Below the pieces are notes generated by a model, which saw nothing but the letters and a program-made list of their open reading frames with translations, ran no database searches and was not told the origin of the DNA. From NCBI GenBank assembly GCA_009760855.2, contig WPIO01000313.1, positions 36,383-100,382 on the forward strand: a stretch of 64,000 nucleotides of DNA, in the 5' to 3' direction. Shown piece after piece: positions 1-64,000 of the stretch; the stretch's first letter is position 1; the number at the start of each line of letters is the position of its first letter. The stretch is from Cristatella mucedo (Eukaryota > Bryozoa > Phylactolaemata > Cristatellidae). The position numbers were made by a program, and so were the translations under genes.

Positions 1-30
1 CTGCCAGACTCCTGGAACGGCATGAAGTCG
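1..30 (+). CDS. LRR exon A of ROCO gene (3' end only)
   Basis: The last ten codons of an exon lie at the window edge and read LPDSWNGMKS, followed by the donor gtaagc. The sequence and donor match the ends of the complete copies downstream, with AAC (N) where the others have AAA (K) or GAC (D). The donor falls after a complete codon, so the exon ends in phase 0. The intron that follows is of the type-1 class, like the introns after exons B, D and G. The rest of the exon lies outside the window. Confidence 0.8.
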
Positions 31-3000
31 GTAAGCTCAGAAGTAAAGTTGCAACGCCTACATTTAAAAAAATGTGTAGCCTAGGCAACGTCTAACTACC
101 ATAAAAAAGAATTGTTAAAGCACTGGTGCACTTTTTTAAAATGCCTATGTCTACGATCAACCGACTCCTTAACTCCTCCCAGATTAGCTATATCCCTAGC
201 AATTATCGTGAAGATCAAGCAGATTGCTTCTGTAGCATCTTTGTCGACAAGATAGACAAGAGCAGGGATTCCATCCCTAGGGTTGCAGCATAACATGCCT
301 ACTGGAATTATGTCATACAACTGCATGGAGCTCCTTAACATCAACGTTCAAGGATGCAATGAGTGGCAATATTCTAAAGTGGATATCCTTATCAAAGAAG
401 AGAAATAGGCCGGTAGACCCTATTCTTGCTCTCCTACTTCCGATATGCTATTATCCATCTTCTGGTTTTATGCATATTTGAAGCAATAAAGATGTCATTA
501 GCCTTTCTTCACATCCCAGCACTTCTCATAAAGGCTATAACCTGGCCACTACTCAAGAAAGCAACGATTGACTGAGAGAAGTTGGGCAACTTCTCAGTCT
601 CTCTTCTATAGCTAATATAAAAGAAGCTGGACTGATTCGTTGCAGACCAGCTGAACTCTTATAGTGGAATTAGAAACGTCGGTAGTAAGATTCAATATGG
701 TTTTAGAACTAATTAGTCAACGGAGTCAACATAACTTCTTGTGTGTTATGACGTTCTTAGTAATGCAGGCTTAAGCTTGTTCGGCTGAATTTTTAGGCTT
801 GTTTTGATACTATCGATATGCCAGTGCTCGTGTGTGGTGCGTCATGCCAGTTTATCACTGGCACTGCACTGCAATAGTCCAGTTATTATCTTAGTAGCCC
901 ACTCCAGGGAATAACCGTTGACGGAAAATGATCAACATGAGACCCTATTTCAAGTTGAGTTGCCTACGGGCTTTGTCCTCAGTTGTGTTCGTTTAACAGT
1001 TGAGATCTGACTGCTTGCCGATTTGATAGCCAGGCACAGTCTAGGCATTCACCACGTAGAGAACACTCACTGGCCCCAATGCTTTTACGCCTCCTAGTCC
1101 TTCAGCATGTAAAATATTCTCACCTTTCATGCTGCATGTATATATGACATCCACACATAAATGTAAGCAAATCTTTAGAAATTAGATGATTAAAGCAACG
1201 TACTCGTTATGGAAAAAACTGTGGAATGTCCAAATGGGTACGGTTATATGGTACAATTGGCTCTGGTCTTTTATATGTATTTTTGAATCTAAGGCTTCCC
1301 ATTTCAAATGGACCGTTTATTGAACGACCTCGTAAGCTCCACCGTCAAGCCTGCATACCTTCAGGTAAATAATATCGTTAAATTCCGGCTTCTTTAGTCT
1401 GGGATACTACATTTATATTGGGAATTTGTGTGCAGCTTCCTGTCTCGACATCCGAAATTCACTGTTCGTTTGCCAGCATTTGCTACACGGTTTCTTTTTC
1501 TTTAGCCCCAGCCTACCTATCAGATTTGCTTCCCCACGAGGCTAAGCATGCTACTACCCACCCTTCTAAATCTGGTAGTTTACCTACACCTCAAATGAAT
1601 GTCTAGTCATTTGGAGACTTGCCATTAGTTCGCATGGTCCTAAAGCCTATACAGACTTCGGCCTATCGTCATGCCATATCCTGACTTTAAAAAGATCTAT
1701 TAATCCCACCACTTAGTGGGTCCGTGTGATTTTCCTTTAGTGTGCTTAACTGCGAGGACACCTTTATTGCTGCCATTAGCCACAGTATCATGGTGACCCT
1801 GTATGTGTCCCCTTTAAGTAGATTGTGCTTGCAGTCATGGAGATTCTAGTAACACTTCCGTCATGCTTCCTTTTCAGGGAATGTAAATTACCTGGAAAGT
1901 TGTCCTTGGATGCTGCATAAATGTATTATTATAGCTTATGTTTGAAACGTATGAATGCTGTAGCCTATTTAGCTGTGTGCACTCAGATGCTGCATCGGTG
2001 TAGTTGAAATCATGTTTAGTTTACATCGCAAATAATATTTTGGTACAGCTACAAATGATCGCACATCGTTTGAACCTAAAATGACGGTTAAAGCAGCTTC
2101 ACAAACAGCTGGTGGTCATTAGCTGCAGAACTGTTTAGAACAATTCCAAACGACACTTCATCTGTAATGATACTTAGCATTTCGCTTTATCTAAAACTTA
2201 ATGCTTTAAATAGCATTAGTTTTTTAAAGCTGGTAACTTTAATCATATTTTCTATTGAAAGGTGTGTCGACTCAGAGTACCTCAGTCGACAAGCTAATTA
2301 CTTGTCAGTCTTGTTATCGATGCTTCCGAAGATACAAGAGTTGTCTTCAGATCGGCCTACAAAGTTCGCACGTAGTTCATACCAAATTAAAAATAGAAGG
2401 TGCTGTTCGGTAACTACACTATTGAATGCTCACATAGATGTGCTTGGTGGAATGCGATTATTCAAAGGCTGACGACTGCACCTTCTAAGAAAGATTATAT
2501 CCTCAGCAAATTTGAAGCTTCTACTTTCGGTGGACACTGTGGCAACTATGCTTTAGCCTTCTCATTTTGTCAAAACTTTGTCGACTGTGTTGGAAACACG
2601 GTCGAGTTCAGGTTAGATAAAAAGAGTGATGCAGAGGGACTTGATAGGGAGGAGATAAAAAAGGTGATGAATACACTTTTTGGTACTTAAACAATTGAGG
2701 ATAACATCTGTCCGTCAGATGACGCACTGGCTTGGCTTATTCCATCCGGTTCATGTAGGGCTCAAGTGTCATCCAGCAACCAAGTCACCCATGAAATCTC
2801 TCAACGGTCGATCCACCTTCCGTTGCTGTTCTCCTTTAGTACTCCACATCTGGGAAAAGTGTTTCAGCTCCATGGCGAAACATTTCGCTTTTCGGCTGAC
2901 GATATGCAACTGTATTTGTCATTAAAACCGTTGGAACCAGCTGCAGCAACTGATAAACTGAATACTTGCCTTGCCGTAGTTCGATCCAGGATGTTGGCTA

Positions 3001-4210
3001 ATAATATCACACTGAGCACTAATTAAACTGGAGGGCTACTCACAGGGTACCAGAAGCATGTGGCAGGACTGCAAGGCTTATCTCTTCTAATAGGTAATAC
3101 TGTTGTGCGACCATCATTGTTTGCTCGGAGTTGGGGTGCCGTCTTTAGCCTACGTTTGGAAAGCTTCGTTAGGAAGACTGCTTCCAGAGCTAATAATGAC
3201 ATCGATCTCTATTTAGGATCAGGAACTGTCGTCCACTGTGTCCTGAACAATATTTTGCTAGCGCCATAGTACTCTCTTATCTACATTTTTGTAAATCCCT
3301 TTAGGCTTGGCTACCTCGAAAAGCCACTAGGCCATTGTAGCTAGCTATGAATAGTGCTACAAGGCTAGTTCGGAAATCCCAGAGATTTTTCTACTTCGTT
3401 AAGAAAGCTTCGATGGCTGCCTATCGATCAACGGATGCAGAGGAGCATTGTCAACTGTGACAGTTACGTTAAGGCTTTAGAGATGAGTGGCACTGATTGT
3501 CAACATTAGCTTGCTGCAGTGTTGTATCTGGCACAAATGCTGCAACATTGTATCTTGTTCTTACTTAAAAGTTTCCGACAAAAGGAACCAAGCAGCTTCC
3601 TAGCTTCGTGTCACCGAATTTCGTCAACTTAGGTCACCTCTTCAAAAGAATATGTCCTCAGGCTTTTCTGCATACCACATTCTTCGGGTACCAGTAATTT
3701 ACATTGATACAAGCAGCGAATCCATGTGCATCCTTGAGTAAACCTACGAGGCACCTCAAACAGTGAAGTCGTTGACTGATATCACAACTTTTCGAGGCTA
3801 TCTGACATTCAAGACGAAACTTGTGTTAGATGTGTTCACTGTATTTACTTCCGGTAGTTTTTACGTTCACTATCTATGTATGCTATATACGTATTGCTGT
3901 CTCAAATTAGTTTTTGTTGGGCTTCATGCTTACTTTAGCAGCTGTAAACTTTTGCATAATTTGTACGACTCTGGAAGTCTTCATTTGTGCCTCACGTCAA
4001 GCGAACATAAATAAAGTGCTACGTTCACGGTGCGGATGATGTTCGACAGATGTTTTACTAGTGCTGTTTATAATGCCGATTATTGTACGACTTCTATGTG
4101 CTGTGTCTGCTACCTATTCATAATACGTTTTTGCTGTTAACTTCCCTTATAGCAATTTTATAAGGCTTGCAAGAGTGCAAACCAGGTATACTTTCCATTT
4201 CTGTTTCTAG
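31..4210 (+). mobile_element. Intron A: two decayed LINE pieces
   Basis: The left piece, about 60-1900, is a CR1/L2-type LINE in + orientation. Readable islands are KIDKIRDSI near 250, a RT stretch LADLIARHSLGIHH near 1015-1055, and the C-terminal PAYLSDLLP near 1510. The right piece, about 2160-4010, is a second LINE family, with the RT core at 2766-3026 (FRFSADDMQLYLSLKPLEP) and VRKTASRA in 3060-3269. Stops and frameshifts break every frame. This is a mosaic: type-1 on the left, with alpha-type sequence from about 2860 onward as in introns C and F. A gene function for the LINE pieces is excluded by the breaks. Confidence 0.85.
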
Positions 4211-4351
4211 CTTACGCACCTCGATATCAGCGGGAACAAGAAGCTAACCACTTTACCTTCTTCGATATGCCAGCTTCAAGCTCTGACAATGCTGGAGGCT
4301 CAGTCTTGTGGCCTAACTAAACTGCCAGACTCCTGGAAAGGCATGAAGTCG
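4211..4351 (+). CDS. LRR exon B of ROCO gene (type 1)
   Basis: This 141-nt exon of 47 open codons encodes two leucine-rich repeats. The first begins LTHLDISGNKKLTTLP and the second ALTMLEAQSCGLTKLP, ending DSWKGMKS. The spacing fits the plain 23-24 residue LRR of ROCO and intracellular LRR proteins. The acceptor tttctgtttctag and donor gtaagc are both strong. Both junctions are phase 0, so adding or removing the exon keeps the frame. It has no start codon and is too short for an ordinary ORF scan. Exons D (12776) and G (26503) are identical in nucleotide sequence, which points to recent duplication or conversion. In the folded protein it would add two turns to the LRR solenoid before the Roc GTPase. 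Confidence 0.9.
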
Positions 4352-7300
4352 GTAAGCTCAGAAGTAGAGTTGCAACGCCTACATTAAAAAAAATGTGTAG
4401 CCTAGGCAACGTCTAACTACCATAACAAAGAATTGTTAAAGCACTGGTGCACTTTTTTAAAATGCCTATGTCTACGATCAACCGACTCCTTAACTCCTCC
4501 CAGATTAGCTATATCCCTAGCAATTATCGTGAAGATCAAGCAGATTGCTTCTGTAGCATCTTTGTCGACAAGATAGACAAGAGCAGGGATTCCATCCCTA
4601 GGGTTGCAGCATAACATGCCTACTGGAATTATGTCCTACAACTGCATGGAGCTCCTTAACATCTACGTTCAAGGAAGCAATGAGTGGCAATATTCTAAAG
4701 TGGATATCCTTATCAAAGAAGAGAAATAGTCCAGTAGACCCTATTCTTGCTCTCCTGCTTCCGATATGCTATTATCCATCTTCTGGTTCCATGCATTTTT
4801 AAAGCAATAAAGATGTCATTAGCCTCTCTTCAAATCCCACTACCTCTCAGAAAGGCTATAACCTGGCCACTACTCAAGAAAGCAACGATTGACTGAGAGA
4901 AGTTGGGCAACTTCTCAGTCTCTCTTCCATAGCTAATATAAAAGAAGCTGGAATGATTCGTTGCAGACCAGCTGAACTCTTATAGTGGAATTAGAAACGT
5001 CGGTAGTAAGATTCAATATGGTTTTAGAACTAATTAGTCCACGGAGTCAACATAACTTCTTGTGTATTATGACGTTCTTAGTAATGCAGGCTTAAGCTTG
5101 TTCGGCTGCATTTTTATGCTTGTTTTGATACTATCGATATGCCAGTGCTCGTGTGTGGTGCGTCTTGCCGGTTTATCACTGGCACTGCACTGCAATAGTC
5201 CAGTTATTATCTCAGTAGCCCACTCCAGAGAATAACCGTTGACGGACAATGATCAACATGGGACCCTATTTCAAGTTGAGGTACCTACGGGCTTTGTCCT
5301 CAGTTGTGTTCGTTTAACAGTTTAGACTGACCGCTTGCCGATTTGATAGCCAGGCACAGTCTAGGCATTCACCACGTAGAGAACACTCACTGGCCCCAAT
5401 CCTTTTTATGCCTGCTAGTCCTTCAGCATGTAAAATATTCTCACATTTCATGCTGCATGTATATATGACAACACACATAAATGTAAGCAAATCTTTATGA
5501 ATTAGATGATTAAAGCAACGTACTCGTTATGGAAAAAACTGTGGAATGTCCAAATGGGTACGGTTATATGGTACAATTGGCTCTGGTCTTTTATATGTAT
5601 TTTTGAATCTAAGGCTTCCCATTTCCAATGGACCGTTTATTGAACGACCTCATAAGCTCCACCGTCAAGCCTGCATACCTTCAGCTAAATAATATCGTTA
5701 AATTCCGGCTTCTTTAGTCTGGGATACTACATATATATTGGTAATTTGTGTGCAGCTTCCTGTCTCGACATCCGAAATTCGCTGTTTGTTTGCCAGCATT
5801 TGCAACACGGTTTCTTTTGCTTTAGTCCCAGCCTACCTATCAGATTTGCTTCCCCGCGAGGCTAAGCATGCTACTACCCACCCTTCTAAATCCGGTGGTT
5901 TAGTGACTTCAAAAGGATGTTTAATAAGCTTCTATTTATGCCACCACTTAGTGGGTCCATGTGATTTTCCTTTTGTGTGCTTAACTGTGAGGACACTGTT
6001 ATTGCTGCCATTAGCCACAGTATCATGGTGACCATGTATGTGTCACCTCTAAGTAAATTGTGCTTGCAGTCATGGAGATTCTAGTAACAGTTCCGTCAAG
6101 CTTCCTTTTCAGGGAATGTAAATTACCTGGAAAGTTGTCCTTGGATGCTGAATAAATATATTATTATAGCTCATATTTGAAACTTATGAATGCTGTAGCC
6201 TATTTAGCTGTGTGCACTCAGATGCTGCATCGGTGTAGTTGAAATCATGTTTAGTTTACATCGCAAATAATATTTTGGTACAGCTACAAATGATTGCACA
6301 TCGTTTGAACCTAAAATGACGGTTAAAGCAGCTTCACAAACAGCTGGTGGTCATTAGCTGCAGAACTGTTTAGAACAATTCCAAACGACACTTCATCTGT
6401 AATGATACTCAGTATTTCGCTTTATCTAAAACTTAACTCTTTAAATAGCATTAGTTATTTAAAGCCGGTAACTTCAATCATATTTTCTATTGAAAGGTTT
6501 GTCGACTCAGAGTACCTCAGTCGACAAGCTAATTACTTGTCAGTCTTGTTATCGATGCTTCCGAAGATACAAGAGTTGTCTTCAGATCGGCCTACAAAGC
6601 GTAGTTCATACCAAATTAAAAATAGAAGGTGCTGTTCGGTAACTACACTATTGAATGCTCACATAGATGTGCTTGGTGGAATGCGATTATTCAAAGGCTG
6701 ACGACTGCACCTTCTAAGAAAGATTATATCCTCAGCAAATTTGAAGCTTCTACTTTCGGTGGACACTGTGGCAACTATGCTTTAGCCTTCTCATTTTGTC
6801 AAAACTTTGTCGACTGTGTTGGAAACACGGTCGAGTTCAGGTTAGATATAACGAGTGATGCAGAGGGACTTGATAGGGAGGAGATAAAAAAGGTGATGAA
6901 TACACTTTTTGGTACTTAAACAATTGAGGATAACATCTGTCCGTCAGATGAAGCACTGGCTTGGCTTATTCCATCCGGTTCATGTAGGGCTCAAGTGTCA
7001 TCCAGCAACCAAGTCACCCATGAAATCTCTCAACGGTCGATCCACCTTCCGTTGCTGTTCTCCTTTAGTACTCCACATCTGGGAAAAATGTTTTAGCTCC
7101 ATAGCGTATCATTTCGCTTTTCGGCTGACGATATGCAACTGTATTTGTCATTAAAACCGTTGGAACCAGCTGCAGCAACTGATAAACTGAATACTTGCCT
7201 TGCCGTAGTTCGATCCTGGATGTTGGCTAATAATATCACACTGAGCACTAATTAAACTGGAGGGCTACTCACAGGGTACCAGAAGCATGTGGCAGAACTG

Positions 7301-8439
7301 CAAAGCTTAGCTCTTCTAATAGGTGATACTGTTGTGCGACCATCATTGTTTGCTCTGAGTTAAGTGGCCGCCTTTTGCCTACATTTGGAAAGCTTTTTTA
7401 GGAAGACTGCTTCCAGAGCTAATAATCACGTCGATCTCTATTTAGGATTGTGAACTGTCGTCCACTGTGTTCTGAAAAATATTTAGCAAGCTCTATAGTA
7501 CTGTCTTATCTACATTATTGTAAATCGCTTTAGGCTTGGCTACCTCGAAAAGCCACTAGGCCATTGTACCTAGCTATGAATAGTGCTACAAGGCTAGTTC
7601 GGAAATCCCAGAAATTTTTCTACTTCGTTAAGAAAGCTTCGATGGCTGCCTAACGATCAATGGATTCAGAGGAGCATTGTCAACTGTGACAGTTAAATTA
7701 AGGCTTTAGAGATGACTGATTCTGATTGCCAATATTAGCTTGCTGCAGTGTTGTATTTGCACAAATGCTGCAACATTGTATCTTGTTCTTACTTAAAAGT
7801 TTCCGACAAAAGGAACCAAGCAGCTTCCTAGCTTCGTGTCACTGAATTTCGTCAACTTAGGTTACCTCTCTAAAAGAATATGTCGTCAGGCTGTTCTGCA
7901 TGCTGCCTTCTTCGGGGACCAGTAATTTACATTGATACAAGCAGCGAATCCATGTGCATCCTTGAGTAAACTTACGAGGCACCTCAAACAGTGAAGTCGT
8001 TGACTGATATCACAACTTTTCGAGGCTATATGACATTAAAGACGAAACTTATGTTAGATGTGTTCACTTTATAGGCTTCCGGTAGTTTTTATGTTCGCTA
8101 TCTATGCATGCTATATACGTATTGCTGTCTCAAATTAGTTTTTTGTTGGTCTTTATGCTTATTTCAGCAGCTGTGAACTGTTGCATAATTTGAACAACTC
8201 TGGAAGTCTTCATTTGTGCAACGTGTAAAGCGAACATTAATAAAGTGCTACGTTCACGTTGCGGATTATGTTCAACAGATGTTTTACTAGTGCTGTTTAT
8301 AATGCCGATTATAGTGTGACTGCTATGTGCTGTGTCTGCTACCTATTTACAATACGTTTTTTGCTGTTAACTTCCCTGATGGCAATTTTATGAGGCTTGC
8401 AAGAGTGTAAACGAGGTTTAATTTTAATTTTTTTTTTAG
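4352..8439 (+). mobile_element. Intron B: two decayed LINE pieces
   Basis: The layout is as in intron A: the left LINE piece is about 4390-6150 and the right piece about 6400-8245, with the RT core near 6996-7254 interrupted by stops. The sequence around 5900-5940 lacks some 70 bp present in intron A, and the same shortened form occurs in intron G near 28190-28230, so B and G share a history. The right half is the beta class, in which the VRKTASRA region is frameshifted and stopped. It leads to a type-2 exon. Confidence 0.85.
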
Positions 8440-8580
8440 CTCGTGCTGCTAGAAATCAGTGGAAACGAGGGGCTAACCACTTTACCTTCCTCGATATACC
8501 AGCTTCAAGCTCTGAAAAGGCTGATGGCTCGTTCTTGTGGCCTAACTGAACTGCGGGACTCCTGGGACGGCATGAAGTCG
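8440..8580 (+). CDS. LRR exon C of ROCO gene (type 2)
   Basis: This 141-nt phase-0 exon has a T-rich acceptor ending ttttttag and the donor gtaagc. The 47 open codons give two LRRs, LVLLEISGNEGLTTLP and ALKRLMARSCGLTELR, ending DSWDGMKS. Compared with type 1, several charged positions are reversed (K to E, K to D, Q to R). The usual LP after the second repeat is LR, and the conserved C of SSICQ is Y. It differs from exons E and F by one base that changes E to G (GGG for GAG). It is interpreted as part of the same ROCO mRNA. Confidence 0.88.
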
Positions 8581-11500
8581 GTAAGCTCAGAAGTAAAATT
8601 GCCAAGCTTAGATTTAAAATAGAAGTTTAGCCTAGGCCACGTCTACCTAATATAAAAAATAATTGTTGAAGCACTGGTGCACTTTTCTAAAATTCCGACG
8701 TCTACGGCCAACAATCACCTTAAACCCTCTGAGGTTACCTATTTACCTAGTGATCCTTGTGATGATCATGATCAGAGCTTCTGTATCATCTTTGTCAACA
8801 AGATATAAAAGATCATATTCCAGCCCTAAGGTGGCAGCTTAACATACCAATTGGTACCATATCTTTCAACTGCATCCAGTTCCACAGTATCTACGTTCAA
8901 GGAAGCAATGGGTGGCAATATTCTAAAGTGGATATCCCAATCAAAGAAAGAGAAATAGTCCAGTAGGCCCTATTCTTGCTCTCCTGTTTCTGACATGCTA
9001 TTGTCTTCTGGTTCTATGCAAATGGTACACAATAAAGAGTCATTAGCCTTTTTTCAAGTCCCAGCACCTTTCAAAAAGGCATTATTTAGGCTACTACTCA
9101 TTAAAGCAACTATTGACCATGAGAACTTGAGCAACTTCTCTGTTTCTCTTCTACAGCTCCTATAAAGAAAGCTGGACTGATTCGTGGCAGACCAGCTGAA
9201 CTCTTATATTGGAATTGCTCACGTAGCGAGTAAGATTCAATCTGGTTATAGAACTAATCAGTCCACGGAGTCAACATAACTTCAGGTGTATTGTGTATGA
9301 CCTTCTTAGGTATGGAGGCTTAAGCTTGTTTGGCTCGAGCTCTCGGCCGGTCTTGACACAATCAATCAGCCAGCCCATCGTGAGTGCGGTCCATCTTGCA
9401 TGCTCATCACTGGCACTGCACTGCAATGGTCGAGTTTCTATCTCAGTAGCCGACTCCAGAAAATAATTGTTTACGGACAAAGATCACTCTCGGACCTTTT
9501 TTCAAGTAGAGGTGTCTCACGGCTCTGTGCTTAGTTGTGTTCGTTTAACAGTTTAGACTGACCACTTGCCAATGTGATAGCCAGGCACAATCTAGGCTTT
9601 CACCACGTATAGAACACTCACTGGCCCCTTTGCTTTTACGCCACCTAGTCCTTCAGTGTGTAAAATATTCTCACCTTTCATGCTGCATGTATATATGAAA
9701 TCCATTCATGAATGTAAGCAAATCTTTATAAATTAGATGATTAAAGCAACTTACTCGTAATGGAAAAAAAAACTGTGGAATTTCCAAAATGGGTACGGTT
9801 ATATTGTACAATCGGCTCTGGTCTTTTATATGTATTATTGAATCTAAGGCTTCCCATTCCAAATGGACCGTTTATTGAACGACCACATGAGTTCTACTGT
9901 CAAGCCTGCATGCCTTCAGCTAAATAATATCATTAAATTCCGGCTTCTTCAGTCTGGAATAATACATTTATATTGGGAATTTTTTGTGCGGCTTCCTGTC
10001 TCGACCTCCGAATTTCACTGTTCGTTTGCCAGCATTTGCAACCAGGTTCCTTTTTCTTTAGCCCCAGCCTACCTATCAGGTTTGCTTCCCCACGAGGCTA
10101 AGCATGCTACTACCCACCCTTCTAAATCTGGTGGGTTACCTACACCTCCAATGAATGTCTAATCCTTTGGATACCTTGTCATTAGTTCGCATGGTTCTAA
10201 AGCCTGAACAGACTTTGGCCAATCGTCATGACGGATCCTGACATTAAAGGATGTTTAAAAGTATATAACTATCCCACCACTTAGTGGGTCCATGTGATTT
10301 CCCTTTTGTGTGCCTAACTGCGAGGACAATTTATTGCTGCCATTAGCCACTGTAGCATGGTGACCCTGTATGTGTCACCTCAAACTAGGTTGTGCTTGTA
10401 GTCATGGAGCATTCTAGTAACAGTTTCGTCCTGCTCTCTTTTAAGGAAATTTAAGTTACTTAGTTGTCTTAAGATGCTTCGTAAATGTATTATCATTGCT
10501 TATATATAAAACTTATGAATGCTGAAGCCTATTGAGGTGTGTACACTCTGATGCTGCACGGTGTATCTGGAATCATGTCTAGTTCATATTGAAAATAATA
10601 TTTTTGATATGGCTAAAATGATTACACATTGTTGGAACCTAAAATGACGGTTAAAGCAGCTTCGCAAACAGCTGGTGTTTCTTAGCTGCAGAACTGTTTA
10701 GAACAATTCCAAACAAGACTTCACCTGTAATGATACTTAGCATTTCGCTTTATCTAAAACTTAATGCTTTAAATAGCATTAGTTTTTTAAAGCTGGTAAC
10801 TTTAATCATATTTTCTATTGAAAGGTTTGTCGACTCAGAGTACCTCAGTCGACAAGCTAATTACTTGTCAGTCTTTTTTATCGATGCTTCCAAAGATACA
10901 AGAATTGTCTTCAGATCAGCGTACGAAGTTCGCATGTAGTTCATACCAAATTAAAAATACAAGGAGCTGTTCGGTAACTACGCTATTAACTGCTCACATA
11001 TATGAGCTTGGTGGAATGCGATTATTCAAAGGCTGATGACTGCACCCTCTAAGAAAGATTATATCCTCAGCAAACTTGACGCTTCTACTTTCGGTGGACA
11101 CTGGTAACTATTCTTTAGCCTTCTCATTCGGTCAATAATTCTTGGACTTTGTTGGAAACACGGTCGAGTTCAGGTTAGATAAAAGAGTGATGCAGAGGAT
11201 CTTGATAGGGAGAAGATAAAAAAAAGTGACTAATACACTTTTTTGGTACTTAAACAGTTGCGGACAACATCTGTCCGTCAGATGAAGAACTGGCTTGGTT
11301 TATTCCATCCGGTTCATGTAGGGCTCAAGTGTCATCCAGCAACCAAGTCACCTGTGGAATCCCTCAACGGTCCATCCTCGTTCCGTTGTTGTTCTCCTTA
11401 AGTACTCTAAATCTGAGAAAAGTGTTTCAGCTCCATGGCGAAACATTTCGCTTTTCGGCTGACGATATGCAACTGTATTTGTCATTAAAACCGTTGGAAC

Positions 11501-12775
11501 CAGCTGCAGCAACTGATAAACTGAAATACTTGCCTTGCCGTAGTTCGATCCAGGATGTTGGCTAATAATATCACACTGAGCACTAATTAAACTGGAGGGC
11601 TACTCACAGGGTACCAGAAGCATGTGGCAGGACTGCAAGGCTTATCTCTTCTAATAGGTAATACTGTTGTGCGACCATCATTGTTTGCTCGGAGTTGGGG
11701 TGCCGTCTTTAGCCTACGTTTGGAAAGCTTCGTTAGGAAGACTGCTTCCAGAGCTAATAATGACATCGATCTCTATTTAGGATCAGGAACTGTCGTCCAC
11801 TGTGTCCTGAACAATATTTTGCTAGCGCCATAGTACTCTCTTATCTACATTTTTGTAAATCCCTTTAGGCTTGGCTACCTCGAAAAGCCACTAGGCCATT
11901 GTAGCTAGCTATGAATAGTGCTACAAGGCTAGTTCGGAAATCCCAGAGATTTTTCTACTTCGTTAAGAAAGCTTCGATGGCTGCCTATCGATCAACGGAT
12001 GCAGAGGAGCATTGTCAACTGTGACAGTTACGTTAAGGCTTTAGAGATGAGTGGCACTGATTGTCAACATTAGCTTGCTGCAGTGTTGTATCTGGCACAA
12101 ATGCTGCAACATTGTATCTTGTTCTTACTTAAAAGTTTCCGACAAAAGGAACCAAGCAGCTTCCTAGCTTCGTGTCACCGAATTTCGTCAACTTAGGTCA
12201 CCTCTTCAAAAGAATATGTCCTCAGGCTTTTCTGCATACCACATTCTTCGGGGTACCAGTAATTTACATTGATACAAGCAGCGAATCCATGTGTATCCTT
12301 GAGTAAACCTACGAGGCACCTCAAACAGTGAAGTCGTTGACTGATATCACAACTTTTCGAGGCTATCTGACATTCAAGACAAAACTTGTGTTAGATGTGT
12401 TCACTGTATTTACTTCCGGTAGTTTTTACGTTCACTATCTATGTATGCTATATACGTATTGCTGTCTCAAATTAGTTTTTGTTGGGCTTCATGCTTACTT
12501 TAGCAGCTGTAAACTTTTGCATAATTTGTACGACTCTGGAAGTCTTCATTTGTGCCTCACGTCAAGCGAACATAAATAAAGTGCTACGTTCACGGTGCGG
12601 ATGATGTTCGACAGATGTTTTACTAGTGCTGTTTATAATGCCGATTATTGTACGACTTCTATGTGCTGTGTCTGCTACCTATTCATAATACGTTTTTGCT
12701 GTTAACTTCCCTTATAGCAATTTTATAAGGCTTGCAAGAGTGCAAACCAGGTATACTTTCCATTTCTGTTTCTAG
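8581..12775 (+). mobile_element. Intron C: two decayed LINE pieces
   Basis: The left piece is type 2: it shares the variants of introns E and F, for example CNQVPF in the C-terminal part near 10045. The right RT piece has SNQVTCGIPQRSILVPLLF at 11329 onward, close to the canonical PQGS-PLLF motif, then SADDMQLYLSLKPLEP. The C-terminal stretch is at 11624-11833 (alpha class). One extra base near 11524 shifts the frame before the stop at 11565. The sequence from about 11430 to 12975 is almost identical to 2870-4420, so the right half of this unit and exon D are shared with the A-B interval. Confidence 0.85.
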
Positions 12776-12916
12776 CTTACGCACCTCGATATCAGCGGGA
12801 ACAAGAAGCTAACCACTTTACCTTCTTCGATATGCCAGCTTCAAGCTCTGACAATGCTGGAGGCTCAGTCTTGTGGCCTAACTAAACTGCCAGACTCCTG
12901 GAAAGGCATGAAGTCG
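12776..12916 (+). CDS. LRR exon D of ROCO gene (type 1)
   Basis: This is a 141-nt phase-0 exon with the same nucleotide sequence as exons B and G. It encodes two LRRs, starting LTHLDISGNKKLTTLP and ending SWKGMKS. The acceptor is gtttctag and the donor gtaagc. It sits after an alpha-class right half and before a type-1 left half, as all type-1 exons in the window do. Identity with copies 8.6 kb upstream and 13.7 kb downstream, while the type-2 exons lie between, means the subtypes alternate rather than forming blocks. Confidence 0.9.
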
Positions 12917-15900
12917 GTAAGCTCAGAAGTAGAGTTGCAACGCCTACATTAAAAAAAAATGTGTAGCCTAGGCAACGTCTAACTACCATAAAAAGAATTG
13001 TTAAAGCACTGGTGCACTTTTTTAAAATGCCTATGTCTACGATCAACCGACTCCTTAACTCCTCCCAGATTAGCTATATCCCTAGCAATTATCGTGAAGA
13101 TCAAGCAGATTGCTTCTGTAGCATCTTTGTCGACAAGATAGACAAGAGCAGGGATTCCATCCCTAGGGTTGCAGCATAACATGCCTACTGGAATTATGTC
13201 TATACAACTGCATGGAGCTCCTTAACATCAACGTTCAAGGATGCAATGAGTGGCAATATTCTAAAGTGGATATCCTTATCAAAGAAGAGAAATAGGCCGG
13301 TAGACCCTATTCTTGCTCTCCTACTTCCGATATGCTATTATCCATCTTCTGGTTTTATGCATTTTTGAAGCAATAAAGATGTCATTAGCCTTTCTTCACA
13401 TCCCAGCACTTCTCATAAAGGCTATAACCTGGCCACTACTCAAGAAAGCAACGATTGACTGAGAGAAGTTGGGCAACTTCTCAGTCTCTCTTCTATAGCT
13501 AATATAAAAGAAGCTGGACTGATTCGTTGCAGACCAGCTGAACTCTTATAGTGGAATTAGAAACGTCGGTAGTAAGATTCAATATGGTTTTAGAACTAAT
13601 TAGTCAACGGAGTCAACATAACTTCTTGTGTGTTATGACGTTCTTAGTAATGCAGGCTTAAGCTTGTTCGGCTGAATTTTTAGGCTCGTTTTGATACTAT
13701 CGATATGCCAGTGCTCGTGTGTGGTGCGTCATGCCAGTTTATCACTGGCACTGCACTGCAATAGTCCAGTTATTATCTTAGTAGCCCACTCCAGGGAATA
13801 ACCGTTGACGGAAAATGATCAACATGGGACCCTATTTCAAGTTGAGTTGCCTACGGGCTTTGTCCTCAGTTGTGTTCGTTTAACAGTTGAGATCTGACTG
13901 CTTGCCGATTTGATAGCCAGGCACAGTCTAGGCATTCACCACGTAGAGAACACTCACTGGCCCCAATGCTTTTACGCCTCCTAGTCCTTCAGCATGTAAA
14001 ATATTCTCACCTTTCATGGTGCATGTATATATGACATCCACACATAAATGTAAGCAAATCTTTAGAAATTAGATGATTAAAGCAACGTACTCGTTATGGA
14101 AAAAACTGTGGAATGTCCAAATGGGTACGGTTATATGGTACAATTGGCTCTGGTCTTTTATATGTATTTTTGAATCTAAGGCTTCCCATTTCAAATGGAC
14201 CGTTTATTGAACGACCTCGTAAGCTCCACCGTCAAGCCTGCATACCTTCAGGTAAATAATATCGTTAAATTCCGGCTTCTTTAGTCTGGGATACTACATT
14301 TATATTGGGAATTTGTGTGCAGCTTCCTGTCTCGACATCCGAAATTCACTGTTCGTTTGCCAGCATTTGCTACACGGTTTCTTTTTCTTTAGCCCCAGCC
14401 TACCTATCAGATTTGCTTCCCCACGAGGCTAAGCATGCTACTACCCACCCTTCTAAATCTGGTAGTTTACCTACACCTCAAATGAATGTCTAGTCATTTG
14501 GAGACTTGCCATTAGTTCGCATGGTCCTAAAGCCTATACAGACTTCGGCCTATCGTCATGCCATATCCTGACTTTAAAAAGATCTATTAATCCCACCACT
14601 TAGTGGGTCCGTGTGATTTTCCTTTAGTGTGCTTAACTGCGAGGACACCTTTATTGCTGCCATTAGCCACAGTATCATGGTGACCCTGTATGTGTCCCCT
14701 TTAAGTAGATTGTGCTTGCAGTCATGGAGATTCTAGTAACACTTCCGTCATGCTTCCTTTTCAGGGAATGTAAATTACCTGGAAAGTTGTCCTTGGATGC
14801 TGCATAAATGTATTATTATAGCTTATGTTTGAAACGTATGAATGCTGTAGCTTATTTAGCTGTGTGCACTCAGATGCTGTATCGGTGTAGTTGAAATCAT
14901 GTTTAGTTTACATCGCAAATAATATTTTGGTACAGCTACAAATGATCGCACATCGTTTGAACCTAAAATGACGGTTAAAGCAGCTTCACAAACAGCTGGT
15001 GGTCATTAGCTGCAGAACTGTTTAGAACAATTCCAAACGACACTTCATCTGTAATGATACTCAGTATTTCGCTTTATCTAAAACTTAACTCTTTAAATAG
15101 CATTAGTTATTTCAAGCCGGTAACTTTAATCATATTTTCTATTGAAAGGTTTGTCGACTCAGAGTACCTCAGTCGACAAGCTAACTACTTGTCAGTCTTG
15201 TTATCGATGCTTCCGAAGATACAAGAGTGGTCTTCAGATCGGCCTACAAACTTCGCACGTAGTTCATACCAAATTAAAAATAGAATGTGCTGTCCGGTAA
15301 CTACACTATTGAATGCTCACATAGATGTGCTTGGTGGAATGCGATTATTCAAAGGCTTACGACTGCACCTTCTAAAAAAGATTATATCCTCAGCAAATTT
15401 GACGCTTCTTCTTTCGGTGGACACTGTGGCAACTATGCTTTAGCCTTCTCATTTTGTCAAAAATTTGTCGACTGTGTTGGAGACACGATCGAGTTCAGGT
15501 TAGATATAACGAGTGATGCAGAGGGACTTGATAGGGAGGAGATAAAAAAGGTGATGAATACACTTTTCGGTACTTAAACAATTGAGGATAACATCTGTCC
15601 GTCAGATGACGCACTGGCTTGGCTTATTCCATCCGGTTCATGTAGGGCTCAAGTGTCATCCAGCAACCAAGTCACCCATGAAATCTCTCAACGGTCGATC
15701 CACCTTCCGTTGCTGTTCTCCTTTAGTACTCCACATCTGGGAAAAATGTTTCAGCTCCATAGCGTAACATTTCGGTTTTCGGCTGACGATATGCAACTGT
15801 ATTTGTCATTAAAACCGTTGGAACCAGCTGCAGCAACTGATAAACTGAATACTTGCCTTGCCGTCGTTCGATCCTGGATGTTGGCTAATAATATCACACT

Positions 15901-17095
15901 GAGCACTAATTAAACTGGAGGGCTACTCACAGGGTACCAGAAGCATGTGGCAGAACTGCAAAGCTTAGCTCTTCTAATAGGTGATACTGTTGTGCGACCA
16001 TCATTGTTTGCTCTGAGTTAAGTGGCCGCCTTTTGCCTACATTTGGAAAGCTTTTTTAGGAAGACTGCTTCCAGAGCTAATAATAACATCGGTCTCTATT
16101 TAGGATCAGGAACTGTCGTCCACTGTGTCCTGAAAAATATTTAGCTAGCTCTATAGTACTGTCTTATCTACATTATTGTAAATCGCTTTAGGCTTGGCTA
16201 CCTCGAAAAGCCACTAGGCCATTGTACCTAGCTATGAATAGTGCTACAAGGCTAGTTCGGAAATCCCAGAGATTTTTCTACTTCGTTAAGAAAGCTTCGA
16301 TGGCTGCCTAACGATCAATGGATTCAGAGGAGCATTGTCAACTGTGACAGTTAGATTAAGGCTTTAGAGATGACTGACTCTGATTGCCAATATTAGCTTG
16401 CTGCAGTGTTGTATTTGCACAAATGCTGCAACATTGTATCTTGTTCTTACTTAAAAGTTTCCGACAAAAGGAACCAAGCAGCCTCCTAGCTTCGTGTCAC
16501 TGAGTTTCGTCAACTTAGGTCACCTCTCTAAAAGAATATGTCGTCATGCTGTTCTGCATGCTGCCTTCTTCGGGGACCAGTAATTTACATTGATACAAGC
16601 AGCGATCCATGTGTATCCTTGAGTAAACCTACGAGGCACCTCAAACAGTGAAGTCGTTGACTGATATCACAACTTTTCGAGGCTATATGACATTAAAGAC
16701 GAAACTTATGTTAGATGTGTTCACTTTATTGGCTTCCGGTAGTTTTTATGTTCGCTATCTATGCATGCTATATACGTATTGCTGTCTCAAATTAGTTTGT
16801 TGTTGGTCTTTATGCTTATTTCAGCAGCTGTGAACTGTTGCATAATTTGAACAACTCTGGAAGTCTTCATTTGTGCAACGTGTAAAGCGAACATTATTAA
16901 AGTGCTACGTTCACGTTGCGGATTATGTTCAACAGATGTTTTACTAGTGCTGTTTATAATGCCGATTATAGTGTGACTGCTATGTGCTGTGTCTGCTACC
17001 TATTTACAATACGTTTTTGCTGTTAACTTCCCTGATGGCAATTTTATGAGGCTTGCAAGAGTGTAAACGAGGTTTAATTTTAATTTTTTTTTTAG
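12917..17095 (+). mobile_element. Intron D: two decayed LINE pieces
   Basis: The left part (12917 to about 15050) is nearly identical to intron A. From about 15050 it follows the B-like pattern, with LNSLNSIS at 15054 onward and SNQVTHEISQRSI at 15653. After the RT core it is beta class, almost identical to intron E from about 20100. The RT island at 15653-15913 is open through SADDMQLYLSLKPLEP, but the sequence before and after is stopped. The strand is +, the same as the host gene. Confidence 0.85.
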
Positions 17096-17236
17096 CTCGT
17101 GCTGCTAGAAATCAGTGGAAACGAGGAGCTAACCACTTTACCTTCCTCGATATACCAGCTTCAAGCTCTGAAAAGGCTGATGGCTCGTTCTTGTGGCCTA
17201 ACTGAACTGCGGGACTCCTGGGACGGCATGAAGTCG
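17096..17236 (+). CDS. LRR exon E of ROCO gene (type 2)
   Basis: This is a 141-nt phase-0 exon with a T-rich acceptor and donor gtaagc. It encodes LVLLEISGNEELTTLP and ALKRLMARSCGLTELR, ending DSWDGMKS. It is identical to exon F and one base different from exon C. The open frame with two full LRRs supports its use in the ROCO mRNA, although a recent duplicate would look open even without selection. Confidence 0.88.
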
Positions 17237-20200
17237 GTAAGCTCAGAAGTAAAATTGCCAAGCTTAGATTTAAAATAGAAGTTTAGCCTAGGCCACGTCT
17301 ACCTAATATAAAAAATAATTGTTGAAGCACTGGTGCACTTTTCTAAAATTCCGACGTCTACGGCCAACAATCACCTTAAACCCTCTGAGGTTACCTATTT
17401 ACCTAGTGATCCTTGTGATGATCATGATCAGAGCTTCTGTATCATCTTTGTCAACAAGATATAAAAGATCATATTCCAGCCCTAAGGTGGCAGCTTAACA
17501 TACCAATTGGTACCATATCTTTCAACTGCATCCAGTTCCACAGTATCTACGTTCAAGGAAGCAATGGGTGGCAATATTCTAAAGTGGATATCCCAATCAA
17601 AGAAGAGAAATAGTCCAGTAGGCCCTATTCTTGCTCTCCTGTTTCTGACATGCTATTGTCTTCTGGTTCTATGCAAATGGTACACAATAAAGATGTCATT
17701 AGCCTTTTTTCAAGTCCCAGCACCTTTCAAAAAGGCATTATTTAGGCTACTACTCATTAAAGCAACTATTGACCATGAGAACTTGAGCAACTTCTCTGTT
17801 TCTCTTCTACAGCTCCTATAAAGAAAGCTGGACTGATTCGTGGCAGACCAGCTGAACTCTTATATTGGAATTGCTCACGTAGCGAGTAAGATTCAATCTG
17901 GTTATAGAACTAATCAGTCCACGGAGTCAACATAACTTCAGGTGTATTGTGTATGACCTTCTTAGGTATGGAGGCTTAAGCTTGTTTGGCTCGAGCTCTC
18001 GGCCGGTCTTGACACAATCAATCAGCCAGCCCATCGTGAGTGCGGTCCATCTTGCATGCTCATCACTGGCACTGCACTGCAATGGTCGAGTTTCTATCTC
18101 AGTAGCCGACTCCAGAAAATAATTGTTTACGGACAAAGATCACTCTCGGACCTTTTTTCAAGTAGAGGTGTCTCACGGCTCTGTGCTTAGTTGTGTTCGT
18201 TTAACAGTTTAGACTGACCACTTGCCAATGTGATAGCCAGGCACAATCTAGGCTTTCACCACGTATAGAACACTCACTGGCCCCTTTGCTTTTACGCCAC
18301 CTAGTCCTTCAGTGTGTAAAATATTCTCACCTTTCATGCTGCATGTATATATGAAATCCATTCATGAATGTAAGCAAATCTTTATAAATTAGATGATTAA
18401 AGCAACTTACTCGTAATGGAAAAAACTGTGGAATTTCCAAATGGGTACGGTTATATTGTACAATCGGCTCTGGTCTTTTATATGTGTTATTGAATCTAAG
18501 GCTTCGCATTCCAAATGGACCGTTTATTGAACGACCACATGAGTTCCACTGTCAAGCCTGCATGCCTTCAGCTAAATAATATCATTAAATTCCGGCTTCT
18601 TCAGTCTGGAATAATACATTTATATTGGGAATTTTTGTGCGGCTTCCTGTCTCGACCTCCGAATTTCACTGTTCGTTTGCCAGCATTTGCAACCAGGTTC
18701 CTTTTTCTTTAGCCCCAGCCTACCTATCAGGTTTGCTTCCCCACGAGGCTAAGCATGCTACTACCCACCCTTCTAAATCTGGTGGGTTACCTACACCTCC
18801 AATGAATGTCTAATCCTTTGGAGACCTTGTCATTAGTTCGCATGGTTCTAAAGCCTGAACAGACTTTGGCCAATCGTCATGACGGATCCTGACATTAAAG
18901 GATGTTTAAAAGTATATAACTATCCCACCACTTAGTGGGTCCATGTGATTTTCCTTTTGTGTGCCTAACTGCGAGGACAATTTATTGCTGCCATTAGCCA
19001 CTGTAGCATGGTGACCCTGTATGTGTCACCTCAAACTAGGTTGTGCTTGTAGTCATGGAGCATTCTAGTAACAGTTTCGTCCTGCTCTCTTTTAAGGAAA
19101 TTTAAGTTACTTAGTTGTCTTAAGATGCTTCGTAAATGTATTATCATTGCTTATATATAAAAACTTATGAATGCTGAAGCCTATTGAGGTGTGTACACTC
19201 TGATGCTGCACGGTGTATCTGGAATCATGTCTAGTTCATATTGAAAATAATATTTTTGATATGGCTAAAAATGATTACACATTGTTGGAACCTAAAATGA
19301 CGGTTAAAGCAGCTTCGCAAACAGCTGGTGTTTCTTAGCTGCAGAACTGTTTAGAACAATTCCAAACAAGACTTCACCTGTAATGATACTTAGCATTTCG
19401 CTTTATCTAAAACTTAATGCTTTAAATAGCATTAGTTTTTTAAAGCTGGTAACTTTAATCATATTTTCTATTGAAAGGTTTGTCGACTCAGAGTACCTCA
19501 GTCGACAAGCTAATTACTTGTCAGTCTTTTTATCGATGCTTCCAAAGATACAAGAATTGTCTTCAGATCAGCGTACGAAGTTCGCATGTAGTTCATACCA
19601 AATTAAAAATACAAGGAGCTGTTCGGTAACTACGCTATTAACTGCTCACATATATGAGCTTGGTGGAATGCGATTATTCAAAGGCTGATGACTGCACCCT
19701 CTAAGAAAGATTATATCCTCAGCAAACTTGACGCTTCTACTTTCGGTGGACACTGGTAACTATTCTTTAGCCTTCTCATTCGGTCAATAATTCTTGGACT
19801 TTGTTGGAAACACGGTCGAGTTCAGGTTAGATAAAAAGAGTGATGCAGAGGATCTTGATAGGGAGAAGATAAAAAAAAAGTGACTAATACACTTTTTGGT
19901 ACTTAAACAGTTGCGGACAACATCTGTCCGTCAGATGAAGAACTGGCTTGGTTTATTCCATCCGGTTCATGTAGGGCTCAAGTGTCATCCAGCAACCAAG
20001 TCACCTGTGGAATCCCTCAACGGTCCATCCTCGTTCCGTTGTTGTTCTCCTTAAGTACTCTAAATCTGAGAAAAGTGTTTCAGCTCCATGGCGAAACATT
20101 TCGGTTTTCGGCTGACGATATGCAACTGTATTTGTCATTAAAACCGTTGGAACCAGCTGCAGCAACTGATAAACTGAATACTTGCCTTGCCGTCGTTCGA

Positions 20201-21426
20201 TCCTGGATGTTGGCTAATAATATCACACTGAGCACTAATTAAACTGGAGGGCTACTCACAGGGTACCAGAAGCATGTGGCAGAACTGCAAAGCTTAGCTC
20301 TTCTAATAGGTGATACTGTTGTGCGACCATCATTGTTTGCTCTGAGTTAAGTGGCCGCCTTTTGCCTACATTTGGAAAGCTTTTTTAGGAAGACTGCTTC
20401 CAGAGCTAATAATAACATCGGTCTCTATTTAGGATCAGGAACTGTCGTCCACTGTGTCCTGAAAAATATTTAGCTAGCTCTATAGTACTGTCTTATCTAC
20501 ATTATTGTAAATCGCTTTAGGCTTGGCTACCTCGAAAAGCCACTAGGCCATTGTACCTAGCTATGAATAGTGCTACAAGGCTAGTTCGGAAATCCCAGAG
20601 ATTTTTCTACTTCGTTAAGAAAGCTTCGATGGCTGCCTAACGATCAATGGATTCAGAGGAGCATTGTCAACTGTGACAGTTAGATTAAGGCTTTAGAGAT
20701 GACTGACTCTGATTGCCAATATTAGCTTGCTGCAGTGTTGTATTTGCACAAATGCTGCAACATTGTATCTTGTTCTTACTTAAAAGTTTCCGACAAAAGG
20801 AACCAAGCAGCCTCCTAGCTTCGTGTCACTGAGTTTCGTCAACTTAGGTCACCTCTCTAAAAGAATATGTCGTCATGCTGTTCTGCATGCTGCCTTCTTC
20901 GGGGACCAGTAATTTACATTGATACAAGCAGCGATCCATGTGTATCCTTGAGTAAACCTACGAGGCACCTCAAACAGTGAAGTCGTTGACTGATATCACA
21001 ACTTTTCGAGGCTATATGACATTAAAGACGAAACTTATGTTAGATGTGTTCACTTTATTGGCTTCCGGTAGTTTTTATGTTCGCTATCTATGCATGCTAT
21101 ATACGTATTGCTGTCTCAAATTAGTTTGTTGTTGGTCTTTATGCTTATTTCAGCAGCTGTGAACTGTTGCATAATTTGAACAACTCTGGAAGTCTTCATT
21201 TGTGCAAACGTGTAAAGCGAACATTATTAAAGTGCTACGTTCACGTTGCGGATTATGTTCAACAGATGTTTTACTAGTGCTGTTTATAATGCCGATTATA
21301 GTGTGACTGCTATGTGCTGTGTCTGCTACCTATTTACAATACGTTTTTGCTGTTAACTTCCCTGATGGCAATTTTATGAGGCTTGCAAGAGTGTAAACGA
21401 GGTTTAATTTTAATTTTTTTTTTTAG
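17237..21426 (+). mobile_element. Intron E: two decayed LINE pieces, mosaic
   Basis: The left piece is type 2. The right piece begins with the C/F-like form SNQVTCGIPQRSILVPLLF at 19982, then switches to the D-like beta class between about 20094 and 20103, just upstream of SADDMQLY. From there it matches intron D almost base for base through exon F. The switch is seen from diagnostic bases: atggcgaaacatt is C/F-like, and cggttttcgg a few bases later is D-like. The LINE frames are broken throughout. Confidence 0.87.
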
Positions 21427-21567
21427 CTCGTGCTGCTAGAAATCAGTGGAAACGAGGAGCTAACCACTTTACCTTCCTCGATATACCAGCTTCAAGCTCT
21501 GAAAAGGCTGATGGCTCGTTCTTGTGGCCTAACTGAACTGCGGGACTCCTGGGACGGCATGAAGTCG
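21427..21567 (+). CDS. LRR exon F of ROCO gene (type 2)
   Basis: This is a 141-nt phase-0 exon with the same sequence as exon E, encoding two LRRs (LVLLEISGNEELTTLP, then ALKRLMARSCGLTELR). It follows exon E directly, so type-2 exons occur side by side here, breaking the otherwise alternating order. The acceptor (long T run, then ag) and donor (gtaagc) are intact. The intron after it is the longest in the array. Confidence 0.88.
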
Positions 21568-24500
21568 GTAAGCTCAGAAGTAAAATTGCCAAGCTTAGAT
21601 TTAAAATAGAAGTTTAGCCTAGGCCACGTCTACCTAATATAAAAAATAATTGTTGAAGCACTGGTGCACTTTTCTAAAATTCCGACGTCTACGGCCAACA
21701 ATCACCTTAAACCCTCTGAGGTTACCTATTTACCTAGTGATCCTTGTGATGATCATGATCAGAGCTTCTGTATCATCTTTGTCAACAAGATATAAAAGAT
21801 CATATTCCAGCCCTAAGGTGGCAGCTTAACATACCAATTGGTACCATATCTTTCAACTGCATCCAGTTCCACAGTATCTACGTTCAAGGAAGCAATGGGT
21901 GGCAATATTCTAAAGTGGATATCCCAATCAAAGAAGAGAAATAGTCCAGTAGGCCCTATTCTTGCTCTCCTGTTTCTGACATGCTATTGTCTTCTGGTTC
22001 TATGCAAATGGTACACAATAAAGATGTCATTAGCCTTTTTTCAAGTCCCAGCACCTTTCAAAAAGGCATTATTTAGGCTACTACTCATTAAAGCAACTAT
22101 TGACCATGAGAACTTGAGCAACTTCTCTGTTTCTCTTCTACAGCTCCTATAAAGAAAGCTGGACTGATTCGTGGCAGACCAGCTGAACTCTTATATTGGA
22201 ATTGCTCACGTAGCGAGTAAGATTCAATCTGGTTATAGAACTAATCAGTCCACGGAGTCAACATAACTTCGGGTGTATTATGTATGACCTTCTTAGGTAT
22301 GGAGGTTTAAGCTTGTTTGGCTTGAGCTTTCGGCCGGTCTTGACACAATCGATCTGCCAGCCCATCGTGAGTGCTGTCCATCTTGCATGTTCATCACTGG
22401 CACTGCACTGCAATGGTCGAGTTCCTATCTCAGTAGCCGATTCCAGAAAATAATTGTTTACGGACAAAGATCACTATCGGACCTTGTTTTAAGTAGAGGT
22501 GTCTCAGGGCTCTGTGCTTAGTTGTGTTCGTTTAACACGTTTAGAACAATTCCAAACGACACTTCATCTGTAATGATACCTAGCATTTCGCTTTATCTAA
22601 AACTTTACTCATTAAATAGCATTAGTTATTTAAATATAAAAATATTCTAAAGTGGATATCCTTATCAAAGAAGAGAAATAGTCAAGTAGACCCTATTCTT
22701 GCTCTCCTGCTTCCGATATGCTATTATCCATCTTCTGGTTCTATGCATATTTAAAGCGATAAAGATGTCATTAGCCTTTCTTCAAATCCCAGCACCTCTC
22801 AGAAAGGCTATAACCTGGCCACTACTCAAGAAAGCAACGATTGACTGAGAGAAGTTGGGCAACTTCTCAGTCTCTCTTCTATAGCTAATATAAAAGAAGC
22901 TGGACTGATTCGTTGCAGACCAGCTGAACTCTGATAGTGGAATTAGTAACGTCGGTAGTAAGATTCAATCTGGTTATAGAACTAATCAGTCCACGGAGTC
23001 AACATAACTTCAGGTGTATTGTGTATGACCTTCTTAGGTATGGAGGCTTAAGCTTGTTTGGCTCGAGCTCTCGGCCGGTCTTGACACAATCAATCAGCCA
23101 GCCCATCGTGAGTGCGGTCCATCTTGCATGCTCATCACTGGCACTGCACTGCAATGGTCGAGTTTCTATCTCAGTAGCCGACTCCAGAAAATAATTGTTT
23201 ACGGACAAAGATCACTCTCGGACCTTTTTTCAAGTAGAGGTGTCTCACGGCTCTGTGCTTAGTTGTGTTCGTTTAACAGTTTAGACTGACCACTTGCCAA
23301 TGTGATAGCCAGGCACAATCTAGGCTTTCACCACGTATAGAACACTCACTGGCCCCTTTGCTTTTACGCCACCTAGTCCTTCAGTGTGTAAAATATTCTC
23401 ACCTTTCATGCTGCATGTATATATGAAATCCATTCATGAATGTAAGCAAATCTTTATAAATTAGATGATTAAAGCAACTTACTCGTAATGGAAAAAACTG
23501 TGGAATTTCCAAATGGGTACGGTTATATTGTACAATCGGCTCTGGTCTTTTATATGTGTTATTGAATCTAAGGCTTCGCATTCCAAATGGACCGTTTATT
23601 GAACGACCACATGAGTTCCACTGTCAAGCCTGCATGCCTTCAGCTAAATAATATCATTAAATTCCGGCTTCTTCAGTCTGGAATAATACATTTATATTGG
23701 GAATTTTTGTGCGGCTTCCTGTCTCGACCTCCGAATTTCACTGTTCGTTTGCCAGCATTTGCAACCAGGTTCCTTTTTTTTTTAGCCCCAGCCTACCTAT
23801 CAGGTTTGCTTCCCCACGAGGCTAAGCATGCTACTACCCACCCTTCTAAATCTGGTGGGTTACCTACACCTCCAATGAATGTCTAATCCTTTGGAGACCT
23901 TGTCATTAGTTCGCATGGTTCTAAAGCCTGAACAGACTTTGGCCAATCGTCATGACGGATCCTGACATTAAAGGATGTTTAAAAGTATATAACTATCCCA
24001 CCACTTAGTGGGTCCATGTGATTTTCCTTTTGTGTGCCTAACTGCGAGGACAATTTATTGCTGCCATTAGCCACTGTAGCATGGTGACCCTGTATGTGTC
24101 ACCTCAAACTAGGTTGTGCTTGTAGTCATGGAGCATTCTAGTAACAGTTTCGTCCTGCTCTCTTTTAAGGAAATTTAAGTTACTTAGTTGTCTTAAGATG
24201 CTTCGTAAATGTATTATCATTGCTTATATATAAAACTTATGAATGCTGAAGCCTATTGAGGTGTGTACACTCTGATGCTGCACGGTGTATCTGGAATCAT
24301 GTCTAGTTCATATTGAAAATAATATTTTTGATATGGCTAAAAATGATTACACATTGTTGGAACCTAAAATGACGGTTAAAGCAGCTTCGCAAACAGCTGG
24401 TGTTTCTTAGCTGCAGAACTGTTTAGAACAATTCCAAACAAGACTTCACCTGTAATGATACTTAGCATTTCGCTTTATCTAAAACTTAATGCTTTAAATA

Positions 24501-26502
24501 GCATTATTTATTTAAAGCTGGTAACTTTAATCATATTTTCTATTGAAAGGTTTGTCGACTCAGAGTACCTCAGTCGACAAGCTAATTACTTGTCAGTCTT
24601 TTTATCGATGCTTCCAAAGATACAAGAATTGTCTTCAGATCAGCGTACGAAGTTCGCATGTAGTTCATACCAAATTAAAAATACAAGGAGCTGTTCGGTA
24701 ACTACGCTATTAACTGCTCACATATATGAGCTTGGTGGAATGCGATTATTCAAAGGCTGATGACTGCACCCTCTAAGAAAGATTATATCCTCAGCAAACT
24801 TGACGCTTCTACTTTCGGTGGACACTGGTAACTATTCTTTAGCCTTCTCATTCGGTCAATAATTCTTGGACTTTGTTGGAAACACGGTCGAGTTCAGGTT
24901 AGATAAAAAGAGTGATGCAGAGGATCTTGATAGGGAGAAGATAAAAAAAAAGTGACTAATACACTTTTTGGTACTTAAACAGTTGCGGACAACATCTGTC
25001 CGTCAGATGAAGAACTGGCTTGGTTTATTCCATCCGGTTCATGTAGGGCTCAAGTGTCATCCAGCAACCAAGTCACCTGTGGAATCCCTCAACGGTCCAT
25101 CCTCGTTCCGTTGTTGTTCTCCTTAAGTACTCTAAATCTGAGAAAAGTGTTTCAGCTCCATGGCGAAACATTTCGCTTTTCGGCTGACGATATGCAACTG
25201 TATTTGTCATTAAAACCGTTGGAACCAGCTGCAGCAACTGATAAACTGAATACTTGCCTTGCCGTAGTTCGATCCAGGATGTTGGCTAATAATATCACAC
25301 TGAGCACTAATTAAACTGGAGGGCTACTCACAGGGTACCAGAAGCATGTGGCAGGACTGCAAGGCTTATCTCTTCTAATAGGTAATACTGTTGTGCGACC
25401 ATCATTGTTTGCTCGGAGTTGGGGTGCCGTCTTTAGCCTACGTTTGGAAAGCTTCGTTAGGAAGACTGCTTCCAGAGCTAATAATGACATCGATCTCTAT
25501 TTAGGATCAGGAACTGTCGTCCACTGTGTCCTGAACAATATTTTTGCTAGCGCCATAGTACTCTCTTATCTACATTTTTTTGTAAATCCCTTTAGGCTTG
25601 GCTACCTCGAAAAGCCACTAGGCCATTGTAGCTAGCTATGAATAGTGCTACAAGGCTAGTTCGGAAATCCCAGAGATTTTTCTACTTCGTTAAGAAAGCT
25701 TCGATGGCTGCCTATCGATCAACGGATGCAGAGGAGCATTGTCAACTGTGACAGTTACGTTAAGGCTTTAGAGATGAGTGGCACTGATTGTCAACATTAG
25801 CTTGCTGCAGTGTTGTATCTGGCACAAATGCTGCAACATTGTATCTTGTTCTTACTTAAAAGTTTCCGACAAAAGGAACCAAGCAGCTTCCTAGCTTCGT
25901 GTCACCGAATTTCGTCAACTTAGGTCACCTCTTCAAAAGAATATGTCCTCAGGCTTTTCTGCATACCACATTCTTCGGGTACCAGTAATTTACATTGATA
26001 CAAGCAGCGAATCCATGTGCATCCTTGAGTAAACCTACGAGGCACCTCAAACAGTGAAGTCGTTGACTGATATCACAACTTTTCGAGGCTATCTGACATT
26101 CAAGACGAAACTTGTGTTAGATGTGTTCACTGTATTTACTTCCGGAAGTTTTTTACGTTCACTATCTATGTATGCTATATACGTATTGCTGTCTCAAATT
26201 AGTTTTTGTTGGGCTTCATGCTTACTTTAGCAGCTGTAAACTTTTGCATAATTTGTACGACTCTGGAAGTCTTCATTTGTGCCTCACGTCAAGCGAACAT
26301 AAATAAAGTGCTACGTTCACGGTGCGGATGATGTTCGACAGATGTTTTACTAGTGCTGTTTATAATGCCGATTATTGTACGACTTCTATGTGCTGTGTCT
26401 GCTACCTATTCATAATACGTTTTTGCTGTTAACTTCCCTTATAGCAATTTTATAAGGCTTGCAAGAGTGCAAACCAGGTATACTTTCCATTTCTGTTTCT
26501 AG
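21568..26502 (+). mobile_element. Intron F: decayed LINEs with extra rearranged block
   Basis: This intron is about 740 bp longer than its neighbours. Up to about 22537 it is type-2 left sequence. A piece of about 100 bp from the right half follows (22538-22635), then a type-1 left segment (about 22644-22970), then type-2 left sequence again, so that the block at 22258-22467 is repeated at 22999-23208. The rest is ordinary: the left piece ends near 24200, the RT core is at 25054-25314 (SNQVTCGIPQRSILVPLLF, SADDMQLY) and the C-terminal part at 25348-25635 (alpha class). It leads to a type-1 exon. Confidence 0.88.
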
Positions 26503-26643
26503 CTTACGCACCTCGATATCAGCGGGAACAAGAAGCTAACCACTTTACCTTCTTCGATATGCCAGCTTCAAGCTCTGACAATGCTGGAGGCTCAGTCTTG
26601 TGGCCTAACTAAACTGCCAGACTCCTGGAAAGGCATGAAGTCG
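26503..26643 (+). CDS. LRR exon G of ROCO gene (type 1)
   Basis: This is a 141-nt phase-0 exon, identical to exons B and D, encoding two LRRs and ending SWKGMKS before the donor gtaagc. The acceptor is tttctgtttctag. The flanking intron sequence on its right is also nearly identical to that after exon B, including small deletions. So the B-unit and G-unit, 22 kb apart, are closer to each other than to the units between them. Confidence 0.9.
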
Positions 26644-29600
26644 GTAAGCTCAGAAGTAGAGTTGCAACGCCTACATTAAAAAAAATGTGTAGCCTAGGCA
26701 ACGTCTAACTACCATAACAAAGAATTGTTAAAGCACTGGTGCACTTTTTTAAAATGCCTATGTCTACGATCAACCGACTCCTTAACTCCTCCCAGATTAG
26801 CTATATCCCTAGCAATTATCGTGAAGATCAAGCAGATTGCTTCTGTAGCATCTTTGTCGACAAGATAGACAAGAGCAGGGATTCCATCCCTAGGGTTGCA
26901 GCATAACATGCCTACTGGAATTATGTCCTACAACTGCATGGAGCTCCTTAACATCTACGTTCAAGGAAGCAATGAGTGGCAATATTCTAAAGTGGATATC
27001 CTTATCAAAGAAGAGAAATAGTCCAGTAGACCCTATTCTTGCTCTCCTGCTTCCGATATGCTATTATCCATCTTCTGGTTCCATGCATTTTTTAAAGCAA
27101 TAAAGATGTCATTAGCCTCTCTTCAAATCCCACTACCTCTCAGAAAGGCTATAACCTGGCCACTACTCAAGAAAGCAACGATTGACTGAGAGAAGTTGGG
27201 CAACTTCTCAGTCTCTCTTCCATAGCTAATATAAAAGAAGCTGGAATGATTCGTTGCAGACCAGCTGAACTCTTATAGTGGAATTAGAAACGTCGGTAGT
27301 AAGATTCAATATGGTTTTAGAACTAATTAGTCCACGGAGTCAACATAACTTCTTGTGTATTATGACGTTCTTAGTAATGCAGGCTTAAGCTTGTTCGGCT
27401 GCATTTTTATGCTTGTTTTGATACTATCGATATGCCAGTGCTCGTGTGTGGTGCGTCTTGCCGGTTTATCACTGGCACTGCACTGCAATAGTCCAGTTAT
27501 TATCTCAGTAGCCCACTCCAGAGAATAACCGTTAACGGACAATGATCAACATGGGACCCTATTTCAAGTTGAGGTACCTACGGGCTTTGTCCTCAGTTGT
27601 GTTCGTTTAACAGTTTAGACTGACCGCTTGCCGATTTGATAGCCAGGCACAGTCTAGGCATTCACCACGTAGAGAACACTCACTGGCCCCAATCCTTTTA
27701 TGCCTGCTAGTCCTTCAGCATGTAAAATATTCTCACATTTCATGCTGCATGTATATATGACAACACACATAAATGTAAGCAAATCTTTATGAATTAGATG
27801 ATTAAAGCAACGTACTCGTTATGGAAAAAACTGTGGAATGTCCAAATGGGTACGGTTATATGGTACAATTGGCTCTGGTCTTTTATATGTATTTTTTGAA
27901 TCTAAGGCTTCCCATTTCCAATGGACCGTTTATTGAACGACCTCATAAGCTCCACCGTCAAGCCTGCATACCTTCAGCTAAATAATATCGTTAAATTCCG
28001 GCTTCTTTAGTCTGGGATACTACATATATATTGGGAATTTGTGTGCAGCTTCCTGTCTCGACATCCGAAATTCGCTGTTTGTTTGCCAGCATTTGCAACA
28101 CGGTTTCTTTTGCTTTAGTCCCAGCCTACCTATCAGATTTGCTTCCCCGCGAGGCTAAGCATGCTACTACCCACCCTTCTAAATCCGGTGGTTTAGTGAC
28201 TTCAAAAGGATGTTTAATAAGCTTCTATTTATGCCACCACTTAGTGGGTCCATGTGATTTTCCTTTTGTGTGCTTAACTGTGAGGACACTGTTATTGCTG
28301 CCATTAGCCACAGTATCATGGTGACCATGTATGTGTCACCTCTAAGTAAATTGTGCTTGCAATCGTGGAGATTCTAGTAACAGTTCCGTCAAGCTTCCTT
28401 TTCAGGGAATGTAAATTACCTGGAAAGTTGTCCTTGGATGCTGAATAAATATATTATTATAGCTCATATTTGAAACTTATGAATGCTGTAGCCTATTTAG
28501 CTGTGTGCACTCAGATGCTGCATCGGTGTAGTTGAAATCATGTTTAGTTTACATCGCAAATAATATTTTGGTACAGCTACAAATGATTGCACATCGTTTG
28601 AACCTAAAATGACGGTTAAAGCAGCTTCACAAACAGCTGGTGGTCATTAGCTGCAGAACTGTTTAGAACAATTCCAAACGACACTTCATCTGTAATGATA
28701 CTCAGTATTTCGCTTTATCTAAAACTTAACTCTTTAAATAGCATTAGTTATTTAAAGCCGGTAACTTCAATCATATTTTCTATTGAAAGGTTTGTCGACT
28801 CAGAGTACCTCAGTCGACAAGCTAATTACTTGTCAGTCTTTTGATCGATGCTTCCGAAGATACAAGAGTTGTCTTCAGATCGGCCTACAAAGTTCGCACC
28901 TAGTTCATACCAAATTAAAAATAGAAGGTGCTGTTCGGTAACTACACTATTGAATGCTCACATAGATGTGCTTGGTGGAATGCGATTATTCAAAGGCTGA
29001 CCACTGCACCTTCTAAGAAAGATTATATCCTCAGCAAATTTTACGCTTCTACTTTCGGTGGACACTGTGGCAACTATGCTTTAGCCTTCTCATTTTGTCA
29101 AAACTTTGTCGACTGTGTTGGAAACACGGTCGAGTTCAGGTTAGATAAAAAGAGTGATGCAGAGGGACTTGATAGGGAGGAGATAAAAAAGATGATGAAT
29201 ACACTTTTTGGTACTTAAACAATTGAGGATAACATCTGTCCGTCAGATGACGCACTGGCTTGGCTTATTCCATCCGGTTCATGTAGGGCTCAAGTGTCAT
29301 CCAGCAACCAAGTCACCCATGAAATCTCTCAACGGTCAATCCACCTTCCGTTGCTGTTCTCCTTTAGTACTCCACATCTGGGAAAAAATGTTTCAGCTCC
29401 ATTGCGTAACATTTCGCTTTTCGGCTGACGATATGCAACTGTATTTGTCATTAAAACCGTTGGAACCAGCTGCAGCAACTGATAAACTGAATACTTGCCT
29501 TGCCGTAGTTCGATCCAGGATGTTGGCTAATAATATCACACTGAGCACTAATTAAACTGGAGGGCTACTCACAGGGTACCAGAAGCATGTGACAGAACTG

Positions 29601-30738
29601 CAAAGCTTAGCTCTTCTAATAGGTGATACTGTTGTGCGACCATCATTGTTTGCTCTGAGTTAAGTGGCCGCCTTTTGCCTATATTTGGAAAGCTTTTTTA
29701 GGAAGACTGCTTCCAGAGCTAATAATCACGTCGATCTCTATTTAGGATTATGAACTGTCGTCCACTATGTCCTGAAAAATATTTAGCTAGCTTTATAGTA
29801 CTGTCTTATCTACATTATTGTAAATCGCTTTAGGCTTGGCTACCTCGAAAAGCCACTAGGCCATTGTACCTAGCTATGAATAGTGCTACAAAGCTAGTTC
29901 GGAAATCCCAGAAATTTTTCTACTTCGTTAAGAAAGCTTCGCTGGCTGCCTAACGATCAATGGATTCAGAGGAGCATAGTCAACTGTGACAGTTAGATTA
30001 AGGCTTTAGAGATGACTGACTCTGATTGTCAATATTAGCTTGCTGCAGTGTTGTATTTGCACAAATGCTGCAACATTGTATCTGGTTCTTACTTAAAAGT
30101 TTCCGACAAAAGAAACCAAGCAGCTTCCTAGCTTCGTGTCACTGAATTTCGTCAACTTAGGTCACCTCTGTAAAAGAATATGTCGTCAGGCTGTTCTGCA
30201 TGCTGCCTTCTTCGGGGACCAGTAATTTACATTGATACAAGCAGCGAATCCATGTGCATCCTTGAGTAAACTTACGAGGCACCTCAAACAGTGAAGTCGT
30301 TGACTGATATCACAACTTTTTGAGGCTATATGACATTAAAGACGAAACTTATGTTAAATGTGTTCTCTTTATTGGCTTCCGGTAGTTTTTATGTTCGCTA
30401 TCTATGCATGCTATATACGTATTGCTGTCTCAAATTAGTTTTTTGATGGTCTTTATGCTTATTTCAGCAGCTTTGAACTGTTGCATAATTTGAACAACTC
30501 TGGAAGTCTTCATTTGTGCAACGTGTAAAGCGAACATTGATAAAGTGCTACGTTCACGTTGCGGATTATGTTCAACAGATGTTTTACTAGTGCTGTTTAT
30601 AATGGCGATTATAGTGCGACTGCTATGTGCTGTGTCTGCTACCTATTTACAATACGTTTTTGCTGTTAACTTCTCTGATGGCAATTTTACGAGGCTTGCA
30701 AGAGTGTAAACGAGGTTTATTTTTAATTTTTTTTTTAG
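26644..30738 (+). mobile_element. Intron G: two decayed LINE pieces
   Basis: It is very close to intron B: the left piece is about 26690-28450 and the right piece about 28690-30520. The RT region 29208-29555 reads through SADDMQLYLSLKPLEP, with a small insertion in the poly-A at 29386 joining two frames. The right half is beta class and leads to exon H. The short form around 28190-28230 is shared with intron B. Confidence 0.85.
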
Positions 30739-30879
30739 CTCGTGCTGCTAGAAATCAGTGGAAACGAGGAGCTAACCACTTTACCTTCTTCGATATGCCA
30801 GCTTCAAGCTTTGAAAACGCTGGAGGCTCGTTCTTGTGGCCTAACTGAACTGCCAGACTCCTGGGACGGCATGAAGTCG
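30739..30879 (+). CDS. LRR exon H of ROCO gene
   Basis: This 141-nt phase-0 exon has a T-rich acceptor and donor gtaagc. It encodes LVLLEISGNEELTTLP and ALKTLEARSCGLTELP, ending DSWDGMKS. It keeps the canonical C in SSICQ and the LP after the second repeat, so it looks closest to the consensus from which types 1 and 2 could derive. The intron after it is more diverged than those of units A-G, which suggests this copy is from an older layer of the array. Confidence 0.88.
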
Positions 30880-33604
30880 GTAAGCTCAGAAGTAAAATTG
30901 CCAAGCCTAGATTTAAAGAAAAAGTTCAGCCTAGGCCACATCTACCACATCTAAAAAACAATCGTTGAAGCACTGGTGCACTTTTCTAAGATCCTGATGT
31001 CCATGATCAACCATCACTTTTACCCCGCCCAGGTTACCTATTTATCTAGTGATCCTTGTGATGATCAAGCTAATTGGTCATGTAGCTTCTCCATCAACAA
31101 GATAAACAAGATCAGGGATTCCATCTCAAGGGTGGCAGCTTAACATGCCCACTGGAATCATATCCAACAACTGCATGCGACTCTTCAGTATCTACGTTCA
31201 AGCAAGCTATGAGTGGCATCATTCTGAAGTGGATATCCCAATCAAAAAAGAGAAAAAGTCCGATACACCCTCCTCTGGCTCTCCTGCTTCTGAGACGCTA
31301 TTATCTTCTGGTTCTATGCACATTTAATGCAATAAATATGTCATTAGCCATACTTCAAATCCCAGCACCTTTCAAAAAGGCTATATTCAGGCCACTACTC
31401 AAGAAAGGAATGCTTGACCAAGAGAACTTGAGCGATTTCTCAGTCTCTCTTCTACAGTTCCTATAAAAGAAGCTGGACTGATTTTTGGAAGACCAGCTGA
31501 ACTCATATATGAACTGATTGTGTAGCTAGTAAGATTAAATCTGGTTATAGAACTAATCAGTCCACGGATTCAACATGAATTCGGGTGTGTACCTTAAAAT
31601 GCAGGCTTGAACTTGTTTCTTTTAAGCTTTCAGCTGATTTTAATACTGTCAATCAGCCAGTCCTTCTTGAGTGAGGCCCATCGTTCCTGTTCATCACTGC
31701 CATTATCGATGCTTCTGAAGTTACAAGGGTTGCCTGTATGTCGGCCTATTAAGTTGGCCTGTTGTGGATACCAAATTAGAAATGGAAGGAGCTGTTAGGT
31801 AACTACTGCATTAAGTGCTGACATTAATCTGCTTGGTGGAATGCGATTATTCAAAGGCTGATAATTGCATCTTTTAGCAGAGATCATATGCTCAGCAAAT
31901 TTGCAGCTTTTACTTTTAATTTACTCTATGGCAACTATGTTCTAGTCTTCTCCTCTTGTCGAAAATGTGTCGACTTTGTTGCAAACGCAGTCGATTTCAG
32001 TTAAGGTAATGGGAGTGATGCAGAGGGACCTAATAGATAGGAGATAAAAAAGGTGATGAATACACTTTTTGCTACTAGAACGATTGAAAATAACATCCGT
32101 CTGACAGATGAGGCACTAGCATGGTTTAATCTATCTGTGTCGTGTAGGGCTCAAGTGTCATCCACCAGCCAAGTCACCTGTTGAGTTCCTCAACGGTCTA
32201 TCCTCCTTGCGTTGCTGTTCTACTTTTATACTCAAACTCTGGGAAAAGTGTTTCAGGCCCTTGGCGTAGCCATTCGCTATTAGGCTGACGATATGCAACT
32301 GTATTTGTCATTCAAACCGCTGGAACCAGCTGCAGCAACTGATAAACTAAATACTCGCCTTGCCCACATTCGTTCCTATATGTCGGCTAATGTTGTTAAT
32401 CTGAGCGATAATATAATTGAAGTGCTACTCATACGGCACCCGAAGCACGTCGCTGGATTACACGGCTTTTCTCTTCTAATACGTGATACTGTTGTGCAAC
32501 CATCATCGTGTGCTCGGCATTGGGGGGGGGGCTGTCCTTCGCCTACATTTGGAAAGCTTCGTTAAGAAGACTGCTTCCAGAGCTATTAATAATGTCGATC
32601 CCAATTTAAGACAAGGAACTGTCGTCTGTAGTGTCTTGAAAAATATTCAGCTAGCTCTATAGTACTGTCTTATCTAGATTATTGTGAACACATTTAGGTT
32701 AGGCTACCTGGAAAAGCCACTAGGCCAGTGCAGCTAGCTATGAATAGGGCTACAAGGCGAGTTCCGTAAATCCGAGAGGTTCCTCTCTTTCTTTAAGAAA
32801 GCTTCGGTGGCTGCCGGTTGATCGATGGATGCAGAGGAACGCTGTCCACCACGACAGTTAGGTTAAGGCTTTAGAGATGACTGGCACGGGTTGTCGAGGG
32901 TAGCTTGCTGCAGTGTTGTATGTGGCACAACTTCCTGCAACGTTGTATCTAGTTCTTACGTCAAAGTTTCCTACAAAAATAATAGAGCAGCTTCTTAGCT
33001 TCGTGTCACCGAATTTTTTCGAATTTGATCACCTCTTCAAAAGAATATGTCCTTAGCCTTTTCTGCATACTCCCTTCTTAAAGGACCAGTAATTGACATT
33101 GATACAAACCACGATTCAATTTGCGTTCTTGACTAAACCTAAGAGGCACCTAAAACTGTGAACTTGTTGACTGATATCACAACTTTTCGAGGCTTATGAT
33201 ATTCAAGACGAAACGTATGTAAGATATGTTCACTTTATAGACTTCCGGTAGTTTTTATATTGACTATATATGTATACTATATACGTATTGCTATCTCCAA
33301 TTAGTTTTTGTTGCTCTTAATGCTTATTTCAGCATCTGTGAGCTGTATCATGTTTCGAACGGCTCTAAAAGTCTTCATTTCTTCCACGTGTAAAGGGAAC
33401 ATAAATAAAGTGTTATGTTCATGCTGCAGATTGTGTTCAACAGATATTTTACTAGTGCTGTTGATATTGCCGATTATAGTATGACTTCAATGTGCTGTGT
33501 CTGCTACCTATTTAGAATATGTCATTGCGGTTAACTTCTCTTACGGCACATTTATGAGGCTTGCAAGAGAGTAAACCATGTTTATTTTCCATTTATATTT
33601 CTAG
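30880..33604 (+). mobile_element. Intron H: shorter, diverged LINE pieces
   Basis: The left LINE piece starts about 30960 and includes INKINKIRDSI near 31090 and an RT stretch LSADFNTVNQPVLL near 31630, related to the usual LSAAFDTIDH motif. It then joins directly, near 31697, to sequence that in units A-G lies about 1.45 kb further on. The RT core is near 32150-32565 (MQLYLSFKPLEPAAATDKLN and PKHVAGL at about 32293-32465). It is less degenerate over the RT C-terminal part than its relatives upstream, and clearly diverged from them in sequence. Confidence 0.82.
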
Positions 33605-33949
33605 CTTGAGCTGCTCATTAATAATAATAATAGTAATAATATTACTGCACTTGATAAAGCGCCCTCAGAGAACTTAATCTCTTTCTAGGTGCTTTACATT
33701 TGCTGCAAAGGGAAATGCAATTGAACGATAACTAAAATCACTCTTGAAAAACAAACAAAATGAATAATATGGTTAGGGGTGGCATGCACAGGGTCAGCAT
33801 GCAAATGTGGTTAGTGGCAGCATATCAGCGGAAACGAGAAGCTAACCACTTTACCCTCCGTGATATGCCAGCTTCAAGCTCTGAAAACGCTGGTGGCTCG
33901 TTTTTGTGGCCTAACTGAACTGCCAGACTGCCGGGACGGCATGAAGTCG
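33605..33949 (+). CDS. LRR exon I, split by an inserted LINE tail
   Basis: The original acceptor (ttctag at 33599-33604) and the first four codons, LELL, are present. About 200 bp of foreign sequence follow, then the rest of the exon from ATATCAGC at 33822: ISGNEKLTTLP, ALKTLVARFCGLTELP, DCRDGMKS, and donor gtaagc. Read through, the insertion gives a stop at 33686-33688. An AG within the inserted tail (before 33815 or 33821) could serve as a new acceptor and would restore phase 0 with only the first few residues changed. Without that, the exon would have to be skipped, which also keeps the frame because the neighbours are phase 0. Confidence 0.75.
33617..33820 (-). mobile_element. LINE 3' end inserted in LRR exon I
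   Basis: Starting with ATTAATAATAATAATAGT, it then has the conserved tail sequence (cttgataaagcgccctc, ctttctaggtgctttac) and ends near ggtcagcatgcaaatgtgg and ttagtggcagca. The same sequence occurs in opposite orientation at 56230-56415 and in the same orientation at 62235-62460. In those copies it continues from the C-terminal region of a LINE, so this is the 3' terminus of a CR1/L2-type element with an ATT microsatellite tail, inserted antisense to the gene. Confidence 0.8.
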
Positions 33950-34189
33950 GTAAGCTCTGAAGGGAAATTGCAATGCATGGATTTGAAAAATGGTCGATGT
34001 AGGCCAGGTGTACCTACTATGAAAGACATTGTTGAACCACAAGCTCACCGTTCGAAAGTGATGACGTCTTCGATCAACCATCACCTTAACCCCTCCCTGG
34101 TTAGCTAATTACCTAGTGATATTTGGGACGATCAAGCTGATCGCTTCGGTAGCTTATTAGTCAGCAAGATAGACAAGAACTCTCCTTTG

Positions 34190-34460
34190 TAACACCCACG
34201 TGGTCTTTTACTTTGTGGAGTTATAGATAGAGATACATTACAAAGTAACTCGGCCACTGCGGCTGACTGTCAATATGGCTGCACGGCAATTTTTCAAGTC
34301 CAAGAGGATTAGGAACATGTCTTCTTTGCTGAAAGAGCTAGGGTGGATGCTGTTCGAGCAATGGATACATAGGAAAGTTCTTAAGCTGTCCCACAAGATC
34401 CGCCATTGTTGGGCTTCTTCAAGCTCAGCTGAACTGCTGCACCAGTTTCAGCCTTAAGTA
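34190..34460 (+). mobile_element. LINE C-terminal fragments
   Basis: 34190-34255 resembles the 3' terminus of the second LINE family (cacgtggtctttta, tttgtggagtta, ending in ATTACA-like repeats). 34275-34457 encodes an island with FKSKRI, LLKELGW and SAELLHQFQP, the conserved region after the RT fingers of L2-type LINEs (LLKELHWLP-type motif). It is a truncated relic within the intron. Confidence 0.65.
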
Positions 34461-34479
34461 TCAGCACACATAAGCATAT

Positions 34480-36000
34480 AAAAGACGAATCATAGGAACC
34501 CACTAAATGCTGTAATAAATAGATGCGTTTTTAATTTAGTTTTAAATTAGGACAAGTCAGGGGATATCGTGATTGAAGTCGCAAGTGATTTTCAGGATTT
34601 GGGACCATACGAACTAAAGGCATGGTCTCCAGAGGATTAGAGATTTTTACGAGGAGTATACAGTTCGATTCCGAAAAGCTGGTGATATGATGCTTAGGCT
34701 GGTGGGGAAGTAGATCTGATAGGTAGGCTGGAGCCTAAGAATGAAGGGACCTAAAACTGTGTGACCAAACCTTGAAGTCGTACATCGCTTGACCGGGAGT
34801 CAGTGCCTGTCGGCGAGAAGTAGTGTGATGTAGCAACTGCCATGCTGACGACAGACAAGCCTAGCTGCAGAGTTTTGCACCAGCTGTAAGTGTAGTTCGA
34901 TTGCACGAGGGCTGGTACCGCTTCTTTCCTCAACAGCTGGTGAGACCATCCCTGAGAGGGGCCTGTGCACAGCTGTGGTCGGCTTCTAATGAGTCGTTGA
35001 CACAGGCCGATACACACATGGTGGATTCATTATCGGGGTCGGCGAAGGGACAGCCAGGGTCGAGGAGGAGAGTGGAGTGAGAGTAGGGGCCGAAGGGAGC
35101 AGTGCGCTCTTCGGTTCCGCGGGTGGTAATAAACTGTCGGTGTTGGGCATCAGCTGGCTCTCTGCTGTGCGAACAAACGCGTAAAGTAAAACGTATGTGC
35201 GCGATTGCACCTGCCTGTAGGGCCTACTAGCAGTGAGTTGCAGAATTCAAGATAGGATGTCAAAAAAGCATCGACCAATTTTGACGTGGTATTCCAGTCT
35301 ACACAAGCGCGAATTTTAGCAATGTTATGTTGCCGAAAGGTGGCAGATTTGACTGTGGAGCTGATGTGGTCGTCCAATGAAATGTCACTTTGGAACACAA
35401 CCCATAGATTTCGTGGAGATTTAATCAGAGATATACTGGTAGAGCCGATTGTGATCGTCTGCCATTCCAATTTCTGAATCATGCTTGGTTTGCCCATAAC
35501 AAGTAAGTTGGTTGTATCATCATTCAAATAGGGAAAATTTGCTGCCATCCAAGTGCGGATGTCGTCAATACTTGTGACAAGGTATTGCTAGAATTTCACG
35601 TGCTGGAGGGTTTTTAATGATCACACCAAAAGTACAACTGAGTGTCATCCCCGTAAAAGTGAAAGCCTAGATTGTGCTTGGCAATCACAATTGCAAGAGG
35701 GGGAGTATAGGCCAATAAAAAAGCTTCATCAAACATTTAGCCTTGAGGTATTCCATATATAAGGGTTATTCGGGTGACCTTTTTGATTTACATCAACACT
35801 CTGGAGTCTTCCACTGAGATAAGACGTGAACCATGCCAGTGATGCCCAGGGGAGATGATAGGAACACAAGAAGGACTTGGTGATCCATACATCAAAAGCT
35901 GCCGGGAGATTAAGCAAAACAAGCATGGAGTGTCTGCATTCATAAGTAGGTCGTTGTGCAGTCGAATTAGTGCTGATTCTGTGCAGTGATTTAAGTGTGC
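34480..36000 (-). mobile_element. Antisense LINE with RT core
   Basis: On the minus strand, 35729-35926 reads LVLLNLPAAFD and LAWFTSYLSGRLQSVDVNQKG, matching RT motifs 3-4 of L2/CR1 elements. Near 35630-35665 it reads LGFHFYGDDTQLYF, the catalytic YxDD box, and 35150-35548 reads VVFQSDISLDDHISSTVK and LEFCNSLLVG. The C-terminal end, 34480-34660, matches the fragment at 49040-49200. The part between 34660 and 35150 has open minus-strand frames but no motif I recognise. The frames are interrupted, so this is a dead copy. Confidence 0.78.
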
Positions 36001-36099
36001 AGTTGTTTACCTCTTAAACCAGAGTGGAACTTACTAGCAAGGTTTGATGTTTTCTACATATGAGTTCAGCATGTCTGCCATGACTTGTTCCTGTGCCTT

Positions 36100-36385
36100 T
36101 GATAGTACAACTACTCTTCTGCTGCCGACTGTGGCTCAACCTTTTCAGCGGTCCTGAGCTGCTACTTCCAGGCTACTCACTAACTCAACTGCTCCCCTGA
36201 CTCTGCTATGCTTCTCTCTTTCTCTTTGTTGCATGAGACGAAGTCTGTTGGCTACCGAATGCACACCGAAAGCCACTTAGGCTGTGAGTGCACTATACAA
36301 AACTCTCCTGCATAGCACCCACTTGGTCTTTATGACTTTGTGGAGTTAGAGAAGGAGATACAGTACATTACATGGTAGAACGGAA
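36100..36385 (+). mobile_element. LINE 3' UTR fragment
   Basis: The block includes ctgccgactgtggctcaac, ctgagctgctacttcc, a pyrimidine stretch (ttctctctttctctttg) and a terminus with cacttggtctttatgac and acagtacattacat. The same order is seen on the minus strand near 46905-47210 and, partly, at 54630-54710, 59780-59960 and 61600-61815. It is the shared 3' UTR of one LINE family in this genome. Confidence 0.65.
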
Positions 36386-36389
36386 ACTG

Positions 36390-36900
36390 TGGTGGAATTT
36401 CTTAAGTTCTCATGGTTTAACGTTGCTCTCTTGAGTTGCCTGACTACAGCCTTTTTGAAAAGTGGTGGGGCATGACCTGGGGCTAATGTCATTTATGATG
36501 TTAGTTTTGCATGACAGGAGCAGATCAATGCATCGTAGAAGTAGGACAATAGGAACATGTCCCAAAGGACTAGTTGTCTTCTTTGATTGGGATATGAACT
36601 TCAGAACGAGGGCAATAGTGACCTGCTTCACTGTAGGCATTGAGTAGCTGCAAGGGATTGAGGGAAAGACTTCCAGGGAGGTGCTGCCATCGTAAGGATG
36701 GACTTTCTTATCTTGCCTCTCTTCTTGACCAAGAAGCTAGAGAAGCGATCTGCCAGATCATCACACGGATCATTAGGTAATGAGCTAACCTGGGAGCATG
36801 ACCAGAGATGGTTGATCGTCGATACCAGCATTTTTGGATTGTTTATCTGTGATTCGACAATTTTTTTTTTAGAAACTAGACTTGGCCTTTGCTAGAATCG
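36390..36900 (-). mobile_element. Antisense LINE, endonuclease-RT linker
   Basis: The minus strand reads VSSLPNDPCDDLADRFSSFL followed by KIRKSI at 36700-36790, the linker before the RT of CR1/L2 elements. Then at 36410-36500 it has TTFQKGCSQATQESNVKP, corresponding to the start of the RT (PLLKK...NYRP in intact relatives). It abuts the + strand LINE tail at about 36385, so two elements meet here. A poly-T run lies at its right end (36861-36870). Confidence 0.65.
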
Positions 36901-37264
36901 ATAGATACGATCTGCATTAGTCCACGTATGCCTGTCTTACCTCTGGTTTAGCCTTACTAAAAGAAGCAGTGTCTCTATCATTGCATGCAACTTAAAGCTA
37001 ATAGATTAATGGGCCTGCAATCATATGTGATTAAGGTTTTACTGAAATTATAATAAGTCCCTTTTATTTATCGAGCAATTTTATGATTAAACCATCAGCC
37101 AATCAGCTGTGTCTCAACTTTACTCTTACGTGCCTACAGCTAGCTCACTGTAGACACCACTATCAAGGGGTTAGCGCCTTGTCGCCATTGGCCTTGACCA
37201 TGCCTCATTTGTTGCCTGCATCGATCTCTTCGGCTCTCGTTCATCAATTTAGAATTTTAAATTG
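36900..37264. other. Intron stretch without recognised features
   Basis: AT-rich intronic sequence. I find no LRR exon, no convincing splice pair and no LINE motif. Confidence 0.5.
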
Positions 37265-38130
37265 AGAGTTCAGCTGGCCTGCCATAACTTTTCGCATATC
37301 TTTGATAGGGCTCGTAAATGCAAGATCGGGTGGTGGTCGCTAAAATTGTATTCGTCTACTGTTGTTTTCTTAATTAGTGGCCCGACAACAGCCTTTTAAT
37401 AAGGTGATGAGGCATTACCTGAGGTCGATGTAATGTAAAGTAATGCATCTCCTTCTGTAATTACATGAACTCACAAAGACTACGTGGATGCTCTGCAGTA
37501 AATTGTTCTATCGCTCCCCTAAAGACTGTCTGTCCATCTGTCGGAATAATTCGGTAGCCAACTGACTCCATCTCATGCAACAGAGAAAGTGAGAATCATA
37601 GCTGAGTCAGGAGAAAGTTGAGGTAGTGAGTATCATTACAGTTTTCGCTCAGGACAGCTAGAAAGGTTATGCCATAGTCGACAGTAAGTGAGTAGTTGTC
37701 GCTGCTTAAGAATTGTGGAGGTGAGCTCCACAGTCTAGGACCTGCAGACCAAATGCTTCTGTTGCCAACGGTTTTTAAGCTGTGGAATGGAACAGCTATT
37801 TTAATGTCCGTACAGGACCTGAGGGCACGAGCAGGCTGAAACCTAAGCAGCAGTGTAGCTAACTATGAAGAAGCCAAGGAAAGGCGGGTCTTTTTCGTTG
37901 ATCAACCGGCAGCCAACCGAGCTTATTCAGCAAAGAAGACACATTGTAAAACCTCAAGAGTTTGTTAAGTAGCCTTGCAGCCACATTCATGACAAGCTGC
38001 AGTGACTTAGTGGTTTTTTGATAGCCCACCCAGAAGGAAAGTACAGTATTCTAGCCAAGACAGAATAAAGGAGCTTGTTAAATCTCTGCAAGCCACTGTG
38101 GGAGACAGTTACTAATCTTAGATTGGGATC
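37265..38130 (-). mobile_element. Antisense LINE fragments
   Basis: 37265-37430 on the minus strand reads like the start of an RT (VVGPLIKK, then DHHPIL). 37430-38130 parallels 46905-47740: the terminus with acctc/ttacatta, the pyrimidine stretch as gagaaagtgag, then aagaattgtgg...gctccacagtctagg, and gatcaaccggcagcc. These are the C-terminal domain and 3' UTR of the same family, heavily broken. Confidence 0.65.
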
Positions 38131-38467
38131 AGTGGCATTAGATATTCTGGGATCAAGCCATGGTTAGTGGGACTCTTGAATAGGCACTCCATACAACGAT
38201 GACTTCGGCTTTACGAATTGCTACTCTAGCATCTACTGAGGTTGGCCATTATCTCCTGTCGGCCAGCACATCCAGGTTCGCTTTGTCACGTGCATGCTTA
38301 AATTTCCCGAGTCCTTAAAAATATTCTGAGTCTGATTGCCATACTGTAATATTAATCACAAAATGTTCTTTGATGGCTGCCAAGCACCATATAACATCGC
38401 TGATGCATCGAACAAGGTATTGTGCATGAAAGCCTTTCTTCAGGCGATACTTTGCTCCTCTTCTTAG
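38131..38467. other. Intron stretch upstream of exon J
   Basis: No coding or repeat similarity recognised, apart from the pyrimidine-rich acceptor tract (ctcctcttcttag) at its right end. Confidence 0.5.
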
Positions 38468-38575
38468 TTGGAAAAGCTGAATATTAGAAACAACCACCTC
38501 AAGGCTTACCCGGAGGTTACTTTGCATTGGAAGAATCTTAAATATTTGGACCTTTCGAATAATTTACATTTAAAG
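38468..38575 (+). CDS. LRR exon J of ROCO gene
   Basis: A 108-nt phase-0 exon of 36 codons: LEKLNIRNNHLKAYPEV, then WKNLKYLDLSNNLHLK. The acceptor cttcttag and donor gtaagtg are near consensus. The first residues continue the repeat left open by the array exons: MKS at their end joined to LEKLNIRNNHL gives a regular LRR boundary. It is unlike the 141-nt modules in sequence, so it is the fixed C-terminal part of the LRR block rather than another array copy. Joining it directly to the next exon gives an irregular repeat, so one more exon may be missing in between. Confidence 0.85.
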
Positions 38576-39075
38576 GTAAGTGTGAAACGGTACGTGTATG
38601 CCTTTAGGAAAGGAGTAATCGAGAGTAGGTATCTCACATGGAACCACGAATGCTTAGAGGCTTAAGCTTGGTGATCAATCGCATATAACTAGACGAATTT
38701 GCTCGTTTTCTTGCTCTCTGATTGGTTAGTTCTAGTAACCTCCGTCAGAGTCTAGAGGACAAGTATGATGCTTGCGTCTGTCTTAATCAACCAAGAAGTG
38801 ACACCATCTCGAGATTGAGCTTAATTTTTCACGAGATCTCACTGCCTGAGGACGCTCTTTGCTGAGTAATAGTAGAACGTTGCACCATGCTGCCACGTAA
38901 TAGAAAGATGTCATCGTTCTGTGTGACTGAAGGACCGACTTTCTCCTTATAATTAGTGGAGAAGATTTCTAGCACCAAGCCGCTAAGACCATTTCCACGT
39001 AGTGCTTTTACCTCTAGGCATCCAGGGGATGACACTTAATTTGCTTCAGAATAAGAGTAGCCAAAGATATTTGTC

Positions 39076-39346
39076 TCGCACAGCACGCTAGCCGACGAGG
39101 AACACCACCAGTTTATTTCCTCCACACACTCAGCCGGCGGAAGCGCTACCGCCCGCCACAGACGTTCGCCAGCTTCTCTCGTCTGTGGTACCGGAACGCT
39201 ATGCTCTCATTCGTTGGCGCCGTTGCCAACGCCTAGCTGTGCTCCGTTTGGCTAGCCGGTCGTCGGGAGGGCCACCCAGCCTAGTACTGGCAGATAACAA
39301 CATTTAGGTACTGTCACGGACTGCGGTATACATAAACAAAACCACA
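39076..39346 (-). repeat. LTR (3' LTR of the antisense element)
   Basis: It matches 42996-43266 over the full length without gaps. In element orientation it starts TGTGGTTTTG and contains the polyadenylation-type signal AATAAA (plus-strand tttatt at 39112-39117). The inner end of the terminus (tcgcacagc) differs from the other copy (tggcacagc), so the terminal CA is intact only in the right LTR. Confidence 0.88.
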
Positions 39347-39600
39347 TGCCCGCCTGATCTGGAGATCAATCTACGGTGCATTCTCCACTTTTTGCCAACA
39401 AGAAGGCTAAACAGTAAGCACGTAGTCCTCATAGTGTACCGGTGGTCTCAGGCCATATCTTTTTTGGCCGTAGCTGTCTGCTGGGCTCGTCGGCTCTGGC
39501 CGTATTACCAGCAGGGCCGGCATCGGAGTGTTCGTCAAGGAGTTCGTTGACGTTCAGTACTGGTCTAATTTCCGCTAAGTGGCGGCGGATTCCATCAATT

Positions 39601-40485
39601 TCAATGCCAATTCCTTCCGCCGGGGCAGTAACTGTCCCCTGAGGCCACTGAGTGGTGCAACGGGCTCCGGGGGGGGGGGGGGTTTACAAAAACCCGCTGA
39701 CCCTGAATCAAATCATTTCCGTCAGAGCTCTCTGTGCGAGGCTCGAGAGCCATCGGAGGTTTCCATTCGTACGAGAAAAGCTGACGGCAAGGCGATGAGC
39801 CGGCGTTCAATCCAGCGGTGGCAGAGAGATTGTACCAGTACACCATCATCATTATGTCCCGCCCACTCCGGGCTGCCATTTCTTTTATCGTTCGGTGGTT
39901 TCGCTCTACTATACCGTTTCCAGAGGAGTGGTAAGCACAGCGGTTCATTGCCTGTATCCCCCAACTATCGAAAAGCTGGCGAATAGCGTTCGATCGGAAA
40001 GTGGCGGAATCGTCCATTAAGAGCTGCCACGGCGGGCCCCTTTCTCTGAATATTTCATCCAAGTGTCGGACCACCGAGGTCTTGCTCTCGTCGGGTATAC
40101 ACGGCCAGATGTCAAACCTGCTGGGGCCGCTATCGACAAGTGTCAGATATTTGACCTCGTTGAAGAAAGTAACATCAATAGCCAGGCGGCGCCAGTGGGA
40201 ATCTATGTCCAAATGTCCATGGCTCCAAGACACTGGGGCTGGGTCCACAGACCGGCAACGCATGCACGATTTAACAACGCGTTCTGCTTTCTCTGCGTTA
40301 CTGATATGCCGGGGAAGCAGAGTCTGGCCAGGTGCAACGTAGGTCAACCCTAGGTGATGCAAATCGTGGAACGCTCGCAGGTCTACTTCTTGAGCTAGAG
40401 TAGCAGCTGCGAGAATCGAGATTTGCTTATGCCACGGCTGCAGTACTCGCGTTAAGTGGTCTGCTTTGTTGTCGGCCGAACGCAC
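39601..40485 (-). pseudogene. Integrase of LTR retrotransposon
   Basis: The largest intact frame of the element. It begins within the RNase H to integrase linker (SADNKADHL), followed by the zinc-binding region with DLHHLG and CMRC. The catalytic core follows, with ID-V near residue 98, MDDSATFRS near 156 and GIVERNHRTIKEMAAR near 190, consistent with the D-D-E triad. The stretch after this is short. A run of 14 G on the plus strand (39669-39682) encodes prolines near the end and looks prone to slippage. A stop separates it from the RNase H frame, so it would not be made as part of a normal polyprotein. Confidence 0.85.
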
Positions 40486-40488
40486 CAG

Positions 40489-40920
40489 CTATATTCTCAC
40501 CCGAAGGTCGTACTCCTTAATTACGTCGCGTACTATTGCTGTCCGCCGTCGAGCCAATGCCTCGCCTGGACCTCGGGTACGGATAGGCTTATCGCCTACG
40601 ACAATCGATCGAAGCCACGAGTGCACAGTGGTCGAGTCAGTAAACAATTCGATCTCTCGCAGGCCCCAGGCCAGGGCTAAATTTAGGCCCTTTATGACAG
40701 CCTCTAGTTCGGCCAGATTTATATGCACTACGTCATCTGGCTTTCTAAGCCAAGAGGCATCCTCGACTGTCTGCCCTCCAATTCGCAAGCAGGCGCCTAT
40801 CGCTAAGCTGCTTGCGTCGCACCATACCTGTCCGCTGGGTGACGACGGCACACTCCATACTCTGGAAACTGGATCCTCTTTTATCACGCGTCGGCTGATC
40901 TCCTGTGCCATCCGAAGCAC
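40489..40920 (-). pseudogene. RNase H domain of LTR retrotransposon
   Basis: The minus strand reads VWCDASSLAIGACL, then INLAELEAVIKGLNLAL and LFTDSTTVHSWLRS, the D-E-D pattern of RNase H. The frame is the same as the integrase but ends with an in-frame TAG after YDLRVRI. Upstream it loses continuity with the RT region. Confidence 0.83.
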
Positions 40921-40989
40921 GTCCTCCGTGACCTCGGCATCCCAAGACAGGTAGGTCTTGTGTGGCTCTCTTTACGTAGCTGCAGGCTG

Positions 40990-41536
40990 GTCAAAGCCAT
41001 CCGGCAACGGGAAAATGGCCCGTTAATTGTCCACACCACGAGAAAAGCTGCCTGCAAGTCGGGCACTGAGGTAGCGATTCAACATCATTATCTCTGCCCC
41101 ACTTAAGCTTTCCATCATGGTCAGTGACGCGAAGCCCTAGTACGCGACCTCCGACCAACTTTTCCGGGGGCTTAGCTTCGAGCCCAAACTGTCGTAGATG
41201 AGAGATATCACGCTCATTCGTGACCATGTCATTGTTGATGATTATATCGTCTACGTATGAGTCAGTGCCTTCGCGAACCTGTGGGTCCATAGAAAGCACC
41301 TTATTTAACACGGCGGTCATTATCTTAGGCTCTACATTTAATCCGAAGCCTAGCCGCGTAAGGCAGTACCGCCTCCCCCTATATGCGATAACCTAGTATC
41401 TCCACAGGGAAGGGTCGACATGAAGCTGTAAATACGCTTTGCGAAGGTCGATAATGCTGATGTTACTTCCCATGCGGCGCCATGCTCGAAGTTTCTCGCT
41501 GCAAACGTCACCGTTGGCAGTGTGGCTGGAAACATA
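40990..41536 (-). pseudogene. Reverse transcriptase, central and C-terminal part
   Basis: Islands on the minus strand are IIDLRKAYLQLHV, GFGLNVEPKIMTAVLNKVLS and the catalytic box SYVDDIIINND near 41225-41265, then LGLRVTDHDGKLKWGR. An in-frame TAA follows the upstream LDYRKLN motif and a TAG interrupts the stretch after LWRY. It is therefore a broken RT. Confidence 0.82.
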
Positions 41537-42208
41537 TTAGTTCAGCTTGCGGTAGTCTAAGACGGGCCGCACTTTGTCTTTATGACTCTGGAACACTGCC
41601 ATTAGTGGCACGAGGCCTTCACACTCCCCTTCGTAGGGCTTCAGCCAGCCGATTTGGATCCACTCTTGAATCTCATTGTCGTAGTCGGCCTGCAAGTCGG
41701 TGGGCACGCGGTAAGCCTCGACGCTGTTAACCAAGGTGGGTGAAGTCACGCCGTCGGCCCAATGCCACTTTACGACCCATTTTCCTTCATGGTACACCGC
41801 CGAAAAGTCTCTGTCGGAAACACTGACGTCGGTTGACAGTGCCCCGATTGCACTGTCCTGCCCTTTGAAGGTTACTACACCGCCTTCAGAGCCTATCACA
41901 ACGCCTCCCAGCTGTCGCATAGCATCCATGCCAAGTAGCATATCATACCCCGGTACGATCTCGGATACGAGGCAGTCAAACTCTATTGCTATGCCCTGCA
42001 CAGAGCATTTCATGCGGCACGCCGAACGGCAACGAGCGACTGCTCCGTTGAACGTAATTACTGGCTCGTTAACCGAATAAGACTGTGCCGAGGTGGCAGG
42101 CAGTACCGAAGATTCAGTCACAATCGACCGAGAGCAGCCGGTATTGAGGAGCGCCTTCATAATACGACCACCGTTGAGAACATTTATTGTTGGCAGTCGA
42201 GTTGACAA
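41537..42208 (-). pseudogene. Protease and start of RT
   Basis: The open frame of 223 codons has a retropepsin-like stretch, ALLNTGCSRSIV near residue 15, where the usual catalytic D(T/S)G is NTG. The later DMLLGMDAM motif is the typical C-terminal protease signature. The RT N-terminus follows, with IGWLKPYEGE and VRPVLDYRKLN. It ends at an in-frame stop. The missing catalytic aspartate shows that the protease is dead. Confidence 0.82.
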
Positions 42209-42299
42209 GCAGGGGAATTTGCTGGCGCTATATCATGCACTTCCCCTTACTCGTTTTTTGGCTGTGCAATGGTGCGACGCTCCAGACATATTGCTGCTA

Positions 42300-42960
42300 G
42301 GTGCGAGTCATCGCCGCATACAAAACACAGCCTTCGCTGCCTTTGCGACGAACGGCAGTCGCGACTTATGTGCCCTTCCTTTTTGCTGAAGAAAAAAAAG
42401 CGCTTCTGTGGTGTCGGGCGAAAGCCTCAAGCTCCTAGTGCCTCAGCAGCGGCCGCGTAGCTCGGCTCCTGGCAACTCATAAGCGCTCGAGCCTTCTCAA
42501 CGACCTCAGACATCGCCATCTTGTCGAGGGCACACGCTGCGCGTAGCTGCTTTCGGATGTCCTCTGGAAGCCTGGTGACGAAAGCGCATTTTACCAAGTC
42601 ATCCTTCGCAGCCGCACTCACCAATCCGGCCAGCCGGGCTAAACTCGATGCGAATACGTCCACTGGTTCCACAGCTTGAAGCCGCAGTGTCGTGAGCTCT
42701 CTTTAAATTTATCCGCCGAAAATGCAGACAGAAGAGACTCTTTTACGATGGTACAGAATTTCTTCGCCTGTCCATCGATGCTTTGGTACACGGCGAACAC
42801 TCCGTCGGTTAGAAAAGGGGGCAGGAATTTGTGGTGGTCGGCAGAGCGACAATACCTTGAATCTCTGCCACCAGATCAAACTTTTCAACCCAGCCCGCAA
42901 ATTCTCCGCTGCCGTCGAATTGAGTGACGGTGTGGCTGAACTTTACGTTCTTTATTAATG
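42300..42960 (-). pseudogene. Gag region of LTR retrotransposon
   Basis: On the minus strand the N-terminal part near 42870-42920 reads EFAGWVEKFDLVAEIQGI, a Ty3/gypsy-like Gag motif. The open frame 42427-42672 covers the C-terminal capsid (LVKCAFVTRLPEDIRKQL, ALDKMAMSEVVEKARAL). Near 42310-42400 there are two zinc-knuckle relics: the first has lost its cysteines before GHISRDC, and the second, CFVCGDDSHLAAIC, keeps the C-x2-C-x4-H-x4-C pattern. Several frameshifts separate these parts. Confidence 0.75.
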
Positions 42961-42995
42961 ACGAAATAGCTTGTAGTCTGAATTATCGTTGTGAG

Positions 42996-43266
42996 TGGCA
43001 CAGCAAGCTAGCCGACGAAGAACACCACCAGTTTATTTCATTTGCACACTCAGCCGGCAGAAGCGCTACCGCCGGCCGCAGACGTTCGCCAGCTTCTCTC
43101 GTCTGCGGTACCGGAACGCTGCTCTCTCATTCGCTGGCGCCGTTGGCAACGCCTAGCTGCGCTCCGATTGGCTAGCCGGTGGTCGGGAGGGCCACCCAGC
43201 CTAGTACAGGCAGATAACAACATTTAGGTGGTGACACAGACTGCGGTATACATAAACAAAACCACA
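42996..43266 (-). repeat. LTR (5' LTR of the antisense element)
   Basis: The partner of 39076-39346, of equal length. In element orientation it begins TGTGGTTTTG and ends near CTTGCTGTGCCA, so both TG and CA termini can be seen. The AATAAA equivalent is at 43032-43037. No clear primer-binding site is recognised next to its inner end. Confidence 0.88.
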
Positions 43267-43479
43267 ATGACAGCTCAATGTTTTCAGATGGCTCTAGCCA
43301 AGTCTGCTGCAATATAAGTCCCCGAGCCTTCGTTCAGTGCAGCTACTAGTGAGTGCTGACATTTTGGATCATATTGTAACTTCTTTTAAAAAGTAAAATG
43401 TTTTGATTACTCCAAACATATCTTTATATCGATTCCATCCTGTCGCAAATTCTCACTTGCCCCAGGATGCAAATGTATG

Positions 43480-44000
43480 CTGCCGATCTCTGGCACTGCT
43501 GCCTAGAGGCATAAAGTTGATTAAGTGGTGGGCAGTCTTGCAAATCGGATAGTGCTGAATGGGCTGGTGTTCTGGTTCTAGTAAGTTTCATCAGAGTCTA
43601 GAGAGCAAGTATGAAGGTTGCATCACTACCTAAATCAATGCGGAAGTAACCCTTTGTTGAAACAGATCTTAATTCTCTGCTTCAAATCCGAAGCCCGTAC
43701 GACCTTTGCAAGTGATGTGTTTACCCCCAGGCATCCAGGTTATAGCAGTTAATATTCTTCAGGCTAATAGTAGCCATAGATGTTTGTCTCGAAGATGATT
43801 TAACGTGTGTCTTTACAGAATCTCAATTGAATGTTTTCAGACGGCTCTAGCCAAAGTTACTACTATAGACTCTATTGGGCCTGCATTCAGGAGCGCTACT
43901 TGTAAGTGCTAACATTTTTTGGTCAAGTAAAGTGATTATGTTGTAAGATCATCTAAAAATGTATTACTCTTTTGATGATCCCAACCTTGTCTTTGTGGGC
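43480..44000. repeat. Tandem duplication copy 2 (empty site)
   Basis: It aligns with the two halves of copy 1 around the LTR element: tctagtaagtttcatcagagtctagag, gcatccagg, gtagccatagatg and tgtttgtctcg on one side, and aatgttttcag with ggctctagcca on the other. It therefore shows roughly the pre-insertion state of that site. Confidence 0.72.
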
Positions 44001-45049
44001 TCTTTAAATCTGGTGTCAATTCTTTTTAATAATAGCAGCAGTAACAATTTTTATACTCACCTTAGAGAGCCTTATTCATTGTAGACACTTCTTATTGGCT
44101 AGAAATAGTGTGTACTAGCTGTGCTCTTAAATAGCATGCGAGATTGCAACATGCATAAGCAGGGCTAAGCATATTTACACAGGTATAGGAATCGAGCCAC
44201 CAACAGTGTTGTCCTCAAGTTTTGTAGTCGATAAGCCTATGTCAACTAGTTAGTCTGCATGTTTTGTAAGCATAATATGTTGCTGATGTATCTGTGGCCG
44301 CCTTATAACGTATCCTTAAGCGTAATGTCCGGTTTTTATATATGGAGCTATTTCCAATTAGCTTTCCAAAATTTAGCGTAAATGTACCCATTGTATTCTT
44401 ACAATATTGGAGCTAGTGTCTAATATCTGCTTCCCCTCATAGTTTGTATGTCGGTTTAGCTTAGAGTTTAATCGGAATAGTCCTTTTCATATTGGAACAA
44501 GGTGTGGTAGGTGAATAAAGTTGAGGCTGCTTTAACATACTGACATGCAAAGGTCAGAGCAGAACCGTGTGGATGGTTTTGCTAGCTGCATCTGCTTAGG
44601 TATTCCCATTCCTGCCTTCTTACTTATCAGAATATGGATGGATACCAAAAAGGCCTTTGAGATTGTAAATGAGCAAACATTGGTTTATTAGTTCAGGCTC
44701 GGTTTTTGCTTTTTAATTTGTTAAGACAGAATGCAACTGCTAGGTAAACTTTATCATGCTTCAATGTTCAGTTTGTTGGTGAGCACGATCTTTTGAGGCT
44801 TCCTAGTTCTTAGCGTCAAGTTGATGACCTTATGCGATATCAGTATCAGGCTGTTTGTCAAGCAGAGTCTGCATAGAAGGTTATCAGCAAGACTCACTAC
44901 TGGGCCTCCTAACACATGTGACAGGCAGCCTGGTGGCAAGCCAAGCAGAAATGTGGTGGCTGCAGAATCTGTGGCTTCACCTGGTTACGTATGGAACTGT
45001 AGAACAGTACTTTCGGGAGGCCCTCCCCTTGCGTTACAAGACCTAGTTC
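44001..45049. other. Intron stretch without recognised features
   Basis: No LRR motif, RT motif or convincing exon found. A short stretch near 44040-44110 (aataatagcagcag, ttagagagccttattcattgtag) vaguely resembles a LINE tail but too weakly to call. Confidence 0.45.
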
Positions 45050-45600
45050 TGCTCATCCTGGGATCATTCAGCAACGAGAAAAAAGGACCATGGATACATG
45101 CCTTGCTTTCTGCTTACAGCTAGTGAAAAACTCTGCAGCTAGGCTTGTCTGTCGTGAGCGTTGCCACGTCAAATCACTTCTCGCCGACCTGCACTGGCTA
45201 CAAGTCAAGCAACGTACGACTTCAAGGTTTTGTCGCCCACTTTTTGGTCTCTTCATTCTTATGGTCCAGCCTACCTATCAGATCTACTACCCCACTAGGC
45301 TAAGCTTTGTACCACCTGCTTTTCTGAATCTAACTTCTTACCTATACCTCATACAAACCACAAATTCTTTGGAGACGGTGTATTTAGTTCATATGCTCCG
45401 AAAGCCTGGAACTCACTTGCGAGTTCCGTCACGACATTCTGACTTGACCAGGATTAAAAAGAAATTAAAAACGCACATAGTCATGAGAGCATTTGGTGGG
45501 TCCCTGCGATTCTTACTTAATGTGCGTATGTTTTCTGACACTGTTGCATGTTGCTACTAACCACACTTGCATGCTGACCATGTGCATGTCACCCCTACCC
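45050..45600 (+). mobile_element. LINE C-terminal domain and 3' UTR
   Basis: The + strand frame 45090-45560 reads LVKNSAARLVCRERCHVK, then LLADLHWLQVKQR, YQIYYPT, and near its end LTRIKKKLKTHIVMRAFGG, the conserved C-terminal end of CR1/L2 elements. The 3' UTR continues to about 45600 (cacttgcatgctgaccatg). It is better preserved than the array copies but lacks the RT core. It meets an inverted fragment at 45600. Confidence 0.8.
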
Positions 45601-45790
45601 GATGATTGATGGTATCAAAAGCTGCCGAAAGATCGAGCAAAGCAAGCAGAGACACTCTACCCATGTCTGCATTCCTAAGTAGATCGGTGTATACCCTAAG
45701 CAAAGTTGAGTGCTTAGATGCAGCAAGATGGCTTGTAAGTAAGTAAAATAAGCCATAAAACAAAGAGGGATATGACTTATATAAGAGTGG
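45601..45790 (-). mobile_element. Antisense LINE RT fragment
   Basis: The minus strand reads STLLRVYTDLLRNADMGRVS followed by LLALLDLSAAFDTINH, the RT domain containing the first catalytic aspartate. It is a short fragment joined tail-to-middle with the + strand LINE on its left. Confidence 0.78.
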
Positions 45791-46904
45791 CCAGGTGGTT
45801 ACTGGCAATGACAAGTTAAACGAAATTGGGGTTTGGCAGCCATACTGCCTTGGCTGGCTGGACGAGGCATGGTGGAGTTGATGTATTTTGTAAGAAATAA
45901 ACATCATTTGGGAATGCAAGGACGTGGTGGGAGCACTCGGCATCTGATACTCTCTTCTCAAGCAGGCTACATCAGTTTAACGGCACTTTTAAATGACGTG
46001 TCATTCTGGCAAAATGCCTAGCATTTCTCAATGTGTATAAAGCCACTGAGAAAGCCGATACTGCTTGCAGCAAGCTGTGCAAACATGAAGTGCATGGACA
46101 CTGCATACTGCAGCCGCAGGCAGTCTGGCAGTAAATGTCGGCTGGCAGCTTTACCGACTCCTCCCCAAGAAAACCTCTCGAAATTCCAGGTACAGGTATT
46201 TGGCAGTGAAGTAGTTGGCAGTAGTAGCATTTGGCTGGAACTAAAATCCAAAAAAGGAACAAGGTCTTGCCTCAATGTTTGGAAATTAAATTAAATCTTT
46301 TGCCTGAAAAGTCTTAGCAAGCAGCCGCCAGAGTGCTTGGTCGGCTTTGGGATGCTCCTCGAACTAGTGATCACTCAGCACGGGCATCTCGAAGGCGTCT
46401 GGCCTTGGCCTTGCCTCGGTGTGTGTGTGGCCGGAAAGTGGCCCCTCGGCTCGTCGATTTCTGCTAAGGGGCAATGCGCTTTAGGTTCAAAAGCCAGGTT
46501 TTTGGGTTCCGGTTTTGCAGCAGACGATCCCGTGATAAACTGATGCTTTAAGGAGAATGATAGACTCATCTTCTGTCACTAATGGAAGGAGCTTGTTAGA
46601 TCAGACGACTGCTAGTAGTTTTAGCTTGGACTGTGCCTTCCACAGACTTGCAAGCTCATTATCAGACGCATGTTCATGTGTGCTCAAGCTCCTATGTGTG
46701 GCTTATCGGCTTCCTTCTCGATGGTCAGCTTGCTAAGGTGCTTGTATCGGTGCTGTGTCGGCGCTATGCTATGTGGGTGTCTGCAGCTAGGGAAAGTATG
46801 GAGCTCGGTGTGTTGCTCTACATTGAGCTCCCAGCCAGGCCACTTAAAACTCGCGCCACTCGATTGGGCTTTCAGGCAGCTTGCTGAGTTAGGTTAAATG
46901 CAAG
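45791..46904. other. Intron stretch without recognised features
   Basis: Overlapping ORFs of up to about 96 codons exist on both strands (for example 45972-46262) but have no motif or splice context that I recognise. Confidence 0.45.
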
Positions 46905-47740
46905 AAATCATTTTTAATGTAATGTAATGTACCTCCGTCTGAACTCCACAAAGCCATAGAGACTAAGTGGGTGTCACGCAGAAGGGTTTTGTATTGCTCT
47001 GTACAGCTGTACAATGTACTTTGTACAGCTATGCAATTGCTTTGTGCAGCTGTACAAATAATATTGTACAGCTCACTCACAACTTAAGCCACTTTTCTGT
47101 ATGCATTCGTTAGCCAACAGACTTCATCTCATGCAACAAAGAGAAAGTGGGAAGCATAGCAGAGTCAGGAGAGCAGTTAAAGTAGTGAGTTGCATGGAAT
47201 TAGCAGCTCAGGACCGCTGGAAAGGATGAGGCATCGTTGGCAGCAGGAGAGTAGTTGTCGTTGCATAAGAATTGTGGAAGCGAATTCCACAGTCTAGGAC
47301 CAGCAGAGATACAGTTTCTATCCCAACGGTCTTTAAGCAGAAAAATTGAACAGCTAATTTATTGTCCATACAGGAACTGAGGGTATGAAGAGGCTGAAGC
47401 TGGCACAGCAGTTCAGCTGGGTATGGAGGAGCCAAGCCGTGGCTGGCCTTGTGGGTCAGCATAATAACTTGGCTCTTTATCCGGTGATCAACCGGCAACC
47501 ATCCTAGCTCTTTTAGCAAAGACACGACACGTGACAATGACACGTGCTCAAACCTCTGGGACTTGAAAACAAGCCGTGCAGCTATTTTCATAGCCAGCTG
47601 CAGTGGCCTAGTGGCTTTCTTTGGTAGCCCAGCCAGAAGGGAAGTACAATAATCAACCCGAGACAGAATTACGGAACTAGTTAGATTTTTGGCAAGCCAC
47701 TGTGGAAGACAGCTCCTAATCTTCAGAGCACGTTCTTGGT
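46905..47740 (-). mobile_element. Antisense LINE C-terminal domain and 3' end
   Basis: The minus-strand frame 47208-47591 reads KIAARLVFKSQRFEHVSL, LLKELGWLPVDHRIKSQVI and THKASHGLAPPYPAELLCQ, a fairly clean C-terminal LINE domain. The 3' UTR runs to about 46905, with a terminus ggtacattacatta on the minus strand. 37430-38130 is a more broken copy of the same segment. Confidence 0.8.
47000..47073. repeat. Cluster of TGTACAGCTGTACA-like palindromes
   Basis: Four related words lie within 75 bp: the perfect 14-bp palindrome TGTACAGCTGTACA at 47000-47013, ttgtacagctatgcaa at 47021-47036, tttgtgcagctgtacaaa near 47041-47057, and a half copy ending at 47073. The cluster sits inside the LINE 3' end and is not present in the other copies I compared. 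Confidence 0.6.
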
Positions 47741-48058
47741 TGGCTATGCAAGCAGGTGAGAAGTTTTCTAGTTTTCAATCGATGCTATTCGGGCCCTTAA
47801 TCGTTACGTTGGGCTTATCGTCATTATTTTGAGATGTGTACCATCATGTACTGCTATTGTCTGCATTTATGGTAATAATATGGTGCTCATGCAGAGCTCT
47901 ACGAATTGCGGTTTTATGCTACTGACTTTAAAGACATTGGAAAAATTGCAAGCAAGAATGTCGAAAAACTTTAACATCGTGCAAGCAGGAATTTTTCAAA
48001 TCACCGGTTAGCCAGATATGTCAACTGCATGAAAACTCTAGCTTAAAATGGCATTGTA

Positions 48059-48067
48059 TGAGAGACT

Positions 48068-48154
<87 letters not shown>

Positions 48155-48309
48155 ACAAACAGTCAAGCAGGCAGACTAACACAGAGAGAAAGAGAGGCGA
48201 GACGGAGAGATACAGAGACACACACACACACAGAGGGAGAGTGAGAGAGATATTTAGAAATAGAGAGAGAGAGAAATAGAGAGAGAGAGAGAGAGAGAGC
48301 GAGAGAAAT

Positions 48310-48347
<38 letters not shown>

Positions 48348-48375
48348 GCAGAGAGAAAGAGAGGGCGGGAGGGAT
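48059..48375. repeat. GA-rich polypurine tract
   Basis: About 300 bp of nearly pure purine on the + strand, mostly (GA)n with small interruptions and one break (actgacaaacagtcaagcaggcagactaac). The serine-leucine ORF on the minus strand is a product of the repeat, not a gene. Confidence 0.93.
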
Positions 48376-48699
48376 ACCGAGCTGAAGGGAGCAGGAGCTT
48401 TAGCTGCCCCATTCAGAAATCCAACAGCTGCCATAGTATACGTTCGTGAACATGGCTTGTAAATTTTAGCAAGTGAAAGATCGTTGTGCTAGGCAATTTT
48501 CCAAGATTGGAGGAGCTATCCTTCCGAGCCAGGTCAATGCCTATTCTACTAGTATTATAGTTTTTCCTGTTTGGAACGTTAAATTCCGAGGTTTCTGAGC
48601 ACAGTGGGTGAACCTATAACTACTGACTAGTGAGTAGGTTTTCTAGCTATTTAATTTAAACAATATTTTTCCATCTGTGTGTGGCTGTCATCAATACAT
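48376..48699. other. Intron stretch without recognised features
   Basis: No motif, exon or repeat similarity recognised. Confidence 0.45.
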
Positions 48700-49200
48700 G
48701 CAGCAGAAATACATGGAGTTGGAATATTTCGTCGAGCTGCAGTGCTGAGAAGGATCAGCAAACGTACAGCTGAGAGCCATCTGCATAGAAGTGAAAACCT
48801 AGATTGTTTTTAGTGGCCACATCTACAATAAGGAAAGTTTAAGCTTTGAAACGAAGCACACCAAGCACAGAACCATTCGGTAGTCCAAATTCCAGTAATG
48901 ACAATACATTTTCATGTAGCCTTCAGAAAACTAAATCTCAGTCTTGGAACTATACAGATGCTGTATATAATGTACTAACCAAGTTTTTGTTGGTGACATC
49001 AGCAAACAGGCATAGTGTACACAGTTACATGCTCAATTAAAACGAATCATAAAGACCCACCAAGTTCTGCAATAAGCAGGTTCATTTTAAGCTTATTTTT
49101 AAATGTCGTCATGTCAACGGACATTGTGATGCGCGTCGGTGGTGACTTCGAGGCTTTGGGAGCATAAGAACTTTCTAGCACGGTCTGTGAAGGTTTTGAG
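48700..49200 (-). mobile_element. Antisense LINE fragments
   Basis: Near 48790-48825 the minus strand reads LGFHFYADGSQLY, the RT YxDD box with one substitution. 49040-49200 matches the C-terminal fragment at 34480-34660 (cgaatcataa, cccac, gatattgtgatg-like, ctttggga). The segment between is not recognisable. Confidence 0.68.
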
Positions 49201-50238
49201 GTTCATTTGAGGTATGGCTAAATGATTTAAGTCTGACCAACAGATTCTTTGGCAGATGGGGTAGAAATTTTGATATTTCTTATTGGCTCATCGAATGCAC
49301 TTTTTACGTTCACATCAATGGAGGCACTTACTGAGATACTGCGAAATGGTCCATAACTAAAGGTAATATTATGAGCAACCACTACTTGCAAGTAAAATAT
49401 TTTAAAGGCTAGCACAAGTGAAGGTACAGAGCACAGAAGTTACCCAAGAAGATCCCGAATGTTAAAAAATCTATGAACTATTTTTCATTTGTTGAAAATA
49501 GCCCTAATTTACGTGCAATATTATGATGCTGCAAGTCGGCAGGCTTTGTTAATATGCCTTTTTGAAAAATGAATTTTTTAATGTATACCCAACATTTGTG
49601 CGAACGTACGGCGTAATGGTCTGGCCGTGCCTTTTCCTTAGGTTTGACTCTCGAGTTTCTTAGCGACTGCTAGTTTTTTCTTAATTAATTGGCTGCTTTA
49701 TCGCCTTCATATAATTTCCTTACACTTCTAACCCGGCCCTGCCATGCCAATGGGGCCTTTACACACTCAGATTGCTTTAAAAGCACTTTGCGTCCATTAA
49801 GGTAGGGAGGGATCAAAGCACGGATGTAACGACCTCATCTATGCAAACATGAAAATTTAGATGTATATCAAAATCACCTGCATGCGAAAGAAAGTAAATT
49901 GTGTTACAGCACGAACCTAGAACTGCTCAGTTTGTTATCAAACTCTATAAATTATTTGACGAATGATCAGTGTTCACATATTAGCTAGTAGTCTCGTGGT
50001 CCGGTAGAAGTTAAATTATTATCACTCCAGAATATTGGAGCTCAAGAACTGTTGTGCGACAGAGAGCCCAAGTGATATCGACAATTCTGCTTGGAACCTG
50101 TTTATGATTGTGCGAGTTGGGGTAAGATAATCATTGCCCCATCCAAATGAATCATCTGAAGACTATGCCTCTGAGCATGATTTATCGTGTTACTCTTCCA
50201 TTATAATGGCAACCGCTTTAGAAGATTCAAAGCCTTAC

Positions 50239-50284
<46 letters not shown>

Positions 50285-50291
50285 CACACAC

Positions 50292-50322
<31 letters not shown>

Positions 50323-51199
50323 GGCTTTTGAAGCTTCAGCACAGTATATGAGGCTTTTGAAAGGTTTCTTTGCTCTATCAAGCACATTCTAGAATCGCAA
50401 TAGGCGTACCGTGCATAGTTCCCGTTCGCCAATCATGCCCTTTACTTCCTTAATAGTTGCCACGACTTGAGATTGACGCTTATGTTTAATGTCATAACCC
50501 CCCTCATTTTTCCTCCCACTGTCGCCCCTGGTGCCTCTGGCTGCCTTTCCTACTTCTCACTAGCCGACTTAGTCATGGCCACCAGATCCTCATCAGCTAT
50601 ACGATGATCCATGCCATCGTAGATCATATCACTATATATTTGGAAAAAATGGATTGAGTGGCGCTCCGAAAGTCGAAGAGAGAATTGACGTGGGACGAAC
50701 AGATACTTCCGTCAAAAATATACCTTTAACATGAGTCTAAAGATAGATCATATTTTGAACTTCTTTTTATTTCAGTGTACCTCAATCCTCGAACTTATTA
50801 CCAACTAATGAGAAGATATCCCACTCGTTGATGAAATGCAAAGCAAAGTATTGCATACGGATCTACCCTTCTGAAAAATGCCCTTTATTAATCGTTAACT
50901 CACCTGCAGTTGTAATAAGCAACCTGATCGAACAGGTACCTGCCGTTGGCTTTATATTCCATTAACCTCATGATGGTTCTTGCAATAATTACAGTTCTAT
51001 TGAGGCTGAAGGCCATTTCTTTGGCGGAGCCTACTTCCAGTTATGCAGGAGGACATGTTTTTAATATACCTTAGCTCGAAAAATCTGCATTCCTTTCTTA
51101 ATGCTTCATAGTAGTGTGGATACACCATTGAGTCGTGCCATTGGTGAGCTGCCTCTCTCATCTTGGCTCATCCGTCAGTTGAGCTCTCTTTATTTTTAG
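49201..51199. other. Intron stretch before the last exon
   Basis: Apart from the TA tract at 50241-50322 I see no repeats. A good acceptor-like site (ctttttatttcag, ending at 50776) is followed by an open frame of about 60 codons starting VPQSSNLLP, but no LRR and no clear donor follow, so it is not called as an exon. The final acceptor ctctctttatttttag ends at 51199. Confidence 0.45.
50241..50322. repeat. (TA)n microsatellite
   Basis: About 80 bp of TA dinucleotides with a short cacaca interruption. Confidence 0.9.
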
Positions 51200-53167
51200 A
51201 AAGAAATGGGCTATAGAAATATGATAAGTGAACTGCCAAAGGTAGTCATGAGCACTTCGCTGATCAAGCTTGACTTGGAAAATAATCCAATGGTTTTCCC
51301 ACCTAGGGAAGTGTGTTACCAGGGAATGGAAGCTATTCGGAAGTACTTCCGAGATGGTGTTCAAGGAAAGGAATCACTTTGCACTGACACCATAAACATG
51401 CTTGGCAACACTGGTGCTGGAAAGACTAGCATCGCCCAGTCGTTGCGTTTGGGGCGACTCTCAGCTTGTGAAGTAGAAGACAGAACTCGTGTGATTGACC
51501 AGAACCCTCTGAAAATTGGAGATAGTTTCGTGATAGTGAACGACTTTGGAGGTCATGAAATTTATCATAAAGTGGTTCCAATATTTTTGCCTAATAACGG
51601 TCTTTGCATAATAGCATACAGCATGGTTGAAGATATTGAGGAGCAGAAGAATCAGGTAAAGAAGTGGCTTATGACAGTGTTTTCCAAGTCTACCGATATC
51701 CGGGTGATCATAGTTGGCACCCACTCCGATCTACTTGAAGCTGACCTTGTCAAAACCAGATTGAATGATATGGATAGTTATGCATCGAAACTTCAAGAGT
51801 CTGCTGTAGGACATCTTAATTCTAACATCAGTGCACTAGGAAGCAAGACTTGTCACCAAGCTTCCATCAACCTTAAGCAATCTTTAGCTATATTATCTTC
51901 TGCTGATGTTTCGTTCAGGTCACTGAGCTGCAAGGAGAATGACACTGAGCTGCAGGAAGAGGGTTTGCCTGAGCTGTTTTCATTAATTAGGGAAAAACTT
52001 AAGCCAACTGTGCAATATCCCGCATCTTGGTACAAGATAATGAAAGAGATTAAAGAGCATCGGTCAAGCGATCAGCCATATCTGCAATGGCAACAAGTCA
52101 AAGATGTGTATGGAAAGCACTTGGATCAGGAGCCTGACGACTCCACTCTGAAAGTTATCCTCCGTTCTCTTGTGGCTTCATCCCAGATTATATGGTTAGA
52201 GAGCTCCGAGTCTCTTAAAGACTGGATATTTCATCAACCTCAGCAGATTTTTGAAGATTTAAAGAAGATACTACATCACGACAATTGTGAAAGCATGCTA
52301 AATGATCTGGGCGAGGACTACTACAGGACAGAAAAAGAGGATTACGCTCGAGGGTTTCTCAATGAGAATTTCTTTGCTTTTTTGCTTGGAAATGGAGATC
52401 ATGTGCCTGCTGTTGCCAGTTTTATGCAGCATTTTCTCATGATCAACCTGGTTAATACGGGAAAATACATATTGACCAGTAATCTCACAGATGAACCACC
52501 GATCAAGTTGGAAAAATGGTTACAAGAATTGTCTCACAAGCCTACTGTTCGCGTACGCCTCACTTTCATTGAAAATATCATGCCGCTAGCGTTCTTTCCA
52601 ACTAACCTGGCATCAGTAATAAAATGGGTTTGCTCTGAGAAAGCCACGCCAGAGTTTTGGAAGGATGGAGTATTGTTTGTACTCAACCGTATACATGTTG
52701 TCATTAAGCGCATCAACGGCACCTTAGATGTAATTGCATTTTCCAAATCGACACAGGAGAATATCTGGAGTGTTGTTCAACCACTGCTGAGCTGCATCGG
52801 TAAGAATATTGCCGAGCATTGGAAAGGCGTCCCTCCTAAGTGCAGCATCATCTGCCCGAGATATGCAAACCACAAGCAGCTTTTGCGTGATGGCCGCGAC
52901 GTGCTTTTGGATGAACTGGCAAAAGAGGAGACATCACATGCTAAACCAAACTTTAATGCTACTTGGCACTGTATTGAATGCGAAGATGACATACCTGGAT
53001 TATGGATGTATCCACATAAACCAGGTACGGACAAACGCTTGTATCCCTCTTGGCATGGTTTGGGAGTGTTTAATGTTCTACTGGTGTTGAGACTGTCAAT
53101 AGAGCAAGATGAATTGGCTGGCGTTTGCCATGCAAGCATGTCTTCTCACGTCGGCATATTTCCGTGA
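51200..53167 (+). CDS. ROCO gene last exon: LRR end, Roc GTPase, COR
   Basis: It is open from the acceptor (phase 0, first codons KEM) to the TGA at 53165-53167, 655 codons. Counted from the internal Met at 51206, residues 7-33 finish the LRRs (ISELP, LIKLDLENNPMVFPP). The Roc GTPase follows: P-loop GNTGAGKTS at 67-75, a G2-like T at 94, DFGGH at 113-117 (DxxG) and THSD at 172-175 (in place of NKxD). The COR region follows (ASWYKIMKEIKEH near 273, ILRSLVASSQIIWLESS near 318). No kinase domain is present, so this is the MFHAS1-like type rather than LRRK. Roc-COR proteins bind GTP and dimerise through COR. The C-terminus has several cysteines and no recognised domain. The Met at 51206 is unlikely to be the true start, since the frame continues to a good acceptor and LRR exons lie upstream. 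Confidence 0.93.
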   Translation, partial: KEMGYRNMISELPKVVMSTSLIKLDLENNPMVFPPREVCYQGMEAIRKYFRDGVQGKESLCTDTINMLGNTGAGKTSIAQSLRLGRLSACEVEDRTRVIDQNPLKIGDSFVIVNDFGGHEIYHKVVPIFLPNNGLCIIAYSMVEDIEEQKNQVKKWLMTVFSKSTDIRVIIVGTHSDLLEADLVKTRLNDMDSYASKLQESAVGHLNSNISALGSKTCHQASINLKQSLAILSSADVSFRSLSCKENDTELQEEGLPELFSLIREKLKPTVQYPASWYKIMKEIKEHRSSDQPYLQWQQVKDVYGKHLDQEPDDSTLKVILRSLVASSQIIWLESSESLKDWIFHQPQQIFEDLKKILHHDNCESMLNDLGEDYYRTEKEDYARGFLNENFFAFLLGNGDHVPAVASFMQHFLMINLVNTGKYILTSNLTDEPPIKLEKWLQELSHKPTVRVRLTFIENIMPLAFFPTNLASVIKWVCSEKATPEFWKDGVLFVLNRIHVVIKRINGTLDVIAFSKSTQENIWSVVQPLLSCIGKNIAEHWKGVPPKCSIICPRYANHKQLLRDGRDVLLDELAKEETSHAKPNFNATWHCIECEDDIPGLWMYPHKPGTDKRLYPSWHGLGVFNVLLVLRLSIEQDELAGVCHASMSSHVGIFP

Positions 53168-53470
53168 ATAATGTTTTGATTAGTATTCAGCTAGTTGTTT
53201 GAACCTGTTGCTCACCGTGCTCTAGCTAAAGACTGTGAAAAGCTCCCATTTCTTGCTAGGCCAGACTCTAGCCATTTTCTGAACTTGTGTCATAGAAGGC
53301 TAAATAACTAACTAGAACTACAATTTTACGATTCGTGCTTCCACGAAACCTTTCGGTTGGCCTGGAACTCTAAAAATTACTCTGCTCATAGTCTTTATGG
53401 TAGCTGTTTTCTTTTTTGGATTGTATTTTATATATTGCATAGTATGTATTGCATTTTATATATTATATAT
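53168..53470 (+). other. Probable 3' UTR / 3' flank of ROCO gene
   Basis: It follows the stop directly. 53230-53420 resembles 54718-54890 (cttgctaggccagactct, acgaaacctttcggttggcc, attactctgctcata). No canonical AATAAA was spotted. AT-rich sequence follows from about 53410 to 53530. Confidence 0.55.
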
Positions 53471-53774
53471 TGTCTTGTATTATATATTTATGATATATAT
53501 TGTATATAGTAGTATTGTATATTGTTTTCTTTCCTTGAAAAGATTTCAATGAGTATTCAGGTCGATTGTAAGTGTGAAGCTGTAGCTCTTGGTGGCTACC
53601 GTCTAAGAACACGAATCGTATTGTTATTTTATTATGCTCAGCGAGAACCACAGCCGATCTGCGTTTGATGAGGGATCAGCAGGCGGTGGCGTCTCAGACA
53701 GAGAGTAAAGGGCTCGTGCATCGACCGTGCAGCATTGCTGCCAGCAGCTTCGCTACCGGCGGCAGCACTTGACT

Positions 53775-53851
53775 GCCCGCTCGGCAGGCTTCGAACCTGC
53801 CATTTGGGTCGCGAAGCACTGCCGTTGCTAGCAGTTTAGTCACTGTCGGGC
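53775..53851 (-). other. tRNA-like sequence, tRNA pseudogene or SINE head
   Basis: The minus strand can fold as a cloverleaf-like structure: acceptor pairing GCCCG with CGGGC, a D-type hairpin CAGT-gactaa-ACTG, an anticodon-type hairpin AGCA-acggcag-TGCT (loop triplet GGC, as for alanine) and a T arm GGCAGG-ttcgaag-CCTGCC that includes a B-box-like GGTTCGAAGCC. The variable region is 13 nt, too long for an ordinary tRNA, and the acceptor pairs over only five bases. A tRNA-derived SINE or pseudogene is more likely than a working tRNA. Confidence 0.4.
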
Positions 53852-53984
53852 TGCTTACCTTCTGCCTTTGAGCTCAAGTCCGATGGCTCGAGCTTCCTTG
53901 CCACCGGCGACGAGGATCCGGCCAGTTCTAAGAACCACATCGAATCGATTGACAAATTACAATCATCAGCAGCGATTGAATATT

Positions 53985-54070
53985 AATAATAAGTAACTAG
54001 ATATTTGTATAGCGCCCTACAAGCACCAGATCTATCTCCATGCACTTTACATATGCTGTAACAGGTGCAT
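53985..54070 (-). mobile_element. LINE 3' tail
   Basis: taataataagtaac, then gtatagcgccctacaa and cactttacatatgctg follow the order seen in the (ATT)n-tailed LINE termini at 33617 and 62235, with more divergence. Confidence 0.55.
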
Positions 54071-54479
54071 GTCAAAATACTGAGTGACACTGCATGCACT
54101 GTCTCGGTACGCATGAGCAGCAACTGAAGAAGGAAGTGGCTGGCGGTTCGAACTTGTTCGCTTGTGACACCGAAAGCCTATACACGTACTGCCAGCTAAA
54201 ATAATTAAGGCCAGCCTCATTCTGCACATTCAAGTTTGGAGCTAAAATTTGTGAGGTTTTCATTTGAGAGGGGATATCGTGGAGCGAAAGTGAATACTTA
54301 GCCAGATGCAACCTTGTCTGGGATGACAGACTGATTCGCAGCCGCTTAATTCAAGAGCTTCATTTGTGCATTATTGAAGGGTTAGGCTAAGGAAACTGGC
54401 GGTTGCAGTTGCTGCATAAAGAAATGTTCTAGCTACTTGCATAGATGTATTACAGCGACGACTATGTACCACAGCTTGT

Positions 54480-54715
54480 TATAGGAGCACTCCTAGCCTT
54501 TTCACAATGACCTGTTCCATTCCTCCGCTTAAAAACCATTGGCGACAGAAGCTTTAGCTCTGCAGGTCCTAGACCTTGGAACTCACTTCCACAATTCTTC
54601 CACAATTCGCAGTTCTTACGCAAAGAAAAATACTCTCTAGCTGCCGACTACGGCTCATCCTTTACAGCAGGCCTGAGCTGCTACTTCTGTTCTACTCACT
54701 ACCTCAACGGCTCGT
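54480..54715 (+). mobile_element. LINE C-terminal and 3' UTR fragment
   Basis: 54560-54600 reads SAGPRPWNSLPQF, the conserved W-N-S-L-P motif near the end of CR1/L2 ORF2. The 3' UTR words ctgccgactacggctcatcc and cctgagctgctacttc follow. Confidence 0.68.
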
Positions 54716-54717
54716 GG

Positions 54718-54890
54718 ATAGCTCCCTAGTTTTTGCTAGGCCCGACTCTCACCGTTAAGCAGGCTCGGAATTATTTTCCTAGGGTGCTGGTGAACCTCTT
54801 GATTCATTTCTCTACGAAACCTCTTGGTTGGCCGGCAGTTCTATAAAATACTCTGCTCATATTGTCATATGCTGTAGGTGTTTTATTTTT
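54718..54890 (+). repeat. Second copy of the ROCO 3' flank
   Basis: It aligns with 53230-53420: tagtttttgctaggcccgactct, acgaaacctcttggttggcc, aaaatactctgctcatattg, and then a T-rich stretch. The two copies are about 1.45 kb apart in the same orientation. Confidence 0.65.
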
Positions 54891-54932
54891 TGCTCGCTGT
54901 CGACCAAGTAACTAACAAGCTGTTGTTTCTTC

Positions 54933-55920
54933 CTATGCATCGCTATCGCTTGGTTCCTTTTTTTTGGAGTAGACAGGATGCTTTGTCGTGCTACTAGCGT
55001 TATAGTTTTCGTAGATTTGCTTCGAGCCTAAAGTAGCTACGGTGTCAATTGAAAACCTCTTGGTTTCCCACGCTTTTGCTGATGATGGTCCCAGATGGCA
55101 GAACTCACTTATTATGTCTTTAAGCACTGCAGACTCTGTTCTACCTGCAGTCGCATTTAAAAATTCTTTTCCGTTTGTCCTTGCCTGCTATTTCCACGCG
55201 TTTTGAGCTTCGACACTACTTTAATCTGTTTTCTCACCACTCTGCGGCGTCCATGTAAAACGTTTTACTTTCTCCAATGAGTTGAATGTCTCTTCAAAAC
55301 TCAGCCGATTCGGAAAATGGAGAAGATAGTGAGCTGGTTAGGTGGATGGTCCCTCCTGACTGACCAGAACTGGTTGGCTATTTTAGGCTCCTCCCCGACG
55401 ATATAATGCATTGCCTCGGCTTGGTTCCATTTTTGTAGGATATCATAGATAGTCGGGTGCTTTGTCGTGGTACCAGCGTTCAGGAGCTATTACCCAATTT
55501 TTACTCAGTTAAAATTTGGTGTCTGTAAAAAGATGTAGTCCCAAAACACGCGTCTGAACCCCGCCTTCAAGGCAATGGGTGGCTCACTGTAAGTGTCGGC
55601 TTTAAGATCTGTCTGGTGACTAAGGAGCTGACAGTGTAGCCCACTGCTTTAGAAAACTCTGCATAGACCCTTGTAGGTAGCAGGTCTCTTCCTTCCGGGT
55701 GCTTCCATTCTATTTGGGCAGATGCCTTGCAGAGCTGCACAGCTACGGAGCTTTCACACCTAAACGCCTGTAGATCTTGGGAAGCAGCTTCGTCGTCATT
55801 ATGGTTGAGCAGGCTTAATAAGTAAAAAATTATTTTTTCGGGTATTGTTTTTGGAATTGGTGTATTAAATTTCATAGCTAAGGTAATTCCGTTTTGCAGA
55901 ATTTCTCGAGTATTCTCCAT
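54933..55920 (-). CDS. Minus-strand ORFs of unknown identity with internal repeat
   Basis: Three open stretches occur on the minus strand: 55567-55920 (117 codons from ATG, MENTREILQNGITLAMKF...), the stretch near 55320-55475 (NAGTTTKHPTIYDILQKWN) and 54933-55127 (64 codons, containing NASSTTKHPVYSKKKEP). The last two share a TTKHPxY motif and are related in nucleotide sequence, which suggests an internal duplication of several hundred bases. I do not recognise the family. It could be a decayed transposon protein, or exons of a minus-strand gene, but no splice sites were established. Confidence 0.3.
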
Positions 55921-56229
55921 AAGCTTGTTCTTTACTGCGACGATTCTTCACCCAAATGACTCCTGTAGAGATGCTGCATAACCTTTTGTTAATTGATCAT
56001 GGCCAGGGCAGTGTGTTGTTCACTTAAAGCTCGTGGAAATGCAAACATGGTCGGCCGATTCCACAGCTTCCTTAAAAATTGCCGCTTTATATCCTGAGCA
56101 GTGCTATCTTCTGCAACTGAAGCAGAGCTTTGCAGCTTGACTGGTATCTAGCTAATGGCAAGGTTACCACTTAACTCCAATACTGTCTGAGCTTCGCTTG
56201 CTCTTGATTAAGCATAAAATCGAATGCAT

Positions 56230-56415
56230 CTAATTAGAATTGTATATAGTGAGTCCACGTGATTCATCCTTTGTGTTCTTATTCATTTTGTTTGTTTTTC
56301 AAGCGTGATTTTAGTTATCATTCAATTGCATTTCCCTTTGCAGCCAATGTAAAGCACCTAGAAAGAGATTTAGTTCTCTGAGGGCGCTTTATCAAGTGCA
56401 TTATTATTATTATGC
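56230..56415 (+). mobile_element. LINE 3' end with ATT tail
   Basis: The best-preserved terminus of the family in this window: gtgagtccacgtgattc, then ttcattttgtttgtttttc, tgcatttccctttgcag, aaagcacctagaaagag, gagggcgctttatcaag, and a (TTA)n tail. It is the same sequence that interrupts LRR exon I, in opposite orientation. Confidence 0.78.
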
Positions 56416-56519
56416 ATGCTGACACTGGACATGCTACTCTAACGACATCTGCATACTGAATTCGCGAACGTCACCTCTAAACATGTCATGTTTTTGGACA
56501 TTGAGCATGCTACCACTGA

Positions 56520-56612
56520 ACATTCGTGATCATGCTTTACTTACAGCTGCCTAGAAAGAGATTAGGTTCTCTGGGGGCCCAATACAATTTTATTGTAATA
56601 AATATTATCATT
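56520..56612 (+). mobile_element. LINE 3' tail, short copy
   Basis: gctgcctagaaagagattagg and ttctctgggggc, followed by an AT-rich tail, match the termini above over about 60 bp. Confidence 0.6.
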
Positions 56613-56804
56613 ATTAAAATCCTTTGATGTTAGTTATGGGCTTGTACGTATGTCCTCTTTTTCAGATATTTGAATTGTTTGCTCTTCATTTAAACTCCCA
56701 TGCATCCTCTCCAAAGCGCGTATCCACCTGTCAAGCTTAATTAACATATTAATTGAAATATTTTGGTAGTTGAACCTCACATCACATATCCCGATGGTCT
56801 AGAA

Positions 56805-57669
56805 CTGAGGTCGGCAAACTGCAGTCTGGAGGCCAGATTGGGCCTAGCTAGTACTCCAGTGAAGCCTAGCGGCCCCTAGTTAGTGATAGATCCTTATTGA
56901 TTTGTTGCGTTTTTCTTCCCGCTCACTATACACAGGTACTTTGACTTACGGATATCCCAACTAAAGAGTTTTCGAGGAACGAGCTGACTCTCAGCAGCTT
57001 TTTTCTTTGAGTTGAGAGATAACTGATAATTCGCTTGATTTTGCTTCGAGCGTTTTGCAGTATGATTGTAGCACTGCGACTTTGCTTTGTGCACACGTAA
57101 CGGCGGCAGGCCTTAGCCGTAATGGATTTGCGTCAGAGCGTGTTATCGCAGAGGTCGGCAAAATCCGGCTTTTATGCCGGTTAGGCCCTAGCTAGCACTC
57201 CAGTCCGACCTAACGCCAACCTAGTTATTTATAGTTGGATCCGACCTTATAAATGATAATAATAAGAATAATGCATTTGATATAGCTCCCGGGAGAAAAC
57301 TCAATCTCTTTCTAGGCAATTTACATTGCTGCATAAGAAGCACGATCGAATGGTTAGTAATGGAATGGTCATAGTTGTATTCCTTCATTGCTGCTGGTTG
57401 CAGTTTATACTGTAGCCCATGTTTATTTTTTGAAGTGATATTAGGCGCCTGTATGAACAGAAGTGCATGGCCGGGTTGAGGGGATAAATGTCTACCCGTA
57501 TAATTGCCGAGGGCTTCTGTGCTTCAGTTGTGGCTTTCGTTTGCTCGTTCGTCTGGCCATGCCCACTCCGACGGCGAGGCTGGTAAAGTGGGCGCGGTTT
57601 CTTCTGGCCTATTGTGCCTTATTGACCTCCTGAAATAACCTAGTCATCCTATACCTTTGCCGACCTCTG
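56805..57669. mobile_element. hAT-like DNA element, nested or tandem
   Basis: The outer ends are CTGAGGTCGGCAAA (56805-56818) and TTTGCCGACCTCTG (57656-57669), 14-bp inverted repeats with one mismatch. The 8-bp flanks gtctagaa and ttccagaa match at 6 of 8 positions, the length expected for hAT target duplications. A second left terminus, CAGAGGTCGGCAAA at 57149-57162, followed by the same subterminal sequence (ctagctagcactccag), shows that one element lies within or next to another. The 66-codon minus-strand ORF at 56894-57094 is not recognised as a transposase, so the element is probably non-autonomous. Confidence 0.6.
57255..57360 (-). mobile_element. LINE 3' tail inside the hAT-like element
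   Basis: gataataataagaataatgc, ctcaatctctttctagg and tttacattgctgc follow the order of the (ATT)n-tailed LINE termini, in minus orientation. Confidence 0.65.
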
Positions 57670-58246
57670 TTCCAGAACTAGCTTCTGGCAACACACTCTA
57701 CATGGAATAAACTGACATCAGACTCATACAGGTTGCAGTAACCGACAGTTGATTAGTTTCCGTGTGCTTATGCGATTTATTGCATGTTACTAGGCAGATT
57801 CCTACTAACCGATATTAAAAAGTGTCATAGTTTTTACTGTAGGGCACAGGCTTAGGCATGGTACTTGTTTGCTGTTGCAATCTCAATACCATATATGTAA
57901 CTAACTCTTAGACATATACTCTCTTGCAATGTGTTCTAAATTGTCTGAGCAGAGGTTGAGGTCACTTGGGGTTGCTATGCAAATGTATTAGAGTATCACT
58001 GTTTAATTCACCCTTTTTTATATGGCATTACAATCTTGTCAGCTTTAGGTTCGAAACCCTCGATCTGGGTTTGGAAGAAGGGTAAAAGTGAACGAACTTT
58101 TACAAAAGGCTTGCTGTTGTTAATTTAGAGATTACAATATTGATTATATATTTCTCCTTTCTTAAATTTCTGCTTTTACCAGTCACTTTGTATTATTTAG
58201 CTCTGGCAATAGTACTACGGACCTGGCCAATTTGGTGTTTTTGCAG
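57670..58246. other. Stretch without recognised features
   Basis: No gene, repeat or motif recognised, apart from the pyrimidine-rich stretch ending tttttgcag at 58246. Confidence 0.4.
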
Positions 58247-58474
58247 CAGGTTTTCTATCTACTTCAGCGTTTATCCTACGACGTGATATTCGCTTTTTTG
58301 AGCTTACCTTTGTTTCTGATTGGCGTTCCTGTAGCTTTCTGTGTTGTATCACCTTACCGTATTTGTGAGCTAGCCCTTGAGTCAGAATCCTATTGGATAT
58401 TTGATAGTTTTATCTTTAAGGCCCTTACTCCAAAGAGGAGATTGAGATCGCCAACGGCTACCTCAATCGATTAG
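58247..58474 (+). CDS. Possible exon with two hydrophobic segments
   Basis: An open frame follows the acceptor-like gtgtttttgcag and ends with a TAG at 58472-58474. It reads QVFYLLQRLSYDVIFAF, then a hydrophobic stretch LSLPLFLIGVPVAFCVV, and ends with basic KRRLRS. It would suit a C-terminal exon of a small membrane protein, but no partner exon is found, the family is not recognised, and chance is a fair alternative. Confidence 0.22.
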   Translation, partial: QVFYLLQRLSYDVIFAFLSLPLFLIGVPVAFCVVSPYRICELALESESYWIFDSFIFKALTPKRRLRSPTATSID

Positions 58475-59779
58475 GTAAGCGAATAGTTTGAATGGATTCA
58501 TACCAGTTCATTGTTAGCCGTACTCAGCTCAGCGATTTGCAGCCTTGGCTGTAAAGAATGCTATAATTTTCCAAATATCAAAACATTGTTTAGGATTTAG
58601 AGTTTTTGCCTTTAAATTTCGAGGCGCTTCTACCGATTGTTGTCGGTGCAACTTGAATACGATAGTGCCGGGGCACCTCCGAATGCTTAGGTTGGCTTAA
58701 CTGAACGGCGTGTCTTTTCGAGAAAATATGTGAGCGCTGGCCTCAAACTTACATCTTGCCTTCCAAAGCATCTGCTGCGACATCCTGTTCGTCTTATCTT
58801 CGACGTTTCACCCAAGGCGCCAATCCCATACCATGCTTGTTGCATCTAAGATTCTAGGTCGAGTGCTCCTAAACTTAAGCTTCTATCACTCATTGATGTC
58901 TAAGCAGGTCCTGGCTGGGTGAAATTGAGTATGCTCTTTCAGTTACTGTTCTGTCTGGCCCTTCGCAAGTACTCATTCGTTCTTGATCAGTCCCATGCAA
59001 ATTGACAGGCAGGTTATTACTGAAATTTCATTAACAGTATAACCGACAGCGATTTGTTTCTGCTTAGCTTACATTTCGTTGCCACAATCTTGTAGGTGCA
59101 ATGAAAATCAGGAAAGTGGTTCTCCAGGAAATTTTTTAGGCTGGGCTGTGGCCTAGAAGGTTGTATCTGTTCGGCAATGAATAATAATATAAGGGAACTT
59201 GGGTTACATGAGAAAAAGTACAAATGTGTTTGAAATCCTCCCAATGATCGCGATTCACTGTATCTCTATGACACGTAGGTTTTGTCCGCTTATGGGGCGT
59301 GCTTTTTGTGACGAAATCGAGGGGTGGAGCCCGTCTGCAATTGTAAAGCACCTGAATAGGGATGGGTTTCAAAAATAAATGCGATGCACGCGGTAGGGTT
59401 GGAATTTTTAAAAATAAGCATCGAGCTGCTGCCGTTTAAATGTGACAATGTGGAGAATGGCGTTCCTATTGTGCCCATCAAATATCAGGCTATTTCGCAT
59501 TCGGATTCTGCGCAGAGTGATGCACAACGGCCCAGTATCAGAGAGCAGCCTGATATTTTTTCTGCTTTACATCTGACGCTCTCCCACAAAGCGAGTTGTT
59601 GCTCGTTCATACTGAGCTTAACTCGGCACCTTGCTTGAGCCTCCTCGTAATTTCATGTCTCCTATAGACAGTACATTCTGTTACGGTGCTATGCTTAAAG
59701 ATCTTAGGCGACTGAAGCTTTTCTTAGCCGGACCAAGACTGCTACAATACCTTCCATAATATTAGAGCAATGACGTCTA
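58475..59779. other. Stretch without recognised features
   Basis: Overlapping short ORFs occur on both strands near 59000-59640. None has a recognised motif. Confidence 0.4.
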
Positions 59780-59960
59780 CTCTCTTTCTGTCGACAGTGG
59801 CACATCCTTTCCGGCCGTCCTAAGCTGCCACTCATATGCTTTATACTTTACATTCCGCTACCCAACTGCCCCGCGACACAGCTGTGCCACTCACTTTCTC
59901 ATCGCAGCATCAGAAACAGTTTGCTGGAAATCGAATGTTCACTAGAAGCCACTAAGGTTT
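59780..59960 (+). mobile_element. LINE 3' UTR fragment
   Basis: tgtcgacagtggcacatcc, cgtcctaagctgccactc, the cactttctcatcgcagc stretch and agaagccactaaggt follow the order of the 36100-36385 fragment. Confidence 0.6.
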
Positions 59961-61599
59961 TGAGTGGACAGTGCACTCTTCTTGGTAGTACTGCTTGACT
60001 TGGGCTGGCCGTCGAAGACTTAAGATAGACTTGAACGAACACTTGTTAGTGAGTGTTTTTGACCTTCTTGGTAAAGACCGAGTTGAGGCTGAAAAATATT
60101 ATCAATCGTTGTGGCCGTCGATGACGCTCCTTCTTTATTGCTTTATAAAGCATTGTACACTACTTGAGTGACGAAATCATCTACGTGTTCTGCTAGAATC
60201 CGTGTTTATAGAACACTACTAGCTTTTCATTTAAGGAATCGGATAATGATTCAGCACGTGGCAAAGGTGATCACGAATGTTTGTACTCACGTGGAGTTGC
60301 ATTGTGGGGGCCCTTTCCTAGATCTCTAGTAAAAGCAACTGGTCCAGGATCACTCTGTGGGTGTAACAAGTAGGAATGGACACTTTAGAAAAACTGACTG
60401 CTAAGTGAAGTGTTAACTGATATGTAGGTACTTAATCTGCCTCACTTGGTGTTTACCTTACGGGCATTACACCTACAGCAAATTTATCGTCTACCTAGGC
60501 CTGCATTTTGGTCATCCGAGAATTGCTCAACTTTTTCACTGTGTCCTCGATATTACAAAGACTGTCCGGTCTGAGACATTGGATCGCTTTTTAAATTTTA
60601 CATGTAAAACGTTAGCTCACTAAAAACACACAAGGAATTTCACGACATGCTGTTTGGGGAAAGCCTAATGAATTACGCTGGCTGGGATGTTGATGACGCC
60701 CTGATCTGTTAGCTGTGCACATGGGACAACTCACTTCGGGCTTCAATTCTTGCATACCACGCATAGTAACAATCTTAGTGGCTTTGCTGTTGTGTTTTGT
60801 GATTAATTTGGATTTAAGATGTTATTTTTCGATTGGGTTATCGTTTTAATTGGCCACAATCAGCTCTTCGTCAAAGACGATGCAACAGTCAGTTGCGATC
60901 TACTGACTTTCGTCTTGCGGTCTCATCTTAGTTATCGAATAGTTTCCAAAGTAGTTTCCAAAATAGTTTTCCAAATGACATTTCCAAAACTTTCAAATGT
61001 AATAGGCTTGTATTGACGACAGGAAACTTTGAAAATCACATTGACCACTCAAGCACAGATCTGATACCCTTATTTCTTGATTCCCTAGAGAAGTTTGACC
61101 TGCCTAACCTGTTAGGCATGGTACTTATATTGGTACCAGCATGTTCTCTTCGAGAGCAAGTTAGTAGCCAAAGAAGCTCATCTGCCACCATATAGAAGTG
61201 ACTGTTAAACAGCTTACCTTACTTTTGCTTAACTAAGTCATTGCATGTCACTTCCTGGCCAACGACTATCGTGGGCAGTTCCATTTTAAAGCTTCGATAT
61301 TCTACAAGTCTTGCAAAAGGCGACAAATGCATTTTCATTTCAGAGCGTCCTATGTGAGTGCTTCTTCAGTAGCTATTTCTTCTAGTGCGAATTTTCAATG
61401 TTTATAGTAGTGTATTTTGTATGCTTAAAGTTAACAAGCGTTTTATATTCTACAAGTTTGCTAGAGCACATTTGTGGTCAGTCGAAGCCGATATCTTCTT
61501 GCTGAGTTTTGAATTCGGTAAAAATATAAGCCGCGAGAGCTCAATTGTACTCTAGACTAGTAGTGACGACACTAGACCTGTTACCCGGAGATGTCGGGA
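59961..61599. other. Stretch without recognised features
   Basis: No gene or repeat recognised. A near-tandem pair of tagtttccaaa words occurs at 60940-60970. Confidence 0.4.
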
Positions 61600-61815
61600 T
61601 CGTTCGCATCTGATGGCGACATGCTTTGTCCGTCTGCACAATGTGGCACATTCTTTCCTGCAGTCCTGAGCTGTACTTACATGCTGCTCACTACCTCAAC
61701 TGCCCTACAGACTCGGGTATGCCTCTCACTTTCTCTTTCTTGCTTTTCAAGCATTTTATTGGCTACCTAATGTGCACAGAAAGACGCGAAGGCTTGCGGG
61801 GGCAATACAAAACCC
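61600..61815 (+). mobile_element. LINE 3' UTR fragment
   Basis: cacaatgtggcacattc, gcagtcctgagctgtac, cactttctctttcttgc and attggctacctaatgtgcac match the 36100-36385 fragment in order. The open frame over it is a chance product. Confidence 0.62.
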
Positions 61816-62234
61816 TCTATCGTAGTGCTGCTAGACTTCGGGGGGCTAGATTTTGGCCAGATTTATCTGAGACAAGCTTGAGTGCAACGTTTGGCTACAC
61901 CTTCTAAATGAGAATGGTAAAATGTACTTTAAATGGTTTTCTATTGCCCTTGCTTTTACTTTTCTTTTGCTTAATGACCCACTGAATCTTATTTTATGGC
62001 AATCTATTTTCTACTTAATAGGTCGGGGTCCAGCATTTGAAGTGGAGTATATGGGTAAATACCTAAAGGACTATGAGCAAAGAAGAAATAGAATGAGTAC
62101 GTCCATCATGGTGCTTCGCTGGGCTACGGCTCAGCCTTATATTTGAAGAATAGTTTAGCTCTGCTTAGTCAGAGTTGTAGCGCTAAGAGTAAACCAAATT
62201 AGCCGTTTTTATCATCTTATCCCGATTCCATTGC
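61816..62234 (+). other. Stretch with one unassigned ORF
   Basis: 61922-62146 is open for 74 codons (MYFKWFSIALAFTFLLLND..., later VEYMGKYLKDYEQRRNRMS). An acceptor-like ttttctacttaatag precedes the second half. No family is recognised and no exon partner is seen, so it is not called as a gene. Confidence 0.25.
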
Positions 62235-62460
62235 TAATCATAATAATAATAATAATCACTTGATGAAATGCCCTAAGAAAAAATCAATCTGTTTCTAAGT
62301 GCTTTCTATTTGCTGCAGAGGAAACAAGATCGAATGGTGAGTAGTATCATACTTGTTAAACAACAAGAATAACATGGTCAGGAGTGACATACACAGGGTT
62401 ACCATGCAAGTTTGGTTAGTGGCAGCATGCAACAGTGTCAGCACTCATAAGCACATTATT
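62235..62460 (-). mobile_element. LINE 3' end with ATT tail
   Basis: aataataataataatcac, then aaatcaatctgtttctaag, tttgctgcagagg, gtgacatacacagggttac and ggttagtggcagcatgcaac. It extends further into the 3' UTR than the copy in exon I and helps to define that insertion. Confidence 0.75.
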
Positions 62461-63039
62461 ACCTTTAGATTCAACCTTAATTGGCTTCAGTTGCTGGTGC
62501 ACGGCAGTCTCATTAACGCCGTAAACAGAAGAAGTCACATGTTTACATTTTGAGGGCATACAGCTGATTTGAGGAGCTATTGGAAATAATATTTAAATCA
62601 ACGGCAAGGAGAACGCGGCCATTCCTTAGTGCAAAGAAGGGAGACTGAAGCTTGGATTAGTCCAAAGTTTGGCCTCTCCTTGTGCCTCTTAGTTCCCTAC
62701 TAGCTACCCTGCTCACCTTTAAACATGGATTTTCACAGGTATATGAGAAGTTAGTCGTATTTCAAGTCGTTGCTGAAATCGAGTTGGTCAGTTCAGCTAG
62801 TTGGCTTACGAAGGCGTGGTTGGCGAAATCGAGTTGGCAGGGCGTTCATCCTTACAGAAATCGCTCTCTAAATGAGCCACAGAGGCAGCATTATTGATAC
62901 AAATGAGTCTAACCCATTGTAAATTATGTCTGCTATCTTATTGAATCAGCACGGAGGCAACGTGTCCTGTTCCAAAGTGACCTTTAGTTATACGACCGCA
63001 TAAGCTGCCTCATCCAGTCTGCTACGACCCAGCTGCATA
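62461..63039. other. Stretch without recognised features
   Basis: No gene or repeat recognised with confidence. Confidence 0.4.
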
Positions 63040-63680
63040 GCAATGCTACAGTTCGAGCTTCATTAGACAGGGATACTACATCTAAGCTGGCCCAGACATT
63101 TCTGACATCCTGACTTGACTGCTGTAACTCACTGCTTGCTTGTTTGCCAGACTGTTCAGTCAGGCACTTGTTGCTTGTGCGAAACTTTGCAGCTTGGCTA
63201 GTCTGTCGTGAGCGTGGCAGCTGCCACATCACTTCACTTCTTGCGTACCTGTGCTGACGTCCAATCAAGCAGAGCATCGACTTCAAGGCTCAGCCAGTCA
63301 CTTTTAGGTCCCTTCATTCCTTGGCTCTGGCCTACCTATCGGATATAATCATCACCAGGCTTGGCATTGTATCACCTGCTTTTCTGATTTGAATTGATTC
63401 GCTTCAACTGATACGATCCTTAATTGGTTAATAGAGAGCCGGGTCTTCACTTCGTTGGCTTCCAAAGCTTGTAACTCACTCCTAATAGGCACCTTGACAT
63501 CCCGCTACTCACGTAGTTTAAAAAGAAGCTAAAACCCATATATTTATCACAGCATTTAGTGGGTGCATGGGATTCGTCTATTGTGTGCTTATGTGTGCCG
63601 ACTCTGTGCATGCTGCCAGTAACCATTTGTGCATGCTGACCCCGTGCAAGTCACCTCGAACCTGAGTATGATTAATGCCA
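63040..63680 (+). mobile_element. LINE C-terminal domain and 3' UTR, decayed
   Basis: It parallels 45110-45600: agcttggctagtctgtcgtgagcg, ccaatcaagcagagcatcgac, cctacctatcgga, tttagtgggtgcatgggattc and gtgcatgctgacccc, all in the same order, with many frameshifts. The open minus-strand frame 62984-63286 is a shadow of this copy. Confidence 0.7.
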
Positions 63681-64000
63681 CTGAGCCTGCTACTACTAAC
63701 CATTCCGTCCTGCCACCTATATACGCCTCCTAAGCAGTGCAGTCGTCCCTCTCCACTTCTAGCTCCCACTCAGAAAGCAGCAATTTGTTGTGCATTTCTC
63801 GGGACTCAGTTGTTATTTTTCTGCGAAATTGCTTTCCAGCTCTTTCAAAAAAGAGTTTTGGTCAATCGCTTTAGGGATAGCAGTTTTTTCTTAACTTTGA
63901 GTCCAAATTTAAGATGCAGGTTATTGTAGCTCAATTAAGTGTGGACAGGAGTAAATAGGTTTTAACTAAGCTGCTAGTGGGGCTCCGTGTTCCATAAATA
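63681..64000. other. Window end without recognised features
   Basis: No gene recognised. Short ORFs only. Confidence 0.4.

Follow-up and report, generated by a model that had tools for sequence, protein, structure and literature searches.

The window, as we call the whole 64-kb stretch of DNA analyzed here, very probably (about 80%) carries part of an animal LRR-Roc-COR (ROCO) gene in which self-contained two-LRR exons form an array that is reshaped by homologous unequal exchange, with a LINE as a passenger.

Anatomy of the exon array and the ROCO gene

The window contains seven intact exons of 141 nt, each phase 0 at both ends and encoding 47 amino acids that form exactly two LRRs (24 and 23 residues), in agreement with an earlier note on this DNA. 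The copies start 4.2 to 5.1 kb apart, except for the last step, of 2.9 kb. A blind search of the 64-kb window for the pattern AG-[141 nt open]-GTAAG returned seven matches on the plus strand, exactly the seven intact exons, and none on the minus strand. All copies lie on the plus strand. E2 (4211 to 4351) is of type A and matches Pfam LRR_1 above the cut-off (4.5e-6), and E4 (12776 to 12916) and E7 (26503 to 26643) are identical to it. E3 (8440 to 8580), E5 (17096 to 17236), and E6 (21427 to 21567, identical to E5) are of type B, which stays below the Pfam LRR cut-offs, with a subthreshold match in E3; E8 (30739 to 30879) is a third type, nearer to B (8 nt) than to A (19 nt). The tandem array described earlier as nine copies in a row is therefore real, but nine intact copies are ruled out: E1 is represented in the window by its last 30 nt (1 to 30; the whole exon, C237:36272-36412, is intact), and E9 (33605 to 33949) is disrupted by an interspersed repeat of about 208 bp inserted at 33616-33823 and has an in-frame stop. 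The complete contig that carries the window, C237, has 17 exon copies, 14 of them intact; the broken ones are C237:4346 (+2), C237:31953 (−1), and E9. The frameshifts of the first two are indels in short runs and may be assembly errors. The gene start is off the contig, the first exon lying beyond the end of C237, so the gene is visible in part.

The open frame around each intact window exon spans merely 58 to 71 codons, so the exons escape ORF callers. The earlier note had foreseen this but ascribed it to a lack of ATGs, which does not apply, as all seven intact exons have at least one in-frame ATG. Because each unit adds two complete LRR turns and is phase 0 at both ends, frame and solenoid would be kept when units are added, lost, or skipped. 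We infer that the gene is transcribed and spliced, and it is possible, if tentative, that the array serves mainly as a substrate for alternative splicing, isoforms using different subsets of two-LRR exons, as is reported for NLRP3 and brown-algal ROCO genes, and skipping the dead ones. Any subset of the intact exons stays in frame, their splice sites are similar, and dead exons persist within the array; such splicing is also compatible with an array shaped by unequal exchange.

Downstream of the array, on the same strand, lie another LRR exon (38468 to 38575; 36 aa, phase 0-0) and, as the earlier note had placed it, a Roc-COR exon (51200 to 53164; 655 aa, with a stop at its end). The former scored 26.6 bits with Pfam LRR_4, just under the cut-off of 27, in a scan that took in 19 codons past the donor. 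The Roc GTPase domain is supported by Pfam PF08477 (E value of 1e-10, 42.3 bits, cut-off 27). Pfam COR gave no match in this exon, and the COR domain following Roc is recognized by fold, through matches to LRRK1 (8e05), LRRK2 (8fo9), the Chlorobium Roco protein (C. tepidum LRR-Roc-COR, 6hlu), and Roco COR (3dpt); the model has a mean pLDDT of 72.8, with about 100 unreliable C-terminal residues. As genomic exons alone, the LRR exons and the Roc-COR exon are ordered, in phase, and on one strand. Because the LRR join is irregular there, an exon may be missing from the 12.6-kb intron between 38575 and 51200. Two related database proteins, P0005 and P0006, carry eight and seven consecutive 47-aa dimers before Roc in the same register as in the window, so that LRR precedes Roc within one predicted protein in both; the predicted structure of P0005 is a regular solenoid. 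A profile search for Roc-COR relatives returned the same two proteins and none further. By E value, the joined window protein matches a plant NLR best, with the LRRs as the sole matching part, and Lingula and Branchiostoma MFHAS1-like proteins are also among its database matches. The order of LRR and then Roc-COR is shared with the MFHAS1/MASL1-like and LRRK ROCO proteins of animals, and LRRK1/2 are top fold matches; as differences, the window exon closes with a stop and shows no kinase, and LRRK1/2 are not known to have homogeneous 47-aa dimers. The host genome has 48 Wnt family matches (best 3.6e-60; none in 14 control genomes), and since Wnt genes are known only from animals, it is an animal genome.

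Recombinant introns and a probable LINE passenger

Introns U1 (31 to 4210) and U5 (17237 to 21426), both on the plus strand, are reciprocal recombinants. The 5' part of U1 is of type alpha and its 3' part resembles U3/U6, with the switch at 2853-2859; the 5' part of U5 is of type beta and its 3' part resembles U4, with the switch at 20094-20104. In unit coordinates, the two switches lie within 36 bp of each other. Gap columns aside, U1 past its switch and U6 disagree at 1 of 1,493 positions, U5 ahead of its switch and U6 at 3 of 2,857, and U5 past its switch and U4 at none of 1,462. Of the sites that group the introns, 316 favor one grouping, none of them beyond unit column 3601, and 97 favor another, none of them before column 3817; exon types and intron halves remain coupled. 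The sequence thus points to the insertion, by homologous exchange, of four units (A B A B) as one block of about 17.2 kb (2859 to 20094, plus strand). Units of about 4.3 kb would exchange unequally by homology, the exon moving with its intron, and the youngest visible step would be the entry of this block into an array in which A and B otherwise alternate. That the array changes length by homologous exchange, as the earlier note held, is borne out by the reciprocity of U1 and U5. In addition, U6 contains a 741-bp patch (22290 to 23030, plus strand, alignment-derived bounds) composed of diverged intron sequence, a 95-bp piece that comes from another place of the LINE, and a partial intron repeat.

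It is highly improbable that assembly created the array or its recombinant introns by joining repeats wrongly. Such an origin would suit the start of C237 inside a unit (LINE match C237:1-481), the short-run frameshifts in two exons, and contig ends near exons that are typical of hard repeats (C173 and C239 end about 3 kb or less from an exon, and C193 starts 1.6 kb before one), as well as an 89-base run of U4/U6 identity directly after the U5 switch (columns 3638-3728). Across columns 3601-3637, which hold both switches, the parental introns U4 and U6 are, however, identical for at most 14 bases between markers, too short for a collapsed graph node to be likely, and on each side of the switches, all markers in U1 and in U5 agree with a single parent. 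The switches therefore give no support to misassembly through a long stretch of identity, though the 89-base run adjoins. Intact coupling of exon type and intron half, arrays with different unit lengths at other loci, and the dimer arrays of the two database proteins also speak against an artefact.

The array introns contain decayed LINE sequence, which we take to be of a CR1/L2-like clade. Aligned over their whole length, the units have the LINE at a single place, so it is one old insertion copied along with them; of the earlier view that each exon has its own dead-LINE intron, the presence of the LINE stands, and separate LINEs do not. A better-preserved relative (L015:2299-3009, minus strand) matches RVT_1 at 1.6e-17 and an intron piece at 1e-7 over 37 aa, and the decayed intron pieces gave no direct Pfam RVT_1 match. 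The family is dispersed: among the best 40 of 2,208 candidate matches, scattered copies are 70 to 76% identical, and identity of at least 79% to the intron LINE is confined to three arrays, those of C237 (14 copies), C256 (4), and C228 (1). The earlier note had the LINE copies supply the homology; a second possibility, put forward for the LRR genes of Tetrahymena, is that a LINE moves the exon by retrotransposition. Amplification driven in either way would be in keeping with the reverse transcriptase homology of the LINE in C237 units, the position of the U1/U5 junctions (one well-resolved pair) inside its sequence, a different LINE piece at one place in each of three C148 units, and LINE pieces near some exons of C107 and C193. 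We nevertheless consider it unlikely. An upstream intron switches type elsewhere, so whole-unit homology is enough, and the exons retain their introns, which argues against a spliced retro-copy. Moreover, the units of C150 and C167 (at least three each) and C49 (two exons) gave no match to the 14 window LINE peptides used as queries, a search that LINEs of other families could escape. With these arrays doing without it and its close copies restricted as above, the LINE is rejected as a general driver and appears as cargo; under unequal exchange, it would be a share of the common homology and not the cause.

Recurrence and variation of the exon copies

The exon has at least 150 matches on at least 25 contigs of its own genome. 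Roc-COR matches (64, merged by hand) define 35 places, and at 16 of these, among the exon matches listed, same-strand exons lie no more than 60 kb upstream. Internal stops interrupt the matched Roc-COR stretch at 6 of these 16 (C150, C274, C49:73025, C263, C256, and C245), two others are matches of less than 60 aa (C114:340146 and C80), and C274, C245, and C49:960172 have just one or two upstream exon matches among those listed. Arrays at other loci have other unit lengths. The LRR exons of C256 differ from those of C237 at 4 to 18 of 141 nt, whereas its Roc-COR stretch is only 47% alike.

Variation between copies is concentrated at the concave xLxLxx positions, the presumed recognition surface, and the LRR scaffold is conserved, which upholds the expectation that the array varies this surface. 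Within loci, differences per site average 0.492 at concave, 0.262 at other exposed, and 0.064 at scaffold positions, and the concave excess was reached in 174 of 200,000 permutations (200 of 100,000 without the window locus); C114 runs opposite, its other exposed positions being more variable than the concave ones. This position test covered 60 exons (56 distinct) from 10 loci, with exon models chosen by a score requiring an open frame and splice sites. The position sets rest on the LRR consensus and on what was reported for brown algae; they were fixed after the exons had been seen, and some scaffold residues (A, C, W, and M) are those of this LRR-exon family. Two rows were dropped, C256_L044 (a mis-framed relative of the broken E9) and C150_2 (out-of-frame tail), and others never entered: five C550 exons (138 nt), L040, L042, and L071 (no 141-nt model), C167 at 9610 and 15744, the exons of C193, and the three broken exons of C237.

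Scaffold pN/pS is 0.21 (bootstrap 0.14 to 0.34). The concave value of 1.25 (0.88 to 2.14) is close to that of other exposed positions (1.11) and does not establish a ratio clearly above 1; in C237 alone, the values are 0.75 for concave versus 2.00 for other exposed positions. A simple neutral simulation gives more change at scaffold residues than is observed (P values of 0.0045 and 0.0016, with a scaffold list drawn partly from the family itself); the same kind of simulation was uninformative for stop codons, as about half of the simulated exons stay open. Type A and B exons differ at 24 of 141 positions, and alpha/beta and A/B intron windows are 75 to 95% identical; at the DNA level, A/B exons are no better conserved than the adjoining introns. 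Selection would hold the LRR scaffold, leaving exposed residues, and particularly those of the concave strand, to drift or diversify. That the locus is instead the remnant of an LRR-ROCO gene, by now mostly a pseudogene, seems improbable: the broken exons (3 of 17), the gene start that was not found, and the internal stops at 6 of 16 related places point that way, but most array exons (14 of 17) and the two exons downstream have open frames and good splice sites, and the scaffold constraint argues against it.

An array still under unequal exchange would be expected to differ in copy number between individuals, and its product presumably acts as a receptor. A bolder and rather doubtful extension is that animal ROCO genes form a large, fast-changing family of recognition receptors, with blocks of LRR exons copied, inserted, and passed between paralogues, so that individuals or somatic cells differ in LRR repertoire. 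The close resemblance of C256 to C237 in the LRR exons, set ahead of a Roc-COR stretch that is much less alike, would accord with such passing between paralogues. Insertion might go through excised circles: a single integration of the Campbell type is consistent with both the U1/U5 switches and the four-unit block.

Relation to known LRR exon arrays

The window array is an animal, two-LRR, phase-0 variant of the LRR exon arrays known from brown algae, Tetrahymena, and NLRP genes. A literature search (open-licence papers, top-ranked results) turned up nothing on tandem arrays of LRR exons in ROCO genes of animals. That one animal genome applies the brown-algal principle at many loci, with another kind of module, suggests more than one evolutionary origin. 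Such genes would be overlooked because their exons have 47 codons and their introns are kilobases of old repeats, and they would allow the growth of arrays, the exchange of exons between paralogues, and the diversification of the surface to be measured in an animal, directly from long reads.

The brown-algal LRR-ROCO genes are described as having tandem in-frame 72-bp phase-2 exons of one LRR each, with exon shuffling, alternative splicing, and variable concave positions, four sites of which are reported to be under positive selection (PMC11378527; see also Zambounis et al. 2012, as cited there), and these arrays on ROCO GTPases have been proposed as a generator of immune receptors (PMC11378527). 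The window shares with them the ROCO GTPase, the tandem in-frame LRR exons, and the variable concave positions, but its exons are 141 nt, phase 0, and of two LRRs, with co-travelling introns of kilobases and an animal host. Tetrahymena species have some thousand or more LRR genes each, with arrays of 90-bp phase-2 LRR exons, a LINE-like element beside the repeat units, and unequal crossing over as the proposed mechanism (PMC6564038). Fixed-length tandem LRR exons with a LINE alongside are common to both; the window differs in its 141-nt phase-0 exons, in belonging to a ROCO gene, and in a LINE that one subgroup of arrays has inherited as a passenger.

NLRP proteins also have two LRRs per exon in alternating lengths, 28/29 residues compared with 24/23 in the window. 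NLRP genes carry NACHT. Their frame-preserving LRR exons, for example in human NLRP3, are 171 bp and encode exactly two LRRs (PMC6642158), unlike the 141-nt exons of the Roc-COR gene, and the relevant passages of that report on NLR genes do not mention recent tandem amplification of exon plus intron. Human LRR exon lengths peak at 141 to 147 bp (PMC6642158), so exons of the size found in the window also occur in other animal genes.

Exon array and its gene context

The window (G000:C237:36383-100382, + strand; genome 572 Mb, 688 contigs) carries a tandem array with an exon-to-exon spacing of 4.2 to 5.1 kb and a final step of 2.9 kb. Each unit has one 141-nt exon, predicted to be in phase 0 at both ends; the acceptor ahead of it is pyrimidine-rich, and its donor reads TCG|GTAAGC. 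It encodes 47 amino acids, a first half of 24 (LxxLxIxxNxxLxxLPxxIxxLxx) and a second half of 23 (LxxLxAxxCGLxxLPDxWxxMKS, bar two type-specific changes); these are two whole LRR turns, and exon-exon joins keep the repeat running unbroken, in agreement with the earlier note, which had described phase-0 exons of exactly two repeats. In the 64-kb window, the pattern of AG, 141 open nucleotides, and GTAAG has seven matches on the + strand, exactly the intact exons, and none on the - strand. The array proposed in that note stands, but not its count of nine copies: seven are intact in the window, only 30 nt of the first (E1) fall within it (the whole exon is intact on the contig), and the ninth (E9) is split by a 208-bp interspersed repeat and has a stop in frame. 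Nor do the exons lack ATGs, as had been stated; in-frame ATGs are present in the seven intact exons, which are merely short. On contig C237 the array extends upstream to the contig start and comprises 17 copies (14 intact, 2 frameshifted, and E9); the frameshifts, in short runs, are possibly assembly errors. The repeat that broke E9 (33616-33823) has related copies at 62229-62428, 57252-57333, and, on the - strand, 56279-56412.

Two further predicted + strand exons lie 3' of the array in phase 0, a 36-residue LRR exon at 38468-38575 (Pfam LRR below cut-off only) and a 655-residue exon at 51200-53164 (Pfam Roc, 1e-10). The structure model of the latter matches LRRK1, LRRK2, and the Chlorobium tepidum LRR-Roc-COR protein, which bears out the placement of the array upstream of a Roc-COR exon, the GTPase module of ROCO proteins. 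The intron ahead of this exon holds LTR-type retroelement remains (39604-42232, - strand), namely pieces resembling an aspartyl protease and an integrase core that scores below the rve cut-off (3.9e-6). A tract of simple repeat in an 8-base register occupies 48024-48488.

Recombinant introns and the LINE within them

Eight introns were aligned together with their next exons. The exons form type A (E2, E4, and E7, identical; above the Pfam LRR cut-off) and type B (E3, E5, E6, and more distantly E8; below cut-off only), and the downstream half-introns are of two kinds, alpha after A and beta after B. Among the introns following E1 to E7 (U1 to U7), 316 sites, all at or before alignment column 3601, split U1, U2, U4, and U7 from U3, U5, and U6, and 97 sites, all at or after column 3817, split U1, U3, and U6 from U2, U4, U5, and U7; ordinary alpha-to-B and beta-to-A introns have therefore recombined reciprocally to give U1 (alpha then A) and U5 (beta then B). 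The switch lies between 2853 and 2859 in U1 (columns 3601 to 3608) and between 20094 and 20104 in U5 (columns 3627 to 3637), a distance of 19 to 36 columns. With gap columns excluded, U1 and U6 differ at 1 of 1493 sites beyond the U1 switch, and U5 differs from U6 at 3 of 2857 before its switch and from U4 at 0 of 1462 after it. That a collapsed assembly repeat produced both switches is spoken against by columns 3601 to 3637, where identical runs of the parental introns U4 and U6 between markers never exceed 14 bases, although an 89-base run identical in both begins at column 3638.

If the block between the two switches is taken out, the order A-B-A-B remains; the flanks so joined differ from U4 at 35 of 4318 sites, and the closed ends of the inferred block differ from U6 at 4 of 4330. 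The simplest account of the reciprocal recombinants would be one insertion of a four-unit block via homologous exchange, which could equally have proceeded through a circle (one crossover) or two unequal crossovers. Upstream of the window, 300-base tiles reveal introns that are older mosaics, and the intron after C237:31953 switches type near unit position 1800, unlike U1 and U5. Three-exon stretches at C237:1615-11096 and 22993-32092 (spacing, 2731/6610 and 2659/6301) have nearly identical middle exons and are probably an older block duplication. Within U6, a 741-bp patch (22290-23030) includes material from a unit type absent elsewhere in the window, together with a 95-bp piece derived from a different part of the LINE and a partial intron repeat passing from alpha-like to beta, and is like a templated insertion.

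The earlier note had described introns of dead LINE sequence, with LINE copies supplying the homology for duplication. The decayed intron pieces gave no direct Pfam match to reverse transcriptase (RVT_1); a better-preserved relative matches both RVT_1 (1.6e-17) and an intron piece (1e-7), which identifies the intron sequence, by similarity, as a decayed non-LTR element. A role as driver is not supported. In the unit alignment the LINE occupies one place in units; among the best 40 of 2208 genome candidates, copies at least 79% identical occur only in C237 (14), C256 (4), and C228 (1), followed by dispersed copies of 70 to 76% identity. With 14 window peptides as queries, no LINE match came from units on C150, C167, or C49; another LINE piece sits at a single place in three C148 units, and on C107 and C193 some exons have LINE pieces nearby. 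The single place in the units, the confinement of the close LINE, and the units without a match argue that it is inherited cargo in the C237 array and that arrays are possible without it.

Recurrence of the module and known counterparts

Searched against the whole genome, one exon gave at least 150 scored matches, out of 200 candidates, on at least 25 contigs, and at least 21 contig strands carry three or more. Forty short stretches over other matches comprised 31 with an intact 141-nt exon, 5 (C550) with an intact 138-nt exon, and 4 with neither. Unit length varies by locus; examples are C150 and C167 with ~3.1 kb, C193 with ~3.8 kb, and C148 with ~6.1 kb. Sixty-four Roc-COR matches were merged by hand into 35 places; among the exon matches listed, two-LRR exons lie within 60 kb at 18 of these, upstream on the same strand in 16, the remaining two being C215 and, on C114, a first Roc with nearby exons that lie ahead of a second Roc. 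Within these 16, the matched Roc-COR stretch has internal stops in 6 (C150, C274, C49:73025, C263, C256, and C245), is shorter than 60 residues in 2 (C114:340146 and C80), and has only one or two listed exon matches upstream in 3 (C274, C245, and C49:960172). Of the 21 arrays among the same listed matches, 14 are followed within 90 kb by a Roc-COR of the same strand; the other 7 are not. The Roc-COR copies C150:175739 and C274:33782 have equal identity (76%) and equal internal stops (two TAG); either the two contigs are allelic or a broken gene was recently duplicated. Arrays on C193, C470, C491, and C509 share a ~3.8-kb period; where the listing includes both matches, spacings of ~1.3 kb alternate with spacings of ~2.5 kb. 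They are apparently fragments of very similar arrays. The Wnt family is animal-specific; this genome gave 48 Wnt matches (best, 3.6e-60), and 0 of 14 control genomes gave any, which marks the host as an animal.

The related database proteins P0005 and P0006 have eight and seven consecutive 47-residue dimers, respectively, in the same register ahead of Roc, and a regular solenoid is predicted for the LRR part of P0005 (pLDDT mostly >90). In the protein search with the joined exons, the best E-value belonged to a plant NLR matching through LRRs alone. P0007 (1237 residues), also Roc-bearing, has 11 consecutive 46-residue LRR dimers; judged from sequence, the two-LRR unit thus recurs in other ROCO proteins.

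The principle is already known. Brown-algal ROCO genes have tandem 72-bp, phase-2 exons of one LRR each (PMC11378527), whereas the C237 exons, also in a ROCO gene, are 141 nt, phase 0, and two-LRR; Tetrahymena arrays have 90-bp, phase-2 exons and a LINE-like neighbour (PMC6564038); and NLRP exons, with two LRRs as in C237, measure 171 bp (PMC6642158). Human LRR exon lengths have a peak at 141 to 147 bp, according to the same source (PMC6642158). No report of such arrays for animals appeared among the top-ranked open-licence results of a literature search. Three features are new: LRR exon arrays in the context of animal ROCO genes, a 141-nt phase-0 two-LRR module that has been amplified in tandem at many loci, and a multi-unit block whose insertion is resolved.

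Possible exchange between loci and variation of LRR positions

For 55 of 60 exons, the nearest sampled exon came from their own locus, and all five exceptions were between C237 and C256. The C256 Roc-COR stretch is only 47% identical to that of C237, and an E9-like exon on C256 shares the insertion flank of E9; LRR units may have been transferred from one ROCO gene to another. This second array (G000:C256:26903-45145), with exons very close to those of C237 and a broken E9 relative, is inferred to belong to the Roc-COR 28 kb downstream, a stretch with one internal TGA.

Variation was compared within loci for 60 exons (56 distinct) from 10 loci, using position sets drawn from the LRR consensus and brown-algal ROCO sites and fixed after the exons had been seen; the numbering match to those sites is our own interpretation. 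Amino acid differences per site were 0.064 at scaffold, 0.492 at concave xLxLxx, and 0.262 at other positions. Among 200000 random position sets, 174 reached the concave excess (200 of 100000 without C237), and synonymous changes had no concave excess (4913 of 20000). The pN/pS ratio was 0.21 for scaffold, 1.25 (0.88 to 2.14) for concave, and 1.11 (0.81 to 2.32) for other sites, which points clearly to scaffold constraint and not clearly to positive selection. The suggestion that duplication changes the presumed recognition surface of this putative receptor is borne out insofar as concave positions vary most, with C114 as an exception; in C237 alone, pN/pS is higher at other exposed sites (2.00 versus 0.75 at concave sites).
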